Of a stretch of DNA of 38,350 nt, positions 1-38,350 are shown piece by piece. A model generated the notes under the pieces. It did no database searches. It saw only the letters and a list, made by a program, of their open reading frames with translations, and was not told the origin of the DNA. Position numbers and translations under genes: made by a program. This DNA comes from a virus: the IMG/VR virus record IMGVR_UViG_3300048597_000264, positions 1-38,350 of that record. The stretch is one strand, 5' to 3'. Numbering within the stretch: the stretch's first letter is position 1; each line of letters begins with the position of its first letter.

Positions 1-90
1 CGAGTCGACAGCCGAAAGTCCGAGCATGGACACGGCCAGAAAAGCCGCTGCCGACATTGCGCCGATCACCTTTCTTTGAATCAGGTCCAC
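1..90 (-). CDS. Partial host gene, 5' end only, secreted or membrane protein
   Basis: An open frame runs off the left edge. From a GTG at 90 it encodes a short basic stretch (Q-R-K) followed by an Ala/Leu/Val-rich hydrophobic segment, which looks like a signal peptide or first membrane helix. A GGAGG stands three bases before that GTG. An alternative ATG at 57 has a better spaced AAAGGTGATC ribosome site. The gene lies outside the proposed attL core and reads away from it, so in the uninterrupted host it would sit just downstream of tRNA-Pro on the same strand. Product unknown; only about 30 codons are visible. Confidence 0.4.
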   Translation of the reverse strand, partial: MDLIQRKVIGAMSAAAFLAVSMLGLSAVDS

Positions 91-115
91 AATCCTCCGC
101 TCGTCGGAGTTTCGA

Positions 116-127
116 GAATCGGGGCGA
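116..127. other. Putative attL core
   Basis: The 12-bp sequence GAATCGGGGCGA is repeated exactly and in the same orientation at 38224-38235, where eight of its bases are the 3' end of tRNA-Pro. It lies 38 bp from the integrase stop codon, as expected for an int-proximal att site. Twelve bases is short for a tRNA-type core, so the exact crossover is inferred. Confidence 0.55.
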
Positions 128-165
128 AGGGTTCAGTTACCACGTCAATGCGAGTCTTCATGCGC

Positions 166-1248
166 TCACGCTGACCTCTCGGTGGTCGCTGAGCGACCAA
201 TGTCGCTGGAAACGCCTTCGGAGAGAGCTAACAATCGGTCGGTCGCAGCCTCCTTCGAGGGGTGGCCGTAGCGCGCCATGACGAGCGCTCCACCGTCTTC
301 GTGTCCGAGCAATACCGACACGTCGAAGTGGCTGGCGCCGCGCTCGAGCCACTGGGTTGCCGCGAAGTGCCGAAGGTCGTGGAAGCGGATCGGGGCGACG
401 GCGTCGGAGTGGCGGGCCATGGTGGTGCCGGACGTGTCGCGGACCTTGTTCCAGAGGTAGTAGAGGTTGCCCTTCTTCAGCGGCTTGCCCCGCATGGTGT
501 GGAAGGCGAAGGGCGACCCTGGCCACTCGACCAGGCGGTCCTGGACCCTGGCCTCGACCGGCAAGGCGATGCGGCGCTCGTGTCCGTTCTTCGGTGGTCC
601 GTAGGTGCCGTCGTCCTTCCGGGCCCGGCGCACGTTCAAGTGACGGGGCTCGAAGTCGTCGCGGCGGAGAGCCATGACTTCGGAAGCGCGAAGGCCGGTC
701 CAAGCCGTGAGGGTGATCAGCGACCGGAACTCCTCGGCGTACTCGCGACCGAGGACCAGGCAGGCAGCGAGAAGGGCGCGGTACTCGTCGGGGCTCGGCG
801 GGGCGATCTCGGCAGTGCGCTCGGTGGCCGGCAGGCGAAGGTTGGCGAAGGGGTTGGACTCGACCAGGCCGATGTTCCGGGCGTCCTCGTACATCGTCCC
901 GAGGATCTTCGAAAGGTTGCGCGGGATGCCAAGTGCCCAGCTGCGGGCCTCGAAGCGCCCGACTCCGTCGAGGGGTGTCGCACCGAAGTGCTCAGCGAAG
1001 CGCGCTGCTGCCTGGGCGTAGAGCTTCTGGGTCCCGCTCGACTTCCGCGGCCAGTCCGCCAGCCAGCGGTCCGCGAATTCGGCGCATGTCAGATCCGAAA
1101 ACTTCCCGGTGACTCTTACCCGATGGGCTCTCTCGGCCTCGGCCGCCATCTTCTTCGAAGGCCACGGTCCGCCCGGCACCCAGTAGCGCTCGCCGCCGAG
1201 CATGAACTTGGCGACCCACTCCCCCGGTCTCCTTTCGAACTGCGTCAC
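166..1248 (-). CDS. int: Tyrosine integrase
   Basis: Site-specific recombinase that inserts and excises the prophage at tRNA-Pro. The 360-residue protein has the usual three parts: an N-terminal arm-binding, AP2-like segment (about 1-50), a helical core-binding domain (about 54-140) and the catalytic domain (about 150-340). Catalytic residues visible are R187 in TGLRASE, K220, H290 and R293 in HDLRH, H316 in LGHE and the nucleophile Y327. It starts with GTG, which overlaps the stop of the upstream excisionase gene (GTGA), so the two are translationally coupled. It is the last gene of the leftward early operon, and its stop lies close to the proposed attL core. Confidence 0.95.
   Translation of the reverse strand: MTQFERRPGEWVAKFMLGGERYWVPGGPWPSKKMAAEAERAHRVRVTGKFSDLTCAEFADRWLADWPRKSSGTQKLYAQAAARFAEHFGATPLDGVGRFEARSWALGIPRNLSKILGTMYEDARNIGLVESNPFANLRLPATERTAEIAPPSPDEYRALLAACLVLGREYAEEFRSLITLTAWTGLRASEVMALRRDDFEPRHLNVRRARKDDGTYGPPKNGHERRIALPVEARVQDRLVEWPGSPFAFHTMRGKPLKKGNLYYLWNKVRDTSGTTMARHSDAVAPIRFHDLRHFAATQWLERGASHFDVSVLLGHEDGGALVMARYGHPSKEAATDRLLALSEGVSSDIGRSATTERSA
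183..209. repeat. Arm-type integrase-binding repeats, left arm
   Basis: Three copies of the motif (C)AGCGACCA, in alternating orientation, lie at 183-192, 191-202 and 201-209. AGCGACCAAT at 192-201 recurs exactly inside the 14-bp repeats near the right end (38045-38102). Clustered short repeats on both phage arms beside an integrase gene are the usual form of tyrosine-integrase arm sites. They lie inside the 3' end of int. Confidence 0.5.
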
Positions 1249-1448
1249 GCTGCCTCTCCTCGAGTAGGGAACGGGACTACGGTACCGCCCTGGTGGGGTA
1301 CTCCTCGAAGGTGGGCTTCGACCTCGCTCCAGCGGTAGCGGTTCTGACCGCCGACTCGGATTGCCGGCAGCTGGAGGCGCTCGACCGTACGGGTCGAAAC
1401 CTTCAGCCGGCGGGCCACGTCGCGCTTGGTCAGGACCGCTTCCCTCAC
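1245..1448 (-). CDS. Excisionase-like MerR-type DNA-binding protein
   Basis: A 67-residue protein beginning with GTG, whose first bases overlap the stop of the gene before it. Residues about 6-50 form a winged-helix excisionase fold: LTKRDVARRLKVSTRTVERL followed by the wing with GGQNRYRW. Position directly before int with a four-base overlap supports a role as directionality factor, bending att DNA for excision. A longer frame is open upstream to 1601 but would run inside the mIHF-like gene in another frame, so the GTG at 1448 is preferred. Confidence 0.85.
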   Translation of the reverse strand: MREAVLTKRDVARRLKVSTRTVERLQLPAIRVGGQNRYRWSEVEAHLRGVPHQGGTVVPFPTRGEAA

Positions 1449-1726
1449 AGCATTCCCGCGGTCAGGTTGCGCTGGCGTTCGGTCAGATCCTCGACTCGGC
1501 GGATCTCGGAGATCTGGACCTCGCGAAGGAGGCGTCGGCAGCGCTTGGGCCCCCAGAGGTGCTGGGCGCGAAGCAGTTCGAGAATCGACATCCGCCGGCA
1601 CGAGCTCGGCGGATCAGCGAGTACGTCGGTGACGGTCAGCTCGCCACACCGGATCAGGCGCTTGACCTCGGCGCGCTCCCGGCGGGTGCGGTTGGCGAGC
1701 TCGAGGGCTTCGAGGGCCTGGGTCAT
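1445..1726 (-). CDS. Actinobacterial integration host factor (mIHF)-like protein
   Basis: A 93-residue basic protein that matches the layout of mycobacterial IHF: a long first helix rich in Arg and Glu (RRERAEVKRLIRCG), a short ELTVTDVL segment, a helix-two-turns-helix region with Gly-Pro-Lys (residues about 47-70) and a C-terminal helix with RRVEDLTERQR. mIHF is the DNA-bending cofactor of phage L5 integrase in mycobacteria. Here it lies directly before xis and int with ATGA/GTGA overlaps, so it probably serves this integrase. It is much shorter than the host protein, lacking the long N-terminal extension, which is usual for phage copies. Assignment is from remembered family pattern, not a search. 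Confidence 0.75.
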   Translation of the reverse strand: MTQALEALELANRTRRERAEVKRLIRCGELTVTDVLADPPSSCRRMSILELLRAQHLWGPKRCRRLLREVQISEIRRVEDLTERQRNLTAGML

Positions 1727-2289
1727 GCTGCTGCCCTCGCCCTCTCGGTCATCCGTTCGACTTCCGCCCGGCGCTCAGGGTCGTGGTGAAGGCAGAAGTC
1801 AGAGCCGATCATCGCGAAGTGCCGGCACGGTCGACCCTTCTCGGGGTAGTTCTGCTTGACGCCGGCGCAACGCCGCTGCCCGCCTGCCTTCTCGCGGAGC
1901 CACCGCTTGTACTCGCTGCGGTTCTTGGTGCAGGGTGAGTCGGGTGACCTGCGTAGGCGGTTGACCCTGGCCGTCGCGTCGCCCCTATCGCGGGCCTCGA
2001 GGTGGTAGCGCCTGAAGCCGGAGCTGATCGCCATCGCCGCGGACTTGTCCGATGCGAACTCGACGTGCTCGCGCACCTTCCTGCCCAGCTCGCGGATCGA
2101 TGCGCCCTGCAGGTGGTAGCGGTGAAGCTCGCGGATCTGAGCTTCACTCAGCCGGGCGTACTTGCCGACCGGCTTGCCGCGCCTCTTCCCGTGCCCGGCG
2201 ATGGGCTGACCGCACCACAGGCACTTGCGGTCCCAGCTGATCGCCGACTCCTCCCGGCAGTTCGCGCAGTAGGCGTGGGTGTCGGTCAT
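1723..2289 (-). CDS. Zinc-ribbon and helix-turn-helix DNA-binding protein
   Basis: A 188-residue protein. Residues 8-27 form a zinc ribbon (CANC and CLWC). A recombinase-like HTH follows (LSEAQIRELHRYHLQGASIRELG, about 47-70). The C-terminus carries a second Cys/His cluster (residues about 140-168, with GRPCRHFAMIGSDFCLHH), a pattern common in actinobacterial phage and host proteins. A strong GGAGG stands before the ATG. It overlaps the mIHF-like gene by four bases. Likely a DNA-binding regulator or accessory factor; exact role unknown. Confidence 0.7.
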   Translation of the reverse strand: MTDTHAYCANCREESAISWDRKCLWCGQPIAGHGKRRGKPVGKYARLSEAQIRELHRYHLQGASIRELGRKVREHVEFASDKSAAMAISSGFRRYHLEARDRGDATARVNRLRRSPDSPCTKNRSEYKRWLREKAGGQRRCAGVKQNYPEKGRPCRHFAMIGSDFCLHHDPERRAEVERMTERARAAA

Positions 2290-2328
2290 GTCGAGACCTC
2301 CAACGGGAGGGTCAGGCAGACGTGTGGG

Positions 2329-2751
2329 TTACCCCTCATGCGCCACTCTCCGCACCTCGGGCAGCGAGACGTTGCCCCCCTCCGATTCGGTGCGCTCCGC
2401 CCGTTCGGTGAGAGCCACACGGTCCCGGCCGGTCCTCCTCAGGCGACTCAGAACTTCCTGAGCGGTCGGCTCTCGGCGTCGGCCCAAACGCTCCATGCTG
2501 ACCGCGACTGCGGCGAACGGACCGTGCTCGTCGGGCAGCTCCTTCTCGGCCCAGCTCAGGTCAGCGAGGAAGCGGCGCTTCGATCGCTCCTGAAGCTGTT
2601 GGTTCTTCGTACTCCCATCCCATCCCATCCCATCCCGGCGTCCGGTTGGCCCGGACTCCGCGTTTTGTCCGGAAGGGCTTGAACGGTGTGACTCTTTTCC
2701 GACAGAGAAGCCGGGAAGGCCCTTGCCCGATGATGTGCGAGGCTCAGGCAT
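2329..2751 (-). CDS. Hypothetical protein with a pentanucleotide repeat
   Basis: A 140-residue reading frame, basic and low in complexity in the first half (Ser, Gly, Pro), then helical and charged (from about residue 45). It overlaps the end of the replication-type gene before it by eight bases, so the two may be expressed together or be halves of a longer protein in relatives. A (CCCAT)4CCC tract at 2614-2636 lies inside it, and slippage there would change frame. No known domain recognised. Shine-Dalgarno spacing at the ATG is poor, so the start is uncertain. Confidence 0.5.
   Translation of the reverse strand: MPEPRTSSGKGLPGFSVGKESHRSSPSGQNAESGPTGRRDGMGWDGSTKNQQLQERSKRRFLADLSWAEKELPDEHGPFAAVAVSMERLGRRREPTAQEVLSRLRRTGRDRVALTERAERTESEGGNVSLPEVRRVAHEG
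2614..2636. repeat. Pentanucleotide tandem repeat (CCCAT)4CCC
   Basis: Four perfect CCCAT units plus CCC inside a reading frame. On the coding strand it reads as Asp-Gly-Met-Gly-Trp-Asp-Gly. A change of one unit shifts the frame, as in phase-variable genes. Confidence 0.9.
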
Positions 2752-3094
2752 TCCTCTTTGCCCTCTGATCTCGCTTGCGCTCGCGGTCCTCGGCGCGTTT
2801 GTGGTTGATCTGTTCCCGAGACGGGTTGTAGTCGAGGTAGTCGTGGATGACGAAGCCGTCTTCGCCCTGGTACCACAGTCCCTCTTCGATCAGGGCCTTC
2901 ACTTGTGCCTCGCGGTCTCGTTGGAGGGGTGAAAGGCCCGTGACGATTTCGGCCAGGATGTGACCGTCCGTCTCGTGTCTTGCGCAGTAAGCGATGACAC
3001 GCGCATGTAGCCCCACTGCGCCGGGGCACCTGCGCCAAACGCGGGTGATCTTGGGGTGGTCGTAGAAGCCATCATCGAGCCGAGCCCACGCCAC
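2744..3094 (-). CDS. Phage replication-initiation/replisome-type protein, DnaD/DnaT-like N-terminus
   Basis: A 116-residue protein starting MAWARLDDGFYDHPKI and containing a winged-helix core with AEIVTGL, VKALIEEGLWY, then VIHDYLDYNPS and a basic tail. This order (target layer of Trp/Asp-rich N-terminus, wHTH, then the EGLW and DYLxYNPS motifs) is common in actinophage and Gram-positive phage replication proteins. GTG start, overlapping the preceding stop by one base. Its place beside DNA-binding and recombination genes fits DNA replication. The basic tail ends early compared with relatives I recall, which often continue into low-complexity sequence. Confidence 0.65.
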   Translation of the reverse strand: MAWARLDDGFYDHPKITRVWRRCPGAVGLHARVIAYCARHETDGHILAEIVTGLSPLQRDREAQVKALIEEGLWYQGEDGFVIHDYLDYNPSREQINHKRAEDRERKRDQRAKRNA

Positions 3095-3447
3095 TAAGCG
3101 ACCTCGCGCTGGTCAAGATCGAGGTGTCCGACGGCTGGAGAGTCCAGTTCGAAAAGCGGAACAGACTGCGGGTCGTCCGAAACGGGGGCAGCGTCCTTGG
3201 ACGGGGGGTTGGTGCTGGCCGCGCCATCGGGCGCCGCCGGCGACGAGATGAGCACGTAGCGGCAGCAGGGCCGCTTCTTTCCTCGAACCACCCGGTGAAA
3301 CCGTTCCTGCGCGATCTCGAAGCCCTCGGCGACCAGCTCTGCGATCCGCTGGGAAGGGTTGCCCGAGAGTTCCATCACTCGAATCTCGTAGCTGGTGACA
3401 GAGCCGTGCTCCCGAAGGTAGGCGGCAATGCGCTCGTTGTCGGTCAT
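3094..3447 (-). CDS. Winged helix-turn-helix protein
   Basis: A 117-residue protein. Residues 1-48 form a wHTH (ERIAAYLREHGSVTSYEI, then NPSQRIAELVAEGFEI), the pattern of small phage HTH proteins that regulate or help replication. The middle holds a basic strand with two cysteines (PCCRYVLI). The C-terminus is disordered and ends with LDLDQREVA. ATGA overlap with the gene before it. Confidence 0.6.
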   Translation of the reverse strand: MTDNERIAAYLREHGSVTSYEIRVMELSGNPSQRIAELVAEGFEIAQERFHRVVRGKKRPCCRYVLISSPAAPDGAASTNPPSKDAAPVSDDPQSVPLFELDSPAVGHLDLDQREVA

Positions 3448-3833
3448 GCCGCCACCCCCATGACGTGGCCGGTTTCGGCCAGCTCCCGGCGCTGCGACCA
3501 GTCGGCGAACCTCTGAGCGTCCTTCCGGTCGGCCGTCATCCTCCAGGCCGCCTGACTCAGGGCCTCACAGACGCCTTCCGCGATGTCCCGCGCGCGGCGA
3601 AGCTCCGCAACCCTCCGGTCGCCGCGAGCGACGTCAGAGCAGACGGTGGCCGGTAGGCCTTCATCGCGGAGCTCGAGAATGCGATCGGCAAGGGCGACAC
3701 GGAAAGATTCCTCTGCGACGGCCTTGTCGATGTAGGCCTTCCGCAGGGCGTTCTCGGCGTCCTCTTGACGCTGAGAGGCGCGGTGGCAGTTCGCCCGTGC
3801 TTCGGAGAAGTCCCACGGTCGATTCAAGCTCAT
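3444..3833 (-). CDS. Conserved actinophage helical protein of unknown function
   Basis: A 129-residue, almost wholly helical, charged protein. The ATG at 3833 is chosen because a GGAGAGG stands before it and because it overlaps the stop of the small zinc protein (ATGA); a longer frame upstream is unlikely. The pattern (FSEARANCHRASQRQEDAE, RVALADRILELRDEG, WRMTADRKDAQRFADWSQ) is one I recall from many actinobacterial temperate phages beside recombination genes. It probably acts in the RecT/exonuclease module, but no activity can be named. Confidence 0.65.
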   Translation of the reverse strand: MSLNRPWDFSEARANCHRASQRQEDAENALRKAYIDKAVAEESFRVALADRILELRDEGLPATVCSDVARGDRRVAELRRARDIAEGVCEALSQAAWRMTADRKDAQRFADWSQRRELAETGHVMGVAA

Positions 3834-3940
3834 GCGAGCCTCTCCATGTAGTGGTCGACTACTTCTTCCTCGTCGATGGTCTGCTTGTGACAGTCTGGGC
3901 AGGGCGGGATCGAATCGACCTCGCATTCAGGACACTTCAT
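3830..3940 (-). CDS. 36-residue zinc-finger protein
   Basis: A very small gene. The protein begins MKCPEC and has a second CPDC pair nine residues later, making a four-cysteine zinc knuckle, followed by an acidic helix (IDEEEVVDHYMERLA). It fills the gap between two operon genes: its stop overlaps the next ATG by four bases, and its own ATG lies 8 bp after the preceding stop. Such mini zinc proteins are common in phage early operons and probably bind nucleic acid or a host protein. Confidence 0.7.
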   Translation of the reverse strand: MKCPECEVDSIPPCPDCHKQTIDEEEVVDHYMERLA

Positions 3941-3948
3941 CGCGAATG

Positions 3949-4800
3949 TCATCGGACAGCCACCTGGGGCACCTGCTCGATGAGCACACCGGGGATGTCA
4001 CGAACTCCGTTTCGGACGGCTTGGTTGATCGCCTTCTGGTCCACGATCAGGTACTCCCGGGGCACCAGGGCCTCGTGGGTAACGTCGGCCTTCCAGACCA
4101 TGCGGGTCTGTACGCCGTCGACCTTCGGAACCTCGGCGACGACCGGCACCGGCGCCGGCAGGTCCGGCAGCGCGTCGAGTGTCATCTCTTCGAGCTTCGA
4201 CTGATCCGCTTTCCGGGCGGCCTCTTCGGCGAGCCTGGCGGCTTCCCTGGCGGCCCGAGATTCGGCGTCTCGCTCAGCGGCGATTCGAGCCGTCTCTTCG
4301 GCTTCGCGCTGAACACGCTCGGCCTCCTCTCGCTTCGCCCTGGCCTCGGCCTCGGCACGATCGCGCTCGGCCTTCATCCGGGCCTCTCGCTCTGCGGCCT
4401 CACGGCGCAGACGTTCTTCCTCGGCGCGCCGCTGGCGCTCGAGTTCTGCCTGGTACGCCTCGATCTTGCCTTTGAGCACGCTCACAGCGGCGTCCAGCGG
4501 AGCCGTCGCCTCCTTCGCTTTCGCGTTGATCTGCTTGACGTGGGCGTTCAGGGGCCCGACGAGAAACTTCCGAGTGGCCTCCGCGTTCTTCGTCTGCTCC
4601 TTCAGGTTCCTCAGGATCCCGGCGGCTGCGTTCGCCTCCTCCGGGTTGCGGACCTCGACCAGCTCGGCGCGGCGGACCGCCTCCGCGACCGACGTCGCGA
4701 CCTTGTCGAGTTCCTGACGTTCCCGTTCGACGGCGGCCGGAAGGATGATCTGGTCATCGGCCTCTTCGACCGGGTTGGCTTCCAGGATCGTCGGGTTCAT
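3949..4800 (-). CDS. Coiled-coil recombination-module protein
   Basis: A 283-residue protein with a long Glu/Arg/Ala coiled coil (about residues 105-205) flanked by a helical N-terminal part (ILRNLKEQTKNAEATRKFLVGPLN) and a compact C-terminal domain (MVWKADVTHEALVPREYLIVDQKAINQAVRNG, with DIPGV near the end). This architecture is typical of proteins encoded beside RecT and exonuclease in Gram-positive phages; some annotate it as a Gam-like or DUF1351-type protein. It overlaps the exonuclease gene by four bases. Likely helps or restrains recombination and host nucleases. Confidence 0.65.
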   Translation of the reverse strand: MNPTILEANPVEEADDQIILPAAVERERQELDKVATSVAEAVRRAELVEVRNPEEANAAAGILRNLKEQTKNAEATRKFLVGPLNAHVKQINAKAKEATAPLDAAVSVLKGKIEAYQAELERQRRAEEERLRREAAEREARMKAERDRAEAEARAKREEAERVQREAEETARIAAERDAESRAAREAARLAEEAARKADQSKLEEMTLDALPDLPAPVPVVAEVPKVDGVQTRMVWKADVTHEALVPREYLIVDQKAINQAVRNGVRDIPGVLIEQVPQVAVR

Positions 4801-5681
4801 GCGACCAGCTCCATTTCTTCTCTGCGAGCCGTCGCGGCTTCGCGAAGTCGTTTGTCGAGACTCTTGCCTGCTCTACAGGCGATCAGTGCGGCCTGAAAGT
4901 CCTCCCTCGTGCCGACGCTCGGAACCGCGTTGTAGGAACCGTCCGGCTTCAGCACGAGGATGAGCTGCCGATCGCTGGCACCTATGCCGCAGGCGACATT
5001 CGCTTCCTCGTAGCCCGGCAGCTGGACGTGGTCGGACTTGCGATCAACGCCCTTCTCTCGGGTCTTCGCGTCCACCAGCACACGCTCGCCTTTGATCTCG
5101 CAAAGCAGATCGAAGCGGCCCGCGAAACCGGTCGCGTAACTGACCGTGACCTGCTCGGCTGCGATTACCACCGGCGAGTTGTCCATCCACCAGCTGATTG
5201 CCCCTTGCGCAAAGCCGCGCTCGGCTTCAGTGCGGTCAGCAAGGTTCGGCGTCTCCCCTCTCGCCAGCGCGTGGAATACCTGCTCGTGAACGTTGGTGCC
5301 GATCTCGGCAGAGCGGTCACGGACGTCCGACCAGCGGCGCTTCTCTTCCTTGAGCCGTTCCTTGATCAGCTCGTGGCTTGTCAGCCACGTTACGTCGCGG
5401 CCTGCCCTCATGTCCTCCTCGGCCAGTTCGGCTATGCCGACCTGGTCGAGGCCGACCGCCCACCACATCAGGGGGTCGGGATTCGAGTCGAGAAACTTGG
5501 CGATGGTCGATGCGCCGGTGAGGCGCGAGACCTGCTTTCCCGAGTAGCCGCCCTTGGCCGACTTCGACGGGCTGATCTCGCCGTAGTAGGCGTGAGCGGG
5601 GTCCGGGTCGTAGTAGACCACGCTGCCGTCTGGCAGCGTGTGGGCTTCGAACCGACCGATCGTCTCAACCGAGCCGATCAT
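4797..5681 (-). CDS. PD-(D/E)XK exonuclease, RecT partner
   Basis: A 294-residue nuclease of the Cas4/RecB-like family. Active-site residues can be placed: H132 in IGTNVHE, E176, D191 in GRFDLL, D204-A-K206 in LVDAKT, and Q220 to Y224 in QLPGY. It would resect double-stranded ends to give single strands for RecT. It overlaps recT by four bases (stop/start), which fits a stoichiometric exonuclease-annealase pair. Such pairs repair phage DNA and help circularise or recombine genomes. Confidence 0.85.
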   Translation of the reverse strand: MIGSVETIGRFEAHTLPDGSVVYYDPDPAHAYYGEISPSKSAKGGYSGKQVSRLTGASTIAKFLDSNPDPLMWWAVGLDQVGIAELAEEDMRAGRDVTWLTSHELIKERLKEEKRRWSDVRDRSAEIGTNVHEQVFHALARGETPNLADRTEAERGFAQGAISWWMDNSPVVIAAEQVTVSYATGFAGRFDLLCEIKGERVLVDAKTREKGVDRKSDHVQLPGYEEANVACGIGASDRQLILVLKPDGSYNAVPSVGTREDFQAALIACRAGKSLDKRLREAATARREEMELVA

Positions 5682-6556
5682 GCGACCACCTCCGCGTCCG
5701 TCACCGCGTCGGCGTCGGCCTCGTCTTCGAGCGTTGCCAACCGGTCCAGCTCAGCGCAAACGACTTCGAACTGATCTTCGCTGAAGGTTGCGAAATGCGC
5801 CCTGTATCCAACGACCGGATCTGCCGCGTCGATGCCCTTCGCACCTAGCAACATGTTCAGATCGTCGAGACTCATTCCGAGCAGCTCGACACCCGCTGCC
5901 AAGTGCGCGACCTTGTCTTCATCGAGAGAGTCCTGAGGGTCGGCGACCACTTCGTCGAAGTCGGCCTCGTTGGGCTGGGTCGCCGGCGGGTCGACGGGCT
6001 CACCCGCTTCGTTGACTTCCACCCCGAGCTCCTCGACGGTGTACGCCGGGGATCCCTTTGTGACGACCGGGCAGAACGTTCTGATGCCCTGAGTCAGCGC
6101 CCGGGCGAAACACATCGCCTTCGGCCACTTCTCCCAGTTGGACTTCTGCTTGACCAGTCCGGCGCGTTTGGCATCAGCGATCGTGAATTCCGAGACGCCT
6201 AGCAACTGTTCCTGCCCGTCACGCCGAGCGTAGAACTCCAGCACGCACTTCTCGTTGGTTGACGCGACCACCTTGTAGTCGTAGAGGGGGTGCTCCTGAA
6301 GAAGCGTCGCCATCAGGTTCGCGGTCATACCGAGCTTGCCTTCGATGATCGTGAGTCCCGTCATCGACGCGAAGGGCGTCAGCCCGAGCTCCTCTCCGGC
6401 CAGCACCTTGACGTAACCCTGGGCCAGCGACTTGACGTCCTTGAAGTAGCCCGACTTGACCATCGCCTCAGTTGCCTTCAGCGGCGAGATTGCGTTGGTG
6501 AGCGGCGCTGCCTGGACAACTGCCCCGGTCGGGGTCGTGATCGCTCCGTCAGTCAT
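5678..6556 (-). CDS. recT: RecT-family single-strand annealing protein
   Basis: A 292-residue DNA-annealing protein. Residues about 20-175 hold the RecT core: YFKDVKSLAQGYVKVLAGEELGL, then GKLGMTANLMATLL, then the hallmark SNWEKWPKAMCFARALTQGIRTFCP. The C-terminal third is acidic and probably flexible. It pairs complementary single strands produced by the adjacent exonuclease. Its stop overlaps the exonuclease start. Confidence 0.9.
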   Translation of the reverse strand: MTDGAITTPTGAVVQAAPLTNAISPLKATEAMVKSGYFKDVKSLAQGYVKVLAGEELGLTPFASMTGLTIIEGKLGMTANLMATLLQEHPLYDYKVVASTNEKCVLEFYARRDGQEQLLGVSEFTIADAKRAGLVKQKSNWEKWPKAMCFARALTQGIRTFCPVVTKGSPAYTVEELGVEVNEAGEPVDPPATQPNEADFDEVVADPQDSLDEDKVAHLAAGVELLGMSLDDLNMLLGAKGIDAADPVVGYRAHFATFSEDQFEVVCAELDRLATLEDEADADAVTDAEVVA

Positions 6557-6789
6557 CGCGGGCCTCCGAGGTGTGCGATGAGGTCGTCAATCGCGACCGC
6601 CGCGGTCAACGCGAGCTGGTTGCCCTCACGGTCGCCGGACTGTGCGAGGCGCTTGGCTGCGTACATGACCGCCTTCCGGCCGTACCGAGCCGCGTAGCTG
6701 GATTCCGCCAGCGCACGCCTGCGGATCTTCAGCCGCGCACGTCGCGCGGGATGATCAGCCAATGAGGCTGGTTTACTGGTAGTCGACAT
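6553..6789 (-). CDS. Small basic helical protein
   Basis: A 78-residue protein, strongly basic in the first half (RRARLKIRRRALAES) and helical throughout. AGGAGG stands well spaced before the ATG, inside the end of the preceding gene. It overlaps the recT start by four bases. No family recognised; location suggests a DNA-binding helper of the recombination module. Confidence 0.6.
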   Translation of the reverse strand: MSTTSKPASLADHPARRARLKIRRRALAESSYAARYGRKAVMYAAKRLAQSGDREGNQLALTAAVAIDDLIAHLGGPR

Positions 6790-7123
6790 CAGGGTTCCTC
6801 CTGGTGTTCATGGAGCCGGCCACTCGTACTGGCGCGGCTCCTTTTTTCGAAATTGGGTCGGCACCGCAAGTCGCGACGATGGCGCGGCGAGTTCGCAGAC
6901 GTGACTCCCACCGTCTGTGGAAGTAGGGGCGGACGGGCTCGAACCAGTTGTCGCCGAGCAGTCGACGCTCCGCTGGCGGTATCGGTCGGCCAACTCGCTG
7001 GCGTTCGTCGATCGGGGCGTTCATCCGACGTTCGACGAACCAGGTCACGGCGATGAGGAAGAATCCGGGGATCAGGAGTACGACCAGGGCGTCGAAGACT
7101 TCGGCAGGACCTGGAGCCGTCAT
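6773..7123 (-). CDS. Small membrane protein of the early operon
   Basis: A 116-residue protein with one predicted membrane helix near the N-terminus (about residues 10-30: VVLLIPGFFLIAVTWFV) followed by a basic, Arg-rich cytoplasmic part with LLGDNWFEPVRPYFHRRW. Its ATG overlaps the stop of the RHH gene (ATGA), and its end overlaps the next gene by 17 bases. Early membrane proteins of phages often act in superinfection exclusion or host takeover; that role is a guess. Confidence 0.55.
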   Translation of the reverse strand: MTAPGPAEVFDALVVLLIPGFFLIAVTWFVERRMNAPIDERQRVGRPIPPAERRLLGDNWFEPVRPYFHRRWESRLRTRRAIVATCGADPISKKGAAPVRVAGSMNTRRNPDVDYQ

Positions 7124-7284
7124 GCTGCGGCCTTCTCTTCGACCCGCTCGCGCTCGATGTGGAGACGTATGGCTCGACGCACCTCGGCGCTTCGCGAACG
7201 ATCAGCCGCTTCCGCCAGTCGCTCGATCTCCTTGACGTCGACGACGGGCAACTTGATCGAGATGAAGGTCTCGTCGTTCTTCAT
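7120..7284 (-). CDS. Ribbon-helix-helix (CopG/Arc-type) protein
   Basis: A 54-residue protein. It has a beta strand (FISIKLPVVDV) followed by two helices (KEIERLAEAADRSRSAEVRRAI and onward), the form of an RHH repressor dimer. It sits second in the early operon with ATGA overlaps on both sides, directly after the Cro-like gene, which suits a regulator of early transcription. Confidence 0.75.
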   Translation of the reverse strand: MKNDETFISIKLPVVDVKEIERLAEAADRSRSAEVRRAIRLHIERERVEEKAAA

Positions 7285-7490
7285 GGCTCGAACAGCTCCC
7301 CCACCGGCACGTCCAACCCGCGAGCAATGAGCATCATCGAGCGGGCCGTGAGTCGCTTCTGACGGCCGTCTTCCAGACGCCTGACCGTCATGCCCGAGAT
7401 TCCGAACCGTTCGCCGAACTGCTCCGGGCTGAGCCCCATCTCTATGCGGGCCAGGCGAACCCTTCCACCGACAACCTTGCTTGATCTCAT
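7281..7490 (-). CDS. Cro-like XRE-family repressor
   Basis: A 69-residue protein with an XRE helix-turn-helix (VRLARIEMGLSPEQFGERFG, then GMTVRRLEDG, about residues 10-45) and nothing else, the size of a Cro protein. It is the first gene of the leftward early operon and diverges from the prophage repressor. No Shine-Dalgarno is present; its ATG lies six bases after the -10 TATAAC, so translation should start on a leaderless mRNA. Confidence 0.85.
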   Translation of the reverse strand: MRSSKVVGGRVRLARIEMGLSPEQFGERFGISGMTVRRLEDGRQKRLTARSMMLIARGLDVPVGELFEP

Positions 7491-7496
7491 GTTGAG

Positions 7497-7525
7497 GTTA
7501 TACAGATGACTTCAAGATTTGTCAA
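7497..7525 (-). promoter_or_regulatory. Early leftward promoter, sigma-70 type
   Basis: On the minus strand TTGACA (7525-7520), a 17-bp spacer and TATAAC (7502-7497) form a near-consensus promoter. Six bases separate the -10 from the ATG of the Cro-like gene, giving a leaderless transcript. Operator-like repeats overlap its -35. Confidence 0.85.
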
Positions 7526-7534
7526 GTCTAGTGA
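7506..7534 (+). promoter_or_regulatory. Candidate repressor promoter
   Basis: ATGACT (7506-7511), a 17-bp spacer and TAGTGA (7529-7534) form a weaker promoter, followed after six bases by the GTG at 7541. It lies face to face with the early promoter, so RNA polymerase could use only one at a time. Confidence 0.5.
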
Positions 7535-7565
7535 AGGAATGTGACTTCAAGCGAAGGCATGAAGT
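7507..7565. promoter_or_regulatory. Operator-like repeats of the immunity switch
   Basis: TGACTTCAAG occurs at 7507-7516 and again at 7542-7551. Inverted partners follow each: CAAGTC at 7523-7528 and TGAAGT at 7560-7565, giving GACTT-N11-AAGTC and ACTTCA-N10-TGAAGT. They cover both -35 regions and the repressor start, as repressor or Cro operators would. Confidence 0.55.
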
Positions 7566-8014
7566 GGGACGAAGCCTGTAGACATGGCTTCATGGCGCTG
7601 GAACCGGAGGTCGTGAAGCGCAGGGTGCGATCAGCCCGCGAGTTCGCCGGGCTTGAACAGAAAGAGATCGGGCGCCTGATGAAAGCCGACGGCTTCGGCA
7701 TCCACGATGTCGGCAAGTGGGAGCGAATGGACCCGACCGCACCGCCCATGTCACCGGGCCGCGCCCAGTCCTTGTCACATCACACGGGACTACCGGTCGC
7801 CTGGTTCACGGAACCGGACCTTTCCGCGATTCTCAGCGAACCGCGCGAAGGCGACCGAGTGGCCGATCTCGAAGCTCGTCTGGAGGAGACGAACGCCGCG
7901 CTACGAGACCTCGCGGCGCGTCAGCTTGACGCAGACGAGGAGGCTGAGTGGCGGAGATATCTCGCCACCGGCTCGCACTCCGCAACGCGAGAGCGCGGAG
8001 GGGCGAGTGAATAG
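7541..8014 (+). CDS. Prophage repressor, XRE-type
   Basis: A 157-residue protein with an XRE-like helix-turn-helix (residues about 22-60: EVVKRRVRSAREFAGLEQKEIGRLM, then VGKWERMDP), a short linker with FTEPDL and a charged coiled-coil C-terminus for dimerisation. It has no protease domain, so it is not a LexA-type cleavable repressor. The GTG at 7541 is preferred because it lies six bases after a possible -10, as in the opposite promoter; ATGs at 7559 and 7592 are alternatives and none has a good Shine-Dalgarno. It diverges from the Cro-like gene and should hold the early operon off in the lysogen. Confidence 0.75.
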   Translation: MTSSEGMKWDEACRHGFMALEPEVVKRRVRSAREFAGLEQKEIGRLMKADGFGIHDVGKWERMDPTAPPMSPGRAQSLSHHTGLPVAWFTEPDLSAILSEPREGDRVADLEARLEETNAALRDLAARQLDADEEAEWRRYLATGSHSATRERGGASE

Positions 8015-8147
8015 GCATCCGGGTTGCGGCCGCTTCGATCGAGTCGGCAATCTCTTCCGCTGCGGCGAATTCGTCGAAGGTCATCTGGTTGGGCAATTGC
8101 TTTTCCCCTCATGGCAGGCATCAACACGATTCGCCCGCCCACCCGAT

Positions 8148-8167
8148 GTTCGGCGACGAAACCGAAC
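8148..8167. terminator. Hairpin in the gap after the repressor
   Basis: GTTCGG and CCGAAC form a perfect 6-bp stem with an 8-base loop. No T tract follows. It may end or process the repressor transcript. The rest of 8015-8218 shows no convincing gene. Confidence 0.3.
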
Positions 8168-8218
8168 ACCTGTTCGTCACGATAAACCGTCGCCCGGCGG
8201 AATACATGGAAGGAAGAT

Positions 8219-8818
8219 ATGACCGACTACGAAGGTGCCGCACCCCCAGCAGATACATCCGAGGGATGGAAGCCCGACCCGTCCGGAGCGAGCGATTTCC
8301 GATGGTGGGACGGCCACGCTTGGACACAGAGAGTCGGCGCGAGGCAAGAGGCGCCTGGAGGCCCCACGGGGCCGAACAAGCTGTGCCCTCACTGCGGCGC
8401 GATGTCTCAGACCAGTGCGTCGAAGTGTCCGTCATGCGGCAAGGGCTACAAGAAACGAACCGGCCTCAAGATCTTCGCAGCGATCGTCGCGGCCGGCCTC
8501 GTGGGGATCATCGGCTGCTCGGTCTTGCTCGTCGGAGGAGCCAACGAAGTCGCGGACGAGCTGGACGCCGAGCAGGCGAAGAGCGCGATCACCCGAGCCC
8601 AGTTCGACGCCCTCGAGATCGGCATGACGCAGGCCGAGGTGCGGGCGAGCACCGGCAAGCCGCCGGCTGATCGCCAGAGCTTCGAGTCCGAAGACTTCCT
8701 GTCAGAGGAGCCGACCACGTCGAGCTGCATCTACTACAACAAGGCTGGCGGCGAGTTCCTCGACACGTACCAGCTGTGCTTCGACGACGGGAAGCTGACA
8801 TCGAAGAACGACTATTGA
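8219..8818 (+). CDS. DUF2510, zinc-ribbon membrane protein with SmpA/BLIP-like outer domain
   Basis: A 199-residue protein. Residues about 15-39 are a DUF2510 motif (GWKPDPSG, RWWDGHAWT), a domain seen almost only in Actinobacteria. Next come a zinc ribbon (C56, C59, C70, C73), one membrane helix (about 82-106) and an outer domain with ITRAQFDALEIGMTQAEVRAS and a Cys-Ile-Tyr-Tyr strand, as in SmpA/OmlA or beta-lactamase-inhibitor folds. AGGAAG stands before the ATG. It lies directly after the repressor on the same strand, so it is probably expressed in the lysogen and may alter the host surface or exclude other phages. That role is inferred. Confidence 0.7.
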   Translation: MTDYEGAAPPADTSEGWKPDPSGASDFRWWDGHAWTQRVGARQEAPGGPTGPNKLCPHCGAMSQTSASKCPSCGKGYKKRTGLKIFAAIVAAGLVGIIGCSVLLVGGANEVADELDAEQAKSAITRAQFDALEIGMTQAEVRASTGKPPADRQSFESEDFLSEEPTTSSCIYYNKAGGEFLDTYQLCFDDGKLTSKNDY

Positions 8819-8836
8819 CGCGCCCGGATGGCAGCT

Positions 8837-8863
8837 CCATGGTCGGTTCCCCGCTGACCATGG
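8837..8863. terminator. Hairpin after the DUF2510 gene
   Basis: CCATGGTC (8837-8844) and GACCATGG (8856-8863) form a perfect 8-bp stem with an 11-base loop, 18 bp after the stop codon. No T tract, as is common in GC-rich hosts. Confidence 0.4.
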
Positions 8864-8993
8864 GTCTACAGTCGGTGCTGGGATTATCGGCGGCGACCGA
8901 CATCGCGCCGTCGGGCGCTGGGCGTCAGGTGTCCGGTTCTCGTCCATCTGCCCGTGACTATCTGCCAGACGCGAAAACCGCGTTCGAAAAGCT

Positions 8994-10628
8994 ATGACGA
9001 CCCAAAACCACCTCTACTACGGCGACAACCTCGAGGTCCTGCGCCGGCACATCCCGGACGAGTCGGTCGACCTGGTCTATCTGGACCCGCCGTTCAACTC
9101 GAACGCGGACTACAACGTGCTGTTCGCCGAAGAGGACGGCTCACGGGCAGCTGCGCAGATCGAAGCCTTCGGCGACACGTGGCGCTGGGACCAGGCGGCT
9201 GCCGCGGCCTTCCAGGAGACTGTCGAGCAGGGCGGTGAGGTCGCGAAGGCGATGGTCGCGTTCCAGACGCTGCTCGGTGACTCGAACATGCTGGCGTACC
9301 TGGCGATGATGGCACCGCGGCTGGTCGAGCTCCGGCGGGTTCTGAAGTCGACGGGGTCGATCTATCTGCACTGCGATCCGACGGCGAGTCACTACTTGAA
9401 GTTGTTGCTGGACTCGGTCTTCGGGGCAGATCGATTCCTCAATGAGGTCACATGGAAGCGGACCTTCTCTCATGGAAATGTGGGTCGAAACTTCGGGCGC
9501 GTCACTGACACGATCCTCGTGTACACCCGATCCGAAAGCTACACGTGGGTTCAGCAATACAGCCCCTACGGTGAGGAATACGTCGAGGGCTACTTCCGTC
9601 ATCACGACGAGAAGGGGCGCTACCGAACCGTGTCTCTGCGAAACCCGTCGAAGCGGCCGAATCTGCACTACCCGTACACAGCTTCGAACGGCTTGACCTA
9701 TCAGCCCCACCCCAACGGGTGGGCAGTCTCCGAGAAGCGGATGAAGGCGTACGACGAGCAGGGACGGCTCCACTTTCCGAAGAAGGAGTCGGGGGCGTTG
9801 CTCGTGAAGCAGTATCTGGACGACAAGCCGGGGGTGAAGCTCCAAAACCTTTGGACCGACATTCCTCCAATCGGTGCTCACGCGGCCGAACGTCTTGGCT
9901 ACCCCACACAGAAACCCGTTGCTCTGCTCGAGCGAATAATCGCAACGAGCAGCGAACCGGATGCGGTGGTGCTCGACCCTTTCGCGGGCTGCGGCACGAC
10001 GATCGCGGCCGCCGAGAAGCTCGGCCGGCGATGGATCGGGATTGACGTTACGTTCCTCGCGGTATCGCTTCTCAAGTCACGGCTGAAGGAGGTCGAAGGG
10101 GTCGAATACGAGATCGTTGGTGAACCCACCTCATCTGACGACGCCGCCCAACTTGCCGCCGACGACCCCTACCAGTTCCAGTGGTGGGCGCTGGGCCTGA
10201 TCGGAGCTCGGCCGGTCGAGGAGAAGAAGGGCGCCGACAAGGGCATTGACGGTCGCCTGTACTTCTTCGACGACGGCGGTTCGAAGGCCAAGCAGCTGAT
10301 CGTGAGCGTGAAGGCAGGGAAGGTCCAGGTCTCCCACGTCAGGGACTTGGTCGGGGTACTTCAGCGGGAAGGGGCAGAGATCGGCGCCCTGATCTCGCTG
10401 AACGAACCGACCGGGCCGATGAAGAAGGAAGCTGCGTCCGCCGGGATGTACAAATCGCCTCTCACCGGCACCACCCACCCCCGGGTCCAGCTCATCACGG
10501 TGGCCGAGCTGCTGGACGGTCGGACACTCGATCTGCCGGCGATCGCACCGCAGCAGAGCATGACGGCAAAGCCGGTGGCCGCGCCTGCGAAGGCTAGGCC
10601 GGATCAGTTGACGCTCGGCGGGGACTGA
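8994..10628 (+). CDS. DNA methyltransferase fused to an Mrr-like nuclease domain
   Basis: A 544-residue protein. The catalytic motif IV DPPF (31-34) comes before the AdoMet-binding motif I DPFAGCGTT (328-336), the beta-type order of N6-adenine or N4-cytosine methyltransferases. Between them is a large insert, probably target recognition. After about residue 390 there is a second domain with GADKGIDGRLYF (D419) and IVSVKAGKV (K440), then HVRDLVGVLQREGAEIGALISL. This follows the Mrr/PD-(D/E)XK pattern of an Asp strand and an x-x-Lys strand. So modification and possible cleavage sit on one chain. The gene lies in the lysogenic cargo. It may protect phage DNA or restrict other phages; nuclease activity is inferred. 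Confidence 0.8.
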   Translation: MTTQNHLYYGDNLEVLRRHIPDESVDLVYLDPPFNSNADYNVLFAEEDGSRAAAQIEAFGDTWRWDQAAAAAFQETVEQGGEVAKAMVAFQTLLGDSNMLAYLAMMAPRLVELRRVLKSTGSIYLHCDPTASHYLKLLLDSVFGADRFLNEVTWKRTFSHGNVGRNFGRVTDTILVYTRSESYTWVQQYSPYGEEYVEGYFRHHDEKGRYRTVSLRNPSKRPNLHYPYTASNGLTYQPHPNGWAVSEKRMKAYDEQGRLHFPKKESGALLVKQYLDDKPGVKLQNLWTDIPPIGAHAAERLGYPTQKPVALLERIIATSSEPDAVVLDPFAGCGTTIAAAEKLGRRWIGIDVTFLAVSLLKSRLKEVEGVEYEIVGEPTSSDDAAQLAADDPYQFQWWALGLIGARPVEEKKGADKGIDGRLYFFDDGGSKAKQLIVSVKAGKVQVSHVRDLVGVLQREGAEIGALISLNEPTGPMKKEAASAGMYKSPLTGTTHPRVQLITVAELLDGRTLDLPAIAPQQSMTAKPVAAPAKARPDQLTLGGD

Positions 10629-10719
10629 GCTTGCGGAGTCGAACGATTCCGGATACCGTTGTCTGGTGATGAAGTCGTGACGGGCCTGCGCCTGCTCCAG
10701 CCACCGCACACTGCCGGTC

Positions 10720-11028
10720 ATGGCTGATCGGTCAGATCTGTCGGCCGAGTCGCTGCTCGAAGCGTTCAGGGAAGACTTCCGGCAAGCGGTCAGAGGCATA
10801 CCGAATCTTGCAGCGATCCTGGCAGAAGGTGAGAAGAGTCCCGTCAAGCCTTCGGCTAAGGAAATCGCCACCTTCAACGCCAGGACCACGTGGCTGTACC
10901 GGCGCTGGATGCTGACACTGGCCGCCGAAGTCGACCGTCTGAGCGACGAGGTCGATCTCCTTCACGAGCGCGTCAACAAGCGACCGCGCAAGCGCCGGAG
11001 TCCTCGGGCACCCAGAAGGGAGAACTGA
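10720..11028 (+). CDS. Hypothetical helical protein, first of a three-gene cluster
   Basis: A 102-residue helical protein with a conserved-looking acidic N-terminus (SAESLLEAFREDFRQAVRGIP), a central WLYRRWMLTLAAEVDRLSDEV helix and a highly basic tail (KRPRKRRSPRAPRR). No family recognised. It begins 91 bp after the methyltransferase gene and overlaps the next gene by one base (TGATG), so the three small genes form one transcript. Confidence 0.6.
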   Translation: MADRSDLSAESLLEAFREDFRQAVRGIPNLAAILAEGEKSPVKPSAKEIATFNARTTWLYRRWMLTLAAEVDRLSDEVDLLHERVNKRPRKRRSPRAPRREN

Positions 11029-11519
11029 TGGAACCGGTTAGCACTCGCAACGCCATCCGGCGGATGGCCCTCGACCTGGACTTTCTCTCTGAGGAGATCG
11101 CGCTCTACATCGCTGGTAAGTCCGATCCTGACGCACTGGCCGACCTGGTTCTCGAGGCCGACCGCCGCCTCCACGTCTTCGCGCAACGGATCGCCGCCTT
11201 CTCGATCGAAGTCGGTCGAAACCGGGCGGTCGAGATGGCGGCGGCCTTCGTGCCTGAGGTCCCCGAGATCCCGTCGGGCGCTCCGGCCGTTCTCTTGGCT
11301 GGGCTCGACGAGCTCGTGTCTGGTCCGGTCGTGCGGGTCTCTCTGAGCACAGGCGAGACCCTGTGGGGTCGGGTGCTTGAAGTCTCGGACACATTGCTTA
11401 GGGTGGACACCGGTAACGGCGTGCGAACGCTGGACCCTGGGTTGGTGGTCGAAGTCGTCGTGGAGTCGGCCGTGCCCGAGGCCGACCCACCGGTGGAAGC
11501 GTCTCCTCCCGGGGCATAG
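11028..11519 (+). CDS. Hypothetical protein with an Sm-like barrel
   Basis: A 163-residue protein. Start chosen at 11028, where AAGGGAG precedes the ATG and the stop of the first gene overlaps it. The first half is helical (RNAIRRMALDLDFLSEEIALYI and onward). The second half has a run of short strands (GPVVRVSLSTGETLWGRVLEV, then SDTLLRVDTGNGVRTL) that reads like an Lsm/SH3-type small barrel. The tail is acidic and Pro-rich. Function unknown; a nucleic-acid or protein adaptor is possible. Confidence 0.6.
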   Translation: MEPVSTRNAIRRMALDLDFLSEEIALYIAGKSDPDALADLVLEADRRLHVFAQRIAAFSIEVGRNRAVEMAAAFVPEVPEIPSGAPAVLLAGLDELVSGPVVRVSLSTGETLWGRVLEVSDTLLRVDTGNGVRTLDPGLVVEVVVESAVPEADPPVEASPPGA

Positions 11520-11520
11520 C

Positions 11521-11793
11521 GTGCGCTTCACCCAGGAAGAGATCCGCGAGCAGCTGACCGACCTCGGTGCTTTCCGCCAAGAGGTCCTGGCTGACCACGC
11601 TCGAGCGATGAGGGCAACCGCCCGCCGGCTGGACGAGGTCCGCGACGAGCTGGAGAAGCTCGGCACCGAGCACATCCGCCAGGTCGGGCACCTCGACCGG
11701 GCAGCTGCTCAGTGGTCGGCTCGAGCAATCGCCGCGGGAATGAGCGAGGGCGAGGTGCTGGAGCTGCTAGGGATTCGGCCCGGTTCAGAGTAG
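11521..11793 (+). CDS. Hypothetical coiled-coil protein, third of the cluster
   Basis: A 90-residue helical protein starting with GTG one base after the preceding stop. It is a continuous heptad-like coiled coil (TARRLDEVRDELEKLGTEHI) ending in a short helix SEGEVLELLG that resembles the helix of small actinobacterial DNA-binding or regulatory proteins. A longer frame upstream would lie inside the preceding gene. No known family. Confidence 0.55.
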   Translation: MRFTQEEIREQLTDLGAFRQEVLADHARAMRATARRLDEVRDELEKLGTEHIRQVGHLDRAAAQWSARAIAAGMSEGEVLELLGIRPGSE

Positions 11794-11874
11794 GTACGCG
11801 AAACGTACGAAGAAAGAACCTCAGCGCGTCATGCGCCGAGGCTCTCAGGGGAGCCCTCCCGATCGGAGAGGGCT
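11794..11874. terminator. Array of three hairpins
   Basis: Three stem-loops follow the unknown trio within 81 bp: GTACG/CGTAC (11794-11808), an imperfect 13-bp stem with loop GTCAT (11815-11845) and AGCCCTC/GAGGGCT (11852-11874). The middle one has the form of an actinobacterial intrinsic terminator without a T tract. The array separates the trio from the next two-gene unit. The rest of the gap to 12038 holds no clear gene. Confidence 0.55.
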
Positions 11875-12037
11875 AGGCTTGATCGTCCCCTGCTTAGTCG
11901 AACCCCAAACCGAGAGCTTGAAGCCGACGGGAGGGCGGACTTGAAGAATGTCAGTCAAGCGGCCGTTCCGTTGCAACGTGCCCGCCGCAGGCTTTACCAT
12001 GGCCGTCATGGTCGAAACGGTTCCGGGGAAGAAGAAC

Positions 12038-12562
12038 ATGGCCGAAGATGACCCAGCCGAACTGATCCTCACCATCGCCCGCGACGAGGCTGCTGAGGCG
12101 TTGCGAGTATCGGAGTTGCTGGACGGCAAGGCGCGCAGCCTGCCCCAGGTTGCAACAGTCTTTTTTGCGGCCAGTCAAGCGGCGGTGGCCGTCATCCTCG
12201 GCAACGCGTCCGACGTTTCCCTATGGATTGCGCTGGCCGCTGCCATTCTCGGTCTTGCTGGACTGCTCGCCGTCTCAGCCTGCTTGGTTCTGGCGGTCCG
12301 GGTTCAGACGGTAGAAGAACAGTCCACTCTCAACGTGCGAGACGTCCGCGAGTACGTAGAGGCAGAGAGCGAGAAGGGGCACAAACCGCCAATGTGGCTA
12401 TTGGTAGGAACGTTCACCCAGATCGTCGAGGATCGACGCGAGAAAAACGATGAGAAGGCAGACGCTGTCGAAAAGGCTCAGCGCGTCAGCTATCTGGCCA
12501 TCGGGCTGACCTCGTCTCAACTTCTGTTGGGCCTCATCGCCACGGTCGTCGGAGTGGCTTGA
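12038..12562 (+). CDS. Three-helix membrane protein, effector-like
   Basis: A 174-residue protein. After a charged N-terminal helix (RDEAAEALRVSELLDGKA) come two membrane helices (about 35-54 and 60-86), a soluble charged region and a third membrane helix at the C-terminus (about 150-174). This plan resembles membrane effectors of abortive-infection systems (SLATT or Pycsar-TM types), whose helix before the first membrane span also carries a D-x-K-A-like motif; this is similarity of layout only. The ATG at 12038 is chosen for its GGGGAAGAAG upstream; 12008 and 11948 are alternatives. It overlaps the next gene (TGATG), so the two products probably work together. Confidence 0.65.
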   Translation: MAEDDPAELILTIARDEAAEALRVSELLDGKARSLPQVATVFFAASQAAVAVILGNASDVSLWIALAAAILGLAGLLAVSACLVLAVRVQTVEEQSTLNVRDVREYVEAESEKGHKPPMWLLVGTFTQIVEDRREKNDEKADAVEKAQRVSYLAIGLTSSQLLLGLIATVVGVA

Positions 12563-13422
12563 TGGCTGACCCCAACGGCGATGAAGAAAAACCAGGGCCC
12601 GGCGACTTCATCGACAAGATCCGATATTCCGTGGCCTCGCGCACCGCTGGTGAGGAGATCGGGAAACATGCGAGCCCTGCGCCACTAATCGGCAAGATGG
12701 CTTCCCTTTACGGGCAGCTGCTCAGTTCGTTGGTGATTGGTGGTTCCAGTCCAACTACGGCCGCAGAAAAGATGCCGGTCTATATCGGACGCCTAGTTCA
12801 CGTACAGAGCGTCGACATGGAACTCGTTCTGGAGCCTCACGGCGAACCACTCGACGGACGTCCACCTACTGAAGACCTTTTCGAACGACTCGATGTGCTC
12901 ACCTCCGCAGATCCGGATGACATCCGCGCTCTCGTGGCTGACTTCGGTGGTGCTGCGACGCAGGCTTATCGCAAGTTCGCAACGTTGCTCGGCGACTACT
13001 CCCTGGAAGCGTCGTTCTGGATCCCGGACCAGTCGCGGGCCGCCGAACTCGACTGGCCCCGGGCATCGGCTCACGCACGCCTCCTCAACTCCGAAGAGGT
13101 GATCGAAACGTCGACCTTTACGTTGTCCGGCATCTTGGACATGCTCGAAGACAGCAGAAGCCGCTTCAGCCTTAGGCGCGACGACGACTATCTAGATGCG
13201 GGGTCGAAGGAAGAATGGAAGCGCGCCGTCGGCAATCGGCCGAAGATAGAGGGTGCCTTGTCCGAGGACGCTATGGATGACATTCAGATAAAGAACGCCT
13301 GGCGGAAGCAGATCATGGCGCGAGTCGAGGTGACCAAGGTGACCTCCCCGAAGACAACGAAGAGCATGGAGATCGAGGCCGTGTTGCGCGAAGTGGAATC
13401 GGTTCAAGACCGAATCCACTGA
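12562..13422 (+). CDS. Unknown soluble partner of the membrane protein
   Basis: A 286-residue soluble protein that matches no family I recognise. Residues 1-60 are helical with a small hydrophobic stretch (LLSSLVIGG). The middle has alternating strands and helices (VYIGRLVHVQSVDMELVL; DIRALVADFGGAATQAY). The C-terminal part has a likely barrel (ARVEVTKVTSPKTTKSMEIEA). The ATG overlaps the stop of the membrane gene. By eye the sequence is less GC-rich than the phage structural genes, which suggests separate acquisition. Likely role: sensor, regulator or antitoxin for the membrane protein (inference). Confidence 0.6.
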   Translation: MADPNGDEEKPGPGDFIDKIRYSVASRTAGEEIGKHASPAPLIGKMASLYGQLLSSLVIGGSSPTTAAEKMPVYIGRLVHVQSVDMELVLEPHGEPLDGRPPTEDLFERLDVLTSADPDDIRALVADFGGAATQAYRKFATLLGDYSLEASFWIPDQSRAAELDWPRASAHARLLNSEEVIETSTFTLSGILDMLEDSRSRFSLRRDDDYLDAGSKEEWKRAVGNRPKIEGALSEDAMDDIQIKNAWRKQIMARVEVTKVTSPKTTKSMEIEAVLREVESVQDRIH

Positions 13423-13434
13423 GTCTGGTACCCC

Positions 13435-13794
13435 CTACCCGAGCTTGAGCCAGTTCCTCAGTTCCATCAGGGAGACGCACCACGGTTCGCCTTCGGGAGC
13501 GTGCTGGATGAGTTCGACGACCAGTTGGATTTCCAAGTCCTGAAGTCTTCTGTCTCCAAGGATGTCGGCCCCGGCTTCGACGATCAGGGTACCCGCCGTT
13601 AGGTTGGGTCCACCGCCGGGATACCCCCACGTCCGATTTCCTCCGGTGTGTCCGACCGAATACGGAAGGGGAAGTTCATCCTCCATCCCGTCCCAAGTTC
13701 GAAAGACGCGATCCGGAGGCTCCATTCGAAAATAGTCCCCGTCAGGCACTCCGTCGGCCGGTTCGAACAGCGTGAAGTGGTCGAGCACGATCAT
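13435..13794 (-). CDS. DUF6166-like protein
   Basis: A 119-residue protein with the pattern of the phage-associated DUF6166 family: a WGYPGGGPNLTAGTLIVEAG segment followed by a helix-rich stretch and a closing CVSLMELRNWL. It is convergent with the two-gene cargo unit, separated by only 12 bp. It may be the last gene of the lysis transcript or an independent late-end gene. Molecular function unknown. Confidence 0.6.
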   Translation of the reverse strand: MIVLDHFTLFEPADGVPDGDYFRMEPPDRVFRTWDGMEDELPLPYSVGHTGGNRTWGYPGGGPNLTAGTLIVEAGADILGDRRLQDLEIQLVVELIQHAPEGEPWCVSLMELRNWLKLG

Positions 13795-13895
13795 GAATCG
13801 ATTATGGCTCAGATGCTCCCGCTTGTTCGAGTTACGCCCGGGACTTTCCCGCTAAGTGCGACTTAGGTGCAGGTAGCGATCGCCCGCCCGGAAGG

Positions 13896-14156
13896 CTACG
13901 AATCGTCGTAGCTCCGCCCCAACTCCCCCAGCTCCTCCCAGATCAGCTTCGCGTCGCCCACGATGCGCTCGACCCGAGCGAGCTGCCCGGCGGTCATCGG
14001 GTACTGGTCGAGACCTCGAAGCCAGGCCGCGAGGTCGACGGCCTCCTCAGATGCTTCGGCGACGATCGCCTGGGGGCCGCGGTCCCAACCTCCTCGGCCT
14101 TCGTTCCGGGCGACCTGGGCGTCCACTTCGTCGGCGTAGGCCATGGGGTCGGGCAT
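13896..14156 (-). CDS. Small acidic phage protein
   Basis: An 86-residue helical, acidic protein with GGWDRGPQAIVAEASEEAVDLAAWL, a pattern found in small actinophage proteins beside lysis or DNA-metabolism genes, and faintly like MazG helices. It starts 8 bp after the small zinc gene. Function unknown. The 101 bp between it and the DUF6166-like gene show no further gene. Confidence 0.55.
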   Translation of the reverse strand: MPDPMAYADEVDAQVARNEGRGGWDRGPQAIVAEASEEAVDLAAWLRGLDQYPMTAGQLARVERIVGDAKLIWEELGELGRSYDDS

Positions 14157-14164
14157 CCGAGCGA

Positions 14165-14344
14165 CTACGCAGGCCGTCTGACGGCCGCGTACCCGGTCCA
14201 GAAGGCATCCGGCCTGAACAGGTCCGGGCCACCCTCAGCGCGCCTCTCAGCGGCACGGGCCGAGCAGCTGCTCGTCGCCCACTTCGCGTCGGCGCGTCGG
14301 CCCTCGAGGGAGGCACCGCAGCCGCAGGCGCAGGTGCGGGTCAC
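14165..14344 (-). CDS. Small zinc-finger protein
   Basis: A 59-residue protein starting with GTG that overlaps the holin stop (GTGA). The N-terminus has CACGCG, then GRRADAKWATSSC, a zinc-knuckle pattern seen in small phage proteins (C-x-C-x-C then a distant Cys). The C-terminus is FRPDAFWTGYAAV. A longer frame upstream would read through the holin gene and is rejected. Confidence 0.6.
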   Translation of the reverse strand: MTRTCACGCGASLEGRRADAKWATSSCSARAAERRAEGGPDLFRPDAFWTGYAAVRRPA

Positions 14345-14805
14345 AACCGTCGCCTTCGCGGGATGGGCGGGGTGATCGACGGCTCGACGGCGACGTCGGC
14401 GTCGGCCTCGTCGTGAGTCGCCCGCCACTCCTTCCCCACGTTCACCGGGTAGGGATCGACTGAGCGCGGCGTGAGCGATCCGACGATGGCCGTGAGGCCA
14501 GTCACCAGGATCACCGCCTCGGACTCGCTGAGGCTGAGACCGACCAGCGGAGCGAGCCACACGATCAGGGTGGTGGCAGCTGCGGTCACCGCGGCCGGGT
14601 GAGCGTCGAGGAGGACGCCACGCGCCTGCGCCCAGCGCGGGGCCACGGCACTGACGGCGATCGCGACCAGGGCGACCGCAGCCGCGGCGACTCCGGCCGG
14701 CACGTCGACACCGAACTGCAGTGCGAGCAGCGTGAGCAGCCCCGCGACCGCGGAGAGGGTAGCCGTGAGTCGGGCTTGTACGGGGCCGAGAGTCGGGTTG
14801 TTCAT
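14341..14805 (-). CDS. Holin
   Basis: A 154-residue protein with three to four hydrophobic helices (about 14-31, 36-55, 72-90 and 93-112) and a charged Pro/Arg C-terminus. It lies directly downstream of the endolysin gene. AAGGAGG six bases before the ATG fixes the start. It would form lesions in the cell membrane to release or trigger the endolysin. Class cannot be set by sequence alone. Confidence 0.75.
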   Translation of the reverse strand: MNNPTLGPVQARLTATLSAVAGLLTLLALQFGVDVPAGVAAAAVALVAIAVSAVAPRWAQARGVLLDAHPAAVTAAATTLIVWLAPLVGLSLSESEAVILVTGLTAIVGSLTPRSVDPYPVNVGKEWRATHDEADADVAVEPSITPPIPRRRRL

Positions 14806-14815
14806 GATCGCCTCC

Positions 14816-15439
14816 TTAGAAGCTCGTCCAGCGCGCCCGATATCCGCGCACGTCGCCGTGGCGCGATCCCGAGGGGTACTGGCCGAAGCCGTCGTTTGCG
14901 TAGTACTTCTCGAAGGCCGCGTCGAACTTCGTGCGGCCGACCCGGTTGACCGTGGCGACGTCGAAGTCGGTCGCGATCGCATCGATGTGCTTCGAGTCCG
15001 TGGCGCCGCCGATCAGGGCGTTGTAGTCCCGGGGGCGGTACCAGCTGAGGGCAGGCATCGAGATGTCGCCGAGCTCGTGGCGTACCTGCTCGAGCTGGAA
15101 GGCCTGCTCCTGGCAGCCCTTGCGGAGCGACTCCGGCACCCGGTCCCCGCGCTTGCAGCGCGTCTCGGGCTCGGTGAAGTTCGGAGAGGCGTAGCCCTTC
15201 GACCACAGCAGGTCCTTGAACTCCTGGTTGGTCCTTGCCGCCTCCGTCCAGGGCTGCCGCCACAGCCTCACGAATCGATCGGGGACCCAGCCGGGGATCC
15301 CCCGGCGGTCAGGCTTCGCCTTGATCCTGCGCGTCAGGCGCTTGATCTGCTCGATGCGGCTTCGCAGGCGCTGACGCAGAGTTCGGCGCGCTTCGATTGC
15401 AACGGCTCGTGCTTGCCGCAGCTCGGCGACGGTAGTCAT
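14816..15439 (-). CDS. Endolysin, peptidase M15-type
   Basis: A 207-residue protein. The N-terminal third is a basic helical region (about 5-45), probably for wall binding. The C-terminal catalytic domain (about 125-200) has the M15 pattern: WYRPRDYNALIGGATDSKH with H151, D158 seven residues on, and H194 in SGSRHGD, matching the zinc ligands His-Asp-His. It would cleave peptide cross-links in peptidoglycan. GGGAG precedes the ATG at 15439; the longer frame is rejected. No signal peptide is seen, so release depends on the holin. Confidence 0.8.
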   Translation of the reverse strand: MTTVAELRQARAVAIEARRTLRQRLRSRIEQIKRLTRRIKAKPDRRGIPGWVPDRFVRLWRQPWTEAARTNQEFKDLLWSKGYASPNFTEPETRCKRGDRVPESLRKGCQEQAFQLEQVRHELGDISMPALSWYRPRDYNALIGGATDSKHIDAIATDFDVATVNRVGRTKFDAAFEKYYANDGFGQYPSGSRHGDVRGYRARWTSF

Positions 15440-15804
15440 GGTGACTCCCTTATGTAGGCCTCTTCGAGGCGAGTTGGGTGAGAGGCCACCGGACGCACCG
15501 GGCCAACCGGGCACGGGTAGCCAACGTTCCGAAAGACGATGCAGCTTGTCCCCACGCTCTGAGCGCGGAACAGCTCGCGGACGTACCGCTCGCAGGCTTG
15601 GCTCTTGGGCTCTTTCAGGCAGGGGCCTTGCTCCACCCTGGCGAGCCGGTCGTTCTGGTTGGAGTTGACGACCACTTGGTGAGCGACGATCGCCGCGAGG
15701 AAGAGGATCGCGAGCAGGAGGATCCCGAACAGGATTCGGAAGCGCTTGAAGGCGGAGAGAAGCTCGGGGTCGGCGATCCGCTCGAGGTCGTCGAGCTTCG
15801 TCAC
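15436..15804 (-). CDS. Membrane-anchored lysis-cassette protein
   Basis: A 122-residue protein with one N-terminal membrane helix (about 25-50: FGILLLAILFLAAIVAHQVVV) and an outer part with four spaced cysteines (CLKEPKSQAC, then C-I-V and C-P). GTG start overlapping the preceding stop, and four-base overlap with the endolysin gene. The type II anchor and cysteine-bearing outer domain are common in actinophage lysis cassettes. A spanin-like or wall-contact role is possible but unproven. Confidence 0.6.
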   Translation of the reverse strand: MTKLDDLERIADPELLSAFKRFRILFGILLLAILFLAAIVAHQVVVNSNQNDRLARVEQGPCLKEPKSQACERYVRELFRAQSVGTSCIVFRNVGYPCPVGPVRPVASHPTRLEEAYIRESP

Positions 15805-16052
15805 GACGGGCCCCCGAAGACGATCACCGAGATCGCCATGGTGATGATGGTCACGATGGTGCCGGCAGCCAGTTGCGCCATCCTCTTGAAGCTCTCCGTC
15901 ATTAAGGGAACCATGGCCAGCTGGCGATCGACGCCAGTCCGCCACTCTTCCTGCTTGTCCTGATCGGCCGTGTATCGGGCCTCGAAGCGAAGGAACCATC
16001 CCTCCATGCGATCTTGCCGCTCAGAGATGAGCCTGAGGGTTTCTTCGTCCAC
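15801..16052 (-). CDS. XhlA-like holin accessory protein
   Basis: An 83-residue protein. A soluble N-terminal coiled coil (EETLRLISERQDRMEGWFLRF) is followed by one C-terminal membrane helix (AAGTIVTIITMAISVIVF), the plan of XhlA/hemolysin-type phage proteins that assist lysis. The GTG at 16052 fits the layout, 11 bp after the preceding stop, with GGGG upstream. The frame extends further upstream but lacks coding character there. Confidence 0.65.
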   Translation of the reverse strand: MDEETLRLISERQDRMEGWFLRFEARYTADQDKQEEWRTGVDRQLAMVPLMTESFKRMAQLAAGTIVTIITMAISVIVFGGPS

Positions 16053-16063
16053 TAGGCCAGCCC

Positions 16064-16177
16064 CTACTTCGCCTGGAGCATCTGAAGCTCTTGCGTCACC
16101 CGAAACGACTGCCCGAACTGGCAGAGGACGGGCCTCGCCGGATGTAGCGCTGATGCCGGTTTCTCGATGCTGGCCAT
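16064..16177 (-). CDS. 37-residue protein, first gene of the lysis transcript
   Basis: A very short gene with no recognised family. The protein has a Lys-Pro-Ala start, one Cys and a Gln-rich end (VTQELQMLQAK). Support for it is positional: its ATG lies exactly six bases after the -10-like hexamer of a late promoter copy (16184-16207), as at other leaderless starts here, and the next gene follows after 11 bp. Two other ATGs lie 4 and 8 bases upstream in other frames. It could instead be a leader that sets the lysis genes. Confidence 0.45.
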   Translation of the reverse strand: MASIEKPASALHPARPVLCQFGQSFRVTQELQMLQAK

Positions 16178-16183
16178 ACATCC

Positions 16184-16207
16184 ATGGTTCCGTTTTCGTC
16201 CGTTGAC
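16184..16207 (-). promoter_or_regulatory. Late promoter element, lysis genes
   Basis: On the minus strand GTCAACG (16207-16201), 11 bases, then AACCAT (16189-16184). Same spacing as the other nine copies. The -10-like hexamer differs from TAnnnT at the first base. ATG of the 37-residue gene is six bases further. Confidence 0.65.
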
Positions 16208-16216
16208 CCTGCCACC

Positions 16217-16567
16217 ATGCGCGGGATGGAGAAATCGAGATTCGACGCGGTTCTCGTTAGCCTCGACGCGGCGGTGCTCGACAACGACGCGGACCCGTCG
16301 CACAAGGTGCGAATGGTGCTGATCGAGGCGAAAAAGGCAGGGATGCCTTGGGAACAGGCGTGGTTGAACGCGATGCGCTCCTTTTCACCCCCGCGCACGT
16401 GCGGACCCGGCCTCAGGGCGACGATGGAGGTCGAGCGCTCGCTGATCCGTGAAGTGAAGCCATGGTTCCAGGCTGCCTACGAGGATCGCGATGTGTCGAT
16501 CGACGAGTTCGAGCGAGCGTCGGCGCGCGCCGAGAAGCGTCTCGATTCGCTGATGGCGCTCGTCTAG
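16217..16567 (+). CDS. Plus-strand gene inserted among minus-strand late genes
   Basis: A 116-residue protein, mostly helical, with MVLIEAKKAGMPWEQAWLNAMRSF and a C-terminal acidic helix (DEFERASARAEKRLDSLM). No family recognised. It is one of only two plus-strand genes within the late region, opposed to both neighbours and starting beside the late promoter copy at 16184-16207. This is typical of a moron with its own transcription. Starts at 16217 or 16226 are possible; neither has a strong ribosome site. Confidence 0.55.
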   Translation: MRGMEKSRFDAVLVSLDAAVLDNDADPSHKVRMVLIEAKKAGMPWEQAWLNAMRSFSPPRTCGPGLRATMEVERSLIREVKPWFQAAYEDRDVSIDEFERASARAEKRLDSLMALV

Positions 16568-16576
16568 TCCGGCGCT

Positions 16577-18202
16577 TTACCCGACCTTCACCATCTGAAG
16601 GCTCGCGTTGGTGATGTTCAGGGCCGCGCCGCTGTTGTGGTTGACGGCAAGCTCGATGTAGTCACCCGCGGCGAGCTCGAGCGCCACCGAAAACGACTGA
16701 CGCGTCGTGATTCCGTTCGCGGCCGCCTGGGTCACGCCCTCGAGATTCGGGTTCGCGCCGTTCCTGAGCAAGAGCGCCTGCCGCCATCCGGTCGCGTTCG
16801 AGGCCCATACGGCGACGGCCGAAATCAAGTAGGTACCAGCCATCCCGGTCGGGATCGTGAGACGGCTGCTGTTGGTCACGAGATCGTGGAAGCTGTGGGT
16901 GTCTACGTCTTCGGAAGGAAACGTGACCGGTGTCTGAGTGGTGTTGCTGATGGACTGGTTCGCTCCGCGGAGTGCACGAACCCTCGGAAGAACCGGGTTA
17001 GCGTCTCCCACGGGCGACCAGGTCTGCACCGTGGTGCCTACCGTGATCGGGTCAGCGGTCGAGAGGAAGTAGGCCCTTCGCCCGGCCGGGTCGAACGCGT
17101 CCGAGTTCAGACCCTCAACGTAGGTTCCGTTCGAGAGACCACCGTCCATGGCGTCGGACGCTCGGGTCAACACCCAGGGCGTCGAAAACAGTACGCCTAC
17201 TGTCGTCACCGTGTAGATGCCGTTCCTCGCTCCCTGGTTCGCCACCAGAACTCGATCCCCGATCGCCCAACCCGGGAAGATGAAGTTGACGTCGCCGGTG
17301 AGCGTAGTTGCCGTGTGAGATGCCACCGCTGGCCACGCGCCCACCGTATTGCTGAAGATCCACTTGACTGGAGCTTTGAACTTGTAGCCGAGCGCTGCTG
17401 CGGCCAAGCCGGTCTGCAACTGCCCGTAGTTGACGGCTTCGTTGTTGGCGTTGCCATCGGGCACCACCACATCCCCGGTGAATGTGGGCGATGCCAGCGG
17501 GGCCGCGCCGAGCGCTGCCCTGCCAGCGGCCGCGTCCACGAGCGCCAGGAGTGAGCGTCCGAAGCTCGTAGTGGTAAGGGCCGCTATCGCGGTCAGGTCA
17601 GAGTCGAGCGGCTGCTTGGCGGCCAGATCGCTCGTGAGGTTGGTGATGTCGGACTGCGCGTGGGTGTGGCTAGATGCCGCGGCGCCGAAGACCGTCCGAG
17701 CTGCTGCCGCGTCAGCGATGCTCAGGATGCCGCGCCCGAAAGCCGTCTGCCCGGGTACGGCGGCTAGGGCGTCTAGGTCGGCGTCCCACGCCTGGACGTT
17801 GGTGCCGATCGACAGGCCGAGCAGGGTCCGGGCGGCCGCGGCATTCGCGAGCTCGAGCAAGGAACGACCGAAAGAGCTGGTCGAGAGAGCCGCGATCGCG
17901 GTGAGGTCGCCGTCTAACGGCTGCTTGTTCGCGAGGTCCGTGACTAGTCCGGTGACCTGGGCCTGCGCATGAGTGTGGGACGCCGGGGCGGCCCCGATGG
18001 CGCTGAGAGCGGCGGCCGCGTTGGCGAGCTCGAGCAGGCTGCGCCCGAACGAAGTTGTCGTGAGCGCGGCGATGGCGGTCAGATCGGAGTCGAGGGGCTG
18101 CATATCGGCTCCAGCCCCGGCCGAGTCGGGAACGAAGAGCACCTTGGGAGTCTTCGGCCTTGTGAGCTCGGCGACGAGATCTCGTCTACGCGAAACCTTC
18201 AT
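16577..18202 (-). CDS. Tail fibre with C1q-like tip
   Basis: A 541-residue fibre. After an N-terminal basic segment come four related repeats built on PLDSDLTAIAALTTTSFGR and LLELANAAAA, with two SHTHAQ motifs whose paired His residues could bind metal in a trimer, as in other fibres. A Gly/Val-rich central domain follows, and the last about 130 residues have a C1q/TNF-like jelly-roll pattern (NTTQTPVTFPSE, GTYLISAVAVWAS, GDYIELAVNH). It should bind the host surface. Start at 18202, where ATGA overlaps the preceding stop; the longer frame is rejected. DNA repeats underlie the protein repeats, so copy number may vary. Confidence 0.85.
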   Translation of the reverse strand: MKVSRRRDLVAELTRPKTPKVLFVPDSAGAGADMQPLDSDLTAIAALTTTSFGRSLLELANAAAALSAIGAAPASHTHAQAQVTGLVTDLANKQPLDGDLTAIAALSTSSFGRSLLELANAAAARTLLGLSIGTNVQAWDADLDALAAVPGQTAFGRGILSIADAAAARTVFGAAASSHTHAQSDITNLTSDLAAKQPLDSDLTAIAALTTTSFGRSLLALVDAAAGRAALGAAPLASPTFTGDVVVPDGNANNEAVNYGQLQTGLAAAALGYKFKAPVKWIFSNTVGAWPAVASHTATTLTGDVNFIFPGWAIGDRVLVANQGARNGIYTVTTVGVLFSTPWVLTRASDAMDGGLSNGTYVEGLNSDAFDPAGRRAYFLSTADPITVGTTVQTWSPVGDANPVLPRVRALRGANQSISNTTQTPVTFPSEDVDTHSFHDLVTNSSRLTIPTGMAGTYLISAVAVWASNATGWRQALLLRNGANPNLEGVTQAAANGITTRQSFSVALELAAGDYIELAVNHNSGAALNITNASLQMVKVG

Positions 18203-19428
18203 GCGATTTCCACCAGTCCCGGTTGGATAACGGTGGCGATCTCGCCGGTCACGTCGACATCTGAGATCTGAGGGGAACAAGTCAGCCGGACCGCGAGTTG
18301 CCCCGAGTCGAGCTCCGTGAGCTCGGCGTCCGTTATCCGTCCGGTCAACTCAAGATCGTCCTGCCCCTCAGTCCAGTCCGGAGTCCGGACCGAGAGCCCG
18401 ATCGTGTCGCCGATCCAATAGTCGCGCCCGAACGCTGGAGGCACACCAGGGCCCACCTCACTGTCCACTTGCTCGAAAGCCGAGGCGAATGTGAAGAATG
18501 GCGTTGGGTACGCCCCTGCCCCGACGATCGCCTTCGCGTGGGCTTCAAGGGTCGTGATCTCGCTTACGTCTTCGAGGGCCTCGTACTCCTCGAAAGTGCC
18601 GAACTCGGCAATCGATGCTTCATGCTTGGCGATGTAGGCCGGGTGCATCAGCAGCGAGTCGCCTTCGAAGGCGTCCTGAATCGGAGCGCCGACAACCGTT
18701 GCGCGATTGACCAGCCCGCCCGGCGCGAAGTTGAACTCGGTGGCCGTGAACGGTGACTTGCCGTAAGCGAAGACGATCTCGCCCGATAGATCCTGTCCCT
18801 GCTTGGGATGGAACGTATTGAACTGGCACAGCACCCCGTCATCGCGCACCACCGGCTCAAACTCGAAGTCGGGCCCGTCGATTGCTTCCGACATCTGGAG
18901 AAGCACCTCTCCCACCGACTTTCCGGGGGGGTAGGTACGGTTGCGCTCGACGTAGCCCTCGAGCGATCCCTGAGCCACCGTTTCGATCGCAGAGTCTTCG
19001 ATGACGGTCCACATGATTTCCGACTGCTCGGTCTCGTAGAACCACTTCGGCATGACGACGACGGTCGAACCTGGCACGTACGCGTAGGCCGGTGGAATTC
19101 GCCGCCCGATGAGCGCTGCGTCGCACTCAGCCAACGCGTCGGTCGCGTAGATGATCTCCCCGTCGGAATCGGACGATCCACTCTGCTCGGGAATGGTCAC
19201 CCGTGCGATGGCCAAGACCCGGCTGAAGTCGCCGGGTCCGCGCAAGGTCGCCCTGAGAACCGTGTTCATCGACTCTGCGAGGCCGCGTGCCGGGTCTTCC
19301 AGGCTGATCGGGCAACTCGCGCGACGGTAGGAGTTCAGGCCAATCTCGACCTTCGCCCCCGCGCGCCGGTTGTCGAGTCGGGCCAGGACGTTCTGGTTCA
19401 GGTCGCAGAGTTCCCAGTCGAGACGCAT
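18199..19428 (-). CDS. Tail-tip protein, Gp37-like baseplate hub
   Basis: A 409-residue protein that matches the Siphovirus ReqiPepy6 Gp37-like family as I recall it: N-terminal DWELCDLNQNVLARLDNRRAG, a hub-type core with IYATDALAECDAALIGRRIP and AYAYVPG, and the late motif DYWIGDTIGLSV. It would link the tail tube to the fibre. The ATG at 19428 overlaps the preceding stop (TGATG); sequence further upstream belongs to another frame. Confidence 0.7.
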   Translation of the reverse strand: MRLDWELCDLNQNVLARLDNRRAGAKVEIGLNSYRRASCPISLEDPARGLAESMNTVLRATLRGPGDFSRVLAIARVTIPEQSGSSDSDGEIIYATDALAECDAALIGRRIPPAYAYVPGSTVVVMPKWFYETEQSEIMWTVIEDSAIETVAQGSLEGYVERNRTYPPGKSVGEVLLQMSEAIDGPDFEFEPVVRDDGVLCQFNTFHPKQGQDLSGEIVFAYGKSPFTATEFNFAPGGLVNRATVVGAPIQDAFEGDSLLMHPAYIAKHEASIAEFGTFEEYEALEDVSEITTLEAHAKAIVGAGAYPTPFFTFASAFEQVDSEVGPGVPPAFGRDYWIGDTIGLSVRTPDWTEGQDDLELTGRITDAELTELDSGQLAVRLTCSPQISDVDVTGEIATVIQPGLVEIA

Positions 19429-20423
19429 CAGCTGTAGCCCTTCTCCCAGTAAAGCCTCGCGGTGGCGGAGTACGCCTGGGGCGTCAAGTCGCGAGCTCTG
19501 AAGCTGTCGAAGGCGAGCGTGGCCGAGACCGGCGTGTAGCCGTCGGCGAAGATCCCGACTTTCCCGCTTGCCACGGCTCCGGCCGAAGCGAGCGCGGCGT
19601 TGCTGCCTTCGGCAATGGCATTGCCCCATTCCGGAGCCGCGGGGTGCTTCGAGAAGATCGCCCAATCTCCCGACGCCCTGGCCTCGACGGCGAAGTCCCA
19701 CGGCGTCGTCGCGTCCAGGGGCAGGTCGGATGAGACGTACAGCGACGACATCGACCCGTTCATCAGGTTCAGCTCGACCCTCGTCCTGCCGCCGCTTTCA
19801 ACGACGGCCCAGGTGCGGGACAACAACAGGTAGTGCGTGGCGTCTGAGTACCTGACCACCAACGACGCGCTGAGCTGATCGAACGTTTCGGTGTACGAGG
19901 GGTACAGCGTCCCCTCTACTCGGACGTCGGGAAGGTTGGGTATGGAAGCGAGCGCGAACCGGGGGTGCTCCAGCTCACCCCCGATGCTTCGCACCACTCG
20001 GTGGTTGACGGCATCGACGCCGAAGTTGGGGGCTGTGCCTGTCTCCTGCCAGGTACCGCCGACCGTGAGCGCCTTTCCATGCAGGTTTCCCGCGGACTGG
20101 TCGAAGTTGTCGAGCGCGACGATCGAGCTGCCCTGGACTTCGATCTCGATGTCGTTCGGTCCGGCGGCGAGTGGCTCCGGCGTCCACAGCTCGTTATCCG
20201 AACTTGAAAGCAGACTAGACCTGTCGTTGCCGTCCTGGTCTCTGATCGTGCGGCGGAAGAAGTCGAGCTTGAGATCATCCCCGTCAAATGACGCCGGGAG
20301 CTTCAGCCGCAGTGTTTTGCCAGTGGTGACGTTTCTCAGTACGACATCAAGGGCGGGAGTGGATGACGGGAGGGTGAGCCGGAGCACCGGCCCCCGCGAG
20401 TTGTTCGGAATGGTCAGGCTCAT
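19428..20423 (-). CDS. Tail protein with carbohydrate-binding-like domain
   Basis: A 331-residue protein. The first about 95 residues resemble the second half of a distal tail protein (RLKLPASFDGDDLKLDF, then GPNDIEIEV). The remainder has a LamG-like jelly-roll pattern (ALDNFDQSAG, GTLYPSYTETFDQLSAS, HYLLLSRTW). With the gene before it, this looks like a distal-tail protein split in two, with an added sugar-binding module. It overlaps its neighbours by a few bases on both sides. Confidence 0.65.
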   Translation of the reverse strand: MSLTIPNNSRGPVLRLTLPSSTPALDVVLRNVTTGKTLRLKLPASFDGDDLKLDFFRRTIRDQDGNDRSSLLSSSDNELWTPEPLAAGPNDIEIEVQGSSIVALDNFDQSAGNLHGKALTVGGTWQETGTAPNFGVDAVNHRVVRSIGGELEHPRFALASIPNLPDVRVEGTLYPSYTETFDQLSASLVVRYSDATHYLLLSRTWAVVESGGRTRVELNLMNGSMSSLYVSSDLPLDATTPWDFAVEARASGDWAIFSKHPAAPEWGNAIAEGSNAALASAGAVASGKVGIFADGYTPVSATLAFDSFRARDLTPQAYSATARLYWEKGYS

Positions 20424-20986
20424 GGGTCCTCGATTTCGTAGGTGGTGTTCGTGTAGGCGATCGCGGCCTCGTCGGATTCCGACTCCTCGTCGAAGTAGCG
20501 CGGATCGCTCATTCGCAGACTCACCACGAACGCCCTGTTGAAACGCTTGCTGCCCTGCTCGTCGATGATCTCGCAGGCAAGCGCTCGCGCCTCGTAGAAC
20601 TTAGGCGTTACCGCGGCGAATTCGGCGTTGTCCTCGTGCCAGACCACGTCCATTCGGCCTTCGAGCTCGAGGTCGAAAAAAGCGTCCCGGAGATCCTGCT
20701 CTGCGGTACGAAGCTCCAGGAGGTTTCGAGCATGGATCGTCCCCTCGTAGACCACCGTCTTCCCGCGCCGCTTCGAAAGCCGGGCGATCTCGCCGACGCG
20801 TCCGACGAGCAGGTCGCGACTGTCCTGCGGGTCGCCGAGGCTGTGAAGGCCAGAGACGCGGTTCAGCTTGTAGCGCGGCCAAATCAGCGCGCCGGTGGTC
20901 GGTGCCTTGACGGCACCAAGGATCACCGCAGGGGATACCGCTCCCGGTGGGGTCCAGAAGTGCAGTGCTTCGATTCCGCCGATCAC
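20420..20986 (-). CDS. Distal tail (Dit)-like protein, N-terminal part
   Basis: A 188-residue protein with the Dit ring pattern: EALHFWTPPG, RDLLVGRVGEIARLSKRRGK, RTAEQDLRDAFFDLELEG and SLRMSDPRYFDEE near the end. It joins the tail tube to the tip. GTG start at 20986 overlaps the stop of the tape measure (GTGA), which favours it over the longer frame upstream. Confidence 0.75.
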   Translation of the reverse strand: MIGGIEALHFWTPPGAVSPAVILGAVKAPTTGALIWPRYKLNRVSGLHSLGDPQDSRDLLVGRVGEIARLSKRRGKTVVYEGTIHARNLLELRTAEQDLRDAFFDLELEGRMDVVWHEDNAEFAAVTPKFYEARALACEIIDEQGSKRFNRAFVVSLRMSDPRYFDEESESDEAAIAYTNTTYEIEDP

Positions 20987-23559
20987 GCGAAGCCACCCCT
21001 GACCCTGAGCTTCGCGTCGATCATCGCCAAGGTCGTCTCGACGTCGGGCTGCGTACCTGCCGGCGCGTTCACGGCGACGTTGTAGATCGAATCGCCGTGC
21101 GAGACGGCAGCGCCCGTAACCATGCCCGTGAGGTCCCGGAGGGTCGGACCTGACGAGCTCGCCGCGGCGCTCAGCAGGTCTGCGGGATTCGGGATGTCCG
21201 GCAGGTTGACTTTGAAGTTGATCGGAATCAGGCTCGAGACTGCGCTCTTGATTGCCTCCCACACGCCCCTGGCGGCGCTGACCAGCGCCCCCTTGGCGGC
21301 GGTGATCGCGCCCCGAACGGCGTTGAAGGCCGCACCCACGACACTCCTCAGGCCACTGAGCACACTCGATGCCGACTCCTTCACCGCGGTCCAGGTACTC
21401 CGGGCAATCTCGCGGATGGCGCCGCCCACCGCAGAGACGACGCCGCGGGCACCCTGCATGGAGTTGGAGATCGCCTGCCGGACTCCCGACCAGATGTCTC
21501 GGGTGAAGGCCCGAATGGTCGACCAGGCGGCACGGGCAGAGTCTCGAATCGCGCCAGAAACCGTGCGCACGACATCGCGAGCCGCTTGGATCGCATTCCG
21601 GATGCCGTCCCGAATCCCCTGCCAGATGCTTCGGGTGAATTCGCTAGTTGCTTTCCAGGCCGAGCGGGCGCGGTCACGAATCGCTCCGGTGACATTCTGG
21701 ACGATCTCTCGAGCAGCATGGAGCGTGTTCCTGACGGCGTCCCGAATCCCCTGCCAGATGGTGCGCGTGGCGTCACTCAGTCGCGTCCACCGGGACCGAG
21801 CGGTCTCGACGATCGAGCCGGTCACGTTGCTGACCGCCTTCGCGACTCCCGCGACGGCTGCCTTCACGAATGAGAAGGCCCCGGAGAAGGCTCCGCCGAT
21901 GGCACCGGCCACTCCGATCAGGATGCGGATCGACCCGACCAAGAGACCGGCCCCCGCTTTGATCTTTCCGAAGCCGACCACGAACCCGAGCAGGCTTCCG
22001 ATCGCCGCTCGCACACCTGACGGGATCTCGTCATTCAGCCAGCTCAGCACCACGTTGAGGACATCGAGCACCTGGTTGAAGCCGGCGATGATCGGCGTGA
22101 GGGCGGGTGCGAGAAACTGCCCGAGCTGGAGCAGTGCCAGCCCGATGTTCAAGATGAGCTTGCCGACTTCACTGGCGAGCGGCGCCGTGTCCGCGAAGAA
22201 CTGCTTCACCTTCTCGAGTCCATCGCTCGACCTGAGCCAGTCGGCCAGGTGGCGCGCGCCGTCGCCGAGATCTCGCACCATGCCATCGCCGAGCTGCGCA
22301 AAGGCAAGCACCGCGGCGCCGATCAGGTCGGCGATCCCGCCGAGTAGATCGAGCCAGGCGCCGAGGGAATCGACCATGCCGGCGATGACGCCGCGCAGCC
22401 CTCCGATATCTGAGGTGTAGGAAGCGACCGCTGCCAGCCCATCCGCCAAGGACTCCATACCGGAGATCAGGAAGGGCATTGCCGCGACGGCGATGTTCGC
22501 GAGGATCTTGGCCAATGAGCCGAAGCTCTGAGCGAAAAGAGGTGCCAGCTCGATGGCTGCTTCGCCCGCCTCACGCAGTAGCCGCTGAATCTCCATCGAT
22601 GCGAACGCCTCGCCGAGGATGCGCGCAGCGTTGCCCCCGGCCTGACCGAGCGCGGTGAACATCGGCTCGAGCCCCTGCACGACGGGCTTCAAACTCGCAA
22701 GCGCATCGGCCAGTCCGCGGAAGAGCGCGTCAGCTCCGTTCCGGGTCACCTTCAGGAACGCATCGGCGAATCCCGACGCCGCTTCTTTGAGCCCGTTCGC
22801 GGCGCTCCCGGCTTTTTCAGCAGTCGAGTTAAATCTCGACACAGCGCCAATCGCCAGGCCTACCACCGGGATCAACGTCGCCCCGAGCGCGGTGCCGATC
22901 GCGACGATGCCCCCCAGGGCACTGACGAGAGAGGCCCCCATAGCCACGATCGCTCCCGACAGGGCCACGAACAGAGGGATCAGGATCGGGAGAAGCCGCA
23001 CCAGCATCATCAGCTGGCCGCTCATCCCTCCAGCGCTCCCGCTGAAGCCGTCTGCGGACTTCGAGGCACCACCGACGGCAGCGCCAGCGCTGGCACTTTC
23101 GCCAGCGAGCTTGCCCATGGCACCCGACAACCCTAGGATCTTGCCGGTGACATCGCGCCGCACGTTGACGTCGATGTCTACGTCCTCGTTGTCTAGGTCC
23201 TCCATCTTCGCGTCGAGGACCTGGAGTTGGAGAAGCGCTTTCGCCACGTCGGCGTTCACCTGCGCATCGACGCTTTCTCCGTCGATCCGGTTCAGTGCGG
23301 CCTGGAGAACCTGGAGCTTGCCCCGGGCCTCGCGGGTGTCGATGTCGGTGTCGGCGGTCGCGGTCTCGCGCGCGAAGTCGGCGAGACTCCTCTCGATCGC
23401 CTTCAGCTTCCGCTTGACCTCCTTGTCCTCGAGGTCGAGCGTGGCTTCAGCCTCTTGCTTGTCGAACGCATTCAGCTCGACGGCAAGTTCGCCGAGATCC
23501 CTGCTGGCATCGTCCGTGTCACCACGGACGCGCAGGAGGATTTCATTGATGCTCGGCAT
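20983..23559 (-). CDS. Tape measure protein
   Basis: An 858-residue protein that sets tail length. An acidic coiled-coil N-terminus (1-150) leads to a hydrophobic region with several potential membrane helices (about 185-260), then helical repeats. From about 585 there are four repeats of some 44 residues, each with a Trp pair (such as TRSIWQGIRDGIRNAIQAAR, then GAIRDRARSAW); the DNA repeats with 132-bp period. Length predicts a tail of roughly 130 nm by the usual 1.5 Å per residue. ATG lies six bases after a late promoter hexamer and has no Shine-Dalgarno. Confidence 0.9.
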   Translation of the reverse strand: MPSINEILLRVRGDTDDASRDLGELAVELNAFDKQEAEATLDLEDKEVKRKLKAIERSLADFARETATADTDIDTREARGKLQVLQAALNRIDGESVDAQVNADVAKALLQLQVLDAKMEDLDNEDVDIDVNVRRDVTGKILGLSGAMGKLAGESASAGAAVGGASKSADGFSGSAGGMSGQLMMLVRLLPILIPLFVALSGAIVAMGASLVSALGGIVAIGTALGATLIPVVGLAIGAVSRFNSTAEKAGSAANGLKEAASGFADAFLKVTRNGADALFRGLADALASLKPVVQGLEPMFTALGQAGGNAARILGEAFASMEIQRLLREAGEAAIELAPLFAQSFGSLAKILANIAVAAMPFLISGMESLADGLAAVASYTSDIGGLRGVIAGMVDSLGAWLDLLGGIADLIGAAVLAFAQLGDGMVRDLGDGARHLADWLRSSDGLEKVKQFFADTAPLASEVGKLILNIGLALLQLGQFLAPALTPIIAGFNQVLDVLNVVLSWLNDEIPSGVRAAIGSLLGFVVGFGKIKAGAGLLVGSIRILIGVAGAIGGAFSGAFSFVKAAVAGVAKAVSNVTGSIVETARSRWTRLSDATRTIWQGIRDAVRNTLHAAREIVQNVTGAIRDRARSAWKATSEFTRSIWQGIRDGIRNAIQAARDVVRTVSGAIRDSARAAWSTIRAFTRDIWSGVRQAISNSMQGARGVVSAVGGAIREIARSTWTAVKESASSVLSGLRSVVGAAFNAVRGAITAAKGALVSAARGVWEAIKSAVSSLIPINFKVNLPDIPNPADLLSAAASSSGPTLRDLTGMVTGAAVSHGDSIYNVAVNAPAGTQPDVETTLAMIDAKLRVRGGFA

Positions 23560-23565
23560 AGTTCA

Positions 23566-23589
23566 AGCCTGCTGATTACGAGCCTTGAC
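23566..23589 (-). promoter_or_regulatory. Late promoter element, tape measure
   Basis: GTCAAGG (23589-23583), 11 bases, CAGGCT (23571-23566), six bases, ATG of the tape measure gene. It overlaps the end of the frameshifted chaperone. Confidence 0.7.
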
Positions 23590-24321
23590 CCTCCCGCGAA
23601 GACCACCACTTGACCCCGGGTGCGTCGAGGTCGACCGCTCCGTCACTTCGTCTCTCACTGATTTCGACCAGCTTCTTCGGATCGTTGACGGCCAACGCGA
23701 GCGTCATCGCAAGCGACTGGCGCTCTTCGTGCTGTCTTCTGGACCTGCACTCGATCCACGCCAGGAGGCGCGGGATCGTCAGACTGCCGTCAGCGTCTCG
23801 GTCGGAACTGACGACGGAATCGTCGAAGAACTCGGCTGGACCGATGTTCCATTCGGCAGCGGCGAGCTCGGCGAGTCGCTCGAGGCCTTCTTCTGGACCG
23901 CCTGCGTCTGCCAGATCCGAATCTGGCGTTTCACCGTGTTCTCGTCGATGAATTTTCCCAGCAGTCGCACCAGCCGATCCCCACCGTTGATCGTGAAGAC
24001 GGCGTTCATCATCGCCTCGATCTCAGTGGTGAGCGGCGAGCCGTCGCGCTCGGCCTCGTAAGGCTGCTCTTCCCAGTCGGGGTCGTCCCGATGGTCGAAG
24101 TCTTCCTTCGACATGTAGCCGCCGAGCTCCCACTCCGGCGCGAGATCCGGAACGAACACCCTCAGGCCCTCGTAGAGCTGAGTGCCGACACTGTCGGGCG
24201 ACTCTCCCCCAGCGGCGTCCTGGACCAGTGAGAGCGCCGAGCCCAGTTTCCTGCGAATTCGGCCAACTCGCTGGGGCTGGACGTCGTAGGTCTTTTTGCC
24301 GAACTGGACCTCGAGGCCCAT
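23576..24321 (-). CDS. Tail assembly chaperone, frameshifted long form (GT-type)
   Basis: A programmed -1 shift at GGGAAAA (23959-23953, zero frame GGA-AAA) joins 24321-23953 to 23953-23576. The new frame is open from the slip site to TAA at 23576 and encodes a protein-like sequence of about 125 residues (GLERLAELAAAEWNIGPAEF, WIECRSRRQHEERQSLAMTL), giving a product near 248 residues. This G/GT arrangement is the norm in long-tailed phages. The long frame has a second half rich in charged helix, as GT proteins usually do. Confidence 0.8.
23779..24321 (-). CDS. Tail assembly chaperone, short form (G-type)
   Basis: A 180-residue protein with the actinophage chaperone pattern: MGLEVQFGKKTYDVQP, then a long helical region, and LLGKFIDENTVKRQI near the slippery site, followed by a Ser/Pro/Thr-rich tail without shift. 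The ATG at 24321 overlaps the major tail stop (TAATG). It would bind the tape measure before tube polymerisation. The natural product past 23953 is a mixture, see the frameshift form. Confidence 0.8.
   Translation of the reverse strand: MGLEVQFGKKTYDVQPQRVGRIRRKLGSALSLVQDAAGGESPDSVGTQLYEGLRVFVPDLAPEWELGGYMSKEDFDHRDDPDWEEQPYEAERDGSPLTTEIEAMMNAVFTINGGDRLVRLLGKFIDENTVKRQIRIWQTQAVQKKASSDSPSSPLPNGTSVQPSSSTIPSSVPTETLTAV
23953..23959 (-). other. -1 ribosomal slippery site GGGAAAA
   Basis: Canonical X-XXY-YYZ heptamer, correctly phased as G-GGA-AAA within the chaperone frame. Slip gives GGG-AAA in the -1 frame, which stays open for 126 codons. Confidence 0.8.
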
Positions 24322-24980
24322 TACGCGATCGTGCCTGCGGCTTCGAGGAACCATGCGCCGTGAGCCTCGTCTGCGTCTTCGCCCGGCTCGGGGAACGCCT
24401 TGAAGGAGACATCGGCACTTGCCAGCTGGCCCTTTCCGAAGGAGAGAGAAGCCTCGTCGGCGGTCAACGAAACGCGATAGAGGGCCCGAGCAACCAGTCG
24501 TCCTCGAGTCCCTCCGGACTCAGTCACCAGGCCTGCCTTCTTCGGTCGCTGACCAATCAGGATTACGCGGTACTCGGTGGCCTCGCTGAATGATCCGAAC
24601 TTGATCACCTTCTGAGCCGAGACTCCGGCGGCCGCGGCGATGTCGCCGATGGCGGTCGCGTTCTCGAAGATCAGAAGGTTCTCAGGCGAGATTCCGGCCA
24701 ACGGCAGGCTGATGCCTCGCGAGACGTCGGTCACGTCTTCGATCACGTTGCCCTGTCGCTGTTCGATGCTGAGTCCTTGGGACTCGATGCCTCGTGAGGT
24801 CGTGGTCGGCCCGGTCGTAGCGCCGAGGTCGAACCAGTCGCCCTGAACGGTGTAGGGCTCCTCCATGAGGATCACATCTTCGATGCCCGTCGGGATGCTC
24901 TCGGTGATCGGAGCGGCCAGCACACGCACTGCGCCGGAGACGAGATCTGTGATGTCAGCGCCAGCTTCAATGATGTCCAT
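24321..24980 (-). CDS. Major tail tube protein
   Basis: A 219-residue beta-rich protein (GAVRVLAAPITESIPTGIED, YTVQGDWFDLGATTGPTTT) between the tail completion genes and the tail chaperone, the fixed place of the tube subunit in siphoviruses. The fold and length suit this role. Its ATG lies six bases after a late promoter hexamer, with no Shine-Dalgarno, so high expression should come from a leaderless mRNA. Confidence 0.8.
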   Translation of the reverse strand: MDIIEAGADITDLVSGAVRVLAAPITESIPTGIEDVILMEEPYTVQGDWFDLGATTGPTTTSRGIESQGLSIEQRQGNVIEDVTDVSRGISLPLAGISPENLLIFENATAIGDIAAAAGVSAQKVIKFGSFSEATEYRVILIGQRPKKAGLVTESGGTRGRLVARALYRVSLTADEASLSFGKGQLASADVSFKAFPEPGEDADEAHGAWFLEAAGTIA

Positions 24981-24986
24981 AGTTCA

Positions 24987-25010
24987 AACCTACGCAGTCA
25001 GTTCGTTGAC
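24987..25010 (-). promoter_or_regulatory. Late promoter element, major tail protein
   Basis: GTCAACG (25010-25004), 11 bases, TAGGTT (24992-24987), six bases, ATG. A clean copy of the motif, overlapping the end of the small acidic gene. Confidence 0.75.
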
Positions 25011-25261
25011 CCAATGGGCTCGATTTCGTGTTCGTCGTCGTCTCCGCACTCCGGCAACTCGCCGGCGTTCTCGCCGCTGGAGTCGGCGTCGTCGAGCGAT
25101 GTCGAACCAGGGATCTCGAAGTCGTGGCCCTCGACCTCGGAAAGGGAGTCCGCAGCGTCTTCGGGGAGCTCGACCGCAGCTCCAGCGGGGAGCTTCACCT
25201 TCTCCGCACCAACCCGAACGAGAAAGTAGCCCGAAGGGCCTCGGTAAGTGACCGTCTTCAC
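24998..25261 (-). CDS. Small protein with basic head and acidic tail
   Basis: An 87-residue protein. Residues 1-35 look like a small beta domain (TVTYRGPSGYFLVRVGAEKV), and the rest is very acidic (DDADSSGENAGELPE). Place before the tail tube gene suggests a tail-tube accessory or head-tail protein. GTG start seven bases after a late promoter hexamer. No family recognised. Confidence 0.55.
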   Translation of the reverse strand: MKTVTYRGPSGYFLVRVGAEKVKLPAGAAVELPEDAADSLSEVEGHDFEIPGSTSLDDADSSGENAGELPECGDDDEHEIEPIGSTN

Positions 25262-25268
25262 GTCTTCG

Positions 25269-25292
25269 ACGCTACCGATCCACCCTCTTGAC
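25269..25292 (-). promoter_or_regulatory. Late promoter element, small acidic gene
   Basis: GTCAAGA (25292-25286), 11 bases, TAGCGT (25274-25269), seven bases, GTG. Confidence 0.65.
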
Positions 25293-25748
25293 TCATTCGG
25301 GCTGCGGGGCCAGCTCAGCGACGGTCATGTTGATGAACAGCTCGCGACCACGGGTCCCGTCCTGGTACTCGACGAACGGCGTCGAGTAGTCGAATTGGAT
25401 TTGAGGAGAGGCCATCTCGACGCGACCACCCAGGGTGGCGTCTTCTACGATCGCCTGCTCGAGCAGCTCGCCGAACTCCTGGAGTTGACCGTGCGCCGCC
25501 TCGCCGTCGCCGTCGGCCTGGACCATGATCGAGACCTCGAGGGTGAAGACCCGCATCCACGACTGATCGAGCTGAGCGAACGGAAACTCCGGGTGGTCGG
25601 GTCCGAGGCGCTTGCCGGTGACGAAGGCGACGACATCGGGCAGGGCACCGAGCTTCGAAGAAACCGGGTAGGCGTAGCCCGTCTCGATTCCGGGGCAAGT
25701 CGCTTGAACCCAGGCACTGACCGCTTCTCCGACCTCCTGTTCGTTCAC
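25293..25748 (-). CDS. Tail terminator/completion protein
   Basis: A 151-residue protein with the pattern of a tail terminator: an N-terminal helix (EAVSAWVQATCPGIE), strands with RVFTLEVSIMVQADGD, and a C-terminal strand with GRELFINMTVAEL. It lies between the HK97 gp10-like gene and the tail tube, the usual slot. It caps the tail tube for joining to the head. It overlaps the gp10-like gene by four bases. Confidence 0.7.
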   Translation of the reverse strand: MNEQEVGEAVSAWVQATCPGIETGYAYPVSSKLGALPDVVAFVTGKRLGPDHPEFPFAQLDQSWMRVFTLEVSIMVQADGDGEAAHGQLQEFGELLEQAIVEDATLGGRVEMASPQIQFDYSTPFVEYQDGTRGRELFINMTVAELAPQPE

Positions 25749-26212
25749 AGACTCGCCGCGATCTGTCGACCGACGCGATCAGACGACTGACTTGCCGCCG
25801 TCTGGACCGCCGGCATTCCTGATTCGACCCAGTCTCGCGAGGGGTGGTAGCCGCGCACTCGCTTCGCAAAGATCGTCTTTCCACCAATCTGGAATCGGAG
25901 TGCTTGTGCCCTCCGCGGATAGATGAAGGTCGTGCGGTGACCGAACCTGGTGACCCCGGTGTAGGAGTAGCCCGCCTCCGATTTCACATCGGAGACCAGC
26001 ATGAAGCCGCCGCCGATGATCTCGGGGTGGATCTCCGCCGCCAGGCGTCCGGTTGCTACCGGCGCCACCGAAGCCATGATTCTGGTCGTCCTGCCGGCAA
26101 GGCGGTCGAGTTCCTCCCGCATCCTCGGCCTCATCTGGCGCGACCCGCGCAGCATCCGGTTGCCGATACGGCCAGCACCCAGCACTTCGGCCCTGAAAGT
26201 CGCCTTAGCCAC
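25745..26212 (-). CDS. HK97 gp10-like tail completion protein
   Basis: A 155-residue protein with the HK97 gp10 / neck pattern: a basic helical start (GSRQMRPRMREELDRLAGR), ASVAPVATGRLAAEI, and an AQALRFQIGGKTIFAKRVRGYHP stretch. GTG start at 26212 overlaps the stop of the head-closure gene; the open frame upstream belongs to another reading. It should act at the head-tail joint. Confidence 0.75.
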   Translation of the reverse strand: MAKATFRAEVLGAGRIGNRMLRGSRQMRPRMREELDRLAGRTTRIMASVAPVATGRLAAEIHPEIIGGGFMLVSDVKSEAGYSYTGVTRFGHRTTFIYPRRAQALRFQIGGKTIFAKRVRGYHPSRDWVESGMPAVQTAASQSSDRVGRQIAASL

Positions 26213-26486
26213 CGCGCACCTCGAGAAGGCGGAGCTCCACGTGAGGGATGAACTCGTTTTGGAAGGCCTCGACGACCTTGTAGGTGACGCTCCCGACCAC
26301 AAGCCGGCGGTTGGTCTGGCGGATCAGGTGCGGCGCGGAGTCGGAGTGCGCCTCCCCCGTCCAGTCGTAGGCTACGCCGCGCGCTATGGCTGAAGCTCCG
26401 CCGAGTTCGAGGTGAACCGGTACATCCTCGACCAGCGTTGAGCCGCTCTGATCCTGAATCTCTGCCAGCTGGTCGAAGGGCAACAT
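26205..26486 (-). CDS. Head-closure (stopper)-like protein
   Basis: A 93-residue small beta-rich protein (VPVHLELGG, NRRLVVGSVTYKVVEAF, PHVELRLLEVRGG). It lies between the adaptor and the gp10-like protein, where head-closure proteins are usually encoded. Assignment rests mainly on order and size. Confidence 0.6.
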   Translation of the reverse strand: MLPFDQLAEIQDQSGSTLVEDVPVHLELGGASAIARGVAYDWTGEAHSDSAPHLIRQTNRRLVVGSVTYKVVEAFQNEFIPHVELRLLEVRGG

Positions 26487-27172
26487 CAGACCGAAGCTCC
26501 GCCGACGTGTGCGAAGACGAGATCCTTGAGGAGCCGCTGCGCGCGCACAGACAGATCCACCTCCATCGCTCCAAGATTGATCGACAGTCGACCCTGCGAA
26601 ACGCTGGTGAGGCCCAGGGCCCGGGCCGACCGAACCGTCTCGGCCAGGTGGTTGGCACCGGCTAGCGCCTTGTCTTCCATGTCATATCGAATCGCCGTCG
26701 TGACGGCCGAGAGCTCAGCGGCGTACTCAGCGTTGGTCCAACCCCAGACGCCGGTGACGACGATGTTGTCTACGCCCGCGGGAAAGACAGGATTTCGACC
26801 GCCTTGGACGTCGGCCATGGCGCGGTCAGTCCATGTGGTGCCGATCGACGTCGCACCGACCGACAGACGAGAGCGATCGTCGTTGATCGAAACGTCCGAC
26901 GCCTCGATCCCGTACCCGGAGTCCGCCCCCGTCACCGAGAAGGAAACGAGCTCGGCCAAGCGTTCGGGAAGGTACAAGGTGTCAGATCCGGAGCCGTCGA
27001 GCCTCTTCGCGACAGGCGCGTTCGTCGTTCCGGCTGCCGTGAAGCTCTGGCGGCAGTAGTTCTCGACTGCGGTAATCGACGCTGCTCTGAGCGCGTCCTG
27101 TTGGGTGCTAGTCAGCTCCGAGAGCGCTGTGACGATCGATGCGTCAACGAGGTCTGAGGTCGAGGGATACAT
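26486..27172 (-). CDS. Head-tail connector/adaptor protein
   Basis: A 228-residue protein with a helical N-terminus typical of phage gp6-like adaptors (LTSTQQDALRAASITAVENYCRQSF), a beta middle (TLYLPERLAELVSFSV) and a closing helical part. It docks under the portal. The ATG is nine bases after a late promoter hexamer and lacks a good Shine-Dalgarno. Confidence 0.7.
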   Translation of the reverse strand: MYPSTSDLVDASIVTALSELTSTQQDALRAASITAVENYCRQSFTAAGTTNAPVAKRLDGSGSDTLYLPERLAELVSFSVTGADSGYGIEASDVSINDDRSRLSVGATSIGTTWTDRAMADVQGGRNPVFPAGVDNIVVTGVWGWTNAEYAAELSAVTTAIRYDMEDKALAGANHLAETVRSARALGLTSVSQGRLSINLGAMEVDLSVRAQRLLKDLVFAHVGGASV

Positions 27173-27181
27173 CTACTTCTC

Positions 27182-27205
27182 ACGGTAGATGGACGGCCCG
27201 TTGAC
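27182..27205 (-). promoter_or_regulatory. Late promoter element, connector genes
   Basis: GTCAACG (27205-27199), 11 bases, TACCGT (27187-27182), nine bases, ATG. Confidence 0.7.
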
Positions 27206-27242
27206 CCAACGACGCGGGGCTCGCGATAAGTGCCGGGCCGAC

Positions 27243-27728
27243 TTATGCGGGCGCTGACCCGGAAGTCGGCGTTGCGATAGTGACGCCGGGTGAGGTTCCG
27301 CCCGTGAGGCCGGCTGCGCTCGCGGTCATGGAGGCCACGTTCGCATCGGACAGATCGCCCTTGAAGGTGACGGTGTACGGACCACCGGCTGAGCCGGTCA
27401 CCTTCACGTCGCCTTCCCCGATGTTGGAAAGCGCCTCCAACCGAGCCTTCACGGTGGCGGCTGAAGCGTTGTGCGCGATCGCCGCCGTCGTCTGGCCAGC
27501 GAAGGTCAGCGTGAAGCTGCCGCCGCTGGGACCACCCGTGATCGTGACGCTCTGAACCTCGTTGGTGCCCGCGCCTTGGATCTCGCCGTCGACGTAGGCC
27601 TCGGCCTTCGGGTGCGGATCGGCACCGGTTCCATCCTTGTTCCGACCGGGCTCGGCGGCGGCCGCTACAGGCCACCCCGAGTCCTCGCCGGTCAGATGGA
27701 TCCCAGACCTGTTGTCGGTCTCCGACAT
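27243..27728 (-). CDS. Capsid decoration-like protein
   Basis: A 161-residue Gly/Thr/Ser-rich protein. After a short head (SETDNRSGIHLTGEDSG) the body has one beta domain with EVQSVTITGGPSGGSFTLTF, GQTTAAIAHNASAATVKARLEAL and GGPYTVTFKGDLSDANVASM. Similar domains occur in capsid proteins of actinophages, here as a separate gene next to the major capsid. A decorating or stabilising role is likely. Start four bases after the capsid stop. Confidence 0.6.
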   Translation of the reverse strand: MSETDNRSGIHLTGEDSGWPVAAAAEPGRNKDGTGADPHPKAEAYVDGEIQGAGTNEVQSVTITGGPSGGSFTLTFAGQTTAAIAHNASAATVKARLEALSNIGEGDVKVTGSAGGPYTVTFKGDLSDANVASMTASAAGLTGGTSPGVTIATPTSGSAPA

Positions 27729-27732
27729 CAGG

Positions 27733-28689
27733 TCAGATGGTCAGGTCGTAGGCGTCGACGACGGCCTCGTCCTCGAGGATGATGAAGTCGCGCTTGAGGA
27801 AGTAGACGTGACCTTCCTTGTCGCGGGTCGCCAGCTCCCAGTCAGTCTCCGGCGTGACCTTGTACTTGCGCACGTCCCAGGTGACGACGCGAGCGAAGTT
27901 CTGCGGGTCGGCCAGGATGATCCGGTTGTCCGGGAAGAACGGGATGCCCGGCCGGGCACCGTCGCCCTGACCGTTGAACCACGGAATTCCGTACGGACCG
28001 AAGCCCTTGCCCATGAGCGCGCCGTCTCCGGCCGCAGTCTCGCGCTCCGACAGGTACTCCGTCCAAGCGAAGGCCACGGTCGGCGAGGCCAGCCAGCTGA
28101 GCCCAGGCTGCGCCAGGTACTTGTCGGGCATCGCGTCGATCATGGCCTTGAAGACTTCCTTGCCGAACGCGCCCGAGTTGATGGAATCGGTATCCACCCT
28201 CTGTCCCGAAGGAAGCGCGGCGGCGAGCTTCAGCAGGCCATCGTCGATCTTCACGAACGCGTCGCCCGACGCGGTGTCGCCGTTGATGTCGAGATCGTCG
28301 AGATCGAGACCGAGCTGCTTCTGCATGGCCTTGATGACCTTGGCCTTCGCCGACTCGCCCTCGATGTTCTCGTGGGCCCAGTCGTTGGTGATCTCGAACG
28401 GCAGCCAAACCTTCTTGGCCTCGTACGTGACATCGTCGGTGGCAGCGCCGGCACGGTAGCCGTCGTCGCTGTTCTCGGCCTTGCCGCGAAGCAGGCGAGA
28501 GCCGACTCCGAGCTTCGAGATCTCACCCTCGGGCGCGCGCTTGCGGATGGTCTGGATCTTCGAACCGAAGACCGACATGTCGGTCGCCTCTTCGATGAAG
28601 GCCTTGGACTGCTCGGGCGTCAGGAGTCCTCCGACCGACGTGTCGATCGTGGCCTTCTGGAGTTCGGCCAGTGCGGCGCGGCGGTTCAT
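27733..28689 (-). CDS. Major capsid protein, HK97 fold
   Basis: A 318-residue protein. Pattern of a phage HK97-type capsid: N-terminal TVGG-like LLTPEQSKAF, a long spine helix with the LGLDLDDLDING segment, loops with GIPWFNGQG and PDNRIILADPQN, then DFIILEDEAVVDAYD. It lies directly after the protease/scaffold gene. The ATG overlaps the preceding stop, and no promoter copy lies in between; the internal promoter at 29035-29058 could drive scaffold and capsid together. Confidence 0.9.
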   Translation of the reverse strand: MNRRAALAELQKATIDTSVGGLLTPEQSKAFIEEATDMSVFGSKIQTIRKRAPEGEISKLGVGSRLLRGKAENSDDGYRAGAATDDVTYEAKKVWLPFEITNDWAHENIEGESAKAKVIKAMQKQLGLDLDDLDINGDTASGDAFVKIDDGLLKLAAALPSGQRVDTDSINSGAFGKEVFKAMIDAMPDKYLAQPGLSWLASPTVAFAWTEYLSERETAAGDGALMGKGFGPYGIPWFNGQGDGARPGIPFFPDNRIILADPQNFARVVTWDVRKYKVTPETDWELATRDKEGHVYFLKRDFIILEDEAVVDAYDLTI

Positions 28690-29024
28690 CAGATCATCTC
28701 CATGAGTGCGGGGTTGATGCCCTCGGCCTCGGCGGCTGCCTTGGCCAGCTGCTTGCGCTCGGATGCGCTCGCGGCGGGGTCCGGGTCGTCGCTCTGCGCG
28801 GAGTCACCCGCGGCGAGCTTCTCGATGCTGGCCTCGATGGCGTCGACGCGACTGGCGAGCTCTTCGCCGTCCTCGATTTCCTTGAGGTCTGACACGGCCT
28901 TGGAGATCGACTCCATGGTCGGCTCTGATTCTTCGACGGAGATACCGAGGGACTTCGCGAAGTCCGCCGCGACGCCCTTCTTGATCTCGTCGACCAGTTC
29001 TGTGCGTTCCTCTGGAGTAAGCAT
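28689..29024 (-). CDS. Nested scaffold protein within the protease gene
   Basis: In-frame ATG at 29024 would give the last 111 residues of the protease gene as a separate, acidic helical protein (LTPEERTELVDEIKKGV, SISKAVSDLKEIEDGEEL), the kind of sequence that acts as an internal scaffold, as Nu3 in lambda lies within C. A complete late promoter copy (29035-29058) lies inside the protease coding sequence just upstream, making expression as an own product plausible. This start has not been observed; it is inferred from the promoter motif. Confidence 0.55.
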   Translation of the reverse strand: MLTPEERTELVDEIKKGVAADFAKSLGISVEESEPTMESISKAVSDLKEIEDGEELASRVDAIEASIEKLAAGDSAQSDDPDPAASASERKQLAKAAAEAEGINPALMEMI

Positions 29025-30446
29025 CTCACTATCCGTTTTACTTATTTCCTCCGTTGACTCAACGGAGCCGATCACTTCCTGCTGCTTGGCGATGCCTTCG
29101 CTCGAACCGAGCAGACTCTCCGCCCAGTCGCAGAACTCGTCCACCGATGCGCGAATCACGGCCATCGGGTCTTCCTCGTCGCCGTGAACCGCGCTGAAGA
29201 TCACGCTTCGCAGCAGATCCATGCCTCGCGGCAGCTCGTCAGAGAGCTTGTCGGCTGCCATGCGGTCGCCGAAGGTCGCGGCCTTGGCCAGGTCTTCGGT
29301 CTCCTCGTCGGTACCGAGCAACAGTTCGGAAAGCTTCTTCACGGTCGACTTCCCTTTCTTCTTCGACGCCGCCTGGGAGGCTCGGACGGCCTGCCTTTGG
29401 CGGGGAGTCATTTGAGCCGCCGACTTGAACGCCTGCGGGTGCGAGCTGCGGGTGATGATCGACCCGTCCTCCATGAACATTCGGTTCGGACCGAGAAGCC
29501 CTCCGCGATCCTGAAACGCCTTCATCCTGTTGAGTCGCTGGCCATCGGGCTGGTCGTTCCATGACTTGACCGACAGGCGGGGACTCGCGCCTTCCCATCC
29601 CTTTGGAGTCTTGCCCTTCAGGTTGCCGCCCACGAGTCGACTCGGTGTGCCGTTGATCGTCGGCGCCAACGTCGACCCACCGCCACGCGCCGCCCTGTTC
29701 TTGCCCCCGGCACCGGGACGAGCCCTCGGACCACCCTTCGACGCGAAACGGCCACCACCGGACGCGCCAGCTGGCGCGCGGCGATGCTTGGACTCGTCAT
29801 AGCGCCCCCGTCGCCGCTTCGACAGTTCTTCACTGATCGTTTCGGGATCCATGCCTTCAAGTTCTTCGACGGAGACGTTGAGTGCTTTGGCCACTGTGCC
29901 GAGAAGCTCGTCCTCTTCGCTGGACTTTTCGACCAGGGTCCGCAGCCCCGTGCCTTCGATCGAGACTCCGGTGAACTCGCCGCTTTCGATCGCGTCCCGC
30001 CCATGCTCGTTCGGCTCGATCGCGATGTACCAGGACCCCTTGCGGATCGTCTCACCGCCAACGTCGATGTCGGTAAGCGCGATCGCGTTCTCAACCATGA
30101 CGCCGTACTGGTCCAGCGTCTCGTGCATCTTGTTGATCAGCGCGCCGTTCTTCGCGAACCGGTGACAGGCCTTCCGTATCTCCTCCTCGTCGGCCCACAT
30201 GTCGGGGACCTCACTGCCCCCGACGCCAGCGTCCTCGAGCGCGCCCGGTTCGGCGACAACGCAGTAGACGGCTGACCAGTCCCCAGCCTTCCTGAGCAGT
30301 GACGAATCCGTTGTGAGATCGATCAGGTCGGTCTCGAGGTCTTCTCCCTCGGCGGACTTTCGAAGGAAGAACCGCTTTCGGTTGGCACCCTTGTTCACTA
30401 GGGACACCGCGACCACATCGACATTGCTCAAGGCGTTGTGCTTCAT
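28689..30446 (-). CDS. Prohead protease-scaffold fusion, XkdF-type
   Basis: A 585-residue protein. The N-terminal part (about 45-165) matches the phage serine-protease XkdF domain (YCVVAEPGALEDAGV, ACHRFAKNGALINKMHET, KGSWYIAIEPNEHG, SGEFTGVSIEGTG). A basic, Gly/Arg-rich linker (about 200-260) and helical region follow, then an acidic coiled coil at the C-terminus that is scaffold-like. It cleaves the capsid precursor and guides assembly. ATG lies six bases after a late promoter hexamer; it has no real Shine-Dalgarno. The second half may also be made alone from an internal start. Confidence 0.75.
   Translation of the reverse strand: MKHNALSNVDVVAVSLVNKGANRKRFFLRKSAEGEDLETDLIDLTTDSSLLRKAGDWSAVYCVVAEPGALEDAGVGGSEVPDMWADEEEIRKACHRFAKNGALINKMHETLDQYGVMVENAIALTDIDVGGETIRKGSWYIAIEPNEHGRDAIESGEFTGVSIEGTGLRTLVEKSSEEDELLGTVAKALNVSVEELEGMDPETISEELSKRRRGRYDESKHRRAPAGASGGGRFASKGGPRARPGAGGKNRAARGGGSTLAPTINGTPSRLVGGNLKGKTPKGWEGASPRLSVKSWNDQPDGQRLNRMKAFQDRGGLLGPNRMFMEDGSIITRSSHPQAFKSAAQMTPRQRQAVRASQAASKKKGKSTVKKLSELLLGTDEETEDLAKAATFGDRMAADKLSDELPRGMDLLRSVIFSAVHGDEEDPMAVIRASVDEFCDWAESLLGSSEGIAKQQEVIGSVESTEEISKTDSEMLTPEERTELVDEIKKGVAADFAKSLGISVEESEPTMESISKAVSDLKEIEDGEELASRVDAIEASIEKLAAGDSAQSDDPDPAASASERKQLAKAAAEAEGINPALMEMI
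29035..29058 (-). promoter_or_regulatory. Internal late promoter element, scaffold
   Basis: GTCAACG (29058-29052), 11 bases, TAAAAC (29040-29035), ten bases, ATG. It lies in an A/T-rich patch within a GC-rich gene. The -35 part is the arm of a 15-bp near palindrome (29051-29065). Confidence 0.6.
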
Positions 30447-30452
30447 GCTTCC

Positions 30453-30476
30453 ACGGTACGAATCTGCGGCGTTGAC
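30453..30476 (-). promoter_or_regulatory. Late promoter element, protease gene
   Basis: GTCAACG (30476-30470), 11 bases, TACCGT (30458-30453), six bases, ATG. It starts directly after the 3' end of the phage tRNA. Confidence 0.75.
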
Positions 30477-30480
30477 CCAA

Positions 30481-30553
30481 TGGCGGGACCGGGATTCGAA
30501 CCCGGATCTCCGGCTGATGAGGCCAGTGACCTACCTGGTTGGTCCATCCCGCA
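30481..30553 (-). tRNA. Initiator-type tRNA, anticodon CAT
   Basis: A 73-base tRNA folds cleanly: acceptor 5' TGCGGGA with 3' TCCCGCC (six pairs, with position 1 T opposite 72 C unpaired), D stem GACC/GGTC with loop AACCAGGTA, anticodon stem CTGGC/GCCGG with loop CTCATCA, T arm CCGGG-TTCGAAT-CCCGG, discriminator A. Initiator hallmarks are present: unpaired 1:72, A11:U24, the TGGA start after the acceptor and a D loop like that of bacterial tRNA-fMet; the anticodon stem carries G29:C41 and G30:C40 but C31:G39 rather than G:C. Base 37 is C, which is odd. CCA is not encoded. A late promoter copy lies directly upstream, so its 5' end is close to the expected start of transcription. Confidence 0.85.
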
Positions 30554-30558
30554 GATCG

Positions 30559-30582
30559 AACCTATTCAGACGCGGCGTTGAC
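30559..30582 (-). promoter_or_regulatory. Late promoter element, phage tRNA
   Basis: GTCAACG (30582-30576), 11 bases, TAGGTT (30564-30559), five bases, first base of the tRNA. Confidence 0.75.
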
Positions 30583-30640
30583 TCTCGACGGTTCGCCAGG
30601 TTGAATCTGTGCCCCAGTCAAACAGGGAAAGGGGTTCAGG

Positions 30641-30832
30641 TTGTCTCTCCTCATCACACTGAAGAATGGAAACGTGATCGACGCCCATTGCTCGGTCGCC
30701 GAAGCGCACGCGAAGATCACCGGCGCCGCAAGATCAGACCCTCGGATGGTGCTGCTGCCTGGGACCGATGGTGGCCCCGATGTGGCCGTCGATCGACACG
30801 AGGTCCTCACGATCGTCGAAGACCGGGACTAG
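30641..30832 (+). CDS. Small plus-strand gene, unknown
   Basis: A 63-residue protein starting with TTG six bases after AAAGGGG. A compact alpha/beta sequence (LLITLKNGNVIDAHCSVAEA, then VAVDRHEVLTIVEDRD). It is opposed to all late genes and overlaps the end of the MuF-like gene by four bases. Like the plus gene at 16217 it may be a moron. No family recognised. Confidence 0.5.
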   Translation: MSLLITLKNGNVIDAHCSVAEAHAKITGAARSDPRMVLLPGTDGGPDVAVDRHEVLTIVEDRD

Positions 30833-31458
30833 GGCAGCATCGACCCGTCTGGCCAGGGGGCCCGCGGCCGGCACCGGCAGTTGCCGCCGTGGGCGATCCC
30901 TGGCCATCCGATCTCCGGTGGCCTGGCGGCAGAAAAGTTCCGCCCGTGAGCAGCCCGGCACAGTGGCGTCGTGCGGTCGTCGAGGACCGCCTTCCAGCCG
31001 AGGGTGTCTCCGAACTGAGCTGCGGCCGTATCGATTTGCTCGGCGGCCTTCTCGCGGCGGCGCTCAGCAGCAAGATGTGCGCCGAAGAGCCGCGTCTCAG
31101 CCGTCGGAGATCCACCGGTGGCCATGCGCCGAGAGGCCGTCACGAGATACATCGCTCGCCGAGCCGCAGCGCCTCGCATCATCGTCGTTTGGGCCGCACC
31201 AGCCGCAGCTGGCGGCGGTGAGAAGCTCAACCCGGCGAAGGTGACGATCGAGACGAGCCGACCTATCACGGCCGCCGGCACCCCGAGAGGCACCAGGATC
31301 GAGATCAGGCCCTGGACAAGAGCCGTCTGAGAGAGGCCCGCAAGGAGAAGAAGCGTGATCGCCACGATCGCTGCCTGCTTCTGAACTTCGTCGGCCTGTT
31401 CGTTTCCTGAATCGTCGCGCTGGCCCTCATCGCTTGCCACCTCGTCCTCACTCGACAC
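30829..31458 (-). CDS. MuF-like minor head protein with hydrophobic N-terminus
   Basis: A 209-residue protein. The C-terminal part has the MuF pattern (DDRTTPLCRAAHGRNF, then PPEIGWPGIAHGGNCRC), as in proteins that help early capsid assembly or DNA delivery and lie beside the portal gene. Unusually the N-terminal third has two strongly hydrophobic stretches (AAIVAITLLLLAGL; SILVPLGVPAAVIGRLVSIV), like membrane helices, and the protein is short for its family. It overlaps the portal gene by 11 bases. Confidence 0.7.
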   Translation of the reverse strand: MSSEDEVASDEGQRDDSGNEQADEVQKQAAIVAITLLLLAGLSQTALVQGLISILVPLGVPAAVIGRLVSIVTFAGLSFSPPPAAAGAAQTTMMRGAAARRAMYLVTASRRMATGGSPTAETRLFGAHLAAERRREKAAEQIDTAAAQFGDTLGWKAVLDDRTTPLCRAAHGRNFSAARPPEIGWPGIAHGGNCRCRPRAPWPDGSMLP

Positions 31459-32962
31459 CTATCGAACCCGCAGCGAGACCGCCCGCCGCTTGCGCTTCAG
31501 CCAACAGAGACGCTGCCGCCTCTGCTCCGCGCTGAATGCCGAGCGCGTCGGGTGTGCTCGCAGAGGACGAATCGATCAGCTCGGCGTTCCAGCCGTACGG
31601 CACCTGCCCAGGTTCGGGCTCCTGACCCTCGTCGGCCTCAGGCATCGGCGGGAATCCCTGCCTCTCCCTGTACTCACCCCGGGTGATCACGTTGTAGCTG
31701 GCAGCGTCGTTTGCGGCCTGCCTTCGAGTCGTGTCGGTCTCGATCTCAATGTCTTTGAAGCTGAACCGCAGGTGTGGGAAGCCGAGGTCCCGAAGTAGCG
31801 TGTCGGAGAGCTGCTCTTCCCATGCTTCCTGCTCCGGGTCGAAGACCTGTTCCTTCGTGATCGCCCTCTCGACATCGGCCGTGTACTTCCCGGCGTCTTC
31901 GATGTCGGCGACGAAAATCGGAGAGATGCGCCAGGCGCCGAGCGTTCGCCGTCGGTTGTCTGCGCGGAAGGCGACGAAGCCCACGTCCCGGTCCGAGACG
32001 CGCGTCATGTCCTCGCGCTGCACCTTCGCGCCCGACGGAATCGGAACGATGGCCACCCGCTTGTTCTTGTTGTCGGACGAGCGCATCGTGTCCGCGATGG
32101 CTTTGACCGTCTTCTGACTGATCTGGACGGTCTGCTTGTTGCCGTTGCTGTCCTCAGGCTCGACGCTGATGAAGAAGGTCGTCGGAGGTACGCCCTGGCC
32201 GTCGAAGAAACCGAGGTTGGTCTCCGCCGCATTCTTGTCGCCCAGGAAGTCCCAGGCCAGCTGGACATCCGGTGGTAACCCGTAGTCCCGACTCTCAGAC
32301 GTGTACAGCTGGAAGGCGATCAGCTCGTTCCGGTTCCAGCGCTTCCCGTTGCCGGATTGGAGCACACCCATCGGCAACCCTTCATCGTCGTACTGGACCT
32401 TGTCCCCGAAGTTGTCGAAGCGGACGCGATCGGCGATCGTCGCGCTGCGGGTGCCGACCACCCATCCGGAGCGATCGCGCAAGCGGCGGACTCGTTTGCC
32501 CGGCGCGTGGAAGAGGCCGTCGATCCGGCCTGTGACCCGGTTGCGCGAAACCTCGAGGTATCCGTTGCCGACTTCCTGCTCATCCCACTTCACTCGCTGA
32601 ATGAGTTTGCTGAAGGTCGGTGACCCGGAGCGAACGTCCCGCCTCGCACAGTCGTTGAGGAGGTCAAGCGCTCTCTGCGGCTCGCCGTCTTCGGCCTCGT
32701 CCTCCATGCCCACCCGCGGCACGATTGATACCCCCAGGCCAATGCTGTTGAGCGTGATCGCCTTGATGCACGAGCGGCGGACCGGTGAGATCTGCGTCAG
32801 CTGCGCGAGGCGATCCAGGTTTTCGGGAGGTTCGATCGCGTCGTTCGGCGTCCAACGGTTGTCGTCATCGGGCTGCTCGGACTTGCCTTCTGGCATCGTC
32901 GCGGCACTGATCCGGATGACCTTTGCGATCTCCTGTTCGACTTGCTTCTCTAGAGAGTCCAC
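31448..32962 (-). CDS. Portal protein
   Basis: A 504-residue phage portal of the SPP1/HK97-like sort: N-terminal stem with IDGLFHAPGKRVRRLRD, GYLEVSRNRVTG, LQSGNGKRWNRNELIAF, a wing domain with TFFISVEPEDSNG, and TRVSDRDVGFVAFRADNRRRTLGAWRISPIF. It is the DNA channel of the head. GTG start eight bases after a late promoter hexamer, with no Shine-Dalgarno. Confidence 0.85.
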   Translation of the reverse strand: MDSLEKQVEQEIAKVIRISAATMPEGKSEQPDDDNRWTPNDAIEPPENLDRLAQLTQISPVRRSCIKAITLNSIGLGVSIVPRVGMEDEAEDGEPQRALDLLNDCARRDVRSGSPTFSKLIQRVKWDEQEVGNGYLEVSRNRVTGRIDGLFHAPGKRVRRLRDRSGWVVGTRSATIADRVRFDNFGDKVQYDDEGLPMGVLQSGNGKRWNRNELIAFQLYTSESRDYGLPPDVQLAWDFLGDKNAAETNLGFFDGQGVPPTTFFISVEPEDSNGNKQTVQISQKTVKAIADTMRSSDNKNKRVAIVPIPSGAKVQREDMTRVSDRDVGFVAFRADNRRRTLGAWRISPIFVADIEDAGKYTADVERAITKEQVFDPEQEAWEEQLSDTLLRDLGFPHLRFSFKDIEIETDTTRRQAANDAASYNVITRGEYRERQGFPPMPEADEGQEPEPGQVPYGWNAELIDSSSASTPDALGIQRGAEAAASLLAEAQAAGGLAAGSIGVE

Positions 32963-32970
32963 TTACAGCC

Positions 32971-32994
32971 ATGCTGCCGAGAAAGCGGGTTGAC
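32971..32994 (-). promoter_or_regulatory. Late promoter element, portal gene
   Basis: GTCAACC (32994-32988), 11 bases, CAGCAT (32976-32971), eight bases, GTG. Confidence 0.6.
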
Positions 32995-32996
32995 CC

Positions 32997-34370
32997 TCAG
33001 ACGACCAGCGTCTTCACGGTAGGCCGTTCGGAGTAGTCCATCAGCTCCGAAAGGGCCCACACCGCGGCGTCCATGCGATCCGGTGAGGCTATCCCCGGTT
33101 CGCCGGTCCAGTTGACCATCTGATCTTCGAGTTCGGGCAGGTTTCCGATGTGGTGGACCACGGGATCCTTCGTGTTGGCTCCCTGCTCGTAGAGCATGGC
33201 GCTCGGCTCGGCTCGAGTCCGCTTGCCGTCCGAGGCTGTGACCTCCTTGTACGGCACCCGAATGCCCGACTCCTTCATCGCCTGCTCGAGTAGATCGGTC
33301 AGGAACTTGCCGCCGTGATTCTTCTCGACGACGATGGTCGCGTTCACCGAGTGCGCCAGGGCGACCGCCTTCGTCAACCAGTCGAGCGGCGTGGTCCTCA
33401 TCCCCTCGGATTGCGCGACATAGATGTGCCGGTCTTCGCCGATGCCGGCCAGACACCACGCCTGCTCGTCGGACTGGTCGAGGCCGTCGGATGGATCGAG
33501 CGCCAGCACCCGGCGCCGGTAGACCTCAGGGCCCTGGAGTACCCGCCCCAGATCGATCCACTCCCGCCGCCACAATGCGCCCTCGGCCTCGTCGAGCATG
33601 ATCCCTTCGAGCTCCTGCTGTCCGAGCGAAGTGTTCGCCGTTCTCAGCACTCGGCGCTTGAACGGCTCCGACAGATACGCCCAGTTGTCCCGGGTCAGCA
33701 GCCGCCGAGTGGTGACGTGCTCATCGGACATCAGCCGCTTGATCAGAGCTCGCGCCGGCCGGTCGCGCTTGGGTGTGCCGGTTGCGATGATCCGGGATTG
33801 GCCCTTGCGAAGGGCGTAGGCGATCGCTTCGTCGAACGCCATCTCCCACAGCTTCCACAGTCCGAGCTCATCGCACCAGACGCCACGCAGGTTCTCACCC
33901 TGGATTCGCGCCGCGCCATTGTCGGCCCCGTCGATCAGGATCTTCTGTCCGTTCAGCAGCACCATCTCTCCAATCGAGCGGTTCCACGTCTTGACCGTCG
34001 GTGAGATCCCCTTCTCGACTTCCGAGCGAGTCGTGTGAAAGGCGGCAAGCAGGCCGCTTTCGCCTTCAACGCATTTGTTACGAGCGTCGGCGAACGTCGG
34101 AGCTACGGCGGCCCAGACGCCGGGTCCCTCGGTCTCGAGTACCGGATCAGCGTCGATCTCTTCTTTCAGGATGTGGGCACCGGCCCACGTTTTTCCCGAA
34201 CCGCGGCCGCCCATGAGCAGCAGCGTCTCCCACTCGGCCGGTGGCAGCTGGTCCTCGCGCGCCGTGTCTCGCCAAGTGCCGAGCTTGGCTTCGCGGAGCT
34301 TCAAGAGGAGACGCTTCTTCTCCTCGACCTCCCAGCCCTTCCACGCGTCAAGCGGGGGTGCGGTCGCCAC
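32997..34370 (-). CDS. terL: Terminase large subunit
   Basis: A 457-residue DNA-packaging motor. Walker A GRGSGKT (55-61), Walker B GVWCDE (163-168), coupling motif ATGTP (196-200) and a RuvC-like nuclease domain with D292 in LALDPSDG, E349 in VVEKNHGG and a late acidic residue in DRMDAAVW are visible. It cuts concatemers and drives DNA into the portal. GTG start, overlapping the small subunit gene by 23 bases. Confidence 0.93.
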   Translation of the reverse strand: MATAPPLDAWKGWEVEEKKRLLLKLREAKLGTWRDTAREDQLPPAEWETLLLMGGRGSGKTWAGAHILKEEIDADPVLETEGPGVWAAVAPTFADARNKCVEGESGLLAAFHTTRSEVEKGISPTVKTWNRSIGEMVLLNGQKILIDGADNGAARIQGENLRGVWCDELGLWKLWEMAFDEAIAYALRKGQSRIIATGTPKRDRPARALIKRLMSDEHVTTRRLLTRDNWAYLSEPFKRRVLRTANTSLGQQELEGIMLDEAEGALWRREWIDLGRVLQGPEVYRRRVLALDPSDGLDQSDEQAWCLAGIGEDRHIYVAQSEGMRTTPLDWLTKAVALAHSVNATIVVEKNHGGKFLTDLLEQAMKESGIRVPYKEVTASDGKRTRAEPSAMLYEQGANTKDPVVHHIGNLPELEDQMVNWTGEPGIASPDRMDAAVWALSELMDYSERPTVKTLVV

Positions 34371-34860
34371 GATCCGCGTCCTCGAGCAGCTTCTCGATCT
34401 CCCTGTCCAGCTGATCGGTCGTTCGGTGCTCGGTGCGATCGGTCGCCCGGCCGTCGAGGAGTTCGGCCTTGTCGATCAAGACCCCGATGGCGATCGAGTA
34501 ATCCTTGACGTCGCCCGCGGTCGGGCTGTCCAGATGCTTTCGATCTCCGTCTTTGCCAACGAAGTATTCGTGCCGAGCGTCGAAGCGTTCAAGCAGGTCC
34601 AGGGCACGACGCCGGCACTCTAGCTTGATCCTCTCGCGCTTCTCCGCTGCGTCCCTCGCCGCGGCCTCGATCATGGCCTGCGTACGTTTTTGCCGATCCT
34701 CAGTGACACCGGATCTCTTGGCCCACTGCCGAATCGTCGTCGAGCTGATCCCCGTTTCCTTCGCGGCCGTGGCCGGACCTTTCTCGACGTAGATCTTCAG
34801 CGCAGTCTCCCGCGCCTTCTTCGAGTAGGCACCCTGCTTGTTCTTCCGGAACTTCGCCAT
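34348..34860 (-). CDS. terS: Terminase small subunit
   Basis: A 170-residue protein with an N-terminal helix-turn-helix (KKARETALKIYVEKGPATAAKETGISSTTIRQW), a central basic helix and a coiled C-terminus rich in Asp and Arg that would bind the large subunit. It recognises packaging sites. It precedes terL as usual. Its ATG is six bases after a late promoter hexamer and has no Shine-Dalgarno. Confidence 0.8.
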   Translation of the reverse strand: MAKFRKNKQGAYSKKARETALKIYVEKGPATAAKETGISSTTIRQWAKRSGVTEDRQKRTQAMIEAAARDAAEKRERIKLECRRRALDLLERFDARHEYFVGKDGDRKHLDSPTAGDVKDYSIAIGVLIDKAELLDGRATDRTEHRTTDQLDREIEKLLEDADRGDRTPA

Positions 34861-34866
34861 ACAACG

Positions 34867-34890
34867 AAGCTACGAAAGCGAAGCGTTGAC
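34867..34890 (-). promoter_or_regulatory. Late promoter element, terminase
   Basis: GTCAACG (34890-34884), 11 bases, TAGCTT (34872-34867), six bases, ATG. The stop codon of the gene upstream overlaps the -35 part. Confidence 0.75.
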
Positions 34891-35147
34891 TACTCGAGCT
34901 CGGCAGACACCGTGATCTTCAAACCGTGGTCCACACCTTCGACGGAACACCTCCAATACGGAGTAACCACCCTGATCACGTCGAGGAGATCTCGCCCCTC
35001 GCACGTCGCGTAGAGGACGTACCTGCGGAGTACGTGGTTCTCGCTGACCTGCTCGTGGACCATCCTTGCCTCCACCGAGACACCGAGCTCCGCTATCTCC
35101 TCGAAGAGCGCGACGACTTCCCTCTGAACCACTACGAACTCGTCCAT
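34890..35147 (-). CDS. Hypothetical protein upstream of terminase
   Basis: An 85-residue alpha/beta protein (DEFVVVQREVVALFEEIAELG, then VLRRYVLYATCEGRDLLD) with no known family. It ends inside the terminase promoter. Codon use is like that of its neighbours. Twenty-nine bases separate it from the gene before it. Confidence 0.5.
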   Translation of the reverse strand: MDEFVVVQREVVALFEEIAELGVSVEARMVHEQVSENHVLRRYVLYATCEGRDLLDVIRVVTPYWRCSVEGVDHGLKITVSAELE

Positions 35148-35176
35148 GTGCGAAACCTAGCAGCGCTGCGAACAAC

Positions 35177-35503
35177 CTATGCCGCCTTGTTCGGCACGAT
35201 CGCCTCTCGCCATCGTGCCCAGATCTCGGGCCTGCGCTTCTTGATCTCCCAGAGGATACGTTTCTGGTCCAGCTCGGACACGAGACGGATCTGCTTGCCC
35301 CAGGGTACGCCCACTGCGGCCAGAATCCTTGACGCCGCCGCTTCGTCGAGTCCATCGCACCAGCAGAGGACATCGCCGATCGGCACCGTCGCGACCTCCC
35401 TTTCGGGCTTCCTCATCACGGCATAGATGTGTCGCCGACCGGCGGCCAAGTCCTCGCGGACCTCTGTGCGGATCGCGAACATTTCAGTCACAGGACGATT
35501 CAT
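35177..35503 (-). CDS. Hypothetical protein with a helix-hairpin-helix-like end
   Basis: A 108-residue protein. The ATG at 35503 overlaps the stop of the preceding gene (TGATG), so the longer frame is rejected. The C-terminal half reads LDEAAASRILAAVGVPWGKQ, then a basic helix with RRPEIWARWREAI, which could be a small DNA-binding fold. Function unknown. Confidence 0.55.
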   Translation of the reverse strand: MNRPVTEMFAIRTEVREDLAAGRRHIYAVMRKPEREVATVPIGDVLCWCDGLDEAAASRILAAVGVPWGKQIRLVSELDQKRILWEIKKRRPEIWARWREAIVPNKAA

Positions 35504-35616
35504 CAAGCCTTCCGGGGCTTCCCTTTCCACTGATTCCGGTCCTTGTGGTCAACACTCGTGAGGTGCCAGCCGTTGCAGAGGTGACAGCGGTACACCCGTC
35601 TCGGCGTGCGGCCCAC
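35503..35616 (-). CDS. Zinc-binding protein, frame or start uncertain
   Basis: The last 37 codons (from GTG at 35616) encode a CHLCNGWHLTS knuckle preceded by RTPRRVYR, a pattern common in small phage proteins. The same frame stays open and looks like coding (RRAGRALAGIRKRNRRKGP) well upstream, to near 35788, but offers no start codon there. An ATG at 35788 in another frame gives a different, less protein-like sequence. Either the gene starts at 35616, or a frameshift separates its start from the zinc part. Confidence 0.45.
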   Translation of the reverse strand: MGRTPRRVYRCHLCNGWHLTSVDHKDRNQWKGKPRKA

Positions 35617-35785
35617 CGGACCCTTGCGCCGGTTGCGCTTCCGGATGCCAGCGAGCGCTCGACCCGCCCGTCTCGGCTGAAGTGCGCTGTCAGAACGGGA
35701 GGGGTCGACGGGACTCGAAGCTCCATGAGCTTGCCCCTCGCCCCCGTATTCCGGGTCAACCGCCGTGAAAGACTGCGAAGTCGGC

Positions 35786-36007
35786 TCATGATCGGAACCT
35801 CGCGGCCTGCGGACAAGTCGCGAAGTGGCTCAGGTGAAGATCGCCTGGGTTCCGGCCCTGCGTCTCGAGTGGTCCGAGGACCAGACATCTGCTCTCGTCG
35901 ATCAGGACGTTTCCGTCAGGTGACGGTTTGGCGTCCACCGGCATCGTCTTTCCGGCTGGAGTCGTCCGCCAGATGATCTCGGCTCCGCAGGCCGCGCAGC
36001 TGCTCAC
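35786..36007 (-). CDS. Small zinc-finger protein
   Basis: A 73-residue protein starting with GTG (GTGA overlap). It begins SSCAACGAEIIWRTTPAGKTMPVDAKP, a family I recall from many phages: a CxxC knuckle followed by a Trp strand and MPVDA, then further Cys near the C-terminus. Confidence 0.65.
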   Translation of the reverse strand: MSSCAACGAEIIWRTTPAGKTMPVDAKPSPDGNVLIDESRCLVLGPLETQGRNPGDLHLSHFATCPQAARFRS

Positions 36008-36231
36008 CGAGATCGCCCCGAATCGCCGTGGCGCTCGGCCTCTTCGCGGGCGGTTTCGATGACTGCGTCGATCGCCTTCGTCTTGCCTTCCTCGAAGCCA
36101 GCGCAGTGCTGGTAGGCGATCTCGTCCGACTCTGTACCTCGGATGGCTTCTGTGGCGCCTTCGACGGTCACGCGAGGCTCCGGGTCCTCGTCGCTCACCT
36201 GCGCAGGCGGTTTTCGGCGCCAGCGCGTCAT
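36004..36231 (-). CDS. Hypothetical acidic protein
   Basis: A 75-residue charged protein with a basic head (TRWRRKPPAQ) and helical body (AYQHCAGFEEGKTKAIDAVI). ATGA/GTGA overlaps on both sides put it firmly in the operon. No family recognised. Confidence 0.5.
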   Translation of the reverse strand: MTRWRRKPPAQVSDEDPEPRVTVEGATEAIRGTESDEIAYQHCAGFEEGKTKAIDAVIETAREEAERHGDSGRSR

Positions 36232-36425
36232 GGCTCCAACCTCCGGGTCGCGGCCGAGGTGCTGAGACCCGACATCAGTTCAGACGGCGACATCGCCATC
36301 ACGGCCGCCAAGAAGTCGCGACGACGCACCAGCTCCCGTTCGGCCCACATCTTCCGCACGGCTTCACGCTCGTGCCGAGACAGGTGGCTGAGACTCGCGT
36401 TCGGATCTGTCGCAATCCCACCCAT
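36228..36425 (-). CDS. Hypothetical helical protein
   Basis: A 65-residue protein. The ATG at 36425 is chosen because it overlaps the preceding stop (TGATG). It is mainly one basic/acidic helix (SRHEREAVRKMWAERELVRR) and a Ser-rich tail. Function unknown. Confidence 0.5.
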   Translation of the reverse strand: MGGIATDPNASLSHLSRHEREAVRKMWAERELVRRRDFLAAVMAMSPSELMSGLSTSAATRRLEP

Positions 36426-36781
36426 CAAGTCACCGCCACTGTCCGGTTGGCCGTGTGCACTTCGACCATCGTCCTGCGCACCAGGTTCAAGCCGGGCACA
36501 GTTGCGTCGTAAACCGTTTCTCCATCGAAGGTCGTCTCGGCGAGAAGCAGGCCGTCCTCGAGGAGCCGTTGGATCACGTCGCCTTCCTCCAAGACGCGCG
36601 GAACCTCGCCGGGCAGGAAGCAGCACGCGCAGATCGCCAAGGATCGCTCGACATCCGAGGTTCGCCCGCAGACCGCGTTCACGACCTCGAGCACGCGCCG
36701 AGCTCTTGCCCTGAAGATGTCGATATCCATGACCGACTCCATCTCCCGCAGGAGGGCGCGGATCTCCTCTCGCTCGTTCAT
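36425..36781 (-). CDS. Hypothetical protein with clustered cysteines
   Basis: A 118-residue protein with an N-terminal coiled helix (EREEIRALLREMESVMDIDI), a small AICACCF cluster and beta-rich C-terminus (ETVYDATVPGLNLVRRTMVEV). The ATG has GGAGGAGGGG upstream and overlaps the preceding stop. No family recognised. Confidence 0.55.
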   Translation of the reverse strand: MNEREEIRALLREMESVMDIDIFRARARRVLEVVNAVCGRTSDVERSLAICACCFLPGEVPRVLEEGDVIQRLLEDGLLLAETTFDGETVYDATVPGLNLVRRTMVEVHTANRTVAVT

Positions 36782-37011
36782 AACCCCTCCTCCGCTTCCA
36801 TCGCAGCGGCCAGGAGGGCGAGTGCCAGGCGTCGGGCCGCGGCGGGTTCGAGCCATGGATTGGGAACCTCGTCCTTCAGGTTGCTGGCGGTCGCGACCCG
36901 AACCATTCGGTTTGGCGAAACCTCGACCGCGCAGCGGTACCAACCGCCGGAGTTGAAGATGTCGCGGCGCGGGCTCACGCCAACTCCCTCGGACGGGTAC
37001 TTGTCACTCAC
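36778..37011 (-). CDS. Hypothetical small protein
   Basis: A 77-residue protein. GTG at 37011 is preferred, with GGAGG upstream and overlap with the preceding stop. It holds a FNSGGWYRCAVEVSPNRMVRV strand pair and an Ala/Leu-rich helix at the end. Function unknown. Confidence 0.5.
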   Translation of the reverse strand: MSDKYPSEGVGVSPRRDIFNSGGWYRCAVEVSPNRMVRVATASNLKDEVPNPWLEPAAARRLALALLAAAMEAEEGL

Positions 37012-37267
37012 GATCGGCCTCCGCTGCCACCAGTCGATCCACCTCAGCCTGGATTTCATCCTTGCCGTGTGGTGGTGAGGGGTGCGGACAGTCCCATACC
37101 ATCTGTGGCCGGGCTTTCTCGATGGTCGTAACCTCAACCGCAAGCCCCTCTCGCATCCAACCCTTCAGTGTGGCCTTGACCTCTCGAGCTGGCCCAGCGT
37201 CAGGACTCAGGGCCACCACGCAGCCACAGGCCTTCCTTCCCATGTATGCCTTGTCCTGCTCACTCAT
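37004..37267 (-). CDS. Conserved small phage protein
   Basis: An 87-residue protein with the pattern KACGCVVALSPDAGPA, then a helix, then LAVEVTTIEKARPQMVWDCPH. This Cys-Gly-Cys start and Cys-Pro-His end is one I recall from many Gram-positive phages and suggests metal binding. AAAGGAG stands before the ATG, which overlaps the preceding stop (ATGA). Confidence 0.6.
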   Translation of the reverse strand: MSEQDKAYMGRKACGCVVALSPDAGPAREVKATLKGWMREGLAVEVTTIEKARPQMVWDCPHPSPPHGKDEIQAEVDRLVAAEADRE

Positions 37268-37689
37268 CGCGACTCCTTTGCCGCAGGCAACCCAGCCCCG
37301 TGCTCGGTCCGGATGTGTCCCGCCATCCAGTCCCGGACGTTCGCGAGGTCGTCCTCGAAGCGGCCCGGGTCGCGGTAGATCCGAACGTGCCGGCCGGGTG
37401 TGGCGGCGCAGACCGGACAGCGGCGGATCAGCTCGACGGCGGTTTCGCGTTGGCGCTGGGCTTCGCACGCCTCCGCCCAGATCTCGTCGGCCTCGGCTTC
37501 GAGACTGCTCGCCCGTCGCTTCAGCCGGTCGATCTCCTTCTGGTCCTCGGTCTTGCCGGTGAAGTGCTGCCGGTGACCGGCGGGGCACCAGAAGGATTCA
37601 CCGGTTCGCTTCAGCTGCTCGTAGTCCTTCGGGGACAGGTTGATCTTGGCGTAGCAGCCTGGCTTGTAGCAGGCGATTGTGTGGTCCAT
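37264..37689 (-). CDS. Double zinc-finger, coiled-coil protein
   Basis: A 141-residue protein. An N-terminal zinc finger (CYKPGC, then FWCPAGHRQHF), a coiled coil with many Arg and Glu residues and a C-terminal second finger (RCPVC, then H-IRTEH) are visible. This order is typical of small actinophage proteins that bind nucleic acid. The ATG at 37689 is chosen by overlap with the small basic gene; the longer frame is rejected. Confidence 0.65.
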   Translation of the reverse strand: MDHTIACYKPGCYAKINLSPKDYEQLKRTGESFWCPAGHRQHFTGKTEDQKEIDRLKRRASSLEAEADEIWAEACEAQRQRETAVELIRRCPVCAATPGRHVRIYRDPGRFEDDLANVRDWMAGHIRTEHGAGLPAAKESR

Positions 37690-37835
37690 CAGCCCTTGCC
37701 TTTCTCTGGGGTTCGACCTTTCGGCTTGACGCCGACCACGGGCACGCGTCGTCCGCCCTTCCGACGTTCCTGAATCCGGGCGAACGCCTCCGCGACTCGC
37801 CATTCCGCCGACGATGCCCGATCTCGTTGCGTCAT
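37689..37835 (-). CDS. 48-residue basic protein
   Basis: A short gene with GAGGAG before its ATG and TGATG overlaps with both neighbours. The protein begins TQRDRASSAEWRVAEAFARI and ends in a Lys/Arg-rich tail. It is too small to class; it could bind nucleic acid. Confidence 0.6.
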   Translation of the reverse strand: MTQRDRASSAEWRVAEAFARIQERRKGGRRVPVVGVKPKGRTPEKGKG

Positions 37836-38089
37836 CACTCCTCCTCACCGTCCAGACAGGTGACCGTCACCCCTGGCACCCGCCGGACTTCGTTGACATG
37901 GATCTCGCAGTAGTCGGCCGACCAGAGTGCGTGCTTCGGCCAGGTGACGTTGTGGGTCGGGTCGCTCTCGCAGCGATTGCCGAGCGGGTCGGTGTGGGCG
38001 CAGGTTTCGAGTTGGGGCGCTTCGGCCCCGGTTCGGCTGCTCTTCCCAGCGACCAATCGGCCGACGGCGACCAGTACTCCAGCGACCAC
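37835..38089 (-). CDS. Rightmost phage gene, Cys/His protein
   Basis: An 84-residue protein if GTG at 38089 is used; TTG at 38056 is an alternative. After a short hydrophobic head comes CAHTDPLGNRCESDPTHNV, then YCEIHVNEV and a Cys near the end, a probable zinc-binding fold. The open frame runs further upstream into the tRNA, which is noncoding. The start region overlaps the right arm-type repeats. GAGGAG at its end also serves the next gene. Confidence 0.5.
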   Translation of the reverse strand: MVAGVLVAVGRLVAGKSSRTGAEAPQLETCAHTDPLGNRCESDPTHNVTWPKHALWSADYCEIHVNEVRRVPGVTVTCLDGEEE

Positions 38090-38102
38090 CCAGCGACCAA
38101 TC
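38045..38102. repeat. Arm-type integrase-binding repeats, right arm
   Basis: CCCAGCGACCAATC occurs at 38045-38058 and 38089-38102, with a shorter CCAGCGACCA at 38079-38088. The core AGCGACCA also occurs on the left arm (183-209). They lie 120-180 bp from the att core. Confidence 0.55.
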
Positions 38103-38223
38103 CCGCCGGCGGGACACCACCTGAGGCCGATCGAGAGGTTCGGATCAGGCTCGGATCGACCGCTCAGGAAGGCCACTTTCGACCCGTGTCGCGGTTTGTC
38201 GCGGTTTGACGGTGCTGCCGTCT

Positions 38224-38235
38224 GAATCGGGGCGA
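38224..38235. other. Putative attR core
   Basis: GAATCGGGGCGA, the same 12 bp as at 116-127. Bases 38228-38235 are the last eight bases of tRNA-Pro, so integration leaves the tRNA intact. Confidence 0.55.
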
Positions 38236-38300
38236 CTGGATTTGAACCAGCGACCTTTCGACCCCCAGTCGAATGCGCTACCAAACTGCGCCACGCCCCG
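38228..38300 (-). tRNA. tRNA-Pro (GGG), host gene
   Basis: A 73-base tRNA with a perfect 7-bp acceptor stem (CGGGGCG/CGCCCCG), T arm CTGG-TTCAAAT-CCAG with standard loop and anticodon loop CTGGGGG, anticodon GGG for proline. CCA is not encoded. Its 3' end faces the prophage and is the probable attB site. Confidence 0.92.
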
Positions 38301-38350
38301 TGCGACCAGCCACTTTATAGGGAGACCGCCTGCCAACGGTCGGCCGTCGC

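Follow-up and report, generated by a model that had tools for sequence, protein, structure and literature searches.

Which signal switches on the late genes of this phage, and what reads it? The window, that is, the whole stretch of DNA analysed here (IMG/VR virus record IMGVR_UViG_3300048597_000264, 38,350 bases, 64% G+C), belongs to a temperate tailed phage with an integrase gene (166-1248) and an XRE regulator gene (7281-7490). Its late genes lie on the minus strand, extending from terS at 34.9 kb as far as the lysis genes at 14-16 kb. A tRNA-Pro gene (GGG) is located at the right end of the window (38227-38300), and no exact direct repeat of at least 14 bases that would mark an attachment site was found between the two window ends. 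According to the original prediction, a ten-copy family of late promoters precedes the late genes. All ten elements were recovered at the positions given there, each on the late strand:

34867..34890, minus strand: predicted late promoter element of terS; ATG 34860 at predicted +1
32971..32994, minus strand: predicted late promoter element of the portal gene; GTG 32962, predicted leader 2 nt
30559..30582, minus strand: predicted late promoter element of tRNA-Met; first paired base 30552 at predicted +1
30481..30552, minus strand: tRNA-Met (CAT), predicted to be transcribed from its element at +1
30453..30476, minus strand: predicted late promoter element of the head maturation protease gene; ATG 30446 at predicted +1
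29035..29058, minus strand: predicted late promoter element within the protease ORF; in-frame ATG 29024, predicted leader 4 nt
27182..27205, minus strand: predicted late promoter element of the head-tail adaptor gene; ATG 27172, predicted leader 3 nt
25269..25292, minus strand: predicted late promoter element of a small gene; GTG 25261, predicted leader 1 nt
24987..25010, minus strand: predicted late promoter element of the putative major tail protein gene; ATG 24980 at predicted +1
23566..23589, minus strand: predicted late promoter element of the tape measure gene; ATG 23559 at predicted +1
16184..16207, minus strand: predicted late promoter element of a 37-aa ORF ahead of the lysis genes; ATG 16177 at predicted +1

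The name of the putative major tail protein was adopted from the original prediction; the PHROG match of its gene is of unknown function. As proposed, the start codons of terS, the protease gene, the major tail gene, the tape measure gene and the 37-residue ORF lie exactly six bases past the -10-like hexamer of the element. For the remaining genes, offsets of five to ten bases had been stated, and we found seven (the gene starting with GTG at 25261), eight (portal, GTG) and nine (adaptor), while the site inside the protease ORF has an offset of ten to an ATG or five to a GTG. The first paired base of the tRNA (30552) likewise lies exactly six bases after the hexamer; ARAGORN and Rfam set its 5' end one base earlier, at 30553.

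A search with TerL and its profile yielded three related contigs:

G001, IMGVR_UViG_3300048930_000236: TerL 95%, 10 elements
G002, 3300005689_000100: TerL 68%, 8 elements
G005, 3300044837_000268: TerL 69%, 14 elements

Independent scans of viral contigs, either with the motif or with the gene located two genes before terS, reached the same three contigs. In the motif scan of the viral collection, most matches were single chance occurrences, and several high-scoring sites were present only in the three related contigs. A further TerL relative (G006, 60%) lacks the motif and shares few other genes. A portal search of genome contigs gave no relative, a TerL profile search of genome contigs gave only relatives of at most 46%, all of them devoid of the motif, and a description of this motif was not found in literature searches. 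The window and its relatives form a group of uncultivated, temperate phages, each with at least eight predicted promoter copies inside the virion-gene cluster.

The element copies of the three relatives are mostly located at matching genes. The terS element occupies the same site in G001 and G002 and also in G005, the portal element is kept in all three, and the tRNA-Met element is kept in G001. In G005 an element likewise precedes the tRNA, and the leader predicted there is about 7 nt long. The element at 16184..16207 is kept in G001, and a similar one is present in G005; in both, a longer protein follows. Three elements of G005 lack a start codon in the 10 nt that follow the hexamer. Identity between orthologous sites of the window, G002 and G005 amounts to 91% in the core, compared to 38% in the spacer and 33% in the upstream 40 bases. 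The core is therefore far more conserved than its surroundings, and the elements appear to be under selection.

From 30 sites of three diverged phages we derived the refined signature GRGTCAASG-N10-G[T/C/A]AnnnT-n-G-N4-start, in which the hexamer is numbered -12 to -7. The upstream box consists of G-32 (28/30), R-31, GTCAA at -30 to -26, which is invariant since most sites were found by searching with it, C or G at -25, and G-24 (27/30). Its 9-bp consensus, GGGTCAACG at -32 to -24, is asymmetric. The -10 region shows G-13 (22/30), T>C>A at -12, A-11 in all 30 sites and T-7 in 28; T-12 is weak (17/30), and one -10 (TAAAAC) is without T-7. G-5 was found in 24 of the 30 sites and was absent from every search pattern by which these sites had been collected. 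In nearly all sites the hexamer follows the 9-bp box after 11 bp, or GTCAAC after 12 bp. At the strict start- or tRNA-linked sites of the four phages this spacer is 11 bp, except for the terS and tRNA copies of G005, in which it is 12 bp. A weight matrix trained on the ten sites (score of at least 10) returned ten hits in the window, all of them on the late strand. In the phages outside the training set, the same matrix gave 7 and 0 hits (G002) and 13 and 1 hits (G005) on the late and the other strand, respectively, mostly before start codons, compared to 0.3-2.2 hits over both strands in shuffled sequence.

Where would transcription begin? At 13 of 29 coding sites the start codon coincides exactly with the predicted +1, compared to 5.7% after any YANNNT (binomial p about 2e-9), and at most other coding sites it lies within 4 nt; in the window, four of the ten sites have a start codon 1-4 nt past the predicted +1. 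The first paired base of tRNA-Met is at the predicted +1 in both the window and G001. This shared register of tRNA and coding genes speaks for a role of the element in transcription rather than translation, and one tRNA is predicted to be made without a 5' leader. A tRNA with a CAT anticodon occurs in the same part of the window, G001, G005 and G006; read by eye, the copy of G006 resembles an initiator tRNA, and that of the window is unusual in having C at position 37. The lack of a good Shine-Dalgarno sequence was borne out by the mean anti-Shine-Dalgarno duplex energy, which is -3.5 kcal/mol at element-linked starts compared to -7.4 kcal/mol at other genes (p = 0.008). The original proposal of leaderless mRNAs holds for about half of the starts, which are exactly leaderless by prediction, whereas most others have leaders of 1-4 nt; the late mRNAs would hence be leaderless or nearly so. 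In mycobacteria, many mRNAs begin directly with ATG or GTG, and such leaderless transcripts are translated well (PMC4633059); in a related host, this translation step is therefore plausible.

One element, at 29035..29058, is located within the protease ORF. In all four phages the start downstream of it is in frame and uses the protease stop codon; the nested proteins comprise 111, 112, 112 and 228 aa.

28691-29024, minus strand: nested 111-aa gene, putative scaffold, with in-frame start and own predicted promoter element

The nested product is likely a scaffold, judging from the position of its gene before the capsid gene. In phage lambda, the scaffold gene Nu3 is nested in C. The arrangement seen here resembles C/Nu3, with the difference that the nested gene has its own promoter element. 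In G002 (L025), an antisense HNH-endonuclease-like gene (about 4350-5110, minus strand) separates the late promoter and its ATG from the start of the protease gene and looks as though it had been inserted at the start codon.

The XRE gene provides an internal control for ordinary promoters:

7491..7525, minus strand: predicted early promoter of the XRE gene 7281-7490, TTGACA-N17-TATAAC-N6-ATG

The G001 counterpart reads TTGACA-N18-TATACT-N7-ATG. The surrounding stretch of the window (7491-7540) is a divergent early region, and the XRE mRNA is predicted to be leaderless. The canonical form of this promoter indicates that the host sigma factor appears to use ordinary promoters, also with leaderless or nearly leaderless starts. 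Compared to it, the late class lacks the -35 hexamer and carries the GGGTCAACG box instead.

Comparative evidence supports the promoter function, the late class, the leaderless or nearly leaderless start and the non-standard -35 region that had been proposed. We consider it probable, on the basis of sequence, that the repeats represent one family of late promoters of the phage, at which the primary sigma factor reads the -10 and the discriminator and a phage activator bound to the box replaces the -35 contact. The host polymerase, carrying its primary sigma factor, would recognize the hexamer through A-11 and T-7, and the discriminator through G-5. The -35 hexamer is missing from its standard place, and the box would be the site of a phage-encoded activator that stands in for the contact of sigma region 4 with the -35. 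Dependence on this activator would restrict firing to the late phase, and transcription would begin 7 nt past the hexamer, hence at the start codon or a few nucleotides upstream.

The original prediction had left the choice between an activator and another sigma factor open. A-11, T-7 and G-5 are bases contacted by a primary sigma factor in the -10 and the discriminator. With these bases in 30, 28 and 24 of the 30 sites, the hexamer is a normal primary-sigma -10, and an activator is therefore favored over a different sigma factor. An alternative sigma factor of phage or host, reading both box and hexamer across an unusually short spacer, would account for the fixed 11-12 bp spacing, the strongly conserved box and the weak T-12. 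We nevertheless regard it as unlikely, given that -10 and discriminator look like primary-sigma determinants. The spacer is also shorter than in most known sigma classes, which counts against this alternative, as does the lack of a sigma region 2 or an above-cut-off region 4 match in the four phages, whose records may be fragments. Region 4 matches below the cut-off, in the XRE protein, G005 terS and the antisense HNH-like gene of G002, were rejected. Moreover, across 396 genomes sharing the phylum of an Actinomycetes-labelled MAG, which may not be the phylum of the host, the motif showed no excess over the reversed control, and a host regulon is therefore not indicated.

Other functions of the box fit the data less well. 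As an operator, it would bind a phage repressor or silencer on otherwise constitutive, -35-less late promoters, in line with its overlap with the promoter and with the XRE and putative H2TH DNA-binding proteins encoded by the phage. However, such promoters would be left without any upstream recognition, the distance between box and -10 is fixed, and an early gene has a full -35/-10 promoter, which together render an operator improbable. Even less probable is an element that works at the RNA level, either in translation initiation or as a start-associated sequence (SAS) like that of cluster K mycobacteriophages. Adjacency to start codons and the single orientation would suit this reading, but the same register precedes a tRNA, the A-11/T-7/G-5 signature is that of a promoter, and the box, 24-32 nt upstream, is outside the Shine-Dalgarno region. 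The cluster K SAS consensus GGGATAGGAGCCC is also absent next to start codons, with two two-mismatch matches, the level expected by chance. Finally, chance repeats in a GC-rich genome have a negligible probability. With one mismatch allowed, GTCAA-N13-TANNNT, the loose form of the pattern, has 11 matches compared to 6.2 +/- 2.6 in shuffles, and this mild enrichment is by itself not significant. Significance rests instead on exact matches, single-strandedness, fixed spacing, start-codon registration and conservation; the matrix, the strand bias and the conservation in three other phages all speak against chance, which the held-out phages contradict.

A candidate for the phage activator that we favor is the product of the following gene:

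35177..35530, minus strand: putative H2TH (sIHF/S13-like) protein gene, candidate activator, two genes upstream of terS

The gene is present in all four phages, with no clear homologue in G006 and none in 50,697 phage records. Its product has no convincing sequence match in Pfam, PHROG or PDB, and Pfam H2TH_5 did not match. A single-sequence fold was poor, whereas a model from the four-sequence alignment was usable (core pLDDT about 85-94). The top Foldseek match of this model is Streptomyces sIHF bound to DNA (6bek, E 0.008). VIA-align placed it with S13/H2TH-type helical domains (Z about 8), and the best rows were the helical domains of TFB2M and KsgA; as Z stayed below 9, we claim only a common arrangement. 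IHF-type H2TH proteins usually bind DNA with little specificity. For this reason, and because linkage to terS alone can explain the distribution of the gene, the putative H2TH protein remains a lead, a weakly supported candidate. Other candidates are the XRE gene (7281-7490) and a winged-helix gene (3094-3447, HTH_39). Elsewhere in the window (1445-1726, minus strand), a small protein resembles mycobacterial mIHF and Streptomyces sIHF (PDB 6tob, E 1.4e-6). As a tentative possibility, we suggest that a new activator, perhaps the H2TH/sIHF-like product of 35177..35530, appropriates sigma in convergence with T4 MotA/AsiA in a probably actinobacterial host, giving rise to leaderless virion mRNAs, a leaderless tRNA and a promoter-defined nested scaffold.

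Promoters of high-GC actinobacterial phages, including those of mycobacteriophages (PMC11373665), are poorly defined, and a late set recognizable by sequence offers a direct handle on late-gene control. Such a set predicts start codons and the nested scaffold gene, and with it one could test for convergent sigma appropriation and for the leaderless translation of many virion proteins.

Comparison with known systems places the elements closest in geometry to the T4 middle promoters. The resemblance to mycobacteriophage SAS noted in the original prediction extends to a repeated, start-adjacent sequence in one orientation, as described for the SAS/ESAS of cluster K (PMC3203893), but it is superficial and the sequence differs. 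Unlike the elements described here, SAS occurs only in the non-structural genome half, and it contains a Shine-Dalgarno-like AGGAG at 3-7 bp from the start codon. Actinobacterial leaderless SigA-type promoters likewise have a -10 set so that +1 is the ATG or GTG; here, in contrast, a conserved box common to the whole late set replaces the -35. That a single temperate phage can have many late promoters dependent on an activator has a precedent in P1, with eleven Lpa-dependent late promoters (PMC10695390); the P1 activator site, however, is a 9-bp inverted repeat, whereas GGGTCAACG is not one. In T4 middle promoters, a MotA box at a distance of 12+/-1 bp from the -10 takes the place of the -35 (PMC2988021), and the elements share with them a primary-sigma -10, the missing -35, an asymmetric box 11-12 bp upstream and many copies per genome. 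They differ in the box sequence (TGCTTtA in T4), in driving virion genes and in having the start codon at or near +1, and the MotA/AsiA profiles (MotCF PF09158, PF09010) gave no match in the four records, which may be fragments. On present evidence the late elements are thus not members of the T4 family, but they may work like a T4 middle promoter.

Follow-up and report, generated by a model that had tools for sequence, protein, structure and literature searches.

It has long been asked why phages carry tRNA genes, and for an initiator tRNA codon usage offers no explanation. The question is raised here by an initiator-type tRNA gene inside the head genes of a phage genome, in an IMG/VR record that was analysed over its whole length of 38,350 bp (GC 64%), referred to below as the window. 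The reading preferred here, held tentatively and at somewhat less than an even chance, is that the initiator tRNA belongs to the late regulon of the phage and feeds leaderless late messages. If this is true, the virus alters the mode of initiation and not codon supply alone. As one genome ties an initiator tRNA to leaderless-type late promoters, an effect of fMet-tRNA known from biochemistry becomes testable in the infected cell.

The tRNA gene within the late block

A tyrosine integrase gene (166-1248) lies at the left end of the window, which also carries recombination genes recognised by family searches. The head and tail block is transcribed leftwards, which makes the minus strand the late strand, and family searches give the order terminase-portal-MuF-protease-capsid with the tRNA inside it. 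The position within the head genes, which had been claimed in an initial annotation made from the letters alone, is borne out by the two neighbours of the tRNA gene, of which one (31458-30829) is MuF-like and the other (30446-28689) encodes a head protease of the XkdF/S78 type. The features of this region are:

28689..30446, minus strand, XkdF/S78-type head maturation protease (family match)
30481..30553, minus strand, initiator-type tRNA (CAU) with U1xC72, A11:U24, C31:G39 and C37 and no encoded CCA (ARAGORN, Rfam, position parse, profiles)
30641..30832, plus strand, 63-aa ORF divergent from the tRNA (comparison with the close relative G001)
30829..31458, minus strand, MuF-like head protein (weak Pfam match, below the cut-off)
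31448..32962, minus strand, portal protein (family match)
32997..34370, minus strand, large terminase (family match)

Relatives of the terminase, capsid and integrase are scattered and point to no host. A DUF2510 protein is encoded in the window and, together with the GC content of 64%, is taken here as a hint at Actinomycetota, a link that we presume. By Pfam, a plus-strand protein (8994-10628) combines an N6/N4 DNA methylase domain with a nuclease region like that of Mrr. An intact tRNA-Pro(GGG) (38227-38300, minus strand) is found at the other end from the integrase, and repeats resembling GGTCGCTGG are seen by eye at both ends of the window; these features suggest that the phage integrates at tRNA-Pro.

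Identity of the tRNA

ARAGORN calls a tRNA-Met(CAT) at 30553..30481 on the minus strand, and the Rfam model RF00005 matches it over its full length (52.0 bits, E 1.6e-8), with 1:72 as the sole non-standard pair. The free-energy fold is unexceptional (z -1.24); that the gene is real follows from the covariance-model match and from its conservation in G001. Parsed by position, the tRNA has U1xC72, G2:C71, C3:G70, A11:U24 and A73, an anticodon arm with G29:C41, G30:C40, C31:G39 and C37, and a variable loop of 4 nt, and its CCA end is not encoded. Every feature named in the initial annotation (CAT anticodon, unpaired 1:72, A11:U24, C31:G39 and C37) is present.

The accessible text of PMC7949028 gives the 1x72 mismatch, G2:C71, C3:G70 and A11:U24 as determinants of formylation, and the 1x72 mismatch with three G:C pairs as the features for P-site binding. 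All four formylation determinants occur in the phage tRNA, as do two of the three canonical G:C pairs of the anticodon stem, the third being inverted to C31:G39 and still G-C. Within the anticodon loop and its 3' stem strand, positions 37 and 39 are where the phage tRNA deviates from the canonical initiator.

Assignment to the initiator class was further examined with two DNA profiles, one built from 117 initiator-type sequences, with the phage tRNA and its counterpart in G001 excluded, and the other from 16 CAU elongators. The phage tRNA scores 43.4 bits by the initiator profile versus 14.5 by the elongator profile, and among held-out controls all 20 initiators sampled and 15 of the 16 elongators were sorted correctly. 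Its score is lower than that of every held-out initiator tested (51.9-75.8 bits). Elongator Met and Ile2 are ruled out by A11:U24, by the UxC at 1:72 and by the two profile scores. Neither Y11:R24 nor a paired 1:72, the marks of an elongator, is present in the phage tRNA, and C11:G24 occurs in all 16 elongator-type cores, which had been sorted by Y11:R24. Judged by these features, the tRNA is a diverged initiator, and the initiator type that had first been read from the letters is retained with high confidence. Its quality at the P site may be reduced, given the inverted third G:C pair, the odd C37 and the low profile score.

Initiator-type tRNAs in viruses and chromosomes

Scans of viral_contigs with initiator patterns returned 18 stretches without A37 and at least 120 with A37. 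The patterns fix U24, G29, G30, C40 and C41, which makes these positions uninformative in the set; host flanks may account for some of the stretches, and a few matches do not represent a tRNA. Of the 138 stretches listed, 137 contain a tRNA by ARAGORN, and in 88 of the 138 the tRNA is alone in its stretch. A phage initiator tRNA had been thought unusual as such, which is not supported, as at least 138 viral stretches match the patterns and papers list phage tRNA-fMet; what is unusual is C37 and the promoter shared with leaderless-type late genes, the broader significance of which the initial annotation had missed. Phage initiator tRNAs are already known as a kind, of which the one studied here is a variant.

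The matches listed yield 119 distinct initiator-type sequences, nearly all viral with a few chromosomal ones. The 31:39 pair reads G:C in 83 of them and C:G in 12, and at position 37 there are 103 sequences with A, 8 with U, 4 with C and 4 with G. The four C37 sequences of this set are those of the studied phage, G001 and two chromosomal genes, so that among the viral stretches listed C37 is confined to the studied phage and one relative. When genome_contigs (84,980 species) was scanned for C37 initiators, they turned up in two species, a Desulfuromusa genome and Rheinheimera lutimaris; R. lutimaris has four tandem chromosomal initiator genes (L144:1327-1889, minus strand), two of them with C37. 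The chromosomal comparison was made in the phylum of this Rheinheimera genome (G004), which was picked for its C37 and whose phylum may not be that of the host: in 40 genomes, 23 of which matched, all 35 places have G31:C39. By the pattern used, a C31:G39 initiator was found in 0 of 299 genomes of the Rheinheimera phylum, which is another than that of the hinted host. The initiator-type tRNAs of the phage loci L005-L142 vary at 31:39 and 37, while the 35 chromosomal places are all G31:C39.

Upstream of initiator 5' ends, TANNNT is about 1.8 times commoner at 3-8 nt than further up (26 in six positions versus 2.4 per position; 124 loci, among the matches listed). This suggests that many initiator-type tRNA genes have a promoter of their own.

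Conservation and the ORF-tRNA cassette

Searches with the protease and the portal found one close relative, G001 (33,227 bp; protease 90% identical), and the protease also found L004. The same tRNA lies at the same place in G001, with 68 of 73 nucleotides identical (93%), while the surrounding 6.9 kb are 83.2% identical. The five differences fall at positions 26, 45, 46, 49 (C:G to U:G) and 72 (UxC to UxU); despite them all stems stay pairable, the 1x72 mismatch is kept, and C37 and G39 are retained. G001 was also the only match to a pattern with the unusual D stem and any nucleotides at 31:39 and 37. Within the stretches compared, the tRNA is absent from the corresponding place in L152 (capsid 56% identical) and from L004 (protease 55%), and among 80 capsid-relative loci that of G001 is the only one with any tRNA in the stretch compared. 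No named phage matched the tRNA region in a blastn search.

The 63-aa ORF stands opposite to the late genes, between MuF and the tRNA, and overlaps the MuF stop by a few bases. Compared with G001 it has 28 synonymous and 11 non-synonymous codon differences, and 32 of the 47 base changes fall at third positions; because of these codon differences and the third-position bias it is very likely a real gene. Searches of viral_contigs and of protein families returned no relatives, G001 having the only counterpart. In L152, GGGTCAACGGCGC with the GTCAAC box comes immediately after the MuF stop. L152 looks like the site without the cassette, and in the other two phages the ORF and tRNA would have entered between MuF and the box. 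An HNH-endonuclease-like gene, recognised by eye, lies on the other strand in the MuF-protease spacer of L152 (L152:4179-5168, minus strand), which suggests that this spacer is an insertion hotspot.

A late promoter-like family

The initial annotation had given the tRNA its own promoter copy. An exact GTCAACGCCGC occurs at 30582, before the tRNA, and at 30476, before the protease, on the minus strand, and in both cases TANNNT follows at equal distance; the two copies turn out to be part of a family of eight late sites. The flanking 11-bp repeats had also been considered as an insertion duplication, but both copies fit the promoter-like family, and a promoter copy is the simpler reading. Scanning with the pattern GTCAA[CG]-12-TANNNT, which was refined after hits had been seen, gives 6 sites in the window, where 300 Markov simulations average 0.07 and reach 2 at most. 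Each of the six belongs to the late strand and immediately precedes a gene start or the tRNA, and when the two sites that gave the pattern are removed, four sites are left, all at starts. Two CANNNT variants, before the portal and the tape measure genes, were added by eye. The eight sites, all on the minus strand, are:

34867..34890, minus strand, GTCAAC-12-TAGCTT, 6 nt to ATG 34860 of the TerS-like gene (motif scan)
32971..32994, minus strand, variant GTCAAC-12-CAGCAT, 8 nt to GTG 32962 of the portal gene (by eye; kept in G001 and L152)
30559..30582, minus strand, GTCAAC-12-TAGGTT, ending 5 nt before nucleotide 1 of the tRNA (conserved in G001 at 7118)
30453..30476, minus strand, GTCAAC-12-TACCGT, 6 nt to ATG 30446 of the protease gene (motif scan)
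27182..27205, minus strand, GTCAAC-12-TACCGT, 9 nt to ATG 27172 of the head-tail adaptor gene (motif scan)
25269..25292, minus strand, GTCAAG-12-TAGCGT, 7 nt to GTG 25261 (motif scan)
24987..25010, minus strand, GTCAAC-12-TAGGTT, 6 nt to ATG 24980 (motif scan)
23566..23589, minus strand, variant GTCAAG-12-CAGGCT, 6 nt to ATG 23559 of the tape measure gene (by eye; kept in G001)

The family precedes the TerS-like, portal, tRNA, protease, tail-side and tape-measure genes, the label TerS-like being given to the gene at ATG 34860 by its position before the large terminase, without a family match. At all eight sites, 29-33 nt separate the start of the box from the feature, and the end of the hexamer lies 5-9 nt upstream of it. 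As the tRNA has no start codon, this shared distance points to the start of transcription, and the family would be a phage late promoter that acts on transcription. No standard sigma-70 promoter was found at the tRNA. Sites of the strict form number 5 in the window, 5 in G001, 2 in G005 (L152), 1 in G008 and 0 in three others. On the early side, a TTGACA-17-TATAAC at 7490 (minus strand) ends 6 nt before the ATG of an ORF; this is a promoter of ordinary spacing with a leaderless-type start, unlike the late box.

Predicted leaderless late messages and the proposed mechanism

With the hexamer only 5-9 nt upstream of the start, a leader with a Shine-Dalgarno sequence would not fit, and the late mRNAs are therefore predicted to be leaderless or nearly so. 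Pairing with the anti-Shine-Dalgarno sequence is weaker at the seven motif-led starts, averaging -2.8 kcal/mol versus -5.6 kcal/mol at 31 other minus-strand starts (P 0.023, with uncurated start codons). The accessible text of PMC9031893 reports that raised fMet-tRNA gives a strong boost to leaderless translation while canonical translation changes little, and also that AUG selection on a leaderless mRNA does not rest on the binding of initiator tRNA alone. The first of these statements agrees well with a phage that combines leaderless-type late messages and an initiator tRNA under one kind of promoter.

In the mechanism proposed here, a temperate tailed phage would have a functional initiator tRNA gene among the units of its late regulon. 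The gene would be driven by one of eight late promoter copies, and its product, once charged with Met, would undergo formylation by the host and be admitted to the ribosomal P site. The closeness of the promoters to the start codons would at the same time give leaderless or near-leaderless late mRNAs, on which the extra fMet-tRNA made late would favour 70S-type initiation over that on host mRNAs. What the sequence shows is the tRNA with its identity elements, the promoter-like family and their conservation in one relative, while promoter function, leaderless transcripts, formylation and the benefit to late translation are deduced. Such a boost of leaderless translation is a tentative idea, with the balance tipping slightly against it. 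Counting against the proposal as a whole, L152 has the promoter family and no tRNA in the stretch compared; as it has the promoters only, the regulon can exist without the tRNA. The statement on AUG selection in PMC9031893, the possibly reduced quality at the P site and the refinement of the motif after hits had been seen weigh against it too. A general link between phage initiators and leaderless genes was also considered and is unsupported: at 137 other initiator-bearing viral loci, among the matches listed, the leaderless signal is unclear over background (ratio 1.12, bootstrap 0.89-1.36), versus a ratio of 0.64 in 78 capsid relatives, a comparison confounded by host group.

A more specific version, which we consider rather unlikely, is a two-part circuit in which a box near -28 with a -10 hexamer starts leaderless mRNAs at the AUG and the same promoter also drives a variant initiator tRNA, so that the phage would make both halves of the 70S leaderless initiation event. 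Transcription of the tRNA would then begin roughly at the first nucleotides of the mature molecule, 5 nt downstream of the hexamer and thus at the point of an mRNA start, and the tRNA, perhaps tuned by C31:G39 and C37, would be made without a 5' leader for RNase P.

Alternative explanations

The altered anticodon arm is addressed directly by the main rival explanation, in which a host VapC-like nuclease cuts the initiator tRNA and the phage supplies a replacement whose altered loop (C37, C31:G39) stays uncut. According to the accessible text of PMC4105405, an enteric VapC cuts tRNA-fMet between A38 and C39, and the C37 and G39 that bracket A38 at this cut are both kept in G001; evasion of VapC through anticodon-loop changes has been proposed for phage tRNAs (PMC10264068, accessible text). 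The uniform G31:C39 of the chromosomal places (35 of 35 in 40 genomes, with C31:G39 in 0 of 299) fits as well, in a phylum other than that of the hinted host. The candidate nuclease is nevertheless hypothetical, C37 is present in chromosomal initiators too, and C31:G39 recurs in phage initiators with a normal A37. A late promoter would also be late for defence. Nuclease escape is thus unlikely, if still to be taken seriously; it is compatible with the leaderless proposal, and both can be true. The same arm is left unexplained, as is the promoter common to leaderless-type genes, if the phage simply tops up an initiator pool that limits all late translation, without any leaderless preference. 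Such plain dosage, which draws on the commonness of initiator-type tRNAs in viral contigs and on their frequent occurrence as the sole tRNA (88 of 138 stretches listed), is judged quite unlikely.

A captured, drifting tRNA without a selected role would account for its presence in just two of the relatives examined and, among the 80 capsid-relative loci, in G001 only. Drift is however at variance with an identity of 93% versus 83% around the gene, with differences that are compatible with the structure, and with a promoter-like site of its own kept in both phages, which makes a mere passenger improbable. Replacement of a host tRNA disrupted by integration has a precedent in the tRNA-dependent lysogeny of actinobacteriophages (PMC10865867, accessible text), and a tyrosine integrase is encoded here. 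The sole att-like tRNA, however, is the intact tRNA-Pro(GGG) opposite the integrase, which is of a different isotype; the GGTCGCTGG repeats at both ends, seen by eye, resemble integrase arm sites, and the initiator tRNA stands under a late-type promoter. This explanation is very improbable.

Comparison with known systems

The phage tRNA resembles chromosomal tRNA-fMet in its CAU anticodon, 1x72 mismatch, G2:C71, C3:G70, A11:U24, G29:C41 and G30:C40. It differs from it in having C31:G39 instead of G31:C39 and C37 instead of A37, a D stem GACC/GGUC, a 4-nt variable loop and an unencoded CCA. T4 middle promoters consist of a MotA box near -30 plus a -10 element; the late family likewise has its box nearer than -35 and a hexamer resembling a -10 element, although the sequence is unrelated and an activator is hypothetical here. 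In Nanoarchaeum, leaderless tRNA genes are transcribed from the mature 5' end, as would be the case for the phage tRNA, again with unrelated sequence.

Initiator tRNAs in phage genomes have been described in phiLM21-like Sinorhizobium prophages, mostly as their only tRNA (PMC12429752), and in Erwinia phage pEa_SNUABM_47 (PMC7760394); in the accessible text of these two papers, neither late promoters nor leaderless genes nor changes to the anticodon arm were found to be mentioned. Anticodon-arm changes are shared with the phage tRNAs proposed to evade VapC, but the mycobacteriophage cases have large tRNA clusters, unlike the studied phage, and S. flexneri phages generally avoid the targeted tRNA-fMet (PMC10264068, accessible text). 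A literature search, with most subscription journals outside it, found no link between a phage initiator tRNA and leaderless late genes. Compared with these systems, the novelty of the locus is its wiring, an initiator tRNA placed under the promoter common to leaderless-type late genes.
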